64,000 nt of DNA. Source: Nereocystis luetkeana. Lineage: Eukaryota; Sar; Phaeophyceae; Laminariales; Laminariaceae. The position numbers and the translations under genes were made by a program. This document shows, in pieces, positions 1 through 64,000 of the stretch. The notes under the pieces were generated by a model. That model made no database searches and was not told the DNA's origin. It saw only the letters and a list, made by a program, of their open reading frames with translations. How positions within the stretch are numbered: position 1 is the first letter of the stretch; each line of letters starts with the position of its first letter. Location of the stretch: assembly GCA_031213475.1 (NCBI GenBank), contig JARUPZ010000019.1, positions 829,001 through 893,000 on the forward strand, read 5' to 3'.

Positions 1-712
1 CGCCCCGCCTCAATGACATGACAGAGGCTGCTACTTCTACATACAAGCCGGGGGGGGGTGTACGTGGCAGTGCGGGCTCCCCCGTGGTGGGCGCGAGAGA
101 TGCAGCGAGCCCCTCTTTGTGACCGCGCGGCGTGCTGCCGTCGCATGCATGACGAGAGGTGCTATATGAATAGCATACGCACAAGCCAGGATCGGAGGCG
201 CACGTTAGCGTTTCGTTCCTGGCGACTGGTTCTCTCGAGAGGAAACTTGACCCGCTCGCTGCCTGCATGACAGAGGGAGAGAAAGGCTCGTGGCCTGACT
301 GTCCGGGGTATGGACTCAGGCATGGAGGCCGCGGGTTGGCCCCTTGACTGACCGCTTTGACGAGGGTTGAGTGCTGGCACAACCAGTATGTACTGACCGT
401 AGCGATCTACTGGCAGTAGCAGTCTTCCCAGGTTGGTCAGGCCAGTATGTTCGCCAGTATTTTTTGTCGTACGTACGCCCAAGAAGCACGCCATATTATA
501 GTACGGAGTCCCAGCAATTACGTTTCGGGAGGAGATCGGAGAAGGGGAGGGGCAGTATACTGCTGCGATCCAGTATACTGATTGTTTTTGACGACAATAT
601 AATCGCTACTGATTGAGTCAGCCAGTGTCCAGCCCGAGCTTAGACTGACCGCCCCTACTCTATGATTACTGCTTCTAAGTATAATAGTCGTTTGGCCGTT
701 ATTATCGGAGAG
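1..712. other. No feature recognised
   Basis: Unique-looking sequence; I see no gene or family member. TACTGACC-like words and ACAGTA/AGTATACTG occur but no clear repeat unit. Confidence 0.5.
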
Positions 713-746
713 CCAGAATTTCTATATGTGTGAAATAATTAACGAT

Positions 747-1195
747 TTTCCATTTTTTTGTGAAATTATTTCCAAATTTTGCGAAATTTAACAGAGGACG
801 AAATATCCGGAAAGTCAAATTTCGTAAGCGTTGAAAATTATTCCACTTTTTTTTAAATGCTCTCCGATACATTTAAAAAAAAATGCTCTTTGACACGTAT
901 AATGGCCCTAGTTTCCATATTTTTGTGAAATAATTTCCAAAATATGTGAAATTTAACTGAGGACGAGATACCAGGAAAGCTAAATTTCACAAGAGTTGGA
1001 ATTTACTTATCAAAATTTGAAAAAAATTGCCCTCCGATAATATTGGTCCTCATTTCCATTTTTTGGGGAAATAATTAGCAAAATATGTGAAATTGAACAG
1101 GGGACGGACTATCAGGAGAGCTAAAATTTCACAAATGTTGGAAACTATTTAACAAAATTTGGGGAAAAACTGCTCTCTAAAAATCCCGGCCCTAG
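747..1195. repeat. Three diverged tandem units of about 145-165 bp
   Basis: Units start at about 747, 912 and 1053. Each begins TTTCCAT(A/T)TTTTTG, contains GAAATTTAACAGAGGACGA or close variants, then AAATTTCACAAG.GTTGGAA and a CTCTCCGATA-like end followed by TGGTCCT or GGCCCTAG. AT-rich, no coding potential. Confidence 0.75.
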
Positions 1196-1363
1196 ATATT
1201 AATATGCAAGCGGTTCCTTTATTTCGGGACGGAGTTGGTAGTATAGTAAGGCCCGAAGGGACCTTGATGCCGCCCCCCCCAAACAATTCGTTTGTATTCT
1301 GGAATTAATATATACGCACCACGATGATGCCCCTAGATATGAGGAAGCTTTCAATTAAATATT

Positions 1364-1662
1364 ACACACCTCGGACAGACCATCTACAGATTATCTACAG
1401 GTCATTACCACTTGATGATCTACGTAGATACTTTATAAGGGCAGATAGATCTATCTATTCCCGATCTTGAATGACCTAGCTCATGCTGCTGGGTGGGTCC
1501 CGCATAATCCGCACAATCTAGCGCGTGCTTCCTTGGTTGAATCTGTACTATATACAGATCGTGCACAACCTCTCACAGCTGCAGGTAGATGAGGAACTGT
1601 AGATGATCTATCTGTTGATAGATAGATACTAGATACATCATTATCTGTCATAGGTGTGAAAT
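1364..1662 (+). mobile_element. R7 element
   Basis: Ends CACACCTCGGACAGACC and CTGTCATAGGTGTG are inverted; contains AGCTCATGCTGCTGGGTGGG, a conserved core of the family. Confidence 0.7.
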
Positions 1663-2285
1663 ATCAATATTCGTATACAAACGGTGTGGTTTTAATTTTT
1701 TTTAATTTTTTCGGGACAGAGTGACAGCGTTTCCTGGAGTCAGGTGACAGCGTTTCCTGGAGTCAGGTGGGACACGCCTCCTGAAAAAGGCTCATTCCTC
1801 ACCTTCGTTAATATATCAATAGTATCGTTTTCTTGTAGAGGGAATGCACGACAGGCCACCCTTGTCGCGTGTGGTACGCACCAGGTACCAGGTACCTGGC
1901 AGGCATTTCTTGGGCATGGGTGGGAGGTAGAGACCGCGTCCGGCGGGAGACGGGAGACGGGGGCCTGTTAACTCTCTTAGTGCTCGAAGTGTAATGAGAT
2001 CATTCGAGGGATACCGGGGCGGGGAAGAGTGGGCTTCTTTTGAATAGCAAATACCAGTAGCGAAGAGAGATTTCGCCCAATATGGTGTTTCACATCTACC
2101 TGAGTCTGACACTAATCACATGTGTTTTGTCTCCCCGAGGGGAGTGCAGCCCTTCAGGGGTCAACTAAGCGCATGCGGACGGTTCTTCCTCGAAAGTAGA
2201 GGGCGGTAGGGGGTGGAGACACGGGAGGTGGAGGTGGAGGGGGACGAATAGAAGAGGAAGGCATAATAAGAGAGGAGCCGGGGGG

Positions 2286-2352
2286 GGTACTCTTTCTTGC
2301 GTCGCTTACGTTAGTCATTTCACCGTCGACCACGCATCTCTTTAGAGAGAGC
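2286..2352 (+). mobile_element. R3 fragment, diverged
   Basis: GTACTCTTTCTTGCGTCGC, TTAGTCATTTCACC and CGACCACGCATCTCTTT, next to a poly-G run. Confidence 0.55.
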
Positions 2353-3284
2353 GGGGGGCGGGGTGAGCTCTGCTGGAAGGGCGAGGTGTGGAGGAAAGGA
2401 GGTGGGTGGGTGGGTGGGTGGGTGGGTGGGTGTTTTTTTTTTTTTCGCTCAGCAGCTGCGCAGTAGTCTCACCGACCGCCGACCAGCCGCGCGCAAGCTC
2501 AAGTTGCCCCAAATAAATCTTGCTCGATCCGGAGGTCTAAAGTCCTCTCGTTCCCAATCCCACCTACCTGCCGCCGCAGTGTCGCGTTCGCTGAAAACCT
2601 CAAAACCAGCCCTAGCCCCAACCATACCCTAACCCACTCAACGATGGTTGGGGGCACGGCTCTTTGGTCTCGTACACAGCGTGCGCCAAATCATACGTAG
2701 GGTCGAGTAATACCCGGTAGGTATTTGAGCTCTTCTGGAGGCCTTTTAGCCCTTACCCCCATCACAGCCGTGGTCAGGGAAGTTACACCTCTCGGGATGG
2801 TAGCTCACCTATTTATCTGATGAAATGGTTGACACGCTCTGTGTTACGAGACGAAGATAACTAAACCTGACGCTAACCCCAAGCATTGAGCCAGTCAGAC
2901 CCAACCAACCACTGGCTAGCGTCAATTGCAGCCCTTCTGTCCGTCGTACGTACGCGGTGTGTTTTCAACCATTTTCCTTTGAATGAACGGTTGAGCTCTG
3001 TGTTGCGTCGTTGGGGCCTAGAATGCGCGATCTTCGCCGCCTGCGTGCAGGGGGGGGGGCTCGGAGCTGGAGCTGGCAAGTGATGCATCCACTTAGTTTC
3101 ATAGGCGGCCATGCATCCCACTCTGACAGGTTGATAAAATGTGTGTGCGGTGGTGGGGGTGACTGTGCTCCTTGTCTTGTGTCTTTAACGGTTCATGGTA
3201 TGTTTCCCTCGTTTTGTTCCGTGCGGTGGTGTTCGCATTCATGATACTAGGGTAGCCGTGCCGGTATCTGCCGGCCTCTCTTTC

Positions 3285-3540
3285 ACTTGTTGTTGTTGTT
3301 GTTGTTGTTGTCGGTGGTGGTGGTGGTGGTGGTGGTGGTGGTGTTGGCGTGGTTGTAGTTGTGTTATTGTTCCTGTCGTCGTTGATGTTGCTGTCTGTTG
3401 TACGTTGTTCGCTTTTGATTGCGTGTTTGCTGATGTTTTTTTGTTTGCTGTTATTTTGGTGTCGGTGTTGTTGTTGTTGTTGATGATTATGATGATGATG
3501 GTGATGTTGGTGTTGTCGTTGATGTTGTTGTTGATGCGTG
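3285..3540. repeat. GTT/GGT/GAT trinucleotide tract
   Basis: (TTG)9 then (GGT)11, then impure GTT/GAT to 3540. Apparent long His/Gln/Asn frames here are translations of this tract. Confidence 0.9.
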
Positions 3541-3947
3541 CTTTCCGTCTTTCTAGCCGTCTCCTCGCGCTCCTGTTGGCGAGTACAGCAGCAGCAGCAA
3601 CAGCAGCAAGGCCTAAATATCGCGGACAACCCGCTCCATAAATCATACCAGGCAAGTGCTGTACCCTCGGGGTACGCAGAAAGCGCCGAATCGTTATGTA
3701 CCCATGCGGCAGCAGCCAATCTCGCACGCTCATGCAGGGGATGGGCTTCCCGTTTCAGCTGTTCATAGCTCGGTACACTCCCTCTTGCTTCTGGACAAAA
3801 CCTCCAGAAGACCACCCACGACCATGCCGTACCATGATTTGGAAAAATGCTAGGCGTCGTCAATCAGAAAACAGCTGGTATGGGATTTGATATAATGCTG
3901 GCCGGTTTTCCTCGATTGAGGAGGGCGTCGTCGATCAGAGAATGCTT

Positions 3948-4405
3948 TCACGCCTCAGACAGATAATCAATTCCTACTTACATGATCTAGATCTTGCAGG
4001 GCAGATAGATCCCTGATCTGTACGATCTGTATGATCTGTATGATCTAGCTCATGTTGCCGGGTGGGAGCCGTACTTGACCTGCATGACCTACTGCTGTAG
4101 GACATGCTTCCTGGGTTAGGTCTGTACTATTCCAGATTCCTCCGTGACATCTCATAACGACAGGTTAGGATTCAGATGATCTAGATGATCTATCTGTAGA
4201 TGATGTGTTTGTAGATGATATATCTGCCCGACGTGTGAAGGAATATTTGTAGATGATTCATCTGTAGATGATCTATCTGTAGATGATGTGTTTGTAGATG
4301 ATATATCTGCCCGACGTGTGAAGGAATATTTGTAGATGATTCATCTGTAGATGATCTATCTGTAGATTATCTCTCTGGTCTATATGCCCAACGAGTGAAT
4401 TGTTT
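3948..4405 (+). mobile_element. R7 element with internal direct repeat
   Basis: ACGCCTCAGACAGATAATC at the left, GCCCAACGAGTGAATTG at the right. A unit of about 90 bp (GATGTGTTTGTAGATGATAT..GTGTGAAGG) is present twice at 4201-4350. Confidence 0.7.
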
Positions 4406-4447
4406 GGCCCAGCAGCAGCACCCGTTTGTGGCCACACCAGAAAAAAT

Positions 4448-4730
4448 CTAACCGATTAGTTCGACGCTGTCATCCAGATGCAAGCAGTTCCGCCTCACAA
4501 GAGGGCCCTTACTGTAGTACGAGGGTACAGCCCTCCCCCTCAATGAGACTTCGCCGAACATCTCACGTGTCGCGTCGCGCGCGTGGCTTGATGCAAGCGA
4601 TCGATGTCTGCCTGGTCGGTGAACACCCGACATGCTCCATCCCGGCTTTGTGTAGGGATGGAAGGGTCTATGGTCATACGACTACATACGACTGCGGCCA
4701 CGCATGACACGAGTACACCCCCCCCCCGTC
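4448..4730 (-). mobile_element. R4 element, 3' portion
   Basis: Diverged copy lacking the distal half; ends GACACGAGTACACCCCCCCC and is followed at once by the full-length copy. Confidence 0.7.
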
Positions 4731-4740
4731 CGCGACCGGT

Positions 4741-5275
4741 CAGGGTTGGCGTCGGTTGGCAACGACACTTCAAAACATGCCGAAACATGCCGCTCATTGC
4801 TTGAGCTAGACAATCAGGGTACCGCTTTTTTCTTCTTTTTTTGGCGGTCGGTCACAGCTGGTGGTCGAGTTAGATCATTTGTGCGAGGTGAGGAACCTAT
4901 ACTCCGCACAAGTGGGAATGGTTGTATCACGTAGTGTTCATGGTAAGCCACCCATGAGGCAGTTGCATACTACTCCCATTACTGTCTCTTGAAGTGGCTA
5001 CACCGTAACTTAAATTAACTCATTTGAAGCTGTCGCCCATATATATGCAAGTCCGCCTCACAAGCGATCCTTAGTAAGATGCAGCTCTCACCCTGCATGC
5101 GACTCGCCGGACACCTCGCGGCGCTTCGCGCTTGGCGCAAGCATTGCCGGCCTGGTCGGCGAAAACCCGACATGCTCCGTCCCGGCATTGTAGGGGTGCG
5201 AGGGTCTATGGTCATACGACTACGGCCATGCATGAGATCGAGTACACCTCTCCTATCGAGTACACCCCCCCCCTC
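4741..5275 (-). mobile_element. R4 element, full-length
   Basis: Runs from GGGTTGGCGTCGGTTGGC to the terminus ATCGAGTACACCCCCCCC. Contains CCGTCCCGGCATTGTAGGG and GGTCTATGGTCATACGACTA, the most conserved stretches. The terminus is present twice (GAGTACACCTCTCC then GAGTACACCCC). No protein coding capacity. Confidence 0.8.
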
Positions 5276-5424
5276 CTCGACCGCACTATAGAGGCATGGG
5301 TTGGGAGGAGAGAAGGAGGCAGCGTTGCGCCATCGTCGTATAAGAGAAAGACGTGGGATCCGTACGTATGTAAGGGGCCGGTAGAGAGGTTGCAGGAGGT
5401 CTCACAGGAATGATCACCTGACTG

Positions 5425-5665
5425 GGTAAGGATAGGAGGGGGGGGAGGAGGGGGGGGGGGGAGGAAAAGGGAGAGGAGGAGGAGGAGGAGGAAGAGGAGG
5501 GGGAGGAAAAGGAAAGGATCAGGAGGAGGAGGAGGAGGAGAAGGAGGAGAAGCGGGAGGAAAAGGAGAGGATCAGGAGGAGGAGTAAGAGGAGGAGAAGC
5601 AAAAGGAGAGGAAGAGGAGGGAGAGTAGAGAAGAGGAGGACGAGGACGAGGACGACGAGGAGGGA
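5425..5665. repeat. GGA-rich purine tract
   Basis: About 240 bp of GGA/GAA/GGG on the plus strand, grading into GAGGACGAGGACGAG. Confidence 0.9.
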
Positions 5666-5867
5666 GACGGCGTCGACTCCAGCTTGCTTTGGGCTGCCGC
5701 CCCCGGCGCGATGTATTCTACGATACCAGCAAGGACCAAGAACCCCTTGCCTGAAACAAGGAAGACGGAGAGGAAGCTGAAGACGGGACGGAATAAAACG
5801 AACGAGGGGTCGGAAGACACGAGAAGCCGAGCGGGCGTGCGGAGAGCGCCGTTGCGCGGGGGCTAGC
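5640..5867 (+). other. Doubtful open segment after the GGA tract
   Basis: A plus-strand open frame gives DEEGDGVDSSLLWAAAPG followed by a Lys/Arg/Thr-rich stretch to a stop at 5864. The opposite strand is also open and reads FSFLSVFLVSGKGFLVLAG and a poly-Ser run. Neither has recognisable homology or obvious splice sites; listed only as the least repetitive open segment of this area. Confidence 0.15.
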
Positions 5868-6099
5868 TCGGCGGAGATGACGAGAGCTCGTCGTTGGTGC
5901 GCTCGACGTCCACGCCTATTTTGCGTCCTCCATGGCAGAGAGGGTGTGGGCCGAAAGGCCACAGGGGGTTGGTTTGTCCCCAAGCTGAGGGGTAAAAGAG
6001 GTGTCGGAATTTTTTTTTGTTGCTCGATAATTTGGGACTTCAAGAGACGGGAGTAGATGGATGCGTTCTGGCACCCATCTTCGAGCGGTTGAATTAACG

Positions 6100-6280
6100 C
6101 GTGTCGATGTTGTTGTTGTTGCTGACGCTGCAGGGGGCGGAGCAGACGGAGGGAGCAGGCGGAGGAAACCACGGGACGGAATTCAGACGTTCTTCTTGTT
6201 TTTGTTATTTTGTTGCTGTCGTTTTTGTTGCTGTTGTTGTTTTGTGTTGTTGTTGCTGCTGTTGTTGTTTTTAGTGGGTT
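6100..6280. repeat. Impure GTT tract
   Basis: TGTTGTTGTT blocks with TTTTTG interruptions, about 160 bp. Confidence 0.8.
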
Positions 6281-6389
6281 ATGTTGTTGTTGCAGGGAAG
6301 CAAGCAGGACGGAGGAAATACCTGGCGGATAACCTTGTGCGTAGTCCATACGGCATACCACTGGCATCGAACCAGCTGGGAGAGTCTAT

Positions 6390-6635
6390 CGGGTGGGTGG
6401 GTGGGTGGGTGTGGGTTGGTGGTTTCGGAATGCATTCGTCAGCGCTCCATTAACGAAAGCTCGAACCCAAGAGTCTGCTGCTGGTGACCGGAGAGCAAGC
6501 AGACGGAGGGAGGGACCGCAGGGAGGAAGGGATGGGACGGGTGTAGCCGATACGGCGTGGCACTGGTATTCGACGAGACGAGAGGGTCTATCGGGCGAGT
6601 GGGTGGGTGGGTGGGTGGGCGGGTGGGTGGGAGGG
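6390..6635. repeat. Direct repeat with GGGT tracts
   Basis: ATCGGGTGGGTGGGTGGG (6389) and ATCGGGCGAGTGGGTGGG (6590) belong to two similar blocks that also share GCGCTCCA(T/G)T and GAAAGCTCGAACC, followed by a third partial block to 6800. Unit about 200-250 bp. Confidence 0.65.
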
Positions 6636-6913
6636 TGGGGGACCAGAAGAGAGGGAGAGTTTTGTGTTCTTGCAGTGGAATACATCGGTCAGCGCTCCAG
6701 TGAATGAAAGCTCGAACCACCCCAAGAGTCGTTCTACGGTCAAGAGCTGCACTGAATGGAATGTCGAACCCCCAAGAGACTTTTCTACCGTCGAGTGGGC
6801 ATAAGCCGTACCATCCGTAACAGGTAAGTGACCCGTTCATGACCTCCGTTGCGGATAACTAAACACATGGGAGTAGTGTCATATTTAGGCGCATGTGCAC
6901 TGCAGTGCTATCA

Positions 6914-7018
6914 TTACGGGGGACCATAGTAAAGAGGACCCAATATTGTCGGCAAAAATAGCGAAATATAGAGGTTTTTGTTTATACCGTAGGTTCTATT
7001 TAATATGGTCCTCGGTAA
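6914..7018 (+). mobile_element. R1 MITE copy
   Basis: Full-length copy with inverted ends TTACGGGGGACCATAG / TATGGTCCTCGGTAA. It has no TACCWGGTA insert, so it shows the uninterrupted AT-rich centre. Confidence 0.85.
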
Positions 7019-7075
7019 TAGTGAAGGGTTGGGATTGAGCCCCAAGTTTCAGGGACACACTGGTCGGAATTTCTA

Positions 7076-7186
7076 TTACGGAGGACCATATCAAATAGGA
7101 CCTACGGTACACACAAAAACCTATATATATCGCCATTTTTACTATTAATAACAATATTTGGTCCTACTTACTATGGTCCCCAGTAA
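7076..7186 (-). mobile_element. R1 MITE copy with TTAATA insert
   Basis: R1 copy in the opposite orientation to the neighbouring one. Its inner arm reads ACTATTAATAACAATATTT where other copies read ACTAACAATATTT, a 6-bp gain of TTAATA after TA. Confidence 0.85.
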
Positions 7187-7241
7187 TAGAGTCGGCTCGC
7201 TTCTTTGGCAGCGGTAACAAAAAAGGGGTTTGGAGCTATTC

Positions 7242-7676
7242 ACCCCTCGGACAGACTCCTCTACTTGATGATCTACTCACTGCCTATTTTATTGTAGATA
7301 TTTCAGGGCAGATTGGGCTCCTGATCTGTATCATCTGTATAATCTGTATGATCTGCATGACCTGTACGTAGCTCGTGTTTGCCGAGTAGGAGGCGTACAA
7401 GCTGCACCGTCTGCTGTAGGACACGTTTCCTCTGGGTTGGATCGGTAGTGTACGGATCCTGCGCAGCACCTCGGAACGACAGTTTTTGAAAGAATGTGTT
7501 ATTACGGGGAACCATAGTTAATAGGACCAAATATTGTTAGTAAAAATGGTTAAATATATACCTGGTAGTTTTTTTTATGTATACCATAGGTCCTATTAAC
7601 TATGGTTCCCCGTAGTAGTAGATGATCTACAAGCAGTGCGGTAGGTGGTGATACTTTCCGACGTGTTGAAAAAAAA
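7242..7676 (+). mobile_element. R7 element split by R1
   Basis: CACCCCTCGGACAGACTCC at the left and CCGACGTGTTGAA at the right, with R1 at 7502-7615. Confidence 0.7.
7502..7615 (+). mobile_element. R1 MITE copy inserted in an R7 element
   Basis: Splits an R7 element (7242-7676). It carries TACCTGGTA at 7559-7567 in the AT-rich centre. Confidence 0.85.
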
Positions 7677-7771
7677 GTCAGCAGGTTTTTCTGGCGTGAA
7701 GAGCCAGGTCTATATGCAGCAGTAGTAATTCACCCGACATCCGATCTCGATAATAGTGGAATCGCACGCCG

Positions 7772-8262
7772 GTGAACGATGAACAATCCGTATCACACGG
7801 GGGATAAGATAGCAGACCGTATCACGCTGTTGGTAAGATAACACTACCGCATCACACGGGTATCACACGGGTGATACGATAGCACACCGTATCACTCGGG
7901 TGATAAGGCGACACACCGTATCACACGGGTGATAAAATAACACACCGTATCACCCGGGGATATCGTATCACACGGGTGATAATATAACACCGTCTTTATC
8001 ACACGGGTGATAAAACAGCACCATATCACACGGGTGGTAAGACAGCACACCCCTTCGGACGAAGTTCCAAGCTCGCTTTCTCTGAACAAAGGGGAGGCGT
8101 GTGAATAAACGCTGAGCAACACGCGTCTACTTGCATATATGGAAAATATTTCGACGAGAGGTCCTCCCCCGATTGAGTCATCGTCGTTCTCGTTTGCGTG
8201 TGCCATGCATGCCCCCACGTTTTTTGGAGAGAAAAACGCCTCCAAAATTAACTATTTTTTGG
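7772..8262 (+). mobile_element. R6 element with expanded terminal minisatellite
   Basis: 7772-8050 is an array of about nine units of roughly 30 bp built on GTATCACACGGGTGATAAGA; the body follows (CGAAGTTCCAAGC ... AATATTTCGACGAG ... GGAGAGAAAAACGCCTCC). The far end is lost against an R1 copy. Confidence 0.75.
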
Positions 8263-8273
8263 GGCAGTTCCTA

Positions 8274-8380
8274 CTACGGGGGACCATAGTAAATAGGACC
8301 AATTTTTTGTTAGTAAAAATAGGTAAATGTATTGTTTTTTGTGTGTACCGTAGGCCCTGTTGACTTATGGTCCCCCGTGA
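8274..8380 (+). mobile_element. R1 MITE copy
   Basis: Ends CTACGGGGGACCATAG and CCCCCGTGA, flanked by TA on both sides. It truncates the right side of the R6 element that precedes it. Confidence 0.8.
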
Positions 8381-8671
8381 TAGGTTGAAGAGCGAACCGT
8401 CGGTCAGAAAATGTTGGCCCCCCCCCAAAAAGTGCCCCCTGTATACCGCACTGGAGAGGCCACGTACCGCATTGTAGAGGAGTGCCGCACTGTGAAGGCG
8501 AGTCTCCCAACTTAGGAGCAAGCCCATTCGGGCGTACAGCACTGTACCGCACTGTAAGGGCACGACTATCAACTCAGGGAGGAATTCCTTCATGGTGTAC
8601 CGTACTGTACCGCACTGTAGAGGCACGGCTCCGGTAGAGCCCTTTGGGGCGTCGTTTTGTGCCGCTATTTT

Positions 8672-8785
8672 GCTGGGGGCAATAGTGAAATCCAGGACCA
8701 AATATGCTCGGAAAAAACACTGGAATATATAAGTTTTTTGTGTACATGACGGGTGCTGATCACTGTCAATATGGCCCCCCGGAAT
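8672..8785 (+). mobile_element. R1 MITE copy, degenerate
   Basis: Diverged copy recognisable by GGACCAAATATGCTCGG, AATATATAAGTTTTTTGTGTAC and the ATGGCCCCCCGGAA end. Confidence 0.6.
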
Positions 8786-8799
8786 GCTACCATTACTAT

Positions 8800-8914
8800 T
8801 TACGGGGGATTATAGTTAATAGGACCTACGGTACATACAAAAACCTCGTACCAGGTATATATTTACCCATTTTCACTAACAATATTTGGTCCTATTTACT
8901 ATTGCCCCCCGTAA
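8800..8914 (-). mobile_element. R1 MITE copy
   Basis: Carries TACCAGGTA at 8849-8857 between AAAACC and TATATTT. Outer ends are intact. Confidence 0.85.
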
Positions 8915-9034
8915 TACATGCGCCAAAAATAGCCCCTCCGAGAACTTGGATAGACTTTCGTGGGAAGCTCTCGGCAACGCAATGCGGTCGCCGGACACCC
9001 GTCCCCCAAATATTTTATCGCGGGGGGGGGGGGC

Positions 9035-9121
9035 AAATAGAACCGCAGTCCCGGTCTGGGGACAAACCAGTCAAATTTCAAGTAGTTTGTCCCCGAAACG
9101 GGACTGCGGCTCTAAAGGGTT
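9035..9121. mobile_element. R2 foldback copy
   Basis: Arms GAACCGCAGTCCCGG and CGGGACTGCGGCTC pair around a spacer with CAAATTTCAAGTAG. A poly-G run lies just left. Confidence 0.8.
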
Positions 9122-9312
9122 ATGGGATCGACGGACGTCTAACACAAAACAACGAAACTACCTCTTGCCGCGATGGATGCGAACGGCCGCACCGGAAAGA
9201 ATGGGCCGAAGGGAGGTTCGGGGGGTGCGCACCTACCTCGCACCTGCGGGGTGCATTCGATCAAGGCCGCTCGGGGAGCCAGAGTGCGCCCGCCCCCTCC
9301 GCCCACAGCAGC

Positions 9313-9314
9313 GG

Positions 9315-9357
<43 letters not shown>

Positions 9358-9562
9358 GTTGTTCTTGTTGTTTTTGTTGTTGTTGTTGTGTTGTTTTTGT
9401 TGTTTTTGTTGTTGTTGTCGTTGTTGTTGTGTTGTTCTGTTGTTGTGGTTGTTGTGTTGTTGTGTTGTTCTGTTGTTGTGTTGTTGTTGTGTTGTTTTTG
9501 TTGTTGTGTTGTTGTGTTGTTGTTTTTGTTGTTGTCGTTGTTGTTGTCTTTGTTGTTGTCTT
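9313..9562. repeat. GTT trinucleotide tract, 250 bp
   Basis: Starts with about 15 perfect GTT units then becomes impure (GTTTTT, GTC). Poly-Val, Cys or Asn readings in all frames are artefacts. Confidence 0.95.
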
Positions 9563-10118
9563 CACGTTGAATCGTGCTTTCTACCCAACTCCCACAGCAC
9601 CAAAAAATATGCCAGGGTATATATTTCTGGTGGTCGGAGCACGTTTGTGGGCATTTTACGGTGCGCCGTGTTTTGTGGTGTACCAAGGTGTACCGTTCTG
9701 TACGAAAAAGTGAAGCGGCGTTTGGTCTTTTCTTTTTCGTGCCCCAAACGGTCCTCAACTTTCCGTCCGGGTATGCAGGGGCATTCTGCCCCGAAATATA
9801 GGGTACGGTCTATATAATAATATTCAATCCAACCGGTTCTTACATTTTGAGACATGGTGACAATACTTGAGTATAGACATGAAAGGGTTGGACTTCTAAA
9901 AGCCCACACCCCTTCCTGCTGAATGGGGAAGGGGGGGGGGGGGGGGGGCGTCCTCGACCGAGGATCAATATACCCAATACTTGTATCTGCGTCCGATGTT
10001 TCGTTGGCACAGCGAGGGTGAACTATCGTTTTTGTTTTCGTCAGCGCTTTTTTTTCTTTCTTTCTTTCTTTCTCTTGTGACTAAAGGATGCTTTTTAAAC
10101 CTCGGACATTCCATTTTC

Positions 10119-10149
<31 letters not shown>

Positions 10150-10150
10150 G
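10119..10150. repeat. (CT)n microsatellite
   Basis: About 15 perfect CT units. Confidence 0.95.
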
Positions 10151-10407
10151 ACCAAAATAGTTTCCGAAAACGCATCTCCTTTGAATTCGGTATGTGCATA
10201 TAATGCTGGCAACCAACCTTCTCCCTTTGGGAAAAATATGAATAAAACGAGCGCTTTAAAAAAAACGATTGCACCCACCCCACCCCACCCCACCTCACGC
10301 ACCTGTGCGAACGAAGGCAAGGCTCTTCACGGTAGTTTTGGCAATGTGCATGCAGTGCAGCATCGACCTCCACAGGCAAAGACCCTCGGATTTCGTTTGC
10401 TTGTGAG

Positions 10408-10499
10408 CCCTTTTAGAACCGCTGTCCCGTTTTGAGGGCAAACTACTCAGAATTTGAGTGCTTTGTCCCCAAGGCGGGACTGCGGCTCTAGAAGGGTCA
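10408..10499. mobile_element. R2 foldback copy
   Basis: Outer ends CCCTTTTAGAACC and GGCTCTAGAAGGG pair; the left arm is slightly diverged (GCTGTCCCGTTTTGAGGG). Confidence 0.8.
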
Positions 10500-10525
10500 A
10501 GGCTGTTTGCGGGTCGGGTCAAATC

Positions 10526-10905
10526 TCGTGGGTTGGATCGGGTCGGGTCGGGCGGGGTGCGTTTTTTTTTTTCAACATAATATATGTATGTATGTACGTA
10601 TGTATGTATGCATACCTGGTATATGTTATATCTCTCTTCGTACGCCCACTTTTAAACAAAACACCAAGGAGGTCGACGGAGGAAGCCCGTCCCGGACACG
10701 GTCTCGTGCGCGTGGCAAGAGAAGCGCTGAAGTTTTTTGTTTTTGTTTCTTGTTTTGTTTTTTGTCGGCGGGAGTCGATTAAGGCGATTTCCCTGGTGGT
10801 TTCAAAACCTCCTGACCTCATCCGGCCCGACCGAGCCCGACCAGACCCGACCCGACTCGACCCGACTCGACCCGACCCGAACCGACCCGACCCGACCCGA
10901 TCCCT
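10526..10905. repeat. GGGTC / GACCC pentamer tracts flanking a unique stretch
   Basis: GGGTCGGGTCGGGCGGGG at 10537-10557 and, in inverted sense, a longer GACCCGACCCGACTC tract at 10826-10902. The two can pair, so this is an inverted repeat of simple sequence with a loop of about 270 bp. Confidence 0.75.
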
Positions 10906-11088
10906 GAGACATAAAATAACTCGTGACAACCGTGAAGGGGCCCTACTACTTTAGCCATGTACAGTGAATAGCATGCGTGGTTTGGTGTGTTGTTTTGACC
11001 CTTTTTACGACTACGATGCAGTCTGGCTTGATTACATACAGCATGGCGACCAACTTTTTTTTTTTTGACTTTTTTTTTTTTTTTCTTA

Positions 11089-11262
11089 ATCCTCCGGCGG
11101 ATTGGTAAACATAAAGTGTAACCCTTTTAGGACCCCAGTCCCGTTTTGGGGGCAGATCAATCGGAATTAGACTGGTTTGTCCCCAGATCGGGACTGCGGT
11201 ACCACGCTTCCACGTTCCAGTTTCGTGTCATGGGTCAATTTCACCTATAGCTCCCGTTGCCA
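11089..11262 (+). mobile_element. R5 element split by R2
   Basis: CCTCCGGCGGATTGGTAAAC, then the R2 insertion, then CACGCTTCCACGTTCCAG to GCTCCCGTTGCC. Confidence 0.7.
11120..11203. mobile_element. R2 foldback nested in R5
   Basis: Interrupts an R5 element: R5 sequence ends at 11119 and resumes with CCACGCTTCCACGTTCC. About 12 bp of R5 at the join (GCTTAAGCTCAC) are lost. Confidence 0.75.
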
Positions 11263-11375
11263 CTATCTGTCGGGTGCGGTGCGATCCTTCCTCCGAGCCA
11301 GCCGTCTATGAGAACCCTTTTCTCGCCTCCGGGGGGAGCAGATTAAACCGGTTTTCCCCTTCAATAGGCTTCGTG

Positions 11376-11487
11376 TTACGGGGGGCCATGGTGAGTAGGA
11401 CCTACGGTACACACAAAAACCTACCAGGTATATATTTACCTATTTTTACCAACAATATTTCGTCCTATTTACTATGGTCCCCTGTAT
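11376..11487 (-). mobile_element. R1 MITE copy
   Basis: Carries TACCAGGTA at 11422-11430 at the same internal position as the 8800 copy. Confidence 0.85.
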
Positions 11488-11524
11488 TAGGTGTTTCGGG
11501 GAGAAGTGCTTATTTATTAATTTA

Positions 11525-11735
11525 AATCCATCTGCACATGGCTAATGTTGCCCGGGCCGGGTGGGAGGAACCGCATACCCCGCATGATTGACGGGTATGG
11601 AGCATATATCTGTGTCCTGGGTTGGATCTGTACTGTACAGATCCTGCACAGCTTAACCTAGCGGCAGGTTAGGGTCTAGATGATCTGTAGATTGATCGTG
11701 ATCTATCTGTCCGTACGACGTTTGGAACCTTCTTG
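11525..11735 (+). mobile_element. R7 fragment
   Basis: ACATGGCTAATGTTGCCCGG, GGTTGGATCTGTACTGTACA and GATCTATCTGTCCGTACGAC. Confidence 0.55.
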
Positions 11736-12469
11736 GGGGCCTAGACAGCGACACGTAGGTGAGTGCGGCTGCCTTCTGTTAATAGGAAAAGAGCGTGCAA
11801 CGGCACAAAACAGGTGCGTCATCATGTTGGCGCATGTCGCCCATATATATACGATGTATTTTTACAATATAAAAACGCGACGGCTGTGAGGTGAGATCGA
11901 GGATTTCGTCGAGACTTTATCTTTCCAAGATGTGTGTGACACTTCGATCGCGCGTACCACATACGTCCGGGTTTTATGTGGCCTCATACAGGGTATACAG
12001 TCTCTCTCTATATATATACCTGGTATTTTATTTTTTTAATCATCACTTCCACTTTCCAGCCTAACTCGAAGGAGGTTTTACCCTAGACGACCTTCTGGAC
12101 AAGCCGTGGTCACAGGTGTCTACCCTTCTCCCCCTCCGGTACGTGCCTTTATTTTTTGTCGCGCATAGGGTTCAGTATTCCCACTGCTCGTCGATTTTCA
12201 TCGAATGTAGCTAACTCGCGATCTCGCGCTTTCCGCTAATCAATTTCTTTCATGCAAGAAAAAGCCCTTACGAGCATGCACTCTCGGTGGGACTTGAAGC
12301 CACGAAATTGATCTTGATAGGCACGCGGACCACCTACCAAGCCACCGGGGACGCCATATGAAGTACAATATATACGAAGCATAATATATACGTACATACT
12401 ATATGTTATGTCCTTCCTTCCGTTGCGGTTTGGACACATCCCGTGTATACCTCCTCCTCCTCAGAACAC

Positions 12470-12471
<2 letters not shown>

Positions 12472-12540
<69 letters not shown>
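12472..12540. repeat. (AGC)n, about 20 perfect units
   Basis: A pure CAG/GCA tract of about 60 bp. No convincing exon surrounds it, so there is no evidence it encodes poly-Gln or poly-Ala. Confidence 0.95.
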
Positions 12541-12585
12541 CCGGGCTGATGCTTACTTCGTGACTGCGGTGCTGTGGTCATCGTC

Positions 12586-12845
12586 ACGATCTATACAGAT
12601 CATTTAGATCCTATGCCGCCGTCGCGATTGTGTTGTGTTTATTAGTTGAGCAGGGTCTGTTAAGAGTAGACGGTAGTAGACAGATACAACCCAGGAAAGT
12701 TGCATAGTAGATCATGCGTCTATTGCGACTCCCCTCCCCACCCGGGCGGGCAACATGAGCTATATCCAATGATGATTCAGATCAGAAAATATTGAATCCC
12801 TGAACTATATGGAGATCGTGAAGTGGGAATTGATTACCTGGTATC
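12586..12845 (-). mobile_element. R7 fragment
   Basis: GGGCGGGCAACATGAGCTAT marks the core in reverse orientation. Confidence 0.55.
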
Positions 12846-12884
12846 TATTTATCTGAAGTTCCCACAGGTGCGCCCTCGCGACTA

Positions 12885-13145
12885 CCGTATCACACATGGG
12901 TGATAAGATAACCCCCCCCCCCCCCCCCCCTGGAACGAATTTCAGACGCGTTTTCCTCCAAAACATGTCTGGGGGGCACACACCAACGAAGATGGTGGCT
13001 TCTGGAAATGTCTCGTGGAAAAGGTTTGCGTATAGACGCATCGCTCGTCGTATTCAGTACGCCCTCCCCGTTGTCGAAAAACCCAGCTCTCAAAATCGTC
13101 CGAGGGTGTGTGATATCTTACCACCCTAGGGTGATAGTCTTATAC
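12885..13145 (-). mobile_element. R6 element
   Basis: Opposite orientation. Ends CGTATCACACATGGGTGATA and CACCCTAGGGTGATAG, with an expanded poly-C of about 20 nt inside the left arm. Confidence 0.75.
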
Positions 13146-13780
13146 GGTAAGGCACACCGTAGGGGTAGGGTCAAGGCGCGTGGCGTGAAGGGCTCGAAGG
13201 CGAGACTCTGCTTGAGGAAGGGATCAAAGGCATTGTTTTGAGGCACGTTTTAGGCGCTATAAATAGGGCGGCGCACTCGAAGGGGTAGGTGGTACGTACG
13301 TGTATAGCGCGAGCGCGCAGCGAGTACGACTAGTGTTGCGAGGCGTGCGTGTCGTGAGACCCTCCGTGCATCCTACTGCTGTGCGTGGCTCGGGTGCGCC
13401 CCCCCCCCTTATCTCAGGGTCGCTTTTCGTGCGACCAAACCAAGATGCTGTAATATATATCGTCACTTCTTGTGGACACTTTTTTTTACCATTGAATTGA
13501 ATTCCTAGAGAGGTAAAAAAATGAAACTGAACTCCCAGAGGGGTTGAACTTGATGCCGAACTCACTCAGTGGGGCTAGTGGTGATGCAATTTTGCACATC
13601 GTCAAGATGAAAAAAAAAAAAAAAAAAAACGTTTTGGCGCGTATGGCTTGGCGCCGCGATGGTGGGACGCCCCAATGTCGTTGCGTCTCTTTTGGAACAA
13701 CGCTGTGGACCACCTGAAACAACCAACCGGAGGCGGATGGCCTGTATACGTGCACATGCGTTTCACATCTGTCAGCCTTT

Positions 13781-13875
13781 ATCCCTTAGGGTACCGCACT
13801 CCCATCTGTGGGGACAAAGTACTCAAATAATAAGTAAGTTGTCCCCAAAACGGGACTGGGGTCCTAAAAGGGTTG
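13781..13875. mobile_element. R2 foldback copy
   Basis: Ends CCCTTAGGGTACCGCA and ACTGGGGTCCTAAAAGGG; inner arms GTGGGGACAAAG / GTTGTCCCCAAAAC. Confidence 0.75.
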
Positions 13876-14711
13876 ACTTCACTTTCGGTTCGTCGTGGAC
13901 TTCCACCTCTCACCTCTCTTTTGCGTTATTTTGCCTTTACTTTTTTGTTACCTTACCTTACCTCGCTTTTTTTTTTTCTTTCTTTCTTCTTTTTTCTTGT
14001 TTCTCTTTTCTTTTTCCCAAACTTTTTTCCCAATCTTTTTTCCACTTTTTTAGCTTCGTCTTTGCTTTTACAAGTTGTCCGGTCGCCGAAACTGTGGCTG
14101 GCCGCAAGTTCTTATTTTAGAGGGTCACGTACGTCTGTCTGATGGCAGATATCGCGAAGAGCGGCTGCTGCTGCTCGATCCTTGTCAACCCTTTCTCACA
14201 AGCTTTGCAAGCCTGCGCCACCCAAACAAGGACCTGGGTCCAGGCCAGGCCTACACGTCCCCAACGCGGGGGAATTGTTTTCGTGCAATGTTCGGAAGTG
14301 CAAAACCGCTGGGGGCGGGGGGGTGGCCGCAAGTAAGCAAGACGCGGGTGAACTACACAACTCCGGCACGCTTTTACGTACGAGCTACTGTGGCTCGTAC
14401 AGATTCTACAGAAGCGTTTGCAGCACGTGTATTTGATGAAATAGTGACACCGCTGCGTAGGCGGAACAGGACCGCTCGTTTTTATAGCCCCGAAGGGGTG
14501 CCGACGCACCGACCCACCCACCCACCCATGGACGGAGGCCTGAATCGGCGCTCGGCCCTGTGATCGGCATCTATCCGCCTCTTGGGGTCGGTTCACGCAG
14601 AACCCGCGGGAAGTAACGGGGAGGCATATTGGCTTAACAGAGGCAGGGGAACGCGGGATAATTTGTCGGCTTGCGGCGATATACTTTTTTTGTTTTGTTT
14701 TTTTTGTTTTT

Positions 14712-14757
14712 TAATCCTCCGGCGGATTGGTAAAAATAGAGCTTAAGCTAGGCGATA
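14712..14757 (+). mobile_element. R5 fragment
   Basis: CCTCCGGCGGATTGGTAAAA and GAGCTTAAGCTAGG only. Confidence 0.6.
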
Positions 14758-14779
14758 TACTGTCCAACCCGGATCTCCG

Positions 14780-14804
14780 GGTAGACACGGAGAGAGAGAG
14801 AGAG

Positions 14805-14835
<31 letters not shown>

Positions 14836-14965
14836 TGGGGAGGAGGGAGAGAGAGATGGGGAGGAGGGAGGGAGAGGGAGCGAGAGAGGGAGAGGGGGGG
14901 GGGGGGGGGGGGGGGGGCGGGGGGGGGGGGGAAGAGAGCGCGCGCGGGGCGGGGGGGGGATGGGG
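14780..14965. repeat. GA microsatellite and poly-G tract
   Basis: (GA)n with GTGT interruption, then GGGAGAGGG blocks and about 40 G with two interruptions. Confidence 0.9.
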
Positions 14966-14969
14966 GGGC

Positions 14970-15045
14970 GCGTACTCATTTGTCGCTTGCCTTAGTCATT
15001 TGACCTTGACCATGCATCTTTGCGAGACGAAGCACAGCTGTCCTA
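14970..15045 (+). mobile_element. R3 fragment
   Basis: CGTACTCATTTGTCGCTTGC after an extended poly-G and GA-rich tract. Confidence 0.65.
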
Positions 15046-15279
15046 GAGGCGGGGGCGGGGGAGGGGAGAGGGGGTGTCTCGGCTATCCCCCCCCCCCCCT
15101 TCTCGTTTCCCCCGATACTCAAGAAGTAGCGGAAAGAACATTTCCTTGGCGCTCTCCGAAGCCGAGACCTTGCGGTCGACTTACTGCGAACCTGCAGTGG
15201 TATAAATATTAGCAGGACGGGATCCACGGCGCAACAAGAAATCCACCCGGTACCCGGGGGGGAAGAGATGGTGGTATTT

Positions 15280-15371
15280 CCCCTTTTAGAACCGCAGTCC
15301 CGTTTTGGGGACAGACCAGTCAAGTTTCAAGTAGTTTGTCCCCAAAATGGGACTGCGGTAATAAAGGGGTT
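15280..15371. mobile_element. R2 foldback copy, near-perfect
   Basis: CCCTTTTAGAACCGCAGTCC pairs with the complementary right arm nearly base for base. Confidence 0.85.
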
Positions 15372-15488
15372 AACAGCACTCCTTCTGTTGTTGCCGTCGT
15401 CGCTTGTACCCGTTGCTCCCTTGTGCTGTGTGGGGGGGTCCACGCTGGAGAGGCCCACGTCAAAAAATCTCACCGCGGTTTCGCCCGG

Positions 15489-15579
15489 CTCTTTTAGGAC
15501 TGCAGTCCCGTTTTGGGGACAAATCGCTTGTAGCCAGAGCGGTTCGTCCCCAAAACGGGACTGCAGTACTAAAAAGGGT
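15489..15579. mobile_element. R2 foldback copy
   Basis: Second copy 118 bp after the previous one. Arms GGACTGCAGTCCCGTTTTGG / CCAAAACGGGACTGCAGTAC; the loop differs (CGCTTGTAGCCAGAGCGG), so the spacer is not conserved while the arms are. Confidence 0.85.
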
Positions 15580-15599
15580 GAATGAAGACTATCGTGCAT

Positions 15600-17120
15600 G
15601 CCCTCAGAGCAGTAATTTTATCATGTCGTGTCACAGTACCTGGTGCTCTGTCCACCTGCTGGCTGTTGTGTGCAGAAGATGTCATATATATTTACTATTA
15701 ATACCTGATACTCTACCCACCGCTGACTGTTGTTTGACACGGTGAATGTGAAACCGTGACCGTGTACGTACCCCGCTGTCGGAGGGACACACGCGGAATT
15801 CCGACCGCGGACGCTCGAAGGTCAAGGGTCGTTCTTTTTTTCGGTACTCTTTTTTTTTGTTGTTGTTGGTATTCGTGGTTTGACGCACGTGATTTATTTT
15901 TCCTTCTTCCTTTCGTTTGCACTATTAATGGTTTCTCCAGCTCTCTCTTTCTCCCTTGCGCAAGTATTTCATCTGTATGATACCTAGAGATGGGTGAAAA
16001 GTAATGGGTATCGGCATTCCCCTGCTTCGTCGACTTGACCATGGTACTGTATGGGACTCCGCCGACGGAACCGAACCGAACCGAACCCTCCTATGGTAGG
16101 GCTTGTCTGGCGAGCTTCTCCGAGAAATTTCCGAGGTGTTTCGCCACGATTGCCCGCTATCATGGTCCCGCGTCGGCATCCAAGCGAGCATTGCCTTGGA
16201 GGTGGAATGTGATCTTTCATTCGGTCGAGTGTTTTTTTCCGGGTAAGCTCTTTTGGAAGGGTAGGAAGCAGAGCTTTCCGAGCTGAAGGGTGTGTTCCCC
16301 GCCCCATTTCATCGTGCGTACGCGTATGGAGGCAGGGTGTGTTTAGTATGGCGGTGGACAAGGTTTATCCCCTTGGGAGGCGTTCGAACGTGGGGTGGAG
16401 TGACTCTGCAGGTGATAATCGGATGGCGTTTTTTGTGCAGCTGGAAAAAACGTACCGTATCTGGAAGAAAAAAAAGGCCCGACAACTGAGGGTACACGAA
16501 AAAAAAAAAAATCGACACCCCGCTTTTTTTTGTTTGAGTCCCGCGCAAGGGGGGGGGGGGGGGTACACCAACATCAAGTGAAACGAAGCTGAAAAAAAGC
16601 ATGTGTATGTGTGTGTGTCTTTTTTTTCTTCTTTATTTCTGACAAAAATCCCAACGCGCTTCGTACGAACAGTGTGTTGTTCAATTCCGACCTATTGATA
16701 GTGGCGAGTGTGGCTCTGTTTTTGTCTTTTTTTTGTTCGTGTACCCCTGCGCCAGCCGTTCGAGTCTTGAAGGCTGTTGTTGTAAGGCTTAGATTTGATA
16801 GGTGATTGGTCAACCTTTTTACCAGTACGTCGCCCAACAGACTATGACCTTACCAAATGGGGTCATAGGCAGAGGACATGGGTCGTTTGGTCGTGAGTGC
16901 GAATCTCATGCCCACCACGAAAAACGCTTTTTAGAAAAAGAAAGTGACTTCCTTCGTGTCGAGAATCTGAAAAAATGCTTCTGGATTCCCCAAAAATTGG
17001 AACCGCGTGTTGGTGGCACGTCGACCCGTATATCCGGTCCGTTTCCAGGGGGGGGGAAGTGTTGCAAGGCTTATATAGATTGGGTCGGCGATTGGTCACC
17101 CTTTTACCTTTAGCCCAACG
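15600..17120. other. No gene recognised
   Basis: Contains short simple repeats (GAACC at 16070, poly-G at 16549) and short open frames in several phases without recognisable motifs. Confidence 0.5.
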
Positions 17121-17125
17121 AGCTG

Positions 17126-17230
17126 TTACGGGGGACCATGGTAAATAGGACCAAATATTGTCAGTAAAAATAGGGAAATAAACAGGTTTTTGTTTGTACC
17201 GCAGGCCCCTATTTGCTATGGTCCCCCGTA
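17126..17230 (+). mobile_element. R1 MITE copy
   Basis: Full-length, no TACCWGGTA insert inside; a TACCTGGTACCAGGTA doublet occurs about 65 bp further right at 17296. Confidence 0.85.
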
Positions 17231-17829
17231 AATAAGACCTGAACACTACACAGCCCGGAAGACGAAATGCAGAACGACCGGCGAAAACAAATCGGTACCT
17301 GGTACCAGGTATGCAGTATTATTATTTTTTTGTGTGTATACTCTGGGTTCCCGGGTGCCACCCGGGTACCACCATTGGTGGTTGTTTCGGCCATACCGGG
17401 GTGGGTACTCGGGTAGTGTCAAGCTCAAAGGTCGGGACACTTTGTATCCCTGGGCAGCTTTGCCTATCAAGCCGGTACTCGTTGGTACTCGCGTGTGTTG
17501 TTTGCTTAGAGAGATAACAAGAGCAGCTTTGTTCCTTCCGTGCACGAGGAGACTGAGAGCCAAGCTCGTGCCTCGCTGGGAAAACCCCATCTAAGACACG
17601 CCTCCCAAGTACTACTATTAATATTAATAATACGATCCCAATACCTGAACCCAGGTAATTAGCGGGCTTTCAGCCTCATTCAAAGCAGCATCATAGCAGT
17701 ACCCCAAGAGAATATACCCTACTGAAAACGCACTACGAGTGCTTACTCATTGCTAATTTTGCGCCCCCCCCTATACCCCCCCCCCCCCCCCCCCACGCCC
17801 AAACGCCGCTTTTTACCCGGCAGATTGAT

Positions 17830-18773
17830 ACACCGTCAAAGCTTCCGCGACACCCGCCTGTCCCTCCGGGTTTATCTGCGGATTTCCCACTGCTAACGGC
17901 GACCTGTACGGAGGAGCTCTGTACCTCGCATCTGCCGCCGTCGGCCCCCAGGCCTCCGCCCTCTTGAAGGCGTCTGCGAGGTGGGGCGCGGGGGTGGCGG
18001 GTAAGAAGCAGATTCCGGTGCCCGTCTGCAAGGTCAAGTACCAGCCGTTTCGGCGGTTAGTCGTCGCTGGGGAGAGAGGTGGCGGTGGTGGTAGCGGTGG
18101 CGGTAGTGATGGTGGCGGTGGGGGTCGTAGTAGCGGCGGCGGAGATGGTCGCACGGGCTCCTCCGGTGGGTGTAGTGTTAAGAGTGCCCGTCACGGGAAG
18201 CAGCAGCAGCAGCAGCAGCAACAGAACCGAGAGGAAGAGAAGAAGCACAGCGAGGAGATTGGGAAAAGAGAGAGGATGTACGCCTGCCACCTGCACCACG
18301 TCAAGCGGAAGGCGCTGATCGATCGCTCCGGGCCTCGCGAGGGGTGGGAGGCGTTCGGCCAGTGGCACGGCGACGGCGACGTCGACGTCGACATCGACGG
18401 GGGCAACAGCAACTGCCCACCAGCAGAAGCGCCGACCTCCCCGCGTCCCCGCTCTCGGGGCGTTGGCGGCGGCGTTGCCGACGGCGTCGATAGCGGCGGT
18501 GGTAGCGGCAGCGACAGCAGTAGTGGCGGCAGCGGCGGGGGCGGCGATGGCAGTGGCGTGGAGGGCAGGGTACTGGCTGCGAAAGAAGCCCCCGCCCCCG
18601 CCCGCGCCCCCGACTTGGACGGAGAGGAGGGTGAGCGCAAGCGCAATGGTTCCCCTTCTTCACAACGTCACATCAGCAGCGGCAGCGGCGGCAGCGGCGG
18701 CGAAGGAGGGGCAACGGCAACAGCCCTCGCCCCCCGCTCCCGCCCGGGACCTCGATTTTTTCGGAGAGAATAA
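17830..18773 (+). other. GC-rich 310-codon open frame, unproven gene
   Basis: Open from after a TGA at about 17828 to TAA at 18774. It reads ACPSGFICGFPTANGDLYGG and CKVKYQPFRRLVVAG at the left, then Gly/Ser runs, [36 protein letters not shown] and a Gly/Ser/Asp tail. There is no ATG near the left edge, so it would be an internal or terminal exon. Opposite-strand frames are also open, as expected of GC-rich DNA. I do not recognise a family. Confidence 0.3.
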
Positions 18774-18774
18774 T

Positions 18775-19744
18775 AAGCGCGAGTGCGATGGTGCCCCCCC
18801 CTGCTTCGTCCGGCCCCATCGCCCACGGTGGCGGCGGCATTTTCGGGGAGGCGCTGTAGTAAAGTGGGTCTAGAGGGGGAGAGGCTCTGAAGCAGGACGG
18901 CGGTGGTGCTGCCAATGACCGAGGGAGCTGCTGCTCGTCGGGGGCGCAAAGCGGCTAAGGGTTGGTGAAGTTTAGCGGTAGGTATGGCGGTCTTGTACGA
19001 TACCAATGGGGACACCACCAGGAGACGACCGGCTGTTTCGTTTTGTTCTGCTTTTTTTTTTTTTTTTTTTTTCGCCGTTTGTTGCAGGTTTAGCCTCGGG
19101 AGAAGGACGACGCTGGATAAGGGTACTACTGTATACGAGCAGCGACAACAGGGGTTTCTACGCGAGGAGGGGTGTCTACGGACGGCGTGTTGCAGCGCCA
19201 CTTTCCACCGTAGCGTACGCAAAGGGAGGGGGGCGGGCTAGGTAGTTTGCTGTACTCCGCACTAGCTGATCATGTAGCTCTAGTCTTTGCTGCGCGGTGC
19301 GTTGGTACTACAGCGAAATCATACTCGTAACGGTCTTCTTGTGAAAAGGTAGGCGTTTCTTTTGCGATACCACGGTAGATTTTTCCTCTCAGTGCCGCTG
19401 CTTTTTTATTGTGGCATCCCTTCTTCTAGTGGAAGACCTTTCTTTGCCTGTAACATATAAGACTCGGGTGTATTATCAATAGAGTCCATACAAGCACCAG
19501 GTGTTACGGGTGAAGGGCGTTGGGCTTGGTGTGTCATTGGTAGCTTTGTCTTACGAAGGGATTTGCGTCTTGAGGAGAAGGCATGGCAAGGCTGCGGGGT
19601 ATCGGTATAGCGGTGGCGAGGACTAATGGCGGACGGGCCGAGGTAGGGTGGTCGTAATGACCTGCGATCGGCACCAACCTCAATTTTTTTGAGGGGCTAT
19701 CGCGGCGACGCTGACTTCCCACCCCCCTGTCTCTGGCAGAGGCC
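18775..19744. other. No feature recognised
   Basis: About 970 bp with a 19-nt poly-T (19052) and no repeat family or gene that I can identify. Confidence 0.5.
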
Positions 19745-20000
19745 AAACCAGAAATTAAATCGATTAATTGACGCTGTCATTCATGCGCCAGAAAATCCGC
19801 CTCAAAAGCGGTTCTCAGTTGGATGCCGCTCACCCTTCATGCGACTCGTCCAACACGTCACGGCGCGGTTGGTACAAGCAATGTCCGCTTGGTCGGTGGA
19901 AACCCGACGTGCTCCGTCCCGGCATCGTAGGGATGCGAGGGTCTATGGTCATACGAATACGGTCATGCATGATAATGAGTACCCCAACCCCCCCCCCCCT
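19745..20000 (-). mobile_element. R4 element, 3' portion
   Basis: Begins TTAAATCGATTAATTGACG and ends GATAATGAGTACCCC next to a poly-C tract. Confidence 0.75.
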
Positions 20001-20324
20001 CCCCGATTTCGTCCTCGCATGATCAAGCCGTCGCCGCAGTCCTACTGTAGTTTAACATAGTGATATTGCTCTCGAGAGTCCCAAAAAGCCTACCAGTACA
20101 CGTTTTGTACCAGCTACCAGGTCCGAGTACGAAAAAGGTAGCTCTTTACTGGTATACCGGTACCCGGTACCAAGTACCTCCAGCGTCAAGCGGGACCTCT
20201 GAACTGGACATTTGCTGCCTTTTGTGTCAGGGTGGTAATGGTGAATTTTGCTCTCACACTCCGTACGGCAGCTCATTTCACTGAAATATCGCCCACGGTC
20301 ACCAAACAGCCTATAGAAAGGCCA

Positions 20325-20531
20325 ACCCTTTCAGGAATGCAGTCCCGTTGTGGGGGCAAGCCAGTCAACTTTACAACTATTGCGGGGGGCCATAGTAAAT
20401 AGGACCAAATTTTGTTAGTAAAAATAGGTAAATATATAGGTATTTGTGCGTACCGTAGGTCCTATCAGGTGTTTAATATGGTCCTCCGTAATAGCTTGTC
20501 CCCAAAACGGGACTGCGGTGCTAAAAAGGCT
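20325..20531. mobile_element. R2 foldback interrupted by R1
   Basis: Left half 20325-20379 and right half 20492-20531 flank the R1 insertion. R1 therefore transposed after this R2 copy was in place. Confidence 0.85.
20380..20491 (+). mobile_element. R1 MITE nested in R2, with TA duplication
   Basis: Starts TTGCGGGG and ends CCTCCGTAA, with TA at 20378-20379 and again at 20492-20493. Removing it and one TA restores the R2 centre, so this copy proves a 2-bp TA target duplication for R1. Confidence 0.9.
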
Positions 20532-21231
20532 AACAAGCCATCGAAGTCTGTACGAGGTATCATCATCAGGTGTCCTACAGTAGATACGCATTTCTGTCTG
20601 TCGGCCCCCTTGGATCTCACAGCAAGCGCAAGACGCCCCCCCGCCCCCCCCCCCGCTCCGTGCTCGAAACTATCCCTAACAACTCGCCCGTTCTGCGACG
20701 GATCTCGATCATTGATACAGCAATGCTCTTCTTGCCAGGCCGCGAATGGGGCCTCTGCAAGATGACCCACTAAGATTGATTCAAGATGTATAATTGATAT
20801 TACGGTGAATTTATATTAACAGAAGAGCCACCCTGCCCCTGCTATTTCTGCCCCAACTGGCTGACCCAACCACCCTTAAGCCGTACCCCCAGGGTACCTG
20901 ACAACGTTGTTTCGAGCCAAGGACAACGCGACACATGTCTGTCAGAACTACAGTAAAAAGCGAACGAAAACTTGAAAATATCAAAATACATGGCCGCATG
21001 CATGGAGAGACACAAATTTTACCCTGCGTGCCACGTTGACAACCTCAACGCCACCCTTCCGCACTGTTTCACAAATCACTCCCTACGTAGGCTGGCCCAT
21101 GTTTCAGTAATCTCCAGGAGTCACCCGCCAGGCTCGCTACGTAAATATGTACGGTCTGCAAGGGTATCATCCTGGTCGTCGCAGCTCCCACGTACTGCTG
21201 TAAGCGCATGGGCACAGCTGTGAGCGCATTT

Positions 21232-21382
21232 CGCCTTGTATGAGCAACACATTGTTGTATGCGCATATCACCGTTGTATGCGCAACAAATCTTTGTATGC
21301 GCATATCACTGTTGTATGCGCAGTTCGCCTTGTATGCACAAATCTTTGTATGCGCATATCACTACACTGGCGTATGCGCGTG
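21232..21382. repeat. Minisatellite TTGTATGCGCATATCAC, about 6 units
   Basis: Units of 18-27 bp (TTGTATGCGCATATCACTG, TTGTATGCGCAACAAATC) just left of the N gap. Confidence 0.8.
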
Positions 21383-21507
21383 GCAGCCGCACTCTCCGGA
21401 TATCAATATCACGAGATGCACACCGCACCAACACGTCGAGGAGCGCTACATACCCCAATCATCGCTACCATAGTATACGTAGCTGTATATTTTCCCCGAG
21501 AGCACAA

Positions 21508-21607
21508 NNNNNNNNNNNNNNNNNNNNNNNNNNNNNNNNNNNNNNNNNNNNNNNNNNNNNNNNNNNNNNNNNNNNNNNNNNNNNNNNNNNNNNNNNNNNN
21601 NNNNNNN
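21508..21607. other. Scaffold gap (100 N)
   Basis: Exactly 100 N, the conventional size for a gap of unknown length. It lies 795 bp to the left of the last recognised condensin exon, between a TTGTATGCGC minisatellite and a GATCTA minisatellite, so collapse of repeats is a likely cause of the break. Missing 3' exons of the condensin gene could be inside it. Confidence 0.99.
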
Positions 21608-21711
21608 ACCATCATCACGTCCTGCTATAAGTAACACGAAAAAACACACTTATCATGGAACACAATATATTCGACAAACAGCGCGAACGCACAAACACAG
21701 TCACACGCGAT

Positions 21712-22340
21712 TGTGGACACATAATCTAGATAATCTGAAGATATATCATTTAGACCATGTACAAATAGATCATCTAGATCTACAGATAGATGATCTACAG
21801 ATAGATGATCTAGATGATCTACAGATAGATCATCTACAGATAGATGATCTAGATGATCTACAGATAGATCATCTAGATCATCTACAGATATATCATTTAG
21901 ACCATGTACAAATAGATCATCTAGATCTACAGATAGATGATCTACAGATAGATGATCTAGATGATCTACAGATAGATCATCTACAGATAGATGATCTAGA
22001 TGATCTACATATAGATCATCTACAAATAGATCATCTAGATCATCTACAGATATATCATCTAGATCATCTGCAGATATATCATCTAGATAATCTATGTAGA
22101 TCATTACCTGCCGTTATGAGCTGCTGCGCAGGATCTGTACAAGTACAGATCCCACTGAAGAAACACGTCCAACACAAGTCATGCAGACTACACGGCTCCA
22201 ACCCGGTAACAGGAGCTACATCATACAGATCATACAGATCAGGACTCTATCTATCTATATATCTGCCCTGAAGGATCTAGATCAACCGTGGGAATCGGAT
22301 GATCTGTAAATGATCTATCTGTCAGATGTATGCACTACTA
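21712..22340 (-). mobile_element. R7 element with large internal minisatellite
   Basis: 21718-22110 is a tandem array of 12- to 15-bp units (GATCATCTAGATGATCTACA, CAGATAGATGATCTA) that are largely self-complementary. The unique part (CCGGTAACAGGAGCTACATC, GGGATC...) follows, ending at ATCTGTCAGATGTATG. Confidence 0.75.
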
Positions 22341-22401
22341 ACAAGATGGCTCACAAAAACCGCACATCTCGTTTTGTTAGGGTTGTTGTGAGTCGACTCA
22401 C

Positions 22402-22771
22402 CCATGATTTTTCTGTACTCGGCGGGTGCGAGATTTTCGTCCTTGCTAAGGCGGCCCACGATGTCTGGCAGAACGTTGTACACGGGGTTGTTCCCACGCT
22501 ACACAATGCCAGTCGTTTTTGGTCGTTGATGGTCGTTGATGTTGTTGTTGGTCGTTGTTGACGTAGTTGGTAGTTGATGATGATGTTGTTGTTGTGGTTG
22601 TTGTTGATGATGTTGTTGTGGTTGTTGTTGATGTTGTTGGTCGTAAATGATAATGTTGTTGTTGGTGGTGGTTTCGCCGTCATCGGCGTCGTCATCGCCG
22701 ATGTTTTTGTTGGCGTCGTTGTCCGTCCGTGCGCCGGCAATGCCGTGGGCGTAGCACAAAGAGACCAGAAT

Positions 22772-22803
<32 letters not shown>

Positions 22804-23643
22804 AAAGAAGGAGAGAAAAAACGTCGGGTAGGACGAGGACAAAAGAGGAGGAGGAACGGTCAGACGTAAGAAAACTACTGTACGAAGTAACAGCATCATC
22901 CGCGCTCGAACATACCTTGTACAAAATAACCCCCCTCCCCCTCCCCCCCCCCCCGGGCCACAGGCGGCGAAACAGACTAGCAAAAACGTTACCATGTACC
23001 TGGTAATATATATAGAAACGTAATGAGCACCCAAATGTTCAAATGTTGGAGGTGTCTCTCTCTATTAATAGGAGTACGAACGGTGCTCCGCCTCGAAAGG
23101 GATGCGTGGTCAATGGTCAAACGAATAAGGCAAGCAACAAATGAGTACGCCCCCCCCCCCCCCCCCCCCCTCCCCCAATGTCTGTCTGGTCGGTGAAAAC
23201 CCGACATGCTCCGTCCCGGCATTGTAGGGATGCGAGGGTCTATGGTCATATGACGACGGCCATGCATGAGATCGAGTACATACCAGGTACGTATCTCCGA
23301 TCGAGTACACCCCCCCCCCCCCAAATCCCCCCCCCCGTCAACCTGTCCCTAGAGGGTTAAACTTACGGGGGACCATAGTAAATAGGACCAAATACTGTTA
23401 GTAAAAAAAGGGCAATACATAGATTTTTGTGTATACCGTAGGTCCTATTCACTATGGTAATATTAACAGCAAGTCATTATAGAATACTTCCGGTATTAGG
23501 TTTGTCAGCCTCCCGCTAAAACCACGACGCCAACCGGCAACCGGAAACGCCTCAGGCGATAGGAAAACCCTCAGGCTTCAGCCGGCCGTCATATGCCACA
23601 CGTATTGTATGAAACGATGATGTACTGCACATTGTAATATATA

Positions 23644-23690
<47 letters not shown>

Positions 23691-26600
23691 ATCACAACAA
23701 CAGCACCGATCACGACGACAACAGCAACGCCAACCGTTGCGGTTTTACTATTTACCAAACTGAAAACACACCTTCAATACAGTATTAACACTATACTCTG
23801 CTTGTGCGTGAAAGCACGCAGGGAACAATACTAGCAACAGCAACCGCAGCGGTACAGCAGTAGTAGCAGCACCTTAACAGTAGGGATATAAAAAAACAAA
23901 AAAAACTCAGGGTCAAGCCGCACGGGAGATTAAAACTCATCACACCTCAGTATACAGATAGATAATCTACAGTGCCTCACCTACCTGCCGTTTTCAGAGG
24001 TTTTGCAGTATCTTCGTCTGCATATAGTACAAACCCAACACAGGAAACTGTGCTATTAACAGATCACGCAGAATACGCGGCACCCACCCGGCAACATGAG
24101 CTAGATCATGCAGATCACACAGATCAGGGATCTATCTATCTATCTATTTGCTCTGAAATATCTATATTATCGAAAGTGGGAATCGATAATATGCCTGGTG
24201 TGACATTATCGATACCGTTTCTTGCGTGATATCCGGTAGGGCTGCCGCACCCGGCAACATGAGCTACAGTAGATCATATATATCATACAAATAATACAAA
24301 TCATACAGATCATGCATATCAGGGATCTATCTATCTCTCCTGAAAGAACTACATCATCAACTGTGGGAATGATCTGTGGATGATCTGTGCGAGGTGTCAA
24401 CACACTACACAAAGTCGCGGGGGAGGGGTACGCACCTCGGAATACTTGTGGAAGAAGACCTTGGCCGCGTCCTGGATCCTCGGCTCCTTGTCAACCATGC
24501 ACAGGGCTAGGCCGCTCACTTGGCCCTTCACCTACGGTAGGGGTGACAGCATTATCGCGGACACAAGTTGTCGCAAAAAGAAGAAAGGGCAGCACCAGGG
24601 GCCAGAAAAAAACAAAGGCGTTCACGAAAACAGGCAAATTTGATAAAATTTACAACAACAAGAGCCAAGACACACAAAAAAGAACCAAGATAAAAAAACG
24701 TAAACACAGAACAGCAGCAAAAACAAAGAAAGGACAAATTAACAACAACAATCACGAGACAAATGACACAACAACGAGAGAGGAAGAATAAAATAAAAAA
24801 CGGAAATAACGTAGGACAGAACTATTACTAGGTAAAAAGAACGAAAAGAAAAACAAGATGAAGAAAAACAGGTGACGTATTTGTACAATTTAACAAAAAA
24901 CAATAACGAGAACCGTAACACAAACAACCGCGAAAGCAAAGAAAAGACACACGGGAACATCAACAACAAAAACGTCGAAAAAACGAAACAAAAGCAAGAA
25001 GAAAATAAAAGAAAAAACGTGGACGAAAACATGAACGAAATCAAATACCAGGTATGTGGTACATAAACAGCAGAAACAACCAAACAAACGTTGACACAAA
25101 ACACCATTGATAGCAACAAAAAAGAAGAGCAACGCGAGCATGGAAGGCCAGTGAGGTACATCACGTCAACGAAAAACAGAACAAAAAAAAAACGAAAACA
25201 AGAACAAATACCAAAAGGAACGAAAACAACAAATACAAGGAAACAAAACAAAACTCAAGAACGAAATCAAGAACAAAATAACGACCCGCAACAAATACCA
25301 AAACCGTACGAGTAGCACAAAACAGCAGTGAAAACAACAACAAAAATAAACAGCAACTCGAGCACGAAAGAAAGGGCTGCTTAGGTTGCGGTTAACGCTC
25401 GAAGAAAAGCTTCGCTCTCGGAATCAGAGACGAGGCAGTTCTCAGGGGTCTACATCTCGCCAGCCATAAAAACTGCGATAAGCGACGCGAGGGAAGGAGG
25501 CGCCATCGGCACCGCCAGAGACACCCACGCAAGCATCTGTTTAGGCGAAGCGGCGGCGGCGGCGGCAGCGGCGGCAGAGAAAAGCTCGCTACCTTTTCCC
25601 GTTTCCGTTGCTGCTACCGCTCCCCCTTGCGCTACCGCTATCACCAATACCGCCAACCCACCGCTCCCACTACTAATCATACTCCGATATATGTTTATAC
25701 CAATAATATATACCTGGTATCTATTTTTTTCCCCTCCGGCGGAGTGGTAAAAATAAATCTTAAGCTCACCACACTTCCACGTTCAGATTTCGTATCGTGT
25801 GTCAATTGAACCCGAAGCTTCCGTTTCAAAACAGCAGAGCGGACTACGGCAACGCGTACCGCTCCCACCGCCAACACCACCGCTCCCACCAGCACCACCA
25901 CTACGCCTCCAGCGCTACTGCAACTCCCACCACCGCCTCCTCGACCCCTCGACCTCCCACCTTGACCATATCGTTGAGGATAAGGTGCGTGAGGACCATG
26001 ATGGCATTCGATCGGACGAGAGAGCTGCTGTCCTGCAGGCGATTGTAGATGAGACGGTTCCAAGGCTCCAGGGCGTTGGGGAACCGGAAGGCCAGGTCTC
26101 CGAGCGCGACGATGATGTTCGCGCGGACCTTTTTGCGCGGGACATCGTGCGGGTTCCCGAGAGACGGACGCAGACGCCACAACACGCGCGCGACAGCACG
26201 GATAAAGGCAAGGGCATGGGTAAGACTAAAGGAAGGGGTATGGGCCAGGATATGGGAAAGGGAGTCATCAACGACAAGGGTAAATACAAGGGAATGGGTA
26301 TGGGTATGGATACGGGTAAAGGGTCCGGGTATGGGCACAGGCAGGGGTATTCGGTAAGGGTATGAGTGAGGGCAAAAGGCAAGGGGTGCGGGGAAGGGTA
26401 CGTGTGGGCAAGGGAATGTGTGACAAAGAGAGTAAGCACGAGGGTACGGGTAAGGGTAAGCGGGGTAAGGGTATGGGTAAGGATATAGGCAACGGTATGG
26501 GTACAGGAAGGGATAGTGGTGAGGGTACGGGTAATGGTAAAGGCAAAGGTGTGGGTAACGCTAAGGGTAGATACAAGGGTATGGGTAAGGGTAACTGGGT

Positions 26601-27772
26601 AAGGGTATGTATGAAACAAGGCAAAGGTAAGGGTAAGGCAAGGGTATGGGTACAGGCAGCGATATTGGTGAGGGCATGGGTAAGGGCCAAGGCAAGGAAG
26701 GGCAAGGGTAGCGCTAAGGGTAAATGGGTAAGGGTATGCATGAAACAAGGCAAAGGTAAGGTTAAGGCAAGGGTATGGGCACAGGCAGTGGTATTGGTAA
26801 GGGCATGGGTAACGGTAGATACAGGGGTATGGGTATAGCGCTTAGGGTAAAAGCAAATACAAAGGTATAGATGGGCAAGGGTAAACGTACGAGCAAGGGC
26901 AAGGGTCAACACAAGGGCAATAAAGGCAAGGGTGAGCAGACACGAACTAAAGTAGAGCGGCGGCGCGGGGGGGGGAGGGGGGGGGGGGGGGCGTACTCAT
27001 TTGTTGCTTGCCTTAGTCATTTGACCATTGACCACGCATCCCTTTCGAGACGGAGCACCGTTCCTACTCCTAATAGAGACACCTCCAACAATTGGGCGCT
27101 CATTACGTTGTTTCCATATACTACATAGAAACTTTTTGCTAGTCTTATCCCCTTCCTGTTTGGCCGCCTGTGGCCACCATCGGCGGGGGGAGGGGGGGGG
27201 GTGGCATGAGCGTCAGCGACCTGCGTTGTGGGAGTGGCGCTTTTCTACAGCTCCTCTTATATAACGCGGCTGATCTTTATGAACCGAGTTTTATAAAATC
27301 GAACATCGCGGCGTTTACCAGAGAAGCATAGGGCCTGCGGAGCAGACGACTAATCGCTAGGTGAGCAAAGACCACATGGACCCCGCCTGCTCGTTTTAAT
27401 AAAAAAATGGGCTGCGATAACAGCAGGCTACCCCCAATCCTGAAGAACGTGCGCAGGCAGCTATATACAGTAGTCACAAAAAGAGGGGTTGAAAATAAAC
27501 GAGCGGCTCTTTCTCGCCCGTCTGTTTTGTCAACGAAAAGGGTTAAAATCAACCGAACGGCTCTTTCTCCTTATCCTTCTTCTTCTTCCGCCTGTTTTTC
27601 GACAATCGGCGATCGGTGATACGTGACCGGTATCCGCGTATCCCCGATGAAACAGAAAAACAAGCGGCCCCTTCTACGGACTTTCATCGACGATCGGTGA
27701 TCGGTGAGATATATAATAGTATACCAGGTATACATGATACATGATGGCGCGCCGCGCGTATCGGGACACACA

Positions 27773-27812
<40 letters not shown>

Positions 27813-30800
27813 AAAGACAGAGAGAAAGAGAGAGATATAAAAAGAGAGAGAGAGAGAGAGAGAGATTGAGACTTACCGCGACGTCCTTGGCCCTCTCCAG
27901 CGTGGTGAACAGGAGGCTCAGGTTGCGCTCGCAGAAGCTCTCGCTGATGCACATGAACTTGCTCAGCGCAAGGACGGAGGACTGCCGAACAAGGGGGTGC
28001 CCGAACTCCCCCCCCTCATCAGCGACGATTCGCACCTGCGAAAAAACAAAAACAGGAAGAAGAAACACACACACAATAAAAAAAAGTCAAAAACAAAAAC
28101 ACGCCAGCTTCTATAGATAAATACACCCAACACAAAAGGAACACAGGAACAAGAGCGATTGATTCCTTTTTCTATTAATAGTGTTCTTTTTTCCGGGGAA
28201 TATTCATATCTCATGAGTGTTCAACGCTGAAGCTAACTTCATGCTGCACTCTATCGTCGAGGAAGGCAAACGCAACTATAATGAAAAAAACAAGGAAAAA
28301 CATTGAGCTGATACCCCTATTACGGGGGACCATAGTAAACAGGACCTTTGGTTTACATAAAAAACTATACATTTAACCATTTTTACGAGCAGTATTTGGT
28401 CCTATTAACTATGGTCCCCCGTAATACCGAACGAAAATGTGGATCCCGCTTCGCACGTAACGATCTCGGGGACTAGAGCAATAGTTAAAAAATAAAAAGA
28501 AGTACCGTATCACACTATCACACTAGGGTGGTAAAAGATAACACACCCCGTCGGGAAAACTTCGAAGCCGATTCTTTTCGACGATGGGGAGGGTACAACA
28601 CGCCGAGCGATGCGTCCATGGAAAAATCTCGACGAGATATTTCCGAAGCCATTTTCGTTGCCTGCGCCCCCCTCAAGGATTGGTTTGGAGAAAAATCGGC
28701 TCCGAAAAATCGTCCCAGAGGGTGTCTTATCTTGACACCTCTGAGAGGTGCACGAATCGGAACGACACACTCCATAGCCTTTAAACGTCTCTCGTGAGCT
28801 TCCCCACGCTACGCTAAAAAACCGTACGAAAGTGACAGCCTTTCAGAAATCGGGAGTTTTACCAAAAAGTTGGGCCGTTTTTATTTCGCACACGAGACAC
28901 AACAACAAAAAATGTTTCATACATGAAATTTGAGCCCTATCTCCCAAAATATGAGTGTCTCGCGCGGCGTCGAGGAGTGAACGCTAGACCCCGCTAGGCC
29001 ACGCTAGGCTAGGCAAGGCTAGGCTATGCTCATGCTAGGCTGCCCCACGCCACAGGCCTCTCTACTCTACAGTACGAGGCCACCCTACCCTACCTTTCAT
29101 GCAAACGCACAACACCACCCAGGGGATCTACCGGCCTTCTCAGAGGTTATAGAACGCCCGTAGCACGCGCGATCATCTACAAATAGATCATCTATATATC
29201 CCAACCCGCCGCTCTGAGGTGCTGTGCAGGATCTGTATACGATCAGTCACAGATACAACATGTCCTACCGTAGATCGTGCAGCTTATATAGCTTCCACCA
29301 AGCAGCGTGAGCTAGATCATACAAATCATTCAGATCATACAGAGCAGGGATTCTATCTATCCATCTATCTATACATCTATCCTGAAAGAGCTAGGTCATG
29401 CAGTGGGAACCGATGATCTATGGATGATCTATCCGCGGCTTGCCAAGATGAATCACGACGAAACCCTTTGCCTCACAGCTAGCTCATCATCCACGTCTTA
29501 CATTTTTGTACAAACTACGTAACTCAACTCCAGACTTCTCTCCACCCCTCTTCATCACCCCACCACCCCACGCCGCGACGCACTACGAGAGCAACGCCCT
29601 CGGCCCCCCTTCCCCTTCGCTCACACCACAACGCCCACACTTGACAGCCCTCCTCCTCCTCCTCCTCTTACTCCCATACCACGCCTCCTTTGCTCGGCCT
29701 CAGATACGGTAAGTGGTTTCACGGGGAGTGGATGCACGGTAAGTGGTATCACGGGCGAGTGATTGTATTGTCAGGCGTCGTCACCAACAAGGGTCCGAAG
29801 CCTCCGAGTAGGTTGCGGCCGACGATCTCCTTTTCCACCAGCTCGGTCAGCCGCTGCTCATCTTCGGCGGAAGCCTTCAACAACAAAAAAAAGGGGGGGA
29901 GGGGGGGGGAATTGGAACCAACCAACCAAACAATCAAACAACCAAACGAAACAACAGTAGCAGCAGTAACAGACGAACAAAAAACAAAATTCGTGAGTTG
30001 GGCTCGCGCCTCTTGTAGTACGTAGTCGAAAACCAGCTTTGCAAGCCGACAATCAACTACTATCATTTGCTACGTCAGTCAGACCGTCACGCTGACCCCA
30101 CCCAACCATGATCGATGTGCAGCACACGGCTAGGGGAGGGGGGGGGGTGTACGCACTCATGTCATCCCACATGGCCGCAGTCGTATGACCATAGACCCTC
30201 GCATCCCTATAATGGCGGGAGGGATCACGTCCGGTTGGGCGTGGGGGCGGCGGACCTCAACCAACTCCGCCAAAAACAAACGTGGCTTCCACGACAATTA
30301 CCAGTAGTCAAGGACAACACGCCAGCCATTTACACGGACGGCGGGTTGTCGTTCGGTGCTTTTTCGTAGGAAGTATTTGAGGAGTAGGGCTTGGCTCTCA
30401 CGGATGAGATGGAGGGTGGCTGGTTGTGCCTGGAGAACACCGAGGTTACATCTAGTTTTCGCAGTTTTAGGTTGCCGCGTTGGCAACATCGTTACGTACA
30501 CGCTTTCGTTTTTCGTAGTCTGGATTTTCAGTCATTTCATCACGTTTTCGTTATTGGGCACTCACACTACGACACATTGTCAAGATGGCTAATCCAATAA
30601 TAACAATAATAATAATAGGTACATACGAACTTTTTAACAAGTACCTGGTACGCAATCTATTAATAGTACCACTCTGTCCGTGAATATAGGGACCTTTTTG
30701 ATTGAATAATAGTGCATAAAAGGTGCTCATAATTCGGGACAGAGCCGTACAAGGTAACGCGCGGGGGCTGCTGGGGGCCCGGCACGTCTTCACAGGGCAC

Positions 30801-33800
30801 TCCAATACCACACAACACGCAAGTTAAGACGACAACCCTTTTAGCACAGCACCGCTGTCCTATAAACATCCATCCGACTCTAAAACTTCCGAGTAAATTA
30901 TCCCTAAAAATACTAGAGCGCGCTCCTCAGGGGCGTTTCGAGTTGACCCATTTGGAACCGCAGTCCCGTTCTCGGGAACAATCCACTCAAACCCCAAGTG
31001 CTTTGCCCCCAAAACGGGACTGCGGTACTAGGAGGGTTAATAAAAGGCTGGTTTTCCCGACGCTGGAGAGAGTGTACGACACAACAAAACGCCGAGCGAC
31101 ACGTCTAGGGAAAGCTCTCGATGAGTTGAGGGAGGCGTTTCCAGAGCCACCATTTTCATTGCGTGTGCCCCCCCCAAGACGGGACTGTAGTTACTTTAGC
31201 TCTAAGGGTCGATCTTAACGAGGGCTGTGTGTTTTTGTTTTGTTTTTTTCGGTATTTTCCCGAAAATTCGGTATTTCATGGTTTTTCCTGTAGGAAAACA
31301 CCGAATTTTCGGGAAAATACTGAAAAAAACCGAAAAACACTCCTCGTTAAGGTAGACCCTAACAGGGTGAAGGCACGTTTTCGAGGAAATCGGCTCCGAA
31401 AAAAAAACGCCCCAGGGGGTGTGTTATCTTATCACCCGTGTGATATTATACATACGGTATACCGGTACCAAAAAACAGGTACCAGGTACATATATATAAA
31501 CGAGTGTCGTATTACGGGGGACCATAGTTAATAGGGCCTATGGTATACATAAAAAACTACCAGGTACCTGGTATATATTTAACAATTTTTACTAACAATA
31601 TTTGGTCCTATCAACTATGGCCCCCCGTAATAGCGGTCCCTCGATAGTGCCGGCTGAATAGTGCCGGTGGCCCGCTACGCTAGTGCCTGTGGAGTCACTT
31701 GGCACATATGAGGATTTCGCCAGTGTGGTAGTGTGCGGCTTTAATAGTGCCGGTTGCCGCTATAGTGCCCGTTTTTATTGGCTGGCGCACACGTACCGGC
31801 ACTTGAGAGAGGGACCACTAACGCGTACCAGGTACACAGTATACCTCGGCGGTAAGCCCCAGCTCTTGCGCGGTGGCGTCGTCCTCGTCCTGGCTACCCC
31901 CTCCCGACGCCACCCCTCCGCTCTTGTCACCCTTGGTCGGAGGCTTGACGCTAGCACGCGCCCTTTCGAGGTTGCCCGCCAAGTCCTGGAGCGGCGGTGG
32001 CAGCGAAGAAGAACGAGGACAAACGGACAAACACGAACAAAAAATGAAGCACACGAAGAAATAATGAAAAAAACGTACGTAGCGGATATTTACGGCAAGC
32101 ATAAAAATACCAGAAAAATTTACCGCACCAGGTGAATGTTCTCCAGTCTCCTGTGACCATGTCACCGGCGAGGTGAATGCCTCACGCAAAACCCAAAATG
32201 TTCAGCACAGCACAACCTAAAGACGCCAACTTTTGTTTTTCGAAGTCACGACCGAAACGGAACAAACCACCTACCAGGTATATACATTCCCAGGCGGTCG
32301 GGGGGTTGGGGTTATGCATAGGGTTTACAAAGTAAAAAAAAGAAGAACATATTTCAACATTTTTCCCTTATCACCCGTGTGATAAGAATATCACACCCCC
32401 TGCTGTAGGAAAGATAGGGCGAACTGATGTATTCCGCAGCGGGGAGAGTCCGAACACCAAGAGATACATCTACGGGGAAATATCTCGGGGAGATTTTTGC
32501 ACAGCCAATCACCTTTTTTTGTTGCGTGTACCCACCCTCTTTGGGTTGGACAAACTCAGATCGAAAATTCGCCTATTACTATCTGTTTATCACACGTGTG
32601 ACAAGAGTGTGTGCTATCTTATCACAACTGTGATAAGAGTGTGTGCTTTCTTAACACACGTGTGATAATAGTGTGTGCTGTCCTACCACACGTGTGATAA
32701 GAGTGTGCTATCATATCCTATCACACGTGTGATAATAGTGTGTGCTATCTAATCATACATGTGACACGAGCGTGCTATCTTATCACACGTGTGATAAGAG
32801 GGTGCTATCGTATCTCGCGTGTGATAAGAGTGTGTGATATCCTATCACACGTGTGATAATAGTGTGTGCTACATTATCACACGTGTGACAAGAGTGTGTG
32901 CTTTCTTAACACACGTGTGATAAGAGTGTGTGCTTTGTTATCACACGTGTGATAATAGTATGTACTCACCTCCGCATAGACCAGCAGCTTGAGCGCAAGG
33001 TGTCCTAGCACGAAGCACAGCCTGGCCAGCGCAAGGGGAGACGTCTGGTCCGAGGACAGGGTGTCTACGGCGATGCGGCGAACGATGGCGGCGCCCACAG
33101 CCTCCGGCGCGTCGCTCAAATGAAACACGACGGCCAAGGCCTGGGATGTGAAGTAAAGTGCAGTCCGATCCAAACCATCCATCCAGCCGTGCCGGGAGGT
33201 TTTTACAGACGGAACACGTAGGCGTAAAGGGGGGGGGGAGGCGGGAGGGGGGGGGGGGGGGGGGTGAGATGGGGTCAGGGTCTTGATCAGAGATCTAGGT
33301 AAGAGAGGGGCTTGGAAAGCGCGAGAGGAAGGCTTCGTACAATGATAAAGAAAACAGAACAAGACATACGTATAGGGATACGAGGATAAAAAAAGAGAAG
33401 AGACCAGACAAATTTACAACGCAATCCCAAGAGTTCCCAGTCCCCAACCCCCTCACGCGGCTACCCCCCCCACCTTCTATTGGGATATGCAGACATCCAG
33501 TCCCATGAGGAAAGCCGCCGCCGAGCGATCGTGGACCGACAACAACAAAAAAAACAGAAGCCAAATCCGTCACCAAATCTAACAAAAGACAGAGCCACCC
33601 AAGCACCCGATAAAGAAAAAGAAACGCCTTCCAGTTGTGCCTAGGGCGGGGGTGTATTCGATACCATGTATGGCCGTAGTCGTATGTGACCATAAACCCT
33701 CGCATCCTTACAATGCCGGGACGGAGCACGTCGCGTTTTCACCGACCAGGTAGACATTGCTTGCATCAAGCGCGAAGCGCAATGAGGTGTTCGGCGAGTC

Positions 33801-36800
33801 GCATGAAGGGTGAGCTGTATCCTACCAAGCACCGGGGGGGCGTACTCGTAAATTGTTGATTGCCTTAGGCATTTGACCATTGCCAACGCAGCCCTTCCGA
33901 GGCAACCAATCGGGGAGGGAGGGGCATGCAGGAGTCCGGGGGTAGGTTATTTTTTAATAGCGGGGGGGGGGAGGGTATTTTTCAATCAGCGCCAAAAACC
34001 ACCTACCAGGTACCAAGTACGATTAAGGTAATAACACCCATAACACAAAAACACGTTTAACCCTTTTAGAACCGCAGTCCTGTTTTGGGGACAAAGCATT
34101 CAAATTTCAAGTAGTTTGTCCCCAAAACGGGACTGCGGTCCTAAAGGGGTTAAAGAGAAAACACAACACGACACGAAGGTCGCGCCGGCGCTTGCTTACC
34201 TGCTCTGCGCCTCCGAACCAGTCCTTCATTTCCTCCTCCGCCGCGGCGCGCTCTTCGTCCCCGGCGTCCTCTGTCAGGAGCAAGCACCACTTCCCCTGCA
34301 AAAAAAGGCTTAGCCTCGACAAGATGAGCCCTACCTCCTTGCTCCTTCCGACCGTTGCTGGGTCGCACCTGCCCATACCACCGACAAAAAAAAAACACAA
34401 AGACGAATAAGTACCTGGTGTAACACATACCTGGTACCTGGTATACACATAAATAATGTACTGCGAAGAATATACTATTAATGCTATTAATAGTATCAAC
34501 AGTGAACAGAGGGCGGGGAGGGGGGGAGGGGAGTACTCAATGTTATGCATGGCCATGCATGGCCGTGGTCTTAGAGGGGGGGGGGGGGGGGGGCTCAGTC
34601 GCTGTTTGACGCCGAAATACAGGGGCGCATTGGTCCAGGAGCCTTTTTGTGCGTCGAATCCGTTTGGTTCGTATTTTTTTTCACGTGTGTTCAATTTTGT
34701 CTATTCTGTCATTTTTCGCGACTGACAGATGTATGTATGTACGCGGCATAATATCGGATGACAAACCTACTAAACATGAAAAAAAAAAAAAAAAAAACGT
34801 AGTGTCGGGAGGGGGGGGGGGGGGTCGAAACTAAACATTGGAGACGATATCGTATCGAATGTGTGCGTCGCCCAGCCCTTCATCTCCTGGCACCCCCGAT
34901 ATTTTTAAGCTGAGACCAACGGAACTGCTTCACACGTCGGGTTGATAACGATTTACTGTAGACAGACAATCTGCGTAGATCCTATCCTTCATGACATGCT
35001 GTGCACGATCGACAGTAGGTAGACAATCCACGTAGAGCCTATCCTGCATGATACGCTGTGCACCATACCCAGGGACACAATCAACGTATATCCTATCCTG
35101 CATGACATATTGCGCACGATATCTAGGCAGACAATCTACGTAGATCCTATATCCTGCACGACATGCCGCGCACGATATCTAGGTATAGACAATCTACGTA
35201 TATCCTATCCGGCATGATAAAATATGCTGTGCACAATCCGTTCGAAACTACAGCATCCAATCCAGGGAAAACACGAGTTCTACACATACAGCAGTAGTAA
35301 GTGATACCTGGTACAGATTTAACGGCTTGCACCCGGCAGCATGAGAAAGGGTGAATGAATGTACACGCCTTCGGGAAAATCTACTGCTGTGGGTCGTTAA
35401 CCCCTTTAGAACCGCAGTCCCATTTTGAGGACAAACCAGTCAAATTCCAAGTACTTTGTCCCCACAACGGGACTGCGGTACTAAAAGGGTTAAGTGGAAA
35501 AAATATGGTATTTATCCGAGACGTGGAAAGTTCCAATACATCGCAACGTCACACTTCCCCGATAATATCGTATCGAAGGCTGAATGAATACAGTTCTTCT
35601 CCTTCACCCTGCGGCGTCCCCATAGTCATATATATCTCAGGCTGATACCGAACGAAACGTTTCGACTTATATACCATATACAACTGATTTTCGAAAACAA
35701 AAATAGTGCCCGATTTCATCTTTCGTCTTTACATAACATCGGTATCGCACGAATTCAAACACAAAACCGAAAACGCGAAAAAAAACGAAAACTACAGTAC
35801 GAGTAAAATCAACTAACACCCAACCCAACGGCCAGCCAACGAACACCCATCGAACGTCCCACCTCGCTCCACCCCCACCCCTACCGACCCCGCCCCGCCC
35901 CGCCCCGAGCCCCCTCCCCCCACCTAAGGAGAGCGATGCAGGCGCACCGCACCGTCCGCCAGTCCCTCGTCTCCATCGTCGCCCGCCCAAGGGCGGTCTC
36001 CCGCATCATTTCCAGCCGCTGCAGGCCGTTTACGAGCGAGGGGTCCGACGAGGACCCCATCGCGATGGCGTGGAGAGCGCCGGCGCGCTCCTTCGGCCTC
36101 TGCTCCTTGACGCCCACGGCGCACCACAGTTGCTCGAACACCTGGGGCACAAAAAATTGCAAAATTAACGAACCAAAATAAAAAATGAATTAACAAAAAA
36201 AAGTTTTTCACCAGTGAGGCAAGAGCCACCTTCACACTAATTCCAAGTAGTTTTTGTTTGAATACAGGAGATGTCCGACGCGTGCACGTGTTGCACGCGT
36301 GGTCTACACCATGATCGTCGACGAAGAGAAAAATAAAATACTCGTACAATAAACCAAACACAACACACACCAGGTTGGGTCAATACCGTTCTGTCAGAGA
36401 CCCCACCACATAAACCACACACAGGAGGTAAGCCGCACCAAGAGTGTGTGGGCTGCACCACTCACATATAGACAAGGACGGCAGTATCGTTATCATCAAA
36501 GCCCGGGCCGTATCACTAACATCAGCGACTGCTCCCGGAGGAGCAGCTCCACCCCTCCAGCCACGAGGCACACTAAATAACGCCTCGATATGAAACCCCC
36601 AATATCCGCAGACCTGTACCAGGTATCAAGCTACCGCATACCACAAAACAGTTTTGTCTCCAAAAACGCGGTCGCCGTTCTTCTTCCGCCCTTTTACTGT
36701 AGGGGAAACTGCAGAGTCCCGTTTTGGGGACAAAACCGCCTGAAAAGGTTGAGAAACCCAGACGTGAGCGACCGAAACAAGGTCAAGTTTGATCTCATCA

Positions 36801-39800
36801 ACTCTACACGGGAGGGCGGGACCCTTCCCCTCACCCCCCCCCTCCTCCCCTTGCACAATGTGGGCGTGAAGCCAAATCTTGTGGAGACAGTGAACAACGT
36901 AGCGCACCCATTAGGCATAGTACGTATACACCGAATTGAGAGGGTGTCGACACATTGTGTGTGTTTTTGTTGCTGCAATGTTCAACGCCTCCACAAGGAT
37001 TTTTTCACATCCACATTGTGCAAGGGGGTGGGTGGGTGTCCCAGCCACCGGTGCAGCAACCGTCTACGCGTGTGAGCCAACGCGTCTGTGCAGCCAGATA
37101 CGACTGACCACGTATAATAGACTACGAGCAGTACGAGCACGGAGCAGTCCGATTGAAAAACAGATCATGCCGCGCCCCGTGCCGGACCCCCCCCTCCTAC
37201 CACGTACAAACCCCTCCCTACCCCCCCCGCCCGATCATCGCCTCATCACCTCCAAGTCGAGGGCAGACTCCTTGTCCGGGCCCATGGTGTCCTTCACCAA
37301 CGAGGCTACCACCTCCTCCAGGCTGGCCAGCTCGCCCGCCTCGCTCCCGTTGACAAGGCTCACCAAGTTCCTGGCGACGATCTGGGCGCCGAGGCCCTCG
37401 CGGGAACCGTCATCGCTGTCCCTCATAGCCGGCTGAACAAAAACCTGTTTTTTTCGTATACATATGGTATGTATACACACATAGAGGATTTTCGAGAAAA
37501 TAGTGCAGGCGTTTTCGGCCGGTACCCCGGGGTTGGGTGGATGGCGGAGGTGTGAGTGTGTGCGCGTGCGTGCGCACGACCCCGAGAGTCGGTGGAAGCG
37601 GTCGGAGTCAAAGCGGCGGCGGGTAGGGAAATGGACGGAGGGAGTGATGGGCGGAGGGATAGGGGAGGGAAGGGGGAGGGAGGCAGTGGCGGGGCGGGGG
37701 GGGGGGCAGGGGGTAAGGCGTGTGAGCGGCGGCGGCAGAACGACAAAAAGAGGCCATCAGGAGGCCGACAGCAAGCAGTACAGGCGCCACGTTGCGTAGG
37801 CAAGCTATTAAAAGCAAACAACCTAGTCGCCACTGCCGCCACTTTTCATAATCTGAACGGCACATGACAAAAAAGGGGGTACGCCTTGCCCCGCCCCCCC
37901 CCCCCCCGAAAACAATATTCGACGGATAGAGGGGAACTCCCTGTTTTTCGTCGGCAGCAAGATTATAGACACGCAGGCAGTCATCAACTTCAAGCCAACG
38001 GCCCAGCACGATGTGTGCGCTTCAGATAACCCCCTCCCACAGACCCAAAAAGAGTTTGTACGACACGTAGGCCTGCAAGGCAGTGCACAGGACATATATG
38101 CATATATATATAATATATACCAGGTATACTATATAACAGGTACGTACATATGTCCAGGATAGAGAAAACCAAATAATCAAAATGAAAACAGGTGCACACG
38201 GCAAGCGCCACCGACAGCTGTATCGGACAATTGGAACGGGCCCGTGAAACGGAGACAAGCAACGGGAAGGGTGGGGTGAACGGGAAAACGTGACCAGGAC
38301 ACGCGCAACAGGTGGCTGCAAGAAAGGAAGGGAGGAAGGAAGCAATCTCCACTGCACCTGCCCCTCTCGGGGGTCAGGTCAGGTCGGGTCAACGTGCCCA
38401 AGCGCCGGTAGCAACAGCAGCCTGTGCTGATGTTGCAACGGGAGCTATGGGTTAAATTGACCCACGACACGAAACTGGAACGTGGAAGTATGGTGTGAGC
38501 TTAAGCTTTATTTTTACCAATTCGCCGAAGGATACAAAAAAAAGGAAGCAATTACCTTGACGAAGGCCTGCTTGATCTCGCTCTCGATCGTTTCCTCGGT
38601 GCGCCAGATAAGCGTCAGCGACTTCTTGATCGCCTCGATCGCGCCGGGCAGTTTGAAGTGGCACGCCTGCCTCAAATCGATTAGACAGGCAACAGCAACA
38701 ACAACAACAACACGCGCCTCAGACTGATTAGAAAAGACGAACAACGAAGCAACATGCCTCGAACAGACCCATGATAGAGATAGACATCAAAACACTCACA
38801 GGCGAGCGCTGCACAGAAAGACCCGTTGGGCGTCAGTGATGCCACGCCCCTTCTACGGCCGTTACCGCTCCTCCTCCACGTGATAGAGAGAGACAGACAG
38901 CGCTGCTGAAAGCTGTATATTGCATTCTCCGCTAGCGATAAGGCCGTTTCCTATGTGGTTCGATTTTTGAACTTCAGATTTTGACCCGATCGCATTTTCA
39001 GATGTGAACTTGGCAAATCGAAACAGTCTTCCTATGCGGAAAAATCAGATTTATTGTGTGTGTAGAGATTCGAGCAAACGCCGAGGCCAACTGCTGTTTT
39101 TTTGGTTTGGCGCCGCGAAGAGATGCGCTGGGTTCCCTGCCCTGCGCGTAGGACCCAAGCGTCCGAGCTAAGGCTGACTGCCTCTGGTTGGGCGGCGAAG
39201 AGACGTAGCGGGTGCGCTAGAGCCAACCTGTCTTGGTATTTTGTGTTCCATTTTGTGACTGACTGTTGCTGCTGCTGTACAGCAGAGTAGTCCACGAGTA
39301 CTCGTGCGTATCCACGAATAGGTGCGTGCCGAGTGCGCTTCTCTTGGTCTTTAGGCCCGAGCCTGCCCCAGGCGACTGTAGTCTGGCCACGGAGGGACGT
39401 GCCGCCCGCCACCGGAGCGTCGGGCGCGAAGCAACGTCGCTAAACAGCTATGTTTCCATCCAACTCATCGATCGTTCTGCTGCTGCTGTTTGCTGTCGTG
39501 GATAACATCTTGCAATTTAGAGAGCATACCATTTTTCGATTTGAAAATCTGATGACCCAGGTCGTCGGATTTTGGGCCAAAACCGAACGACTTGGGTCAT
39601 CGGATTCGCAAATCGAAATTTTTCCGGTCGGATTTTGCATATTTGGACTGTATAAGCAGGGTCATTCATAGTTGAGATCGAAAAAGTCAAATCTGAAGCT
39701 CGAAATCGACAGCATAGGAAACAGCCTAACATACGAAGTCAAGTCAAAGGCCGGTCCGCTGTGGCATGATGCATCTTCGCTGGTTAATTCCAGCGGGGCA

Positions 39801-42800
39801 ATCGGCGAGGACAGCCGCTAGAATTGAGCGAACGACCATTGCCCCGACCAAGGCCAGAGGCAAAATAAAAAGCAAAAATAAAATAACGGTAAAAGCGACA
39901 CAACGAACGGTACAACACAAAATCAGAAGGAGAAGAAAAAGTCCAGGAAAAAAGAAAAATGAACAACAAAGGAAACCAAACTACATCAACAGAAGGAAGA
40001 AAAAAACAGCATTGGCACAGCTGAAAAGACAGGTAAGATGCAAAAGCCTATCGAAGCTCATCAACAACCCTTCGAACGAAAAACGTCGAAAGGTGAAATG
40101 TCAACGTAGGTAGAAACGCACCGCGACCACGAAGCGAAAGGCCTCCATCACGTCGCTGGTCCTCGTGCTCCCACTTTGTTTTTGGCAAAAAGGCAGATAT
40201 TAGAGAAAATGCTGTCGGGGCTCATCAAAAACTCGGACGAAAAAACATCGAAACGTGGAAACATCAGCATAGGCATAGGAACGCACCGTGACGAAGAAGC
40301 GGAGGGCCTCCACCACGTCGCTGGTCGTGGCGCTCCCGAGCATCCCCTCCAGCCTCACCCGTGCCACCCCGAGCTCCTTGATAAACAGTACCGCCGCCCT
40401 CAGGTGATCACATTGCGCCTCTTTCATCACGCGCTCAGTCGCGGCCTCGGTCGACTGAAACATAATAGGACAACAGACGCCGGATATCGGGTATCGGACA
40501 TTACATATCGGACATCGGACACATATCGGGCATCGGACACCGGGATATCCGATATTGGGAATTGAATATCGGATTATCCGAGATCGGGAATCGAATGTAG
40601 GGCAACTGGACCAGTGTTGGCTTGGGCCGTTCCTCCTCCCCCCCCCCCCAATAAACCGCCTCTCGGTTGATTGAAATAAAATACGGCATCTAATATCGGA
40701 CGAACGAACCCGCGTTTTTTTGGGGGGGCCTGTTATGCCTCGCGCCTTCTTCCACAACTGCGGCACAACTTTTGAGCACAAACTACGTACTTGAAACTAG
40801 AATAGTGCGCATCTTTCGCAAGTAAAAAAAAAAGCAGAACCCCCCTGAAAAACAGGGAATACATAGGTACGTATAAATGACAAACGAACAAAAAAAAATA
40901 AAAAAAAACGTTCACCGCCTCACCTTGCTGCTGTCACCCGCGAATCCGTCGTTCTCGTCCGGCCCCCCCACCTCCGTCTCCTTCCCCTCTTCCCCCTCCC
41001 CACTTCCATCGAGCCCGGTCCCTCCTCCTTCATCGCCCCCCCTCGACTCTCCACCCGTGTCCTCGCCACCCTCTCCGTCGGAGCCAGAACCAGAGTCCTC
41101 GTCGCTCTCGCCCTTACGTTCACCGTCATCTGGAATGGGAGGGGGGAGGTTTTAGTGAGCATAGGGGATGGGGGACAGGGTGTGTGAAAAAAATGGGCGG
41201 AAATGATGGATGGGGGGTGGGGGATGGGGGATGGGGAGGGGGGTACTCATTTGTTGCTTGCCATAGCCATTTGACCATTGACCACGCATTCCTTTCGAGA
41301 CGGAGGATGGATGGGCGGGTGGGGGGTCGTACTCATTAGTTGCTACCATTGACCACGCATCCCTCGAGACGGAGCATGGGGGGTTGGTGGGGGGGGGGTG
41401 TACTCGATATCATGCATGGCCGTCGCCGTATGATCATCCTCGTAGACCCTCGCATCCCGACAGACAGTGCCGGGACGGAGCACGTCGGGTTTCAACCGAA
41501 GAGGCAGACATTGCTTGCACCAAGCGCAAAGCGCCGTGAGGTGTTCGGCGAGTCGCATTAAGCGTGAACTGCATCCTACTAAAAGCACCGCTTGTGAGGC
41601 GGGCTTGCATATGGAAACGGTGGATGAAGAATGGGGGATGCGGGGGGTCGCACATGAGGGATGTCGGGTGGGGAATGGTGGGTGGGTATGATGGAGCTGT
41701 CAGTCAGCACGACCAAAATCACGAGCTACTGTAGTTATTAGTCAGACTGTCAATAGCAGATACTGGTAGTCGTTTCCCGGAGGCGCCGACTCTCCGACTT
41801 ACTGGGTTTCCATGCTTGTAGGAAGGATTGTTGAATGAAGGTTGCACTTTTTCGTTTCTAGGCGGGGGAGGGGGGCTCGGCTGATTTGGCTGGCTTCTGA
41901 TTCAAGTTGGCAAGTCGGTTGGCCATCACCTGGCTTTGTTTGCCGACTTGCTAGCAGCGAGCTAAATCAGCCAAGGGGGCGAACGGCACCCATCAATTAC
42001 CAGGTAGTTATTGCTCGGTAAAGGGCAACTAGCGACTAGTCATAAGTCGTGAAATCCTACCGCCTCGCAGCTCTAGCGATGGGGGTTATACAATGATGGA
42101 TGGCGGGAGGAGGACGGGGGGGTGAGGCGAGACAGACGAGACAGCAAGGAAGTGACGCGGAAGGGATCGCTTGGCTCGCGGTGACATCTTGCCTCTGTGC
42201 CCATCATTTCGCCCCCATTGTTTTCAAAAACACATCCCACAACATCCAAAATAAGGGGCCGACTGGCAATCATTCCAATCGTGTAAAAGCTACTATTAAT
42301 AGAGGCAACACACCACCCACCCCCATCGGTTCCTCCCTCATACACGCACCTCCAAAACAAAAACCATACCAAGCATTTTCAAGCCCCGCGACGCTAAAAA
42401 CGGGAACCGTATATCGTACCAGGTATGTACGAAGCACGATACAACACCACTGGGGTCGCGAGTAGGGTACGCCTTGGCTCGACGTCACGGTTACTTATTA
42501 CAGTTGGCTGGCGAAGCAAGCCAGCCAACTGCGGCATATACTCACCAGGGACCAGTTTACACATGAATACCAATATTTTAGTGGGGGAAAAAAACACACG
42601 CCGACCAAAGACGCGCCAGTCAGACCCAAAGACAGACGCAGAACTCCGCAATTTTACAGCATGCAACGGATCGCATAAAACCTACCAGGTACCAGACAAC
42701 TACCAAAGAAATAGTCGGTAGACTATACTCACCCAACTCACAGCCTTACGCACAAAAACGTTCGTCAATATAAGGATCGTTTCACGATGACTTTGAATAC

Positions 42801-45800
42801 TAAACGTTCCGTACATTCCCGCCCAAGAGTGGTAAGTGCCAAGTCAGTTACCTGGCTTACTTCGCCACCCAACTATTACGGGGGGCCATAGTTAACAGGA
42901 CCTATGATACACATAAAAACCTATATGTTTCACCATTTTTACTAACAATATTTGGTCCTGTCAACTATGGTCCCCCGTAATAATATAACACGTAGCCGTG
43001 AAGTCGAGCCAGGGCATGCCTTACTGACGGCCCTAGTGGCTAGGTATCATGCTCTTTATGAAAATATCACATATGGAAAAAAACGGAATGAGCACCCAAA
43101 TGTTGGAGGTACCTCTATTAGGAATAGGAACGGTGCTCCGTCTCGAAAGGGATGCGTGGTCAATCGTCAAATTACTAAGGCAAGCAGAAAATGAAGTACG
43201 CGGCGCTTCACGCTTGTTGCAAGCAATGCCTGCCTGGTCAGTAGAAATCCGACGTGCCCCGTGTCGTCATTGTCGGGATGCGAGGGTCTCTATGATTAAA
43301 CGACTACAGCCATGCATGACATGCGTACTCCCCCACCCCCCCTCCCTCGCGACGCCCTCGCTCTCGCCGCTCTCACCGTCAGACCCCTGAGCCTCGCCTT
43401 CCTCGCTTCCGGCGACGCCTCCTTCATGGCCCGAGGGGGCGGGAGGGGACGTGGGACCCATGACGCGTAGCTCGGCCTCGGCCTGGGCGCACCTTCTCTC
43501 GTTCACGTCCAGGTCCAGCGTGAGGTCGTATGGGTTGTACTCGAGAAGGATGGCCAGGAGCTAAACGCGTACGCACGCACGCACGCACGCACGCAACGTA
43601 CACGCCGATGGAGCGAACAAAACAAGAGTGGGTTAGGATAGAGTAGTATAGGAAAAGCAATAAGAAGGGTTAGGTGTGTTAGGATAAGGTGGGCCACGCC
43701 ATTGTAGTGGGTGAGGGTCCTGTCGGGTACGGTCGGGCAGGGTCGGATCGGCTAGATCAGGCTACGTAGGGCAGAGTAGGGCAGGGTGGGGTGGAGCAGA
43801 CTAGGAAAGAGTAGGGTAGGGTACGGTAGGTCAAGCGACCGTTGCCTTGACCCATCGGACACGAAAACGCAAGCAACGCGAGCAAGACAACGAACACCTG
43901 GTGCGTCACTGACCGAAAAAACACACCGCACAAATAAAAATAACACCCGGTCACCCGTTGAGGTTCGAATAACGATACTGCACGTCGCACGAACAAGCGG
44001 AAACCCAAGCGCCCCAAGGCATGCCGGATGAACAAAACGAAACCCGGGACGTCTCCTCCCCATCCCCCCCTACCCCCCCCTATTATATATAGGTTGGGCT
44101 TGCGTCGGTTGGCAACGACACTGTAAAACATGCCGCTCATGACGTGAGCTAGACAACCAGGGTACCGTTTTTTTTTTTTCGGCGGTCACCCACAGCTGGT
44201 AATCGAGTTATATCATTTGTGCGAGTTAAGGCACCTTTACTCTGCACAAGTGGGAATGATCGTATCACGTAGTGTTCAAGGTAAGTCACCCAAGAGCCAG
44301 CTACACAATACTCCCATTGCTGTCTCTGGAAATGCCTACACCGGAAATTAAACTAACCCATTGAAGCTGTCATCCACATGCAAGTCCGCCTCACAGACGG
44401 TTCTTAGTAGGACGCAGCTCACCCTTCATGCGACGACTCGCCGAACACCTCACGGCGCTTCGCGCGTGGTGCAAGCAACGTCTGCCTGGTCGGTGAGAAC
44501 CCGACACGCTCCGTCCCGGCATTGCAGGGATGCGAGCGTCTATGGTCATACGACTACGGCCATGCATTAGATCGAGTATATCTCTCCTATCGAGTACACC
44601 CTCCTCTATCCCCTGACACACCTTCGCCGCATCTTTCCTGACCAGGGAGCTCTGATCACGCAGGCGGTCCACACCGAGCTTAGCGGCCACGAGGAAGTGC
44701 ATGCGTGGGAGGGCTCCACGCTTGGCGATCGAGCCCCACGACCGAAGCACCGCATTGCTTTGGTTCAGTCCAATCCAACCAAGTTCAGTCCAAATAATCA
44801 CGTGCGGTAGAAAGTCGAGGGGGAGGGGAGGGGGGGGAAGGAGAGGTGGGGGGGGGAAGGGGAGGAGAGGCGGGCCGGGGGTCAAGGGGGGGAAATTATA
44901 TCAAGCGGGGGGGTGCAAGCGAGATGTCCGGCGCACAGGACAGCATCCCATAAAGATGGACACGGTGGCCTAGTCAGGCTGCCAAAAAACCACACCAAGA
45001 AGAAAGGAAGACAAAAGTCCCCCACTCCAGCAAAACCTCGCGTTCGGATGTCCGCCACCCAAGCACGTTAAACATAAAACAAAGCTACTTTATATCGCCA
45101 GACAGCAAACAGCAAGCCAGCAGCAGAAGCAAAAGCAACTGCAGGACAGGAAAAAACAGGAACAGGACACACAACCCGCTCACCGAACGAAGGGTGAGAC
45201 GTCCATAGCGCGCTCGACCAGGTGGTTGAAGTGGGTTCTGCGGTTGCTGCTGTTCATGCGGGCTCGCCGAGGGTCTAGCTGTACCTGCACCTGCGCCGGC
45301 TTTGACCGTCGCAACGAAACGACAACCGGTGGAGGGGGCGACCAACAGTTAGGGTGTAGCCGTCGCGGGCCAACCTCCAGCATCAAGTCAGTAGACTGAA
45401 AAATATAACACGACACGACACAGCATCACAACACAGCACCGGGCAGCGCAACCAAGCCGCACCAAACCCGACCCAACACAGTACAGGTCTTGTCGCGACG
45501 TCAGACCCGTGCAACAGAGCAAAAGACAAAAATATCACCAACAGGCGATCGCGTCTCGCAGCCAGCTTTCCCCGAGCTCGTCGCTACCGCCTCCCCTCAC
45601 TGTGCACCGAACGAAAAGAAAATCGGTGGAACAACCTTCCCCCCCCTCCCCCTCGGATGAGATGCGTGGTCAATGGTCAAATGACTAAGGCAAGGCAAGC
45701 AAGAAAATAGTACGCCCCCCCCCCCTCGAAGCAACGTGCCCCCAATAGCCGGTAGCGCCGGGCGACATGTTGCCAAAGCAGAAGCAGCAGCAGCAGCAGC

Positions 45801-48800
45801 AGGGCTCTCTTGAAACAGCCGCGGGGGAAAGCGAGCATCACAAACGCCTTATTCTTCCACCGAAATGCAGATTTTGTTTTCTCTCCATCCTCATTTTTTT
45901 ATTTTATATTGTTTTCAATTTTTTGATCCAACAGGCCGGTGGCACTAGAACATAATAACCACGGCACCCACATGAACCCACTACAATTAATAAGCCCCCC
46001 CCTCCCCCTTTTCCCCTGTTCATACGACTACGGCCATGCATGATATCGAGTACACCCCCCTCCCTCCTCGCCCCCCCTTTTCTCCTACCCAACCCCGCCC
46101 CAACACTGCACAAAACGCCTCCATTCGTGCCATACCTGGTTCTGCCCTTCCCCCCCGCTTCCGTCAGGTGCATTCCCAGAGGCACCCCCGCCCTCTCCTC
46201 CCGCCGCGGCCGCCGCCTCCACCTGGTCTTCGTGGGCAGCGAGGAGCACCTCTGTCAGGCTTATCACAACGGCCTGGCGGATCTGGTAAGGGCTGCTGCT
46301 CAGGTGGGGGAGCAGCACGCTCTCGTGGGCGTAGACGGTCCCGGGCAGGAGCACCACCAGGATGCGTAGGAACTCCGAGATGTTCACCACGGGGGCGGAC
46401 ACGGCGGCGTTTTTGCTTTTCCGGTTGCGCGATGAAATAGTAGAGAGAGAAAACAAACACAGAAAAAAAGAGGAAACAAAACACAAAAAAAAGGCAAAGG
46501 AACAAGAGGGCAAAGGCAAGGTAAGGCAAGGCCGGGCGGCAAAAGACACGGAGACAATAATAAGCGAGACGGCAAAAAAGCGAATACACAAAAAAAAGAC
46601 AGGCAACATACAGAAAAAAAGGCAAACGATAAGAGGGCGAAGGCAAAGGCAAGGCAAGGCGAGGCTAGGCGGCAAAGACAAGGAGACAATAAAATATGAG
46701 ATGGCAAAAGAGAACTTACGCTACGACCATTCAGGCTGGAATAAAATACTCATTTTCATATGTATATCAGAGCAAAAACGGCGGATCATATTGCCGGGCA
46801 GAGAGTGGTACACAGGAGACCGGTCTTTTCGGGCGCGTCAAGGCGTCTATTGACCTTACCCTTTTAGCGCAAAACCGCAATCCCGTTTTGGGGACAAACC
46901 AGATATTGTCCCAGCGATTTGTCCCCAAAACGGGCCTCTGCATTCCTAAAAGGGTCAACATACCAGTTGTTCTGAAGGGGATGGGTCAATCAAGGGGCGA
47001 AAGACCGCTTTTTCCTACTGCTGTAAGCAAGTTTACAGAGGAGGGGGTGGGGGAGGGGGGTGTACTCGATAAAGAGAGATGTACTCGATCTCATGCATGG
47101 CCGTAGTCGTATGACCATAGAACCTCACATCCCTACAATGCCGGGACGGAGCATGTCGGGTTTTCACCGACCAGGCAGGCATTGCTTGCACCAAGCGCGA
47201 AGCGCCGTGAGGTGTCTGGCGATTCGCATGAAGGGTGAGCTGCATCCTACTAAGAACCGCTTGTGAGGCGGACTTGCATATGGATGACAGCATCCATGAG
47301 TTGATTTAATTTCCGGTGTAGGCACGTCCAGAGACAGCAATGGGAGTAGTATGTAACTGCCTCTTGGCTGCTTTACCATGGACACTACGTGATACGATCA
47401 ATTCTCACTTGTGCGGAGTAAAGGTTGTTCACCTCCCAAAAACGATCTGACTCGACAACCAGCTGTGACAGACCAAGAACAGAAAAAAAGCGGTAACCTG
47501 GTTGTCTAGCTCACGTAGTGAGCGGCATGTTTTACGGTTTCGATACCAACCGACGCCAACCCAACCTATATATAGGTACGGGGGGACAGAGGAGGGGGGG
47601 GGAGGCGATGATTTATACCTGGTAGAACCTCAAAAAGGAGGTACTTTCCCACAAGCCAATGGGCAGATAGATATATCCCAGGCCGTTGCCCCCATTCCCC
47701 CATTATCTCTCGCCTAGCCCAACAAAGATGGAGAACACAATACCCTGCCCGACCCCCCTCCCTTTCTCTTCGCCCTTTCTCTTAACCCGCCCTATCTCCC
47801 CTTCGTCCAGGAAATGTAGGGATGCGAGGGTCTACGGTCATACGACCACGGTCATGTATGATCATGAGTCCCTTCCCCCTTCCAGCCTTCAACTCCGCAC
47901 AAGGGGAATGCTCGTATCACGTCCCTGGTAGTATGTACCCGGTACTGGTATATGGTAAGGCACTCACGAGGCAGGTACATACAGTATTAATAGTATACCC
48001 ATTGCTGTATCTGGAAGTGGCCTCACCATGAAAACAAAACCAATCCATCCATTGCAAGTCCGCTTCACAAGCTGTCCTTAGTAGGATGCAGCTCGCCTTC
48101 CATGCGACTTGCTCAACACCTCACAGCGCTTCGCGCTTGGTGCAAGCAGTGTCTGCCTAGTCAATGAAAACCCGACATACCTCGTCCCGGCATTGTAGGG
48201 ATGCGAGGGTCTATGGTCATACGACTCCGGCCATGCACGACACGAGCACCCCCACTCCCCCCCCCCCAAGGAAAGCAAAAAGCAGGTACCCCTCCCCCTG
48301 CCCCCCTGGTCATACCACTACGGCCATACATAATATCACAATATCGAGTACACCCCCACCGCCCCCTCCGCTCCGCCTCTCTCCCTCCACTGCACAGTCA
48401 GCCAACCAGCCAGCCAAAATACACACACCTGTTCTCGGGCATCTGCATGCGGCCGATCTCCCGCACGAGCTCCGCCCCGAGCCGAGCGTCCCCGTGCCTG
48501 TCCACCAGGTGCCGGCACAGCTTCGCCACAAACTCAGCAAGGTGCTTGTGCTCCTTCTCCCTATTCTCCCTCACCAGCGAAAACACCGCGGCCGAAATCT
48601 CCGTCTCCATGCCGTGGGCGACGTGAAACGGCTCCGAGATAAGCTGCATCGCCAGCGAGCCCTGCCACGCGCTCTTCACAGTCTCGGGCAGCTCCAGCAT
48701 CTTGCACGCCAGGCGCACGAACAGGCTCATGAAGCACCGGTCCGGCACCCCCTGCTGCCACAGCCTGGAGGGCTCGGCGGTGAGGGCAAGGCGCATGCTC

Positions 48801-50977
48801 CCCAGCACTGCCCCGCGCGCGTGTTCCCACTCGAAGCTGCCCCCCCCGGCGGCAGCGGCGGAGGAGGAGGACGACGTTGAAGATGACTTCTTGCCCTTCC
48901 CGCCGCGTGAACCCTTGCCCTTCGTGGGTTGGCTCAATTCCTTGGTCTGGCAGGCGGTCGGGGTCCGTCATTATGTTCAAGGCGCATGGTACCGCGGGGC
49001 CAGAGCCAGCGCCGAGCCAGAGCCAGGGTCCAGAGTTAAAACCGAAATGGGCCCAGTATGTACGCAGGGAGGGATGCGGTCTGAGGGTTAGGACGCCGTT
49101 CGAGGGTACCTTAAGAGTAATAGTAATAGCAATTCGGTATCAGTTACCAGGTACCAGGTACTCTATTACGGGGGACCGAATAAATAGGACATACGGTGCA
49201 AACAAAACCCTAAATATTTCGCTATTTTTACTACTATACCTAGGTATTGATCAACAATATTTGGTCCTATTTAATGTGGCCCCCCGTAAGAGCTGCTGTA
49301 GAGGCTATTACTAATAATAGCTTGCGTTTGCTACGTATTTTGCGGGAGACTGCAGGTATCCTACTGTAGCAAATACACATACTCTTATACCGGTATTACG
49401 TACGTACCGCAGATACCAGCAATCAAGGACGCATTCCTTTCCTCACCGCCCCTAGCCTCCAGCTCTGGTAAATATGCAGGTATCGATAGCCTACAGCCGA
49501 ACAGCGGGGAGCTGGTGTCTCGGTGTTGGCAATAGGGATCGCTTCGTACCTATTTATGCGGCGATGATGAGATAAATGCCGCGATAGAGTCCAATGGCCT
49601 CTCCAAAGAGTACTCGTACGTACAGCAGACCACATCAAAGCGAACCAGACCACAAGCGCAGAGCACAGAGCAGAGCAGATAGATCCCCCAAGTAGAATAC
49701 ATGTACATAGCATCGCAGATTATTTGCTATTAATATGAATATGGCCGAGCATAACAACGCGCAGCAGAAGATCAGAGAAAAGCGCAAGAGGAACAGAAAA
49801 AGCATGAGAGCAGAGCGCGCGGCAAGCCGACTGACTGCACCTGCTTGGCGCTCGAGTAGCACTCCTCCGACGGAAACGCTGCCGAGAAAAGGAGGTACAC
49901 CGCCATCTTGAAAGCATTGCGCAGAGACAGCTCCGCCTGCCCCTGAGGCTGCAGCTGCCCCGCCGCCTCCTCGCCCGCAGCGCCCCCCACCCCTCCTCGG
50001 CCGGCTCCGCGAGCGCTTCTCCTTCCGCCGCCCGCATCGGCGCCTTTGGCGCCGTCGCCGCCGAGCAAGGGAGTTGTCCGCCGCAGGACTCGGTGAAGAA
50101 TGTCCAGCGCCCTCCCCTTGATCTCGCTCGGCAGGTACTTGAAGTCGCTGTACAGGGCAGGGGAGAGGAGAGGAGAGATAAAGACGTTGGTGACTACATT
50201 CATTGTAATTTACGGATGGCAAGGCTGACCAATACTGCTGTAGTGGTACCGGGTGCTGGTGCCATTGTTTATTGTCTACCAGGTGCTGCTGTAAATACTC
50301 GTACGAGTATACTCGTACACGTGCGTTGTTGTGCTGTGGTACGTACTGGGCATGGCAGATACAGGTACCTGGTACCTGGTATGCCACATGGAAAAGGAAG
50401 TAAAAACAAATAACGCTCGTTCGTGAAAATTTCATACGAATTGGTTTCCTGGAGATAGATGGAGCGCACGGTCAGAAACGGAGAAGGAGAACAGCACGGA
50501 GGGAGGGAACATGCGAGAATAGACTCGCGGACGCCTATGAATTCCAGTGTCGGTGCTGTTGTCTGTACGCTCTGCTGCTCTGCTGCTCTGCTGCCGCTGC
50601 TACAGCTGCTGCTCTTGCTGTGCTACTCGTAGTTCCGACAGAGGTGAGGGTCAAAAATGGTCAACGTCTTTGTAACTTTTCGGCGCCGACGCGCCGACTC
50701 GCATCTCCCGCTCTTAGCGCCTGCACACATCGCTGGCACCACGCCGAGGATCTCACCGGACGAGAGAAAACATATCATCAAAGTTGCCCTGCTCGGAGAG
50801 CGAGTCCGCCTCGCCGTCCTTGAGCCGAGTGCCCACCCCATCCAAAAGGTCGTTTAGTCGTTCACATGTCTCCTCCCGCAAACTGGGCAGATCCTCCGAG
50901 GCGCAGAAGCGGCCGGTCACGGCAACTTGCAACGCTGACACATCACCAATGTCTTCAGGTACTGCGAATTCCTCCAT
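22402..50977 (-). CDS. NCAPD2: Condensin complex subunit 1 (NCAPD2/Cnd1 family), 20 exons, 3' end not found
   Basis: HEAT-repeat non-SMC subunit of condensin, which with SMC2/SMC4, the kleisin and the G subunit compacts mitotic chromosomes. Exons in transcript order: 50977-50757, 50147-49841, 48946-48429, 46415-46136, 45395-45184, 44757-44622, 43560-43377, 41129-40924, 40454-40287, 38666-38556, 37444-37250, 36141-35924, 34368-34200, 33140-32970, 31985-31845, 29874-29785, 28035-27877, 26128-25961, 24531-24436, 22498-22402. All have AG acceptors and GT donors, and phases agree at every junction (3,847 coding bases). Diagnostic segments are ALGDLAFRFPNALEPW, VLTHLILNDMVK, LARLCFVLGHLALK and NPVYNVLPDIVGRLSKDE, conserved positions of the family. 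The start is the ATG of MEEFAVPEDIGDV. Residues after the last exon (human protein is about 1,400 aa) are missing from what I can read; they may lie in the N gap or further left. Exon edges are manual and could shift by a few codons. Confidence 0.9.
22515..22665. repeat. GTT/GAT tract in condensin intron after exon 19
   Basis: Impure GTTGTTGATGATGTTGTTGTGG repeat of about 150 bp starting 17 bp right of the exon 20 acceptor. Confidence 0.85.
23012..23146 (-). mobile_element. R3 element, long copy
   Basis: From GAAACGTAATGAGCACCC to CAACAAATGAGTACGCCCCC with a long poly-C end. Contains CTCTATTAATAGGAG where other copies read CTCTATTAGGAG. Confidence 0.75.
23165..23322 (-). mobile_element. R4 fragment with TACCAGGTA insert
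   Basis: The doubled terminus reads GAGTACATACCAGGTACGTA where other copies read GAGTATATCTCTCC or GAGTACACCTCTCC. It lies immediately after the poly-C end of an R3 copy. Confidence 0.75.
23363..23463 (+). mobile_element. R1 MITE copy, right end damaged
   Basis: The right end reads ACTATGGTAATATTAACAG: the CCCCCGT of the terminal repeat is missing. Confidence 0.8.
23635..23690. repeat. (AT)n microsatellite
   Basis: TATAATATATAATATAT followed by about 20 perfect AT units. Confidence 0.95.
23938..24405 (-). mobile_element. Two R7 elements in tandem
   Basis: First 23938-24215 starting CACACCTCAGTATACAGATA; second about 24237-24405 ending GATCTGTGCGAGGTGTC. Both contain CCCGGCAACATGAGCTA. The second ends 31 bp from the condensin exon 19 donor. 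Confidence 0.65.
24560..25375. other. A-rich stretch of condensin intron 18
   Basis: About 800 bp made almost only of A, C and G on the plus strand (AACAAGAA-type words; T-rich in the sense direction of the gene), without repeat family members other than one TACCAGGTA at 25046. Confidence 0.7.
25733..25830 (+). mobile_element. R5 element
   Basis: CCTCCGGCGGAGTGGTAAAA to CCGAAGCTTCCG; in condensin intron 18. Confidence 0.7.
26205..26935. repeat. GGGTAAGG-type degenerate hexamer tract, about 730 bp
   Basis: Continuous variants of AAGGGTATGGGTAAGGGT on the plus strand, with higher-order copies of about 165 bp (two start GGTAAGGGTATG(T/C)ATGAAACA at 26594 and 26727). It starts about 75 bp upstream of the exon 18 acceptor. 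Confidence 0.85.
26989..27126 (+). mobile_element. R3 element, long copy
   Basis: Poly-G then CGTACTCATTTGTTGCTTGC through to GCGCTCATTACG; in condensin intron 17. Confidence 0.75.
27774..27867. repeat. (GA)n microsatellite next to condensin exon 17
   Basis: GAGAGA runs interrupted by AAAAAGACAG and TATAAAAA, ending 9 bp from the donor of exon 17. Confidence 0.95.
28320..28425 (-). mobile_element. R1 MITE copy in condensin intron 16
   Basis: Both ends intact (TTACGGGGGACCATAG and CCCCCGTAA, flanked by TA). No TACCWGGTA insert. Confidence 0.85.
28503..28755 (+). mobile_element. R6 element in condensin intron 16
   Basis: Ends CCGTATCACACTATCACACT and GGTGTCTTATCTTGACACC; body CCGTCGGGAAAACTTCGAAG ... 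CGAGATATTTCCGAAGCC. Confidence 0.75.
28985..29052. repeat. TAGGCTAGGC repeat
   Basis: Degenerate 5- and 10-bp repeats CTAGGC / CTAGGCCACG over about 65 bp. Confidence 0.75.
29160..29446 (-). mobile_element. R7 element in condensin intron 16
   Basis: GCGCGATCATCTACAAATAG to GATCTATCCGCGGCTTGCC, with GCAGCGTGAGCTAGATCAT core. Confidence 0.65.
30141..30237 (+). mobile_element. R4 fragment
   Basis: Terminal 95 bp only, next to a poly-G tract (GGGGGGGGTGTACGCACTC). Confidence 0.65.
30945..31040. mobile_element. R2 foldback copy
   Basis: Ends TTGACCCATTTGGAACCGC and GCGGTACTAGGAGGGTTAA; in condensin intron 15. Confidence 0.8.
31173..31211. mobile_element. R2 half copy
   Basis: Only a right arm remains (AAGACGGGACTGTAGTTACT, CTCTAAGGGTC). 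Confidence 0.55.
31205..31360. mobile_element. 156-bp palindromic element nested in R6
   Basis: AGGGTCGATCTTAACGAGG at the left pairs with CCTCGTTAAGGTAGACCCT at the right; inner arms CGGTATTTTCCCGAAAATTC / GAATTTTCGGGAAAATACTG also pair. Only copy seen in the window. Confidence 0.7.
31512..31630 (-). mobile_element. R1 MITE copy with a double TACCWGGTA insert
   Basis: The centre reads AACTACCAGGTACCTGGTATAT where uninterrupted copies have AACTATA. Flanked by TA on both sides. Confidence 0.85.
32365..32965 (+). mobile_element. R6 element followed by 12-unit palindromic minisatellite
   Basis: Body 32365-32588; from 32589 twelve units of about 32 bp, most containing the palindrome TATCACACGTGTGATA and the spacer AGAGTGTGTGCT. 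The array stops within 5 bp of the condensin exon 14 donor (32969). Confidence 0.85.
33650..33832 (+). mobile_element. R4 element, 3' portion
   Basis: From GTGTATTCGATACCATG to CTACCAAGCACC; followed by poly-G and an R3 copy. Confidence 0.75.
33838..33906 (+). mobile_element. R3 fragment
   Basis: CGTACTCGTAAATTGTTG...CAACGCAGCCCTTCCGAGG after a poly-G junction with R4. Confidence 0.6.
34057..34153. mobile_element. R2 foldback copy, near-perfect
   Basis: TTAACCCTTTTAGAACCGC pairs with GCGGTCCTAAAGGGGTTAA, including TTAA at both extremes, which may be either terminal sequence or a TTAA target duplication. It lies about 45 bp from the exon 13 donor of condensin. Confidence 0.85.
34530..34578 (+). 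mobile_element. R4 terminal fragment
   Basis: Short piece with GTACTCAATGTTATGCATGG, then a poly-G tract. Confidence 0.5.
34930..35345 (-). mobile_element. R7 element with five direct repeats
   Basis: A unit of about 60 bp (GACAATCTACGTAGATCCTATCCTGCATGACATGCTGCGCACGAT type) is repeated about five times at 34968-35230; GCACCCGGCAGCATGAG follows. Confidence 0.65.
35398..35492. mobile_element. R2 foldback copy
   Basis: TTAACCCCTTTAGAACCGC / GCGGTACTAAAAGGGTTAA ends, again with TTAA at both extremes. Confidence 0.85.
36695..36755. mobile_element. R2 half copy
   Basis: Left arm only (ACTGCAGAGTCCCGTTTTGG, GGACAAA), in condensin intron 11. Confidence 0.5.
38440..38530 (-). mobile_element. R5 element ending 26 bp from condensin exon 10
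   Basis: GGGAGCTATGGGTTAAATTG to TTTTTACCAATTCGCCG; the most complete uninterrupted copy. Confidence 0.7.
38942..39726. mobile_element. Harbinger-like non-autonomous DNA transposon (TIR, TAA duplication)
   Basis: The left end GGCCGTTTCCTATGTGGTTC and right end ...GCATAGGAAACAGCC are inverted repeats matching over about 40 bp. Both sides are flanked by TAA, the 3-bp target duplication typical of PIF/Harbinger. The interior (about 700 bp) has no transposase reading frame. It lies in condensin intron 9. Confidence 0.75.
40051..40337 (-). repeat. Partial tandem duplication including the 3' half of condensin exon 9
   Basis: Two copies of a unit of about 122 bp: 40215-40337 contains the end of the real exon 9 plus intron sequence, and 40051-40172 is its diverged copy downstream in the transcript. 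The copy keeps an open reading of GSTRTSDVMEAFRFVVA against GSATTSDVVEALRFFVT in the real exon, and keeps a GTGCG donor. No in-frame acceptor is evident in the copy, so it is probably a decaying exon fragment. Confidence 0.8.
41246..41382 (+). mobile_element. R3 fragments, two in tandem
   Basis: Two terminal pieces (41246-41308 and 41331-41380), each GTACTCATT... to GAGACGGAG; a poly-G and an R4 copy follow. Confidence 0.65.
41398..41622 (+). mobile_element. R4 element, 3' portion
   Basis: Begins GTGTACTCGATATCATGCAT after a poly-G tract and ends at GGCGGGCTTGCATATGG. Confidence 0.75.
42876..42980 (-). mobile_element. R1 MITE copy in condensin intron 7
   Basis: Full-length with centre AAAACCTATATGTTT, i.e. 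without insert; flanked by TA. Confidence 0.85.
43066..43195 (-). mobile_element. R3 element, long copy
   Basis: AACGGAATGAGCACCCAAATG to AGCAGAAAATGAAGTACG; fused directly to R4 without poly-C. Confidence 0.7.
43196..43335 (-). mobile_element. R4 fragment fused to R3
   Basis: Starts within the element (GCGGCGCTTCACGC) directly at the end of an R3 copy; ends GACATGCGTACTCCCCC about 45 bp from the condensin exon 7 donor. Confidence 0.7.
44088..44605 (-). mobile_element. R4 element, full-length
   Basis: From TATATATAGGTTGGGCTTGC to TATCGAGTACACC. It ends 17 bp from the exon 6 donor of condensin, so the element abuts the splice site. Confidence 0.8.
45658..45726 (-). mobile_element. R3 fragment
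   Basis: GATGCGTGGTCAATGGTC to AAAATAGTACGCCCCCC. Confidence 0.65.
46020..46060 (-). mobile_element. R4 terminal fragment
   Basis: CATACGACTACGGCCATGCA ending GATATCGAGTACACCCCCC. Confidence 0.6.
46856..46958. mobile_element. R2 foldback copy
   Basis: Outer ends TGACCTTACCCTTTTAG and CTAAAAGGGTCA; loop diverged (AGATATTGTCCCAGCGA). Confidence 0.75.
47058..47575 (+). mobile_element. R4 element, full-length
   Basis: Doubled terminus (TGTACTCGATAAAGAGAGATG...) through to CCAACCCAACCTATATATAGG; in condensin intron 3. Confidence 0.8.
47815..48256 (-). mobile_element. R4 copies, one terminal fragment followed by a longer copy
   Basis: 47815-47870 is a terminal piece; from 47885 a longer copy starts in the middle (CTCCGCACAAG) and ends GACACGAGCACCCCC. 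It carries the insertion CAGTATTAATAGTA where other copies read CATACTACTCCCATT. Confidence 0.7.
48429..50977 (-). other. NCAPD2: Condensin D2 exons 1-3: N-terminal Cnd1_N-like region
   Basis: Exon 1 (73 codons plus 2 nt) holds the acidic N-terminus with SALQVAVTGRF and ETCERLNDLLD. Exon 2 (307 bp) contains LPSEIKGRALDILHRVLRR, then a Gly/Ala/Arg-rich insertion of roughly 45 residues, then SLRNAFKMAVYLLFSAAF, the segment matching NALKM.CY in animal NCAPD2. Exon 3 (518 bp, the longest) starts with a Lys/Gly/Ser linker followed by FEWEHARGAVL and ends at MPENR. In animals this region is KGK-linker plus FDWE, so the match is position-specific. The exon 3 acceptor has a poor pyrimidine tract and is the least certain splice site. 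Confidence 0.85.
49166..49289 (-). mobile_element. R1 MITE copy in condensin intron 2
   Basis: The inner arm is expanded by TATACCTAGGTATTGATC, a variant of the CCWGG insert. A TACCAGGTACCAGGTA doublet lies directly outside the left end (49145-49160). Confidence 0.8.
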
Positions 50978-51391
50978 AATGGGGCGTCTGCTGTCGTCCA
51001 GTTGTACCTGGTGCCTAGCCTAGCCTGTCGTGCGGCAATTGAATAACCTAACGGCGATTACACAAAGAGGGGATGTTTAGTGGTTGCGCCCAAGAACCAA
51101 AAACGCCATCTATATAACGTGTCGAAACCCATATTTCCCGCGAGCGGGCATCTTGGGAAAGGCACTCTAGAGTTTACAGACCGGAGGGGCGGGAGCACTG
51201 TCGGAGTTTTTCCCAGCTGAGATAACATAAAGGGCGCAAGAGAGAGTAGGCAGGTCGCACTTCGGTGTGGAAGTGCACGAGGCGCGCCCACCCCTACTTC
51301 TGCCTCTTGTTACGCCTCGCATATCGTATTCTGCGTTGTTCTTCGCGGGCGGAGCAAATCAAAGTAGGAGCGGGGCCCGCTTGCAGCAAGG
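50978..51391. promoter_or_regulatory. Divergent intergenic region between condensin and PrsW-like genes
   Basis: Only 414 bp separate the two start codons, so both 5' UTRs and both promoters must fit here (or overlap). A TATATAAC string at about 51109-51116 is the only TATA-like sequence; it is roughly 280 bp from the plus-strand start, so its role is unclear. A GC-rich stretch (GGGCGGAGC and GGGGCCCGC, about 51348-51381) precedes the plus-strand ATG. No repeat family enters this interval, in contrast to the flanking introns. Confidence 0.6.
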
Positions 51392-54300
51392 ATGCTCTCG
51401 GGACAAGGAGGGGGTGGCATCGACGAGTTCGACAACCAGCTCAACGACCCCAACCAGTATGACAATCCGCAGGATCCGGCCAGTCTCTCGGTGATGGAGC
51501 ACCTCCGCGCGCTGTCAATTCGCGGAAAGCTGACCCTGGTGTACATCGTTGGCCTCCTCCTGTGCATGCTGTGGGAATTGGACTGGGTGAGTCTATGTAT
51601 CTCTGTCTCAAGCTGCATGTGAGTGGGGATCGTGGGGCGGTTTTTTTGTGTGTTTTCTTTCCGATTTTTATATGCCGTCAGGAGACGAGAGCGCTTCGCG
51701 TTCCGAGTGTCTCCAATGCAATACAGCACACTCTCTCGAAGGTGTCTTGGCGGCTGTGCCCTCCCTCCCTCCCTCTGTCCGACTCGCACATCAATCGTTT
51801 TCGTGACAGGTGACATAGCAGTGTACTTGGCTCTTTGGCAAGAAACTCTTGATTGGCGTCGCTGGCCTCTCGCTTTTTATTTTTTACTTGCACAGCAGTA
51901 GTGCATCAGTACGCTCGCTACCAGGTACGAGCATTAATAATCGAATTACTACTCACTGCTGTACAAAGCGGGTGTGGTCAGTGAACTGTTAACTGTTACC
52001 GAACGAAGCTCTTTGGAAGATAAAAATAAACAAAATAAAAAATGTAACGCCCGGGTCTACATCGTACGTAAAGCGGAACGGGCGACCACACTATGGATAA
52101 CAGTACTCTGCAGTATCATACCATAGCTCCAAAGGCGATGACTGCCGCCGGTTGCATTGCCTTGCCGACCTTGCATGCTTTCGTGCGTACCTGTCTGCTG
52201 GCTTTTTGTGTACGGGTATGTGCTCCGCCCTGTCATGGTTGAAAACACACGCAGTCGTCGTGCAGTCTTGGTGCAGTTGAGGAGTGCGTGTGCCGTGCGC
52301 GACTCATAGGCCATGTGTAATGCGTGCGCTTCTGCCAAAGCCCCCCTGCCCAACCCATCTCCACAAAACATGGCAATGCCCTCTCGATCAACTACTGATC
52401 TATGTATATACGTACGTACACCACCTGTAATACCAGGGAGGGCAGTCTTGAAGCAGAGCTATCAGCTTGCAATTCTTGCCATGTATCGTACTATCGTACT
52501 ACCGTACTACCAGGTATAGTACTACTGACCAGCAGTAAATGGTACTCATGGTCCTGCTTTGTGCGTTGTTTCGTCCCCAGTACGTCGGCAGTTGGCACTG
52601 CCGCGTACCAGGTATCATATTTCGTCCACATCATGTCAAGTACGAGTCTGTACAAGTTTATTAACATGCAGTTCGTCTAGCTTGGGATGGGTCTGGATTA
52701 TTTTCTTCTGTCTGGTTAGAAAGTTCAAGTATATGAGATTGTTGCGAGATTACGAGCGCCTTTCTCAGGTCTGGTTCGTACGAAGTCAATGCTACCCGTC
52801 ATGCTTTCACGCGTCGGATAGCCTGACCCCGATCGCACACGTCGGCGGGTTAGTAAAACGTGTGTAGATCGCGCATACCAGGTAGCAGGTATCCTACAGA
52901 TCATTACAGGAAACGTGTGCAGCAGCAGCAGTGCACCGGTCGCACAGCTTGCACCAGATCAGATCACTATTAGTACAAAATGCGCACAACTTGAGCACAC
53001 GGGTGAGAAGACGCCCACACCTTGACCAATTGCATCACTTGACCCTTTTAGAACCGCAGTCCCGTTTTGGGGACAAACCACTCAAATTTTAAGTAGTTTG
53101 TCCCCTGAACGGGACTGCGGTTCTAAAGGGGCTAAAGTACTTCGGGAAACATGTATCTGATACGTTTGCACAGATAGTCAAGATCCCGTAGATCAGCCTC
53201 ATGGAAACTTGTACAGATGATGCAGATCCGTGCAAAGAATCTGTGTGATCTGTACAAGGAGCTAAACTGTCCGACGTGTTTCCGCTACACAGCTATACAG
53301 CAGCAACGTAATAATTACCTGGTATTAACAGTGCTGTGCCTCGTACCAGTAGTGCTTCGCTGCTGCTGCTGCTGCTGCTGCTGCTACGATCTGTACGATA
53401 TCAGGTACCTAATACCCTGGTATACGAGTATAGTTTTGGTTTGTGATTTTTCTCAGATGTTGCTGAAAGTTCACGTGGGTGTGTGTTCCTCACATCAAGA
53501 GAAACAAAGAGTAAGACCTATGCCAATGGTACAGCGAAGTTGCAATAAAAAGTTTGAATTTCAAAGATACCCGCCAAAAAAAATCAGAACACGCTTCCTA
53601 TGGGCCACCTAAAAAAAAAAAAAGCTCCTAACTTTTGAAAAAACCCAAAAAAAGCAAATCTGGGGCCGATGTTGGGCCAACATCGGCTTGATAAAAACTC
53701 AGGCCGATCTTTGGTTCGAAGCGGCGAGATTCCGAGTCCTCGACAGACATCGATCAACAAAACCAACGATTGCGTCATGAATTCTGAACGGAGTGCGCTC
53801 GTTAGGGGCTCCGACCCACCCTAGGGTCATCGTCTTCACACCATGGCCGGTGTGATGTGGCGGAAGCTGACCAGGCGTGTGATAAAAAAACATTTGGCCG
53901 CTGGTTTGCACAAAACAGAAGACAAAACTTCTCCATCCGTCTCGAATTGCAAAAGAAAACACTTTTTTTCAGGTTTGGGAGGATACCGTAGGACGCCGCC
54001 GGCAAGCTCTCGCCCCCTAGAGCATGGATCCACCTGATATCTTCGAGGCCGTCATCTATACTAGTTGGGCTTGCCAGATACCGAGCGGGTTTGCCGTGGG
54101 CTGAGTCTATGTCGAGATCGAGCGTCGATCATCGCACGAGCTGGTTTCGATCACCGTGTTGACAATTTGCGACCAGAAAAACACAAATTGCGCCGCCTGC
54201 AGCTGTTGGGGGAAAAAAAAGAAAAAATCAAACATTTTTCTCTTTTTTCCCCACAGCGGCGGTACGAGAATTTTTTCGGCTGTTTTTTTAAAACGATATA

Positions 54301-57300
54301 TATGAAAAAACTTTTGAACTTCGCGTTTCCATTGGCATAGGTCTAAGGGGGAAAATAAAAAAAGTACGGCAACTTCGCGTCGTGAGGCAACCCACGATAT
54401 CACGAGTCAACTTCTTCGTAGCGACGTAGTTCGTCGTACGATATTAAGAGGGTCGGAGGTTGGTCGGGCGGGTAGGGACGCGTCGTAATGAAGTAATTTC
54501 GCAAAAGAGAGGGACGGAATATATATCAGCAAACACTAGTATCTGTCGGCGTGAATATGATCTATGCCCGGGTGAATAACCTGCAGAAATTTCGGCGCGC
54601 CCTCCCCGTCCGAGGGTATCATAGGTACAGTCAAAAGCTTGCCGCGCTTCCAACACAATGGTTGATAAACCCTTTGTGCGAGACCAATAGAACTACAACT
54701 ACACATCAGTACGTACGTATTATCATTTTAGCAGACTGCAGTCCCGCTTGGGGGACAGACTACTCATAATTTGAGTGGTTTGCCCCCTAAGCTGGACTGC
54801 AGTTTTAAAAGCGTTGTAGCCCAAACCCTAAGCCGATCACAAAATGTCGCTCGGAGAAGAAGCATCCATGGACGAGATGACGGAAGCACTCAAAGGGCAT
54901 GCCAAATTGCAAAGGTTGCTGGACCAGATGGTCTCCCCGCCGAACTCCTAAAAATGGACCGCCCCGCATTCCTCCAGTGTTTTTACAAACATCCTTGTCA
55001 ACGTTTGGGTGACGGGAGGGGTCCCCCAGCAATGGACAGATGCGGTCATCAAGGTCCTTCACAAAAAGAAGGGCCGAACTGATTGCGACAGCTACAGAGG
55101 GATTTTGCTTGTCGCCCACTCAGGCAAAATGTTTTCGAAAATCGTCGCGTCCCGCCTTAGCAACTGCTGTGAGACCGAGGGAATACTCCGGGAGGAACAG
55201 TAGTGCGGCTTCCGCCCCTTACGACCAACGATCGACATGCTGTTCGTCGTACGCCGGTTGCAAGAGTTCGGACGACAGAGGAAAATCCCCGTGTACGTAT
55301 GCTTCATCGATCTGCAGAAAGCGTACGACTCTGCCAACCGAGAGCTGCTGTGGGAGGTACTCACACGCTCTGGCGTAGCAACCAAGATGCTGAGAATTAC
55401 CCGCATTTTCCACGAAGGCATGCGGGCTCGCGTGCGTACGGACGATGGCGAGCACTCGGAATGGTTTGAACTTACGCAGGGGTTGCGGCAAAGTTGCGTG
55501 CTATCACCGTTACTGTTCAACGTGCTCTTCTCTGCTGCGTTACACGTCGTACTGGTGCGCTTAAACAAAAACGAAGCCACCGTAAGGGGTTTGGTTCAAT
55601 TCCACGATGCTGAAGTAGTCGGGACAGAGGAGCAGGAGCCGTCGGCATGCGTGCGAAGGGCTGTATGGGGGCATGCTTGTACGCCGTTGATGCAAGAATT
55701 GTCTCGAAGTCGGCTAAAGGACTCGCTAAAGTGATGACAGTCATCGTGACTCTCTTCGCAGCAGCAGGCCTCACGGTATCGGGAAGTAAGACTAGAGACA
55801 ATGCTGGTACGACCGAACCAGACTACCCTCGCCCCACCGCTCGTCATCGAAGCAGCAGGCCAGAGGTGGGTGACGAGCCTGCTTTGTGTTTTCGTATTGT
55901 CTAACGCATCCTCTCCGGAGGTGGGGCATGGTTGACGAAAGCGGGACGGAGACGGCAGACAGGGTAGCAAGGTACCAGACCGACGACAGCAGTAGTAGGC
56001 AGAACCTGTCCATGCTCCTCGTGCCACAATTTGCTGCGGCTGCCTGGAGGGTGCCTTTTGTTTTTTTTTTTGTGCTTCGGTTTGCCTGTTAAACCTCTTG
56101 GTTCTTTGTCTTAACTCTGTTTACATGCGGTGGTGTTGTTTCTCTAGCTCATTTTATGTTGTCTGCCACATCCCCTACGGGGGGGGCACGATACTTTTTC
56201 TTTTTTTTCTTTCGATTTGTTCTTCAGTTTCCTTCGTTTGTTCTTCATAGAATGTGTATGTCGTGCCTGCCGCATCCAGTACGATGACTGGGCATTGTTT
56301 TGTCTACTCTGTCTAATGCCTGACAACGTGGTATATTTTGTGACCGCAAAGCTTGTATCTCTCTAGGATTCAAGAAACGGCACGGACACTGGTTGTGCTG
56401 GATGGATGTCGACGGACAGAAAATACGGCTTAATGTCGACACACATAGCCAATCAGCCCAGTCTACCAATGGTTTGCGTCTGTCCGTTTGTCTCGCACAG
56501 TGCGCGTCAACCATTTTATCGAATACATGATACGGCAAGCTCTACTGATTCATCGGGGCCGTTCGATTTTTGAAGCTTCCGAGTCGCGCCGCGGTTCGGT
56601 TCTTTTCTACGTGCACATTCCTACGGATCGGTTCGATTCGGCCCCAGCATGTCCGAACTTCACCAGTAATACGGCTCGGTTCGGTTCCGACTTCCCGACG
56701 GAACCGAGCAGAGTGGCAACAAACTCGTGCTGCTTCTTTCGTATTTTCTACGTGTGATACGGGGGGGAAAAGCAGCAATAATAGTAATCATGACCTAATA
56801 TGGTGTACAAACATACGTACATGCCCGCACAACACGCAAGATGAACACACGCATCCCCGTCGGACGATTTTCGAAGCCGGGTTTCTCGACAGCGTGGAGG
56901 GCGTATCGAATACGCCAAGCGATGCGCCTATCCAACCTTCTGGACGAAATATTTCCAGAGCCACCGTTTTCGTTGTTTGTGCCTCCCCCCCATGTTTTGG
57001 AGGAACCCGGGTCTGACCTTCGTCCCAGGGGGGGGGGGTGTTATTTTATCACCCTAGTGTGATACGGGCAGATGAATCCTGTTTTTTGGGCCTTTGGTGG
57101 GTTTTTTATTGCTATGCCTCACCGTAGTACCAGATATTAGTACCGATATAAGTTGGTGTGAAGCTCTTTTCACGTTTCGGGATCGCGGTTCTGCAGGAGC
57201 GGGAACTCCCACGGTCGGGCCCGGTTCGGTTTGGGTCGGTTCGGGTCGGTTAGGTTCGGTTCGGTTCGGTTCGTCCCCGCGAGTCTGTTAGGATAAAGTG

Positions 57301-60300
57301 AGCCTAACCCTAGTGATAAGTTTGTCGTGTTGCGATGCTGCGCTGGTCTGGTCTTCTAGCGGTAGCTCCCTCCCTCCCTCCCTCCCTCATCCCCTCCCCC
57401 CCTCCCTCTCTCAGCCAACTGGATGCCAACTGGACACGGCGCGCGAAAGGGGACTGCTCGTTGCAACGAGGCAGTGATGCCATCCTGTTGTTGTATCTTG
57501 TACGTAACGCCGTAGCGTGCGGCGCGCGTGGAGGGTGTCAAGGAAGACCCCCCCCCCCCCGTCGCCCTCACTCTCTGCGCTGCCCTCCGCTCGTCAGGAT
57601 TTTTTCCGCCTCGCGTGCTGTGGTCAAATACGTATAAACACAGCATCGCTGAAAAATGAAATCCCCCGAAGGGAGATGATACACCCAGCCAGACAGAACC
57701 CAAAAAAACATCAAAAGCCCTGGTGGAGATATATTGGAGAGAGTTGTCGTGGTAGGTAGTTATTTTGTTTCCACCACAGCAGCAGCATCCGGCATACATA
57801 CACGCTGCATGATTCACGCCCACCCCTGTGAAACCCGTGGACCTGACTGGTAACAACCCCGTTCTCCACACCCTCCCGCCGCAGGTGATTGCGTTCGTGG
57901 CGATGGCGGCCTTTGTGCTGTCGGCGTCGCCTCTGTTCCTGTGGTGGAGCCGCATCCGCTTCAGCTGCCCTCTGGACTTGGTAGTGAGGTCCTTCGGCCT
58001 TGGGCTGATCGGCATGTTCTGGGTGGTGATGGTGCTCTTCTACTTCACCACGTCGGGGCCGATCGGCCGCTTGTTGCACTCGATCTTCGGCTGGTTCACG
58101 GGTTTGATGGTGAGTTGTTGAGGCCTCTACTCTTTTTTTTTTTTTCTTCCCGTGTGTTGTACGTAGGCATACCACTCTCTCCGGAAATACGTTACCGCTG
58201 TAGGAGCGTTTGGGTATGTGGGTATTTGAACTCATGGGTCTTTGGAATTTCATGGGTAACATGTTCGGGGATATTTCAATTTTAGTTCGTGGCTGTTTTG
58301 AATAGAAATGGGTATTTGAAATGTCTGGGTATTGAATTGATTTATCTGGGTGTTTGAATCTCTGGGTTTTAAAATATGCATGGGAATGAAATATACACGG
58401 GTATTTAAATACGCTGGTGCTTAATGGGCCTCCCCTCACATTTACGGGCAGTGTCCGCTGCTTGCCTGAATGAAGCGCGCTGTCTGTTTTATTGCCTCGT
58501 CACCATCGGCATAGAATCGGTTGAGGTGCACGTACGTATCTCCCACAGGCCTCTGCTTATTCAATACCTGGTACTGCCGTGCAGGGTACATGGTATCGTA
58601 ACTTCGCTCCCCAGCGTAAGCGTCACCCCACGCCGTACGGGAAAAATAGAAGTACTTGGACTTCGAGTTGATTTTTTTTTTTTCTGGGCAATTACTTCAT
58701 CAAAACATTTTAGTAATTGTGCCGGTATACCTGTTTGGTTCCTTTTTTACGAAGCTGGGACTTTTATTGGATGTTGGCCCTTTGCTCTGCTACACCCAAT
58801 CTCACGACTTACGTTGTCTAGAGGGGGTTTCTGCCCAAGCCCTTCGGCCTCAATCCTCACGGCCCAATTAGTTTCTGCCGGTCGGTCTGCCAACCAGGCT
58901 TCTGTGCTCTTGCCAGTGCTCTTCTCTGCTGTGGTATTCATCGGGGTCCTTGGTTTTCTCCTGAAGGCGCGTCCAGCCTCAAATGTACTCGTTTTATCCA
59001 ATAGCTGTGCCTGGTTCGTATCCCCTAACCAAACACGCCTCCTAAAGACCTGGTCCCTGGTACCGGGTAACTTGGGATTTTAATACCGCTCCAAAAACCC
59101 CAGATTTCCTGCGTCCAATCTTGATCCTGTCGTACTTGTCCGCTTGTATACGCGCGCGCGTTGACCAACCCCGTCGCTACGTGAGATATCGGACATAGCA
59201 CACCTCGGTCGGATGATCGATTATCACCTGATAGATTATCTACGTAGATCTTTGAAGGCAGATAGATCTACACAGATCTATCTATCTTTCTATCTATCTT
59301 CCTATTTTTTTATGATGTTTGTCTGATGTAGCTCATGTTACCGGGTGGGACCCCGTACAATCCGCACTGTCTGCGAGTGTGGTATGTGTTTTCCTGGGTT
59401 AGATCTGTGCTATGATGCCGATCCTGCACAACCGCTCACAACGGCGGGTGAGAAACTAGATGATCTATCTGTAGGTAGATTGATCATGACCTAGATAGGT
59501 AGAAGATCATGCTCTATCTATAGCTGCCGGAGGTATGAATCAGTACGACTACAGTAGTATTTGACCGCACGGAGCAAGCGGCTCGGGGGCGCTGGGGTAG
59601 GGAACGTGCCCGCGGTGAAAATAGAAGAAGGCGTGGCGTGCTCGTACACCCGCGGAGCATGATGATGCCTGTATTTATTTATATACTTGTGCAAGCTCTT
59701 CCTGAACAGATGGTTTGGTCGAGAGAAAAACTGGAATTATTTGTTTGTTTTTGGTCGTTCGTATACGTGAAGCCCTAAAACGGCGAAGAGTACGTATACA
59801 GCCGCAGACGAGGTATTGTACACGTGTAGTCTCCCGCCCGGTTTCTTCCTCTTCCCATCCCCCCCCTTCCCCCCCTCCGTCTCGAAAGGGGTGCGTGGTC
59901 AATGGTCGAAATGTAAAAATGACTAAGGCAAGCAACAAATGAGTACGCCCCCCCCCCCCCCCCCCCACCCGTCTATGTTCATACGACTACGGCCAAGCAT
60001 GACATGAGTACACCCCTGGTCTCCCTCCCTTTCCACTTCGCCCGGTTCCCCGTGCCGCTATCATTTTTGTGGACCGATCCGCCCTACAACCATGGCTGCC
60101 CCTTCTGGTCACGGCCCGCAGAACTTCATCATCCTGGTCGGGATCGAGGAAATGGTCAAGGTAGGTGCCGTCAAGAGTATGTTATGCGAGTACGTATACT
60201 ATGTCTGCATTGTTCGTTTTGGTTGTTATTTTGTTTCCTTCAGTTGATCGTTTTGTTGTTTAGTTGTTCTGTTGTTTTGTTGTTTTGTTGTTTTCCGTTT

Positions 60301-63300
60301 CGTGTTTTGATTTTGTTCTTGTTTTTTTGTTCGGTTTGTGGTTCTTGATTTTTGTTTTTGTAACTCGGATTAATTTTTTGTGCCGTCAAAAGCGTATATA
60401 CAGTAGTATATGCCTGCATTGTTCGTTCTTGGTTGTTATTTTGTTTCCTTCCTTTGATCGTTTTGTTATTCTGTTGTTTTGATTTTGTTCTTGCTCTTTC
60501 GTTCATTTGTGTTCTTGATTTTGTTTTTGCAGCTCGGATTTGTTTTAGTTTTTATCCGTGTTCTTGTCCTTGTTCTTGTCCTTGCTTCTTCGAGGGCTGT
60601 AGCATCGCGGTCGGTTGCGTTTTGTTGAAATCCCTCCTCCTCCTCCTCCTCCTCCTCCTCCTCCTCCCCCGACTAACTCATTGAAACTGTCATCCATATG
60701 CAAGTCCGCCTCACAATCGGTTCTTGGTAGGATGCAGCTCACCCTTTATGCGACTCGCCGGACACCTAACAGCGCTTCGCGCTTGGTGCAAGCAATGCCT
60801 GCCTGGTCGGTGAAAAACCCGACATGCTCCGTCCCGGCATTGTAGGGATGCGAGGGTCTATGGTCATACGACTACGGCCATGCATGAGATCGAGTATATA
60901 CATCTCTCCTACCGAGTACACCCCCCCCCCCCCCCCCCCTGCTCCCCCCTCCGTCTCTCCCCCCTCTCCACAGCTCATCACACACACAAACACCCGTGAA
61001 TCGTTGCAGGTTCAGCAGTATATATACTACTGGTTTTTTCATGTCTTCGAGCGGTTGATTGGTTGCGTTCTTCGTATCATAGGAAGGAAAAATAAGACGG
61101 CGGGGCATTCCTCTGCTTGGGGTAACGTAGATCAAAGAGAGATGCAATAGTGATACCCCCTCAGCCAATGGCATCGGCGAGACAACTACGAGACGACTAC
61201 TATTGCGCGTTTTTTTGTCTCTTCTCTATTTTTTGTACAAGTCTGTAGTCTATCGTGTCTGGCTGGGTGTACGTCTACTCTCATGTCTTGCGGAAAGTGT
61301 GCGCCGTTTTTTATTGCTGCGGGCACATCGTGGTCTGATTTGATTCCCGAGCAGTTTTTCTTTTTTTTACAGTTCCGTGGGAAGGGGAGGTCTTGCACCC
61401 TTGCTCTCGCCCTTCGTAAGTTCCTGCTGGTACGCTCTAATTTCCGAACACTCTTTTGAGTAGGGCTACTCCTAAACACGCATAATCTGCTGTGAAGGCA
61501 AGGTAGCCGAATTGGAGGTTGAAAACAAAAGTGAAACGGTTGGGAAGCCACGCACGCGCCCATTTCGCAGAATGGTTGGCTTAAGATGCCGACGGAAACG
61601 GACGCTGCCAGAGCGATATTTGCACAATTTGAAAAAAATAAATGTTTGTCTTCGTCCTTTCGTTTTTTTTTTAATTGGTATTTCACTCGGGAGGCGGGGG
61701 GAGGGGGGGCGGGGGGGGGTGGAGGGAGGAGCGGGGCGGGGGGCGGAAGGAGGGGGCTTTTTTTTAACTTTGGAATGAGCCCGGATTTCCCCCCCAAGGT
61801 CCCCAGGCGCACCTCGCGACTGGCCTCCAACTCACGCTTTCACTGTTACGAATACCAGGCTGACAGAAGTCCCGTATGTCCCGTGTTTCTGTCGTCCCTC
61901 TTGGACCTAACCTACCCAGGTGGTCCTCGCTCGCTGGAGCAAGCGAGATGTGGCCATCGGACGCGAGACTAAGGCTAATCAAATCGCGGCGACGTCTACT
62001 TCCGTTGGATACGCTGTCGGGTTCTCTTTTATTGTGTGAGTACTGTACAGCGAAACGATCGTTACGCGATTTTTCCCACCTCCCCCCCCCCCCCCCTCCA
62101 CGCGCGCTCCCCTCACCTTCGTTCCCTCCCTCCCCCCCCTCCCTCTCTCCCTCCTTCCTCCTCCCTTCCTCCCTCCCTCCCTCCCTGCGTTCCTACCTCC
62201 CTTCCTCCCTCCCTCCCTCCCTCCCTCCCTCCCTCCCTCAGGATAATCTTGTTGGACGTGATGGTGGACACCCTATTCGGGATTAAGCAGGACTCGTTCA
62301 GCGACCTGATCGTGGCGCTGATAGCGCTGGTCATCACCACCATCTTCGGCACGCCGATGCACGTCCTCAGCGGCTACCTCGTGGGGCTCGAGGTCACGCG
62401 GCAGACCCACTTCATGCAGGCAAGCCAAAGCAAAGCAGCCGCCGGAGAGTCTGACCCCCCCCCCCCCCCCCCCCCCCCCCCTCCCTACGCCTCCGTGCGT
62501 GGGCGCTACAGCTGTAAGGGTAGGGTCATGTTTGCGCCCCGTGCCCCGTACGACTCCCTTGCATCGTCACTCCGACATCTACTTTTGCACCATGCTCCAA
62601 CCACGCAGTGGGCGTCGCTGTATTCGTCTACTTTCCCCCCTCCCCCCGGTCAATGTTTTGCACCTCTCAAAAAGTCCCAAGGGGGTTTTGTTAAGAAAAG
62701 TCCCCAAAGGGTGTGTACGTTGGGGGGGGGTACTCGAGAGGAGAGATGCACTCGATTTCATGCGTGGCCGTAGTCGTATGACCATAGACCCTCGCATCCC
62801 TACAATGCCAGGACGGAGCACGTCGGGTTTTCACCGACCAGGCAGACATTGCTTGATTGCACCAAGCGCGAAGCAAAACGTGAGGTGTCCGGCGAGTCGC
62901 GTGAAGGTTGAGCTGCATCCTACATAGAACAGCCTTAGAGGCGGACTTTCATGTGGACGACAGCTTCGAATGAGTTAATTCGATTTCCGGTGTAGCCACT
63001 TCCAGAGACGGCAAGGGGAGTACTATCTATGTAACTGCCTCTTGGGTGCCTTACCATAAACACTGCGTGATACGATCATTCCCCTTGTGCAGAGGGGGGG
63101 GGGGTCACAGTTTTGATGAGGGGGGGGGTCAGGCCTGTTTTGACCTCTCCGAAACCCGCGCTTGTGACGCGACGCGTACTACGATAAGAGTGGCAGTTTT
63201 TGGGTATGTGCCGCGGTGTGTGTGTGTGTGTGTTTTTTTTTTTTTCAAGAAATGGTGGGAGCTCCTTGTTGACCCATAATCGTGGGGATGTCATCTCTTG

Positions 63301-63948
63301 TTTAGCAACACGAGTTGCCTCTGTGTGCCTAGGCCACAAGTACGTAGTTTGCTCATCGGGGTGGTCTCAGATATACATTTTTCGTTTTCTTCATCAAAAT
63401 CAGCCTTCGCTACTGCTGCAAGTACTTTGAATGAGGTCTCGAGATTTCTCAGGTGAGGAGAAGCCTCAGAAAAAAATAGGGGATAAACATACCAAAAATG
63501 AAAACGATGTAGTATGTGGAAAAAAGCGTAATAAGCGCCCCAACTGTTGGAGATGTCTCTTTTAGGAGTAGGAACGGTGCTCCGTCCCGGAAGGGGTGCG
63601 TGGTCAATGGTCAAATGACGAAGGCAAGCGACCAAAGCAGTACGCCCCTCCCCCAACGTGTATATATTTTCCGTTGGAAGGAACTACCCTGTTGCTCTAA
63701 ATCAGTCACGTGACTCTAAGTAGTCAACCCTACGCCCACCCCTCTCGCCTGCGCTCGCTCACGAACTCTCACCCATCTCGCCGTCACCGCCGCCGCCGCC
63801 GCCGCCGCCGCCTCTCCTGTGTTTGTCGACGATGTCGGTTCGACGATGACGCAGGCGGCGCTGTATACGTTCCTCATCCGATCGCTCTTCATGGCGAACA
63901 TCGGGTTGTGGCCCATCGTGTTCCACACCTGGCAAGCAATAGTGGGCG
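51392..63948 (+). CDS. PrsW-like multi-pass membrane protein (putative intramembrane protease), 6 exons, 3' end outside window
   Basis: Exons: 51392-51586, 57885-58109, 60122-60160, 61920-62035, 62242-62419, 63855-63948; phases agree at all junctions (282 codons plus 1 nt). The start is the ATG of [16 protein letters not shown], followed by a soluble N-terminus and at least six hydrophobic segments (for example [48 protein letters not shown]). PrsW-type signatures I can see: GIEEMVK (E149, E150, K153) at the start of a helix; [13 protein letters not shown] (H232); PIVFHTW (H275). Known PrsW proteins have EExxK, a Glu in a second helix and histidines in later helices; here the second-helix Glu-Asn is absent (GYAVGFSFI, about 183-191). 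Catalysis is therefore doubtful. Intron 5 uses a GC donor (CAG|GCAAGC). The coding model is strong; the family name is inference. Confidence 0.65.
52865..53290 (-). mobile_element. R7 remnant split by R2
   Basis: GATCATTACAGGAAACGTG and GTCCGACGTGTTTCC pieces either side of the R2 copy at 53041. Confidence 0.45.
53041..53134. mobile_element. R2 foldback copy
   Basis: CCCTTTTAGAACCGCAGTCC and complementary right arm; splits an R7-like region in the PrsW-like gene intron 1. Confidence 0.85.
54725..54813. mobile_element. R2 foldback copy
   Basis: ATTTTAGCAGACTGCAGTCC / CTGGACTGCAGTTTTAAAA; sits directly 5' of the LINE remnant. Confidence 0.75.
54840..55915 (+). pseudogene. LINE (non-LTR) reverse transcriptase, degenerate
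   Basis: A broken reverse transcriptase lies in intron 1 of the PrsW-like gene, same strand. Visible blocks in order: [13 protein letters not shown] (fingers); [16 protein letters not shown] and CDSYRGILL; a stop after EGILREEQ at 55201; [17 protein letters not shown] (motif A, catalytic Asp kept); [18 protein letters not shown] (motif B); then [18 protein letters not shown], where the YADD box has become YAVD. At least three frameshifts (near 54990, 55620 and 55790) plus the stop separate the blocks. No endonuclease domain or 3' tail can be read. It is a dead 5'-truncated copy of a plant/algal-type LINE. Confidence 0.85.
56845..57066 (+). mobile_element. R6 element in PrsW-like gene intron 1
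   Basis: CCCCGTCGGACGATTTTCG to TTATCACCCTAGTGTGATAC; a poly-G of 10 sits in the right arm. Confidence 0.75.
58205..58420. repeat. Degenerate GGGTATTTGAA repeat
   Basis: About eight variants of (T/A)GGGTATTTGAAAT spaced 22-30 bp. Confidence 0.7.
59205..59545 (+). mobile_element. R7 element in PrsW-like gene intron 2
   Basis: CACACCTCGGTCGGATGATC to GCCGGAGGTATGAATC; core AGCTCATGTTACCGGGTGGG. Confidence 0.65.
59876..60016 (-). mobile_element. R3 fragment joined through poly-C to an R4 end
   Basis: R3 ends CAAATGAGTACGCCCC, a poly-C tract follows, then GTTCATACGACTACGGCC and GACATGAGTACACCCC of R4. Confidence 0.7.
60166..60545. repeat. Tandem duplication of about 200 bp in PrsW-like gene intron 3
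   Basis: GTGCCGTCAAGAGTATGTTA (60166) and GTGCCGTCAAAAGCGTATAT (60380) open two units that share GCCTGCATTGTTCGTT, TTATTTTGTTTCCTTC and TTTTGATTTTGTTCTTG. It starts 6 bp after the exon 3 donor. Confidence 0.8.
60626..60668. repeat. (CTC)n microsatellite
   Basis: About 13 perfect units adjoining an R4 copy. Confidence 0.9.
60672..60925 (-). mobile_element. R4 element, 3' portion
   Basis: From TAACTCATTGAAACTG to a doubled terminus (GAGTATATACATCTCTCC, GAGTACACCCCC) and a 20-nt poly-C; in the PrsW-like gene intron 3. Confidence 0.75.
62095..62240. repeat. CCCT-rich pyrimidine tract forming the exon 5 acceptor tract
   Basis: CTCCCTCCCTCC runs end directly in CTCAG of the exon 5 acceptor of the PrsW-like gene, so the microsatellite serves as polypyrimidine tract. 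Confidence 0.85.
62735..63092 (+). mobile_element. R4 element, 5' truncated
   Basis: Starts with a doubled terminus after poly-G (GGGGGGGGGTACTCGAGAGG) and ends near CATTCCCCTTGTGCAGAGG; in the GC-AG intron. Confidence 0.75.
63505..63652 (-). mobile_element. R3 element, long copy
   Basis: GTAGTATGTGGAAAAAAGCG to AGCAGTACGCCCCTCCCCC; in the PrsW-like gene intron 5. Confidence 0.7.
63780..63812. repeat. (CCG)n microsatellite
   Basis: About 9 units, 43 bp upstream of exon 6 of the PrsW-like gene. Confidence 0.9.
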
Positions 63949-64000
63949 GTGAGAACCGGCTAGGGTTTGTTTGATCACAAGAGGCGTTCGTGTCGGAAGC

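What the first reader, a model, noticed from the sequence alone, without database searches (positions are those of the whole stretch)
1886..58573. TACCWGGTA is massively over-represented and looks like a CCWGGTA insertion at TA
Seen: about 35 sites and about 40 units in 64 kb, against about 0.5 expected for two 9-mers on random sequence. Doublets occur as direct TACCAGGTACCAGGTA (49145), TACCTGGTACCTGGTA (34428, 50366) and mixed TACCAGGTACCTGGTA (31558) or TACCTGGTACCAGGTA (17296), as if a new unit could be added at either flanking TA. In R4 (23281) and R1 the unit is extra relative to sister copies. Known: Tc1/mariner excision leaves TA-NNN-TA scars whose mismatched centre is repaired to A or T. 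Inference: CC(A/T)GG between two TA would fit a 5-nt scar of an unidentified TA-specific element with CCAGG/CCTGG ends, or a new short-motif insertion process. None in coding exons suggests insertion under selection, or a bias to AT-rich sites.
Basis: partly seen in the sequence, partly recalled or inferred. Interest (0 to 1): 0.8.

Follow-up and report, generated by a model that had tools for sequence, protein, structure and literature searches.

The report
Seven-base scars at TA sites
The word TACCWGGTA is a seven-base insertion at TA sites that behaves like the scar left when a jumping gene cuts itself out, and this genome carries about 182,000 intact copies while the jumping gene itself has not been found.

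Summary
In detail: 40 units at 35 places in the window, 0.41 expected. Genome-wide (465 Mb): 182,395 units against 1,744 for the word read backwards, 15,917 doublets against 2, 1,689 triplets against 0. CCWGG in other flanks is not enriched. Repeat copies show an insertion of TA+CCWGG at a pre-existing TA: of 24 copies of one MITE, 9 have an insertion of 3 bp or more; 7 of these carry the unit (one decayed), six at the same TA. Insertions follow a palindromic target preference reaching 7 bp either side. Learned in a 200-kb sample, it predicts the window's places (AUC 0.85; reverse 0.82) and puts the MITE's hot TA above the 99th percentile. Scars are themselves good targets, which accounts for most tandem runs and the 2.4-fold excess of A-then-T over T-then-A doublets. 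Copies decay like neutral DNA. Best reading: excision scars of an element working like Tc1/mariner/pogo, with ends beginning CCWGG. No such parent was found in 348 kb examined, and 5 nt exceeds the 0-4 bp in passages I read.

The parts
1886..1894 (.). TACCAGGTA, middle unit of a decayed triplet CACCAGGTACCAGGTACCTGGCA (1879-1901)
7559..7567 (.). TACCTGGTA inside a MITE1 copy (reverse), central TA
8849..8857 (.). TACCAGGTA inside a MITE1 copy, central TA
10613..10621 (.). TACCTGGTA
11422..11430 (.). TACCAGGTA inside a MITE1 copy, central TA; exact 7-bp insertion relative to empty copies
12017..12025 (.). TACCTGGTA
12835..12843 (.). TACCTGGTA
17296..17311 (.). doublet TACCTGGTACCAGGTA
22997..23005 (.). 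TACCTGGTA in a repeat whose copies at 27201 (reverse) and L010:3136 have an empty TA; decayed neighbour TACCATGTA at 22990
   Evidence: the MAFFT alignment did not place the gap cleanly
23281..23289 (.). TACCAGGTA in a repeat copy; sister at 60793 has an empty TA, ten other copies lack bases around that TA
25046..25054 (.). TACCAGGTA
25711..25719 (.). TACCTGGTA
27722..27730 (.). TACCAGGTA
30642..30650 (.). TACCTGGTA
31480..31488 (.). TACCAGGTA
31558..31573 (.). doublet TACCAGGTACCTGGTA at the central TA of a MITE1 copy
31826..31834 (.). TACCAGGTA
32272..32280 (.). TACCAGGTA
34004..34012 (.). TACCAGGTA with decayed neighbour TACCAAGTA (34011)
34428..34443 (.). doublet TACCTGGTACCTGGTA
35305..35313 (.). 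TACCTGGTA
36617..36625 (.). TACCAGGTA
38118..38126 (.). TACCAGGTA
41998..42006 (.). TACCAGGTA
42417..42425 (.). TACCAGGTA
42683..42691 (.). TACCAGGTA
47616..47624 (.). TACCTGGTA
49145..49160 (.). doublet TACCAGGTACCAGGTA
50366..50381 (.). doublet TACCTGGTACCTGGTA
51919..51927 (.). TACCAGGTA
52508..52516 (.). TACCAGGTA
52606..52614 (.). TACCAGGTA
52876..52884 (.). TACCAGGTA with decayed neighbour TAGCAGGTA (52883)
53316..53324 (.). TACCTGGTA
58565..58573 (.). TACCTGGTA
20377..20494 (-). MITE1 copy with empty central TA and a decayed 7-bp unit (CACCTGA before TA) at another TA
7073..7189 (+). MITE1 copy with empty central TA and a TA-TTAA-TA insertion (TATTAATA at 7143)
42873..42982 (+). MITE1 copy with empty central TA
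28317..28426 (+). MITE1 copy with empty central TA
23363..23458 (-). MITE1 copy with empty central TA, lacking about 7 bases near one end
49163..49292 (+). MITE1 copy with empty central TA and a complex 20-bp insertion at another TA
6913..7021 (-). MITE1 copy, empty; central TA changed by point mutation
8271..8383 (-). MITE1 copy, empty; central TA changed by point mutation
17123..17231 (-). MITE1 copy, empty; central TA changed by point mutation

Best explanation
TACCWGGTA works like the excision scar of a cut-and-paste DNA transposon that inserts at TA (in the manner of Tc1/mariner/pogo elements; membership is not claimed, since the parent is unseen and the scar is longer than usual). Shown: the unit is TA+CCWGG added at a pre-existing TA; the target flanks follow a palindromic preference (outward from TA: Y, A, T, n, n, T, W); a scar scores as a good target, which accounts for most tandem runs; copies decay as neutral DNA. 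Inferred: the element inserts at TA and duplicates it. On leaving, its transposase cuts 4-5 nt inside each end, so both flanks keep a 3' overhang CCWG(G). The overhangs pair through CC and GG and leave an A:A or T:T mismatch in the middle that repair fixes to A or T. The scar stays, the element moves on, and the genome keeps a record of jumps. The parent's ends should read TA|CCWGG; it is now rare or extinct, or its copies are too decayed to see in the part I could examine.
For: Enrichment of the exact word: 182,395 against 1,744 genome-wide, doublets 15,917 against 2, triplets 1,689 against 0. Insertion: 24 MITE1 copies (BLAST hits at E 1e-8) span the central TA; six carry the unit there (two exact CCAGGTA, one with a mutated end, one with 3 extra bases, one among extra A's, one doublet), a seventh copy carries a decayed unit at another TA. 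Empty TA sites also in repeats around 22997 and 23281, and more weakly around L008:3808 and L011:9581. Filled MITE1 copies of the window do not form one clade, with modest support. Target preference: significant in the window without MITE1, replicated in a separate 200-kb sample, cross-predictive AUC 0.853 and 0.817, MITE1 hot TA at percentile 99.3-99.4 with a matrix trained without MITE1. The unit's own half-flank ranks at percentile 92 (CCAGGTATAT) and 97 (CCTGGTATAT). Expected neighbours per unit about 12% (in-sample), seen 8.7% (15,917 of 182,395). Predicted A-then-T: T-then-A doublets about 2, seen 4,522: 1,856 = 2.4. Internal positive control: MITE1 (TA|TTACGGGG) shares flanks G,T,A with the word TATTAATA, which looks like its own scar and occurs as an insertion in MITE1 copy 7073. 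A pogo-like element TA|CAGTGGGG...CCCCACTG|TA is a plausible source of the enriched TACWGTA (105 against 38). A Sleeping Beauty excision product is printed as TACWGTA with W = A or T (passages of PMC10138897). 28 DDE_1 (pogo-type) transposase matches in this genome. Neutral-looking decay, about 9% mean divergence by my estimate.
Against: No element with TA|CCWGG inverted ends in 264 kb or about 348 kb with a relaxed test, which is under 0.1% of the genome; half-sites show no shared extension. The scar is 5 nt, whereas passages I read give 2-4 bp for Tc1/mariner (PMC7913693) and 0-4 bp for the pogo-like Passer (PMC9976928); a passage of PMC3770610 does mention non-canonical scars of other sizes. 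The scar is unusually uniform: TACCATGGTA 0, TACCGGTA 3 in the window. Same-letter doublets are 60% (9,539 of 15,917, by subtraction) where the simple model gives 50%, so slippage or another effect is needed too. DDE_3 gave no match (control worked); Transposase_1 gave none, but its control was silent. Only 12 of 107 places had a spanning paralogue, and some of these were uninformative: L010:1828 lies in an AT repeat, L008:9110 aligned poorly to a copy with CCTGG, and the paralogue of L012:8093 has GA where TA is expected.
Confidence: 0.77

Rival explanations
1. A micro-insertion process with no larger parent: a transposase-like enzyme (perhaps domesticated) cuts TA sites of the preferred kind and the break is closed with a fixed 5-bp filler, or the 7-bp unit is itself copied from existing units into new TA sites.
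For: No parent found against 116 intact units in the same 264 kb. The target flank resembles the unit itself (Y..RRTA against CCWGGTA). Units go with neighbours. The product is unusually uniform.
Against: No enzyme that does this is known to me (recall). The MITE1/TATTAATA pair in the same genome suggests that ordinary elements leave such scars here. The symmetric sequence with an A/T centre is what annealed element ends would give.
Confidence: 0.13
2. A functional palindromic protein-binding site (transcription factor, architectural or origin-like protein), multiplied by selection.
For: Palindrome with conserved core and weak flanking preference; no places in the two exon stretches looked at (weak).
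Against: Exact 7-bp insertion at TA in repeats; decay spectrum as expected for neutral DNA; tandem sharing of TA with all four letter combinations; about 0.4 copies per kb genome-wide.
Confidence: 0.04
3. Expansion by replication slippage of a 7-bp tandem repeat (microsatellite-like).
For: Tandem runs exist and same-letter doublets are in excess (60%).
Against: Adjacent pairs are few: 15,917 against 182,395 units. Units arise at empty TA sites in unrelated repeats. Slippage cannot start a new unit at a bare TA.
Confidence: 0.03
4. Assembly or composition artefact.
For: None found; some duplicated contigs exist (C809 repeats C2), which could inflate counts slightly.
Against: Present in 18 of 20 arbitrary 10-kb samples from 20 contigs; reversed-word controls low; only 9 doublet-bearing stretches in the viral collection, so the word is not generally common.
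Confidence: 0.01

Closest known systems
Sleeping Beauty / Tc1 type excision footprint TAC(A/T)GTA
   Same: TA on both sides, symmetric element-derived letters, centre A or T (PMC10138897 passages; a passage of the review PMC2874221, prints the letters as TAG(T/A)CTA, again with a T/A centre).
   Different: 3 nt rather than 5; there the element is known, here it is not; no genome known to me (recall) carries such a density of scars.
Mos1 mariner
   Same: Its 5' end next to the TA reads CCAGGTGTACAAG (oligo table of PMC2642840), so an end beginning TA|CCAGG exists in a known TA element.
   Different: The model quoted in that paper breaks 2-3 nt inside the element, which would not readily give CCWGG; no mariner (Transposase_1) domain was found here (control silent).
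Pogo-like elements of this genome (PF03184; L034 TA|CAGTGGGG)
   Same: TA duplication; transposase class present.
   Different: Ends CAGTG, expected scar TACWGTA, not CCWGG.
MITE1 of this genome (TA|TTACGGGGGACCATAG) and its word TATTAATA
   Same: TA-inserting, apparent palindromic scar, palindromic target preference.
   Different: Different scar (TTAA) and different target flanks (G,T,A against Y,A,T,n,n,T,W).

Membership tests
Tc1/mariner/pogo excision footprint | Scar flanked by TA on both sides at a site that was a single TA before | tested here: met
   Empty-site alignments of paralogues
Tc1/mariner/pogo excision footprint | Fixed letters derived from the element end | tested here: inconclusive
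   Letters are fixed, but no element with these ends was found
Tc1/mariner/pogo excision footprint | Mismatched centre resolved either way | tested here: met
   23 A and 17 T in the window; C or G centre 4 in the window. The mismatch itself is inferred
Tc1/mariner/pogo excision footprint | Scar of about 0-4 nt between the TAs | tested here: not met
   5 nt here; range from passages of PMC7913693 and PMC9976928; other sizes are mentioned in PMC3770610
Tc1/mariner/pogo excision footprint | Palindromic preference around the target TA | tested here: met
Tc1/mariner/pogo excision footprint | A transposase of that kind in the genome | tested here: met
   28 DDE_1 matches; DDE_3 0; Transposase_1 0, control silent. 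None linked to CCWGG ends
Functional protein-binding palindrome | Conservation against mutation | tested here: not met
   One-mismatch neighbours as expected for neutral decay; a within-genome test only, no between-species test possible
Simple tandem repeat | Occurs mainly in arrays | tested here: not met
   182,395 units, 15,917 adjacent pairs
MITE | Terminal inverted repeats with an interior | tested here: not met
   The clean inserts are 7 bp in all

The most novel reading that the evidence does not exclude
A self-seeding 7-bp unit: CCWGG+TA is inserted at preferred TA sites by an enzyme without any larger parent element, and each insertion creates two better target sites, so the word multiplies through a genome as the smallest mobile-like sequence that I know of.
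Probability: 0.12. Interest if true: 0.95.

Novelty: new variant of a known kind. Interest (0 to 1): 0.74.

Why it matters
Excision scars are usually studied in single-gene or plasmid assays (recall). Here a whole genome keeps what looks like a countable, datable record of jumps by one element, with its target preference readable and its scars scoring as fresh targets. It would allow direct measurement of long-term jump rate, target choice and mismatch resolution in a non-model eukaryote. It also warns that an over-represented palindrome can be a mutational scar rather than a regulatory site.

Tried and rejected
Parent element: paired inverted ends beginning TA|CC[AT] in 264 kb (11 pairs, nearly all between full or decayed units) and, with one mismatch allowed in CCWGG, in 347,553 bases (14 pairs); nothing convincing. 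The best new pair, window 52883-53407, was dropped because its shared word TACAGATC is common in the sequence. Half-site extensions were not shared. Pogo-type loci L034-L049 were inspected for ends: L034/L036 have CAGTGGGG; the others gave no clear ends in the stretches held and none gave CCWGG.

Equal enrichment of CCWGG in other contexts: rejected. Selection on a binding site: rejected on decay and empty sites. Viral spread: 9 stretches of the viral collection carry the doublet, each with 2-3 units in the DNA held, taken as chance; that answer warns that records of this genome may be left out. tRNA (bacterial settings) and Rfam scans of the window: nothing (one search repeated 1,000 bases only).

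Literature, listings seen only in part: TACCAGGTA (20 of 119 listed, mostly primers by the look of the titles), mariner footprint with TACCAGG (20 of 26), brown alga with MITE and mariner (15 of 463), TACWGTA with Tc1 (2 of 2), 5-bp footprint (12 of 51), over-represented footprints (10 of 33), brown algae with palindrome and footprint (10 of 19), pogo/Fot1 footprint (8 of 57). No listed title looked like a report of this word; that is no proof that none exists. Passages only were seen of PMC2642840, PMC10138897, PMC9942856, PMC3770610, PMC7913693, PMC4561436, PMC9976928 and PMC2874221.

Results against the reading: the excess of same-letter doublets (60%) is not predicted. The doublet asymmetry prediction was noted before the genome-wide counts, but I had already seen its direction in the listing (my hand count of the 59 doublets listed: AA 23, TT 17, AT 14, TA 5). 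In the 264-kb sample the three mixed doublets are 1 AT and 2 TA. In one search only 12 of 107 places had a spanning paralogue; the other 95 say nothing about empty sites. At 23281 one of 11 paralogues (60793) shows the empty TA; the other ten lack bases there. Of the 18 MITE1 copies without a unit at the central TA, four have that TA changed (my reading of the listing). MITE1 places were dropped before the flank statistics and before training; they were kept.
Full report
OBSERVATION. TACCWGGTA occurs 40 times at 35 places in the 64-kb window, 0.41 expected from dinucleotide shuffles, 0 of 100 shuffles reaching 40. TACCAGGTA and TACCTGGTA are reverse complements, so this is one near-palindrome with an A/T centre. 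The enrichment is sharp: of the 9-mers one letter away none exceeds 4 on both strands, against 40 for the word. Of 157 CCWGG in the window 40 lie between TA and TA, and the next flank combinations have 4. The window is part of a 465,085,209-bp assembly in 1,987 contigs. There the word occurs 182,395 times against 1,744 for the same letters read backwards, the doublet 15,917 against 2, the triplet 1,689 against 0. In 20 arbitrary 10-kb stretches from 20 contigs it occurs in 18. In the viral contig collection 9 stretches hold the doublet.

HOST. The window holds pieces of a condensin subunit 1 gene on the minus strand (Cnd1_N and Cnd1 Pfam matches some 22 kb apart), so the host is taken to be a eukaryote with long introns. 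My impression of a brown alga is recall and was not tested.

IT IS AN INSERTION AT TA. A 110-bp MITE (called MITE1 here; TA|TTACGGGGGACCATAG...) has 24 copies (BLAST E 1e-8 or better) spanning its central TA in 264 kb (window plus 200 kb sample). Consensus: AAAAACC-TA-TATATTT; filled copy 11422: AAAAACC-TACCAGGTA-TATATTT. Insertions of 3 bp or more are found in 9 of the 24: six carry CCWGG units at the central TA (one is a doublet, one has a mutated end, two have extra bases beside the unit), one carries a decayed unit (CACCTGATA) at another TA, one carries TTAA at a third TA, one is a complex 20-bp insertion. No deletion of 3 bp or more lies inside the local alignments, but the full alignment shows copy 23363 lacking about 7 bases near its end. 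The four filled copies of the window do not form one clade apart from empty ones (modest support), which suggests repeated hits on the same TA. Empty TA sites were also found in the repeats around 22997 (empty at 27201 and L010:3136) and 23281 (empty at 60793; ten other copies lack bases there), and less clearly in a tandem array at L008:3808 and in L011:9581 against L015 at 74% identity. Only 12 of 107 places had a paralogue spanning the site, some uninformative.

TARGET PREFERENCE. Reading outward from the TA pairs that bound the unit, the 31 non-MITE1 places of the window prefer T at position 6 (39 of 62, p 2.7e-9) and A or T at position 7 (53 of 62, p 7.4e-6). The 200-kb sample repeats this (72 places, MITE1 ones kept; position 1 C or T 84%, position 6 T 51%, p 4.6e-12; position 7 A or T 82%, p 7.4e-10). 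A matrix trained on the sample ranks the window's places with AUC 0.853, and the reverse training gives 0.817; trained without MITE1 places it puts the MITE1 central TA at percentile 99.3-99.4 of the TAs scored. So the repeatedly hit TA is an independently predicted hot target.

WHY TANDEM RUNS. Read outward, the unit itself (CCWGGTA) resembles the preferred flank: it ranks at percentile 92 (CCAGGTATAT) or 97 (CCTGGTATAT) of TA half-flanks. A TA beside a unit is predicted about 15 times as attractive as the average TA (in-sample estimate with MITE1 places kept). With 0.0083 units per TA this gives about 12% neighbours per unit; 15,917/182,395 = 8.7% are seen. The matrix also predicts that old units read as CCTGG attract about twice as often as CCAGG (20.0 against 9.7), hence A-then-T doublets about twice T-then-A. 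Counted: 4,522 against 1,856, ratio 2.4. The direction was already visible in the 59 doublets listed. The remaining 9,539 (60%) have the same letter, more than the 50% of this simple model; slippage duplication may add some.

DECAY. In 264 kb there are 116 exact units, 137 9-mers with one mismatch and 509 with two; eight control word pairs have 0-12, 24-96 and 346-867. The excess of about 100 one-mismatch copies corresponds to roughly 9% mean divergence (my estimate); T>C, A>G and C>T lead at three of the four outer positions. This is what unselected insertions would show.

INTERNAL CONTROLS. The word TATTAATA is also enriched (130 against 3.1 on both strands in 264 kb), is seen as a TA to TA-TTAA-TA insertion in MITE1 copy 7073, and its flanks outward (G .49, T .60, A .62) match those of MITE1 insertions (G 27, T 22, A 19 of 41 ends found by fuzzy match, both ends of a copy counted and one or two of the 41 probably unrelated). 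MITE1's end is TT(A), so TATTAATA is most simply MITE1's own excision scar. TACWGTA, a Sleeping Beauty type of scar (PMC10138897 passages), is enriched too (105 against 38), and a 2,020-bp pogo-like element TA|CAGTGGGG...CCCCACTG|TA is present. The genome therefore appears to hold a series of TA-element scars.

MECHANISM. Inferred: an element with ends TA|CCWGG is cut out with its first 4-5 nt left on each flank; CC pairs with GG, the central A:A or T:T mismatch is repaired to A or T, and TACCWGGTA remains. A 3-nt overhang CCW has no self-pairing and would rather give TACCATGGTA, which is absent from the window. If about 9% divergence is the mean age and mutation runs at 1e-9 per site per generation (both assumptions), the tally needs only of the order of one scar per several hundred generations along a lineage, so a few resident elements hopping for a long time would suffice.

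WHAT IS MISSING. I found no element with TA|CCWGG inverted ends in 264 kb or 348 kb, less than 0.1% of the genome; pogo-type loci that I could inspect do not show such ends. No DDE_3 transposase was found (the control worked); Transposase_1 gave nothing but its control was silent. Passages I read give scars of 2-4 bp for Tc1/mariner (PMC7913693) and 0-4 bp for the pogo-like Passer (PMC9976928), with non-canonical sizes mentioned elsewhere (PMC3770610), so a regular 5-nt scar would be a new variant. A micro-insertion process without a parent is not excluded.

VERDICT.

Noticed in passing
window 7143 and 11 further TATTAATA sites (1197, 15696, 17616, 17622, 23063, 28173, 30658, 34485, 42294, 47985, 49728): TATTAATA is enriched with flanks TAC...GTA like those of MITE1 insertions; it looks like the excision scar of MITE1.
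   Followed up: yes
22 TACWGTA sites in the window, e.g. 8603, 11631, 19127: TACWGTA is about three times over-represented (22 against 7; 105 against 38 in 264 kb), fitting the scar of a pogo-like element with CAG ends.
   Followed up: partly
L034:38-2061 and L036:1222-1897: Pogo-like element TA|CAGTGGGG...CCCCACTG|TA (2,020 bp); L036 holds a shorter copy 99.7-100% identical over the two shared stretches, so movement or duplication was recent.
   Followed up: partly
window 9028, 10404, 11118, 13780, 15277, 15485, 30944, 34057, 35397, 46873, 53039, 54721: A second palindromic MITE family (about 105 bp, TTAACCCTTTTAG...CTAAAAGGGTTAA ends) that could be piggyBac-like with TTAA target (family guess is recall).
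   Followed up: no
window 49163-49292: MITE1 copy with a 20-bp insertion containing TACCTAGGTA at the same TA where copy 7073 carries TTAA; a compound scar or another scar type.
   Followed up: no
window 32556-33005: Tandem array of a 32-bp unit built on the palindrome TATCACACGTGTGATA.
   Followed up: no
window 21716-22048: Satellite of GATCATCTA/GATGATCTA units near the window's 100 N.
   Followed up: no
window about 25.9-49 kb, minus strand: Pieces of a condensin subunit 1 gene some 22 kb apart, so probably one gene with long introns (Pfam Cnd1_N and Cnd1).
   Followed up: partly
window 55204-55734, plus strand: Open frame resembling part of a LINE-type reverse transcriptase (my reading of the translation; not searched).
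   Followed up: no
L046 and L047: Contig C809 repeats a stretch of C2 at 100% identity over 6 kb, so small contigs may be duplicates and genome counts slightly inflated.
   Followed up: no
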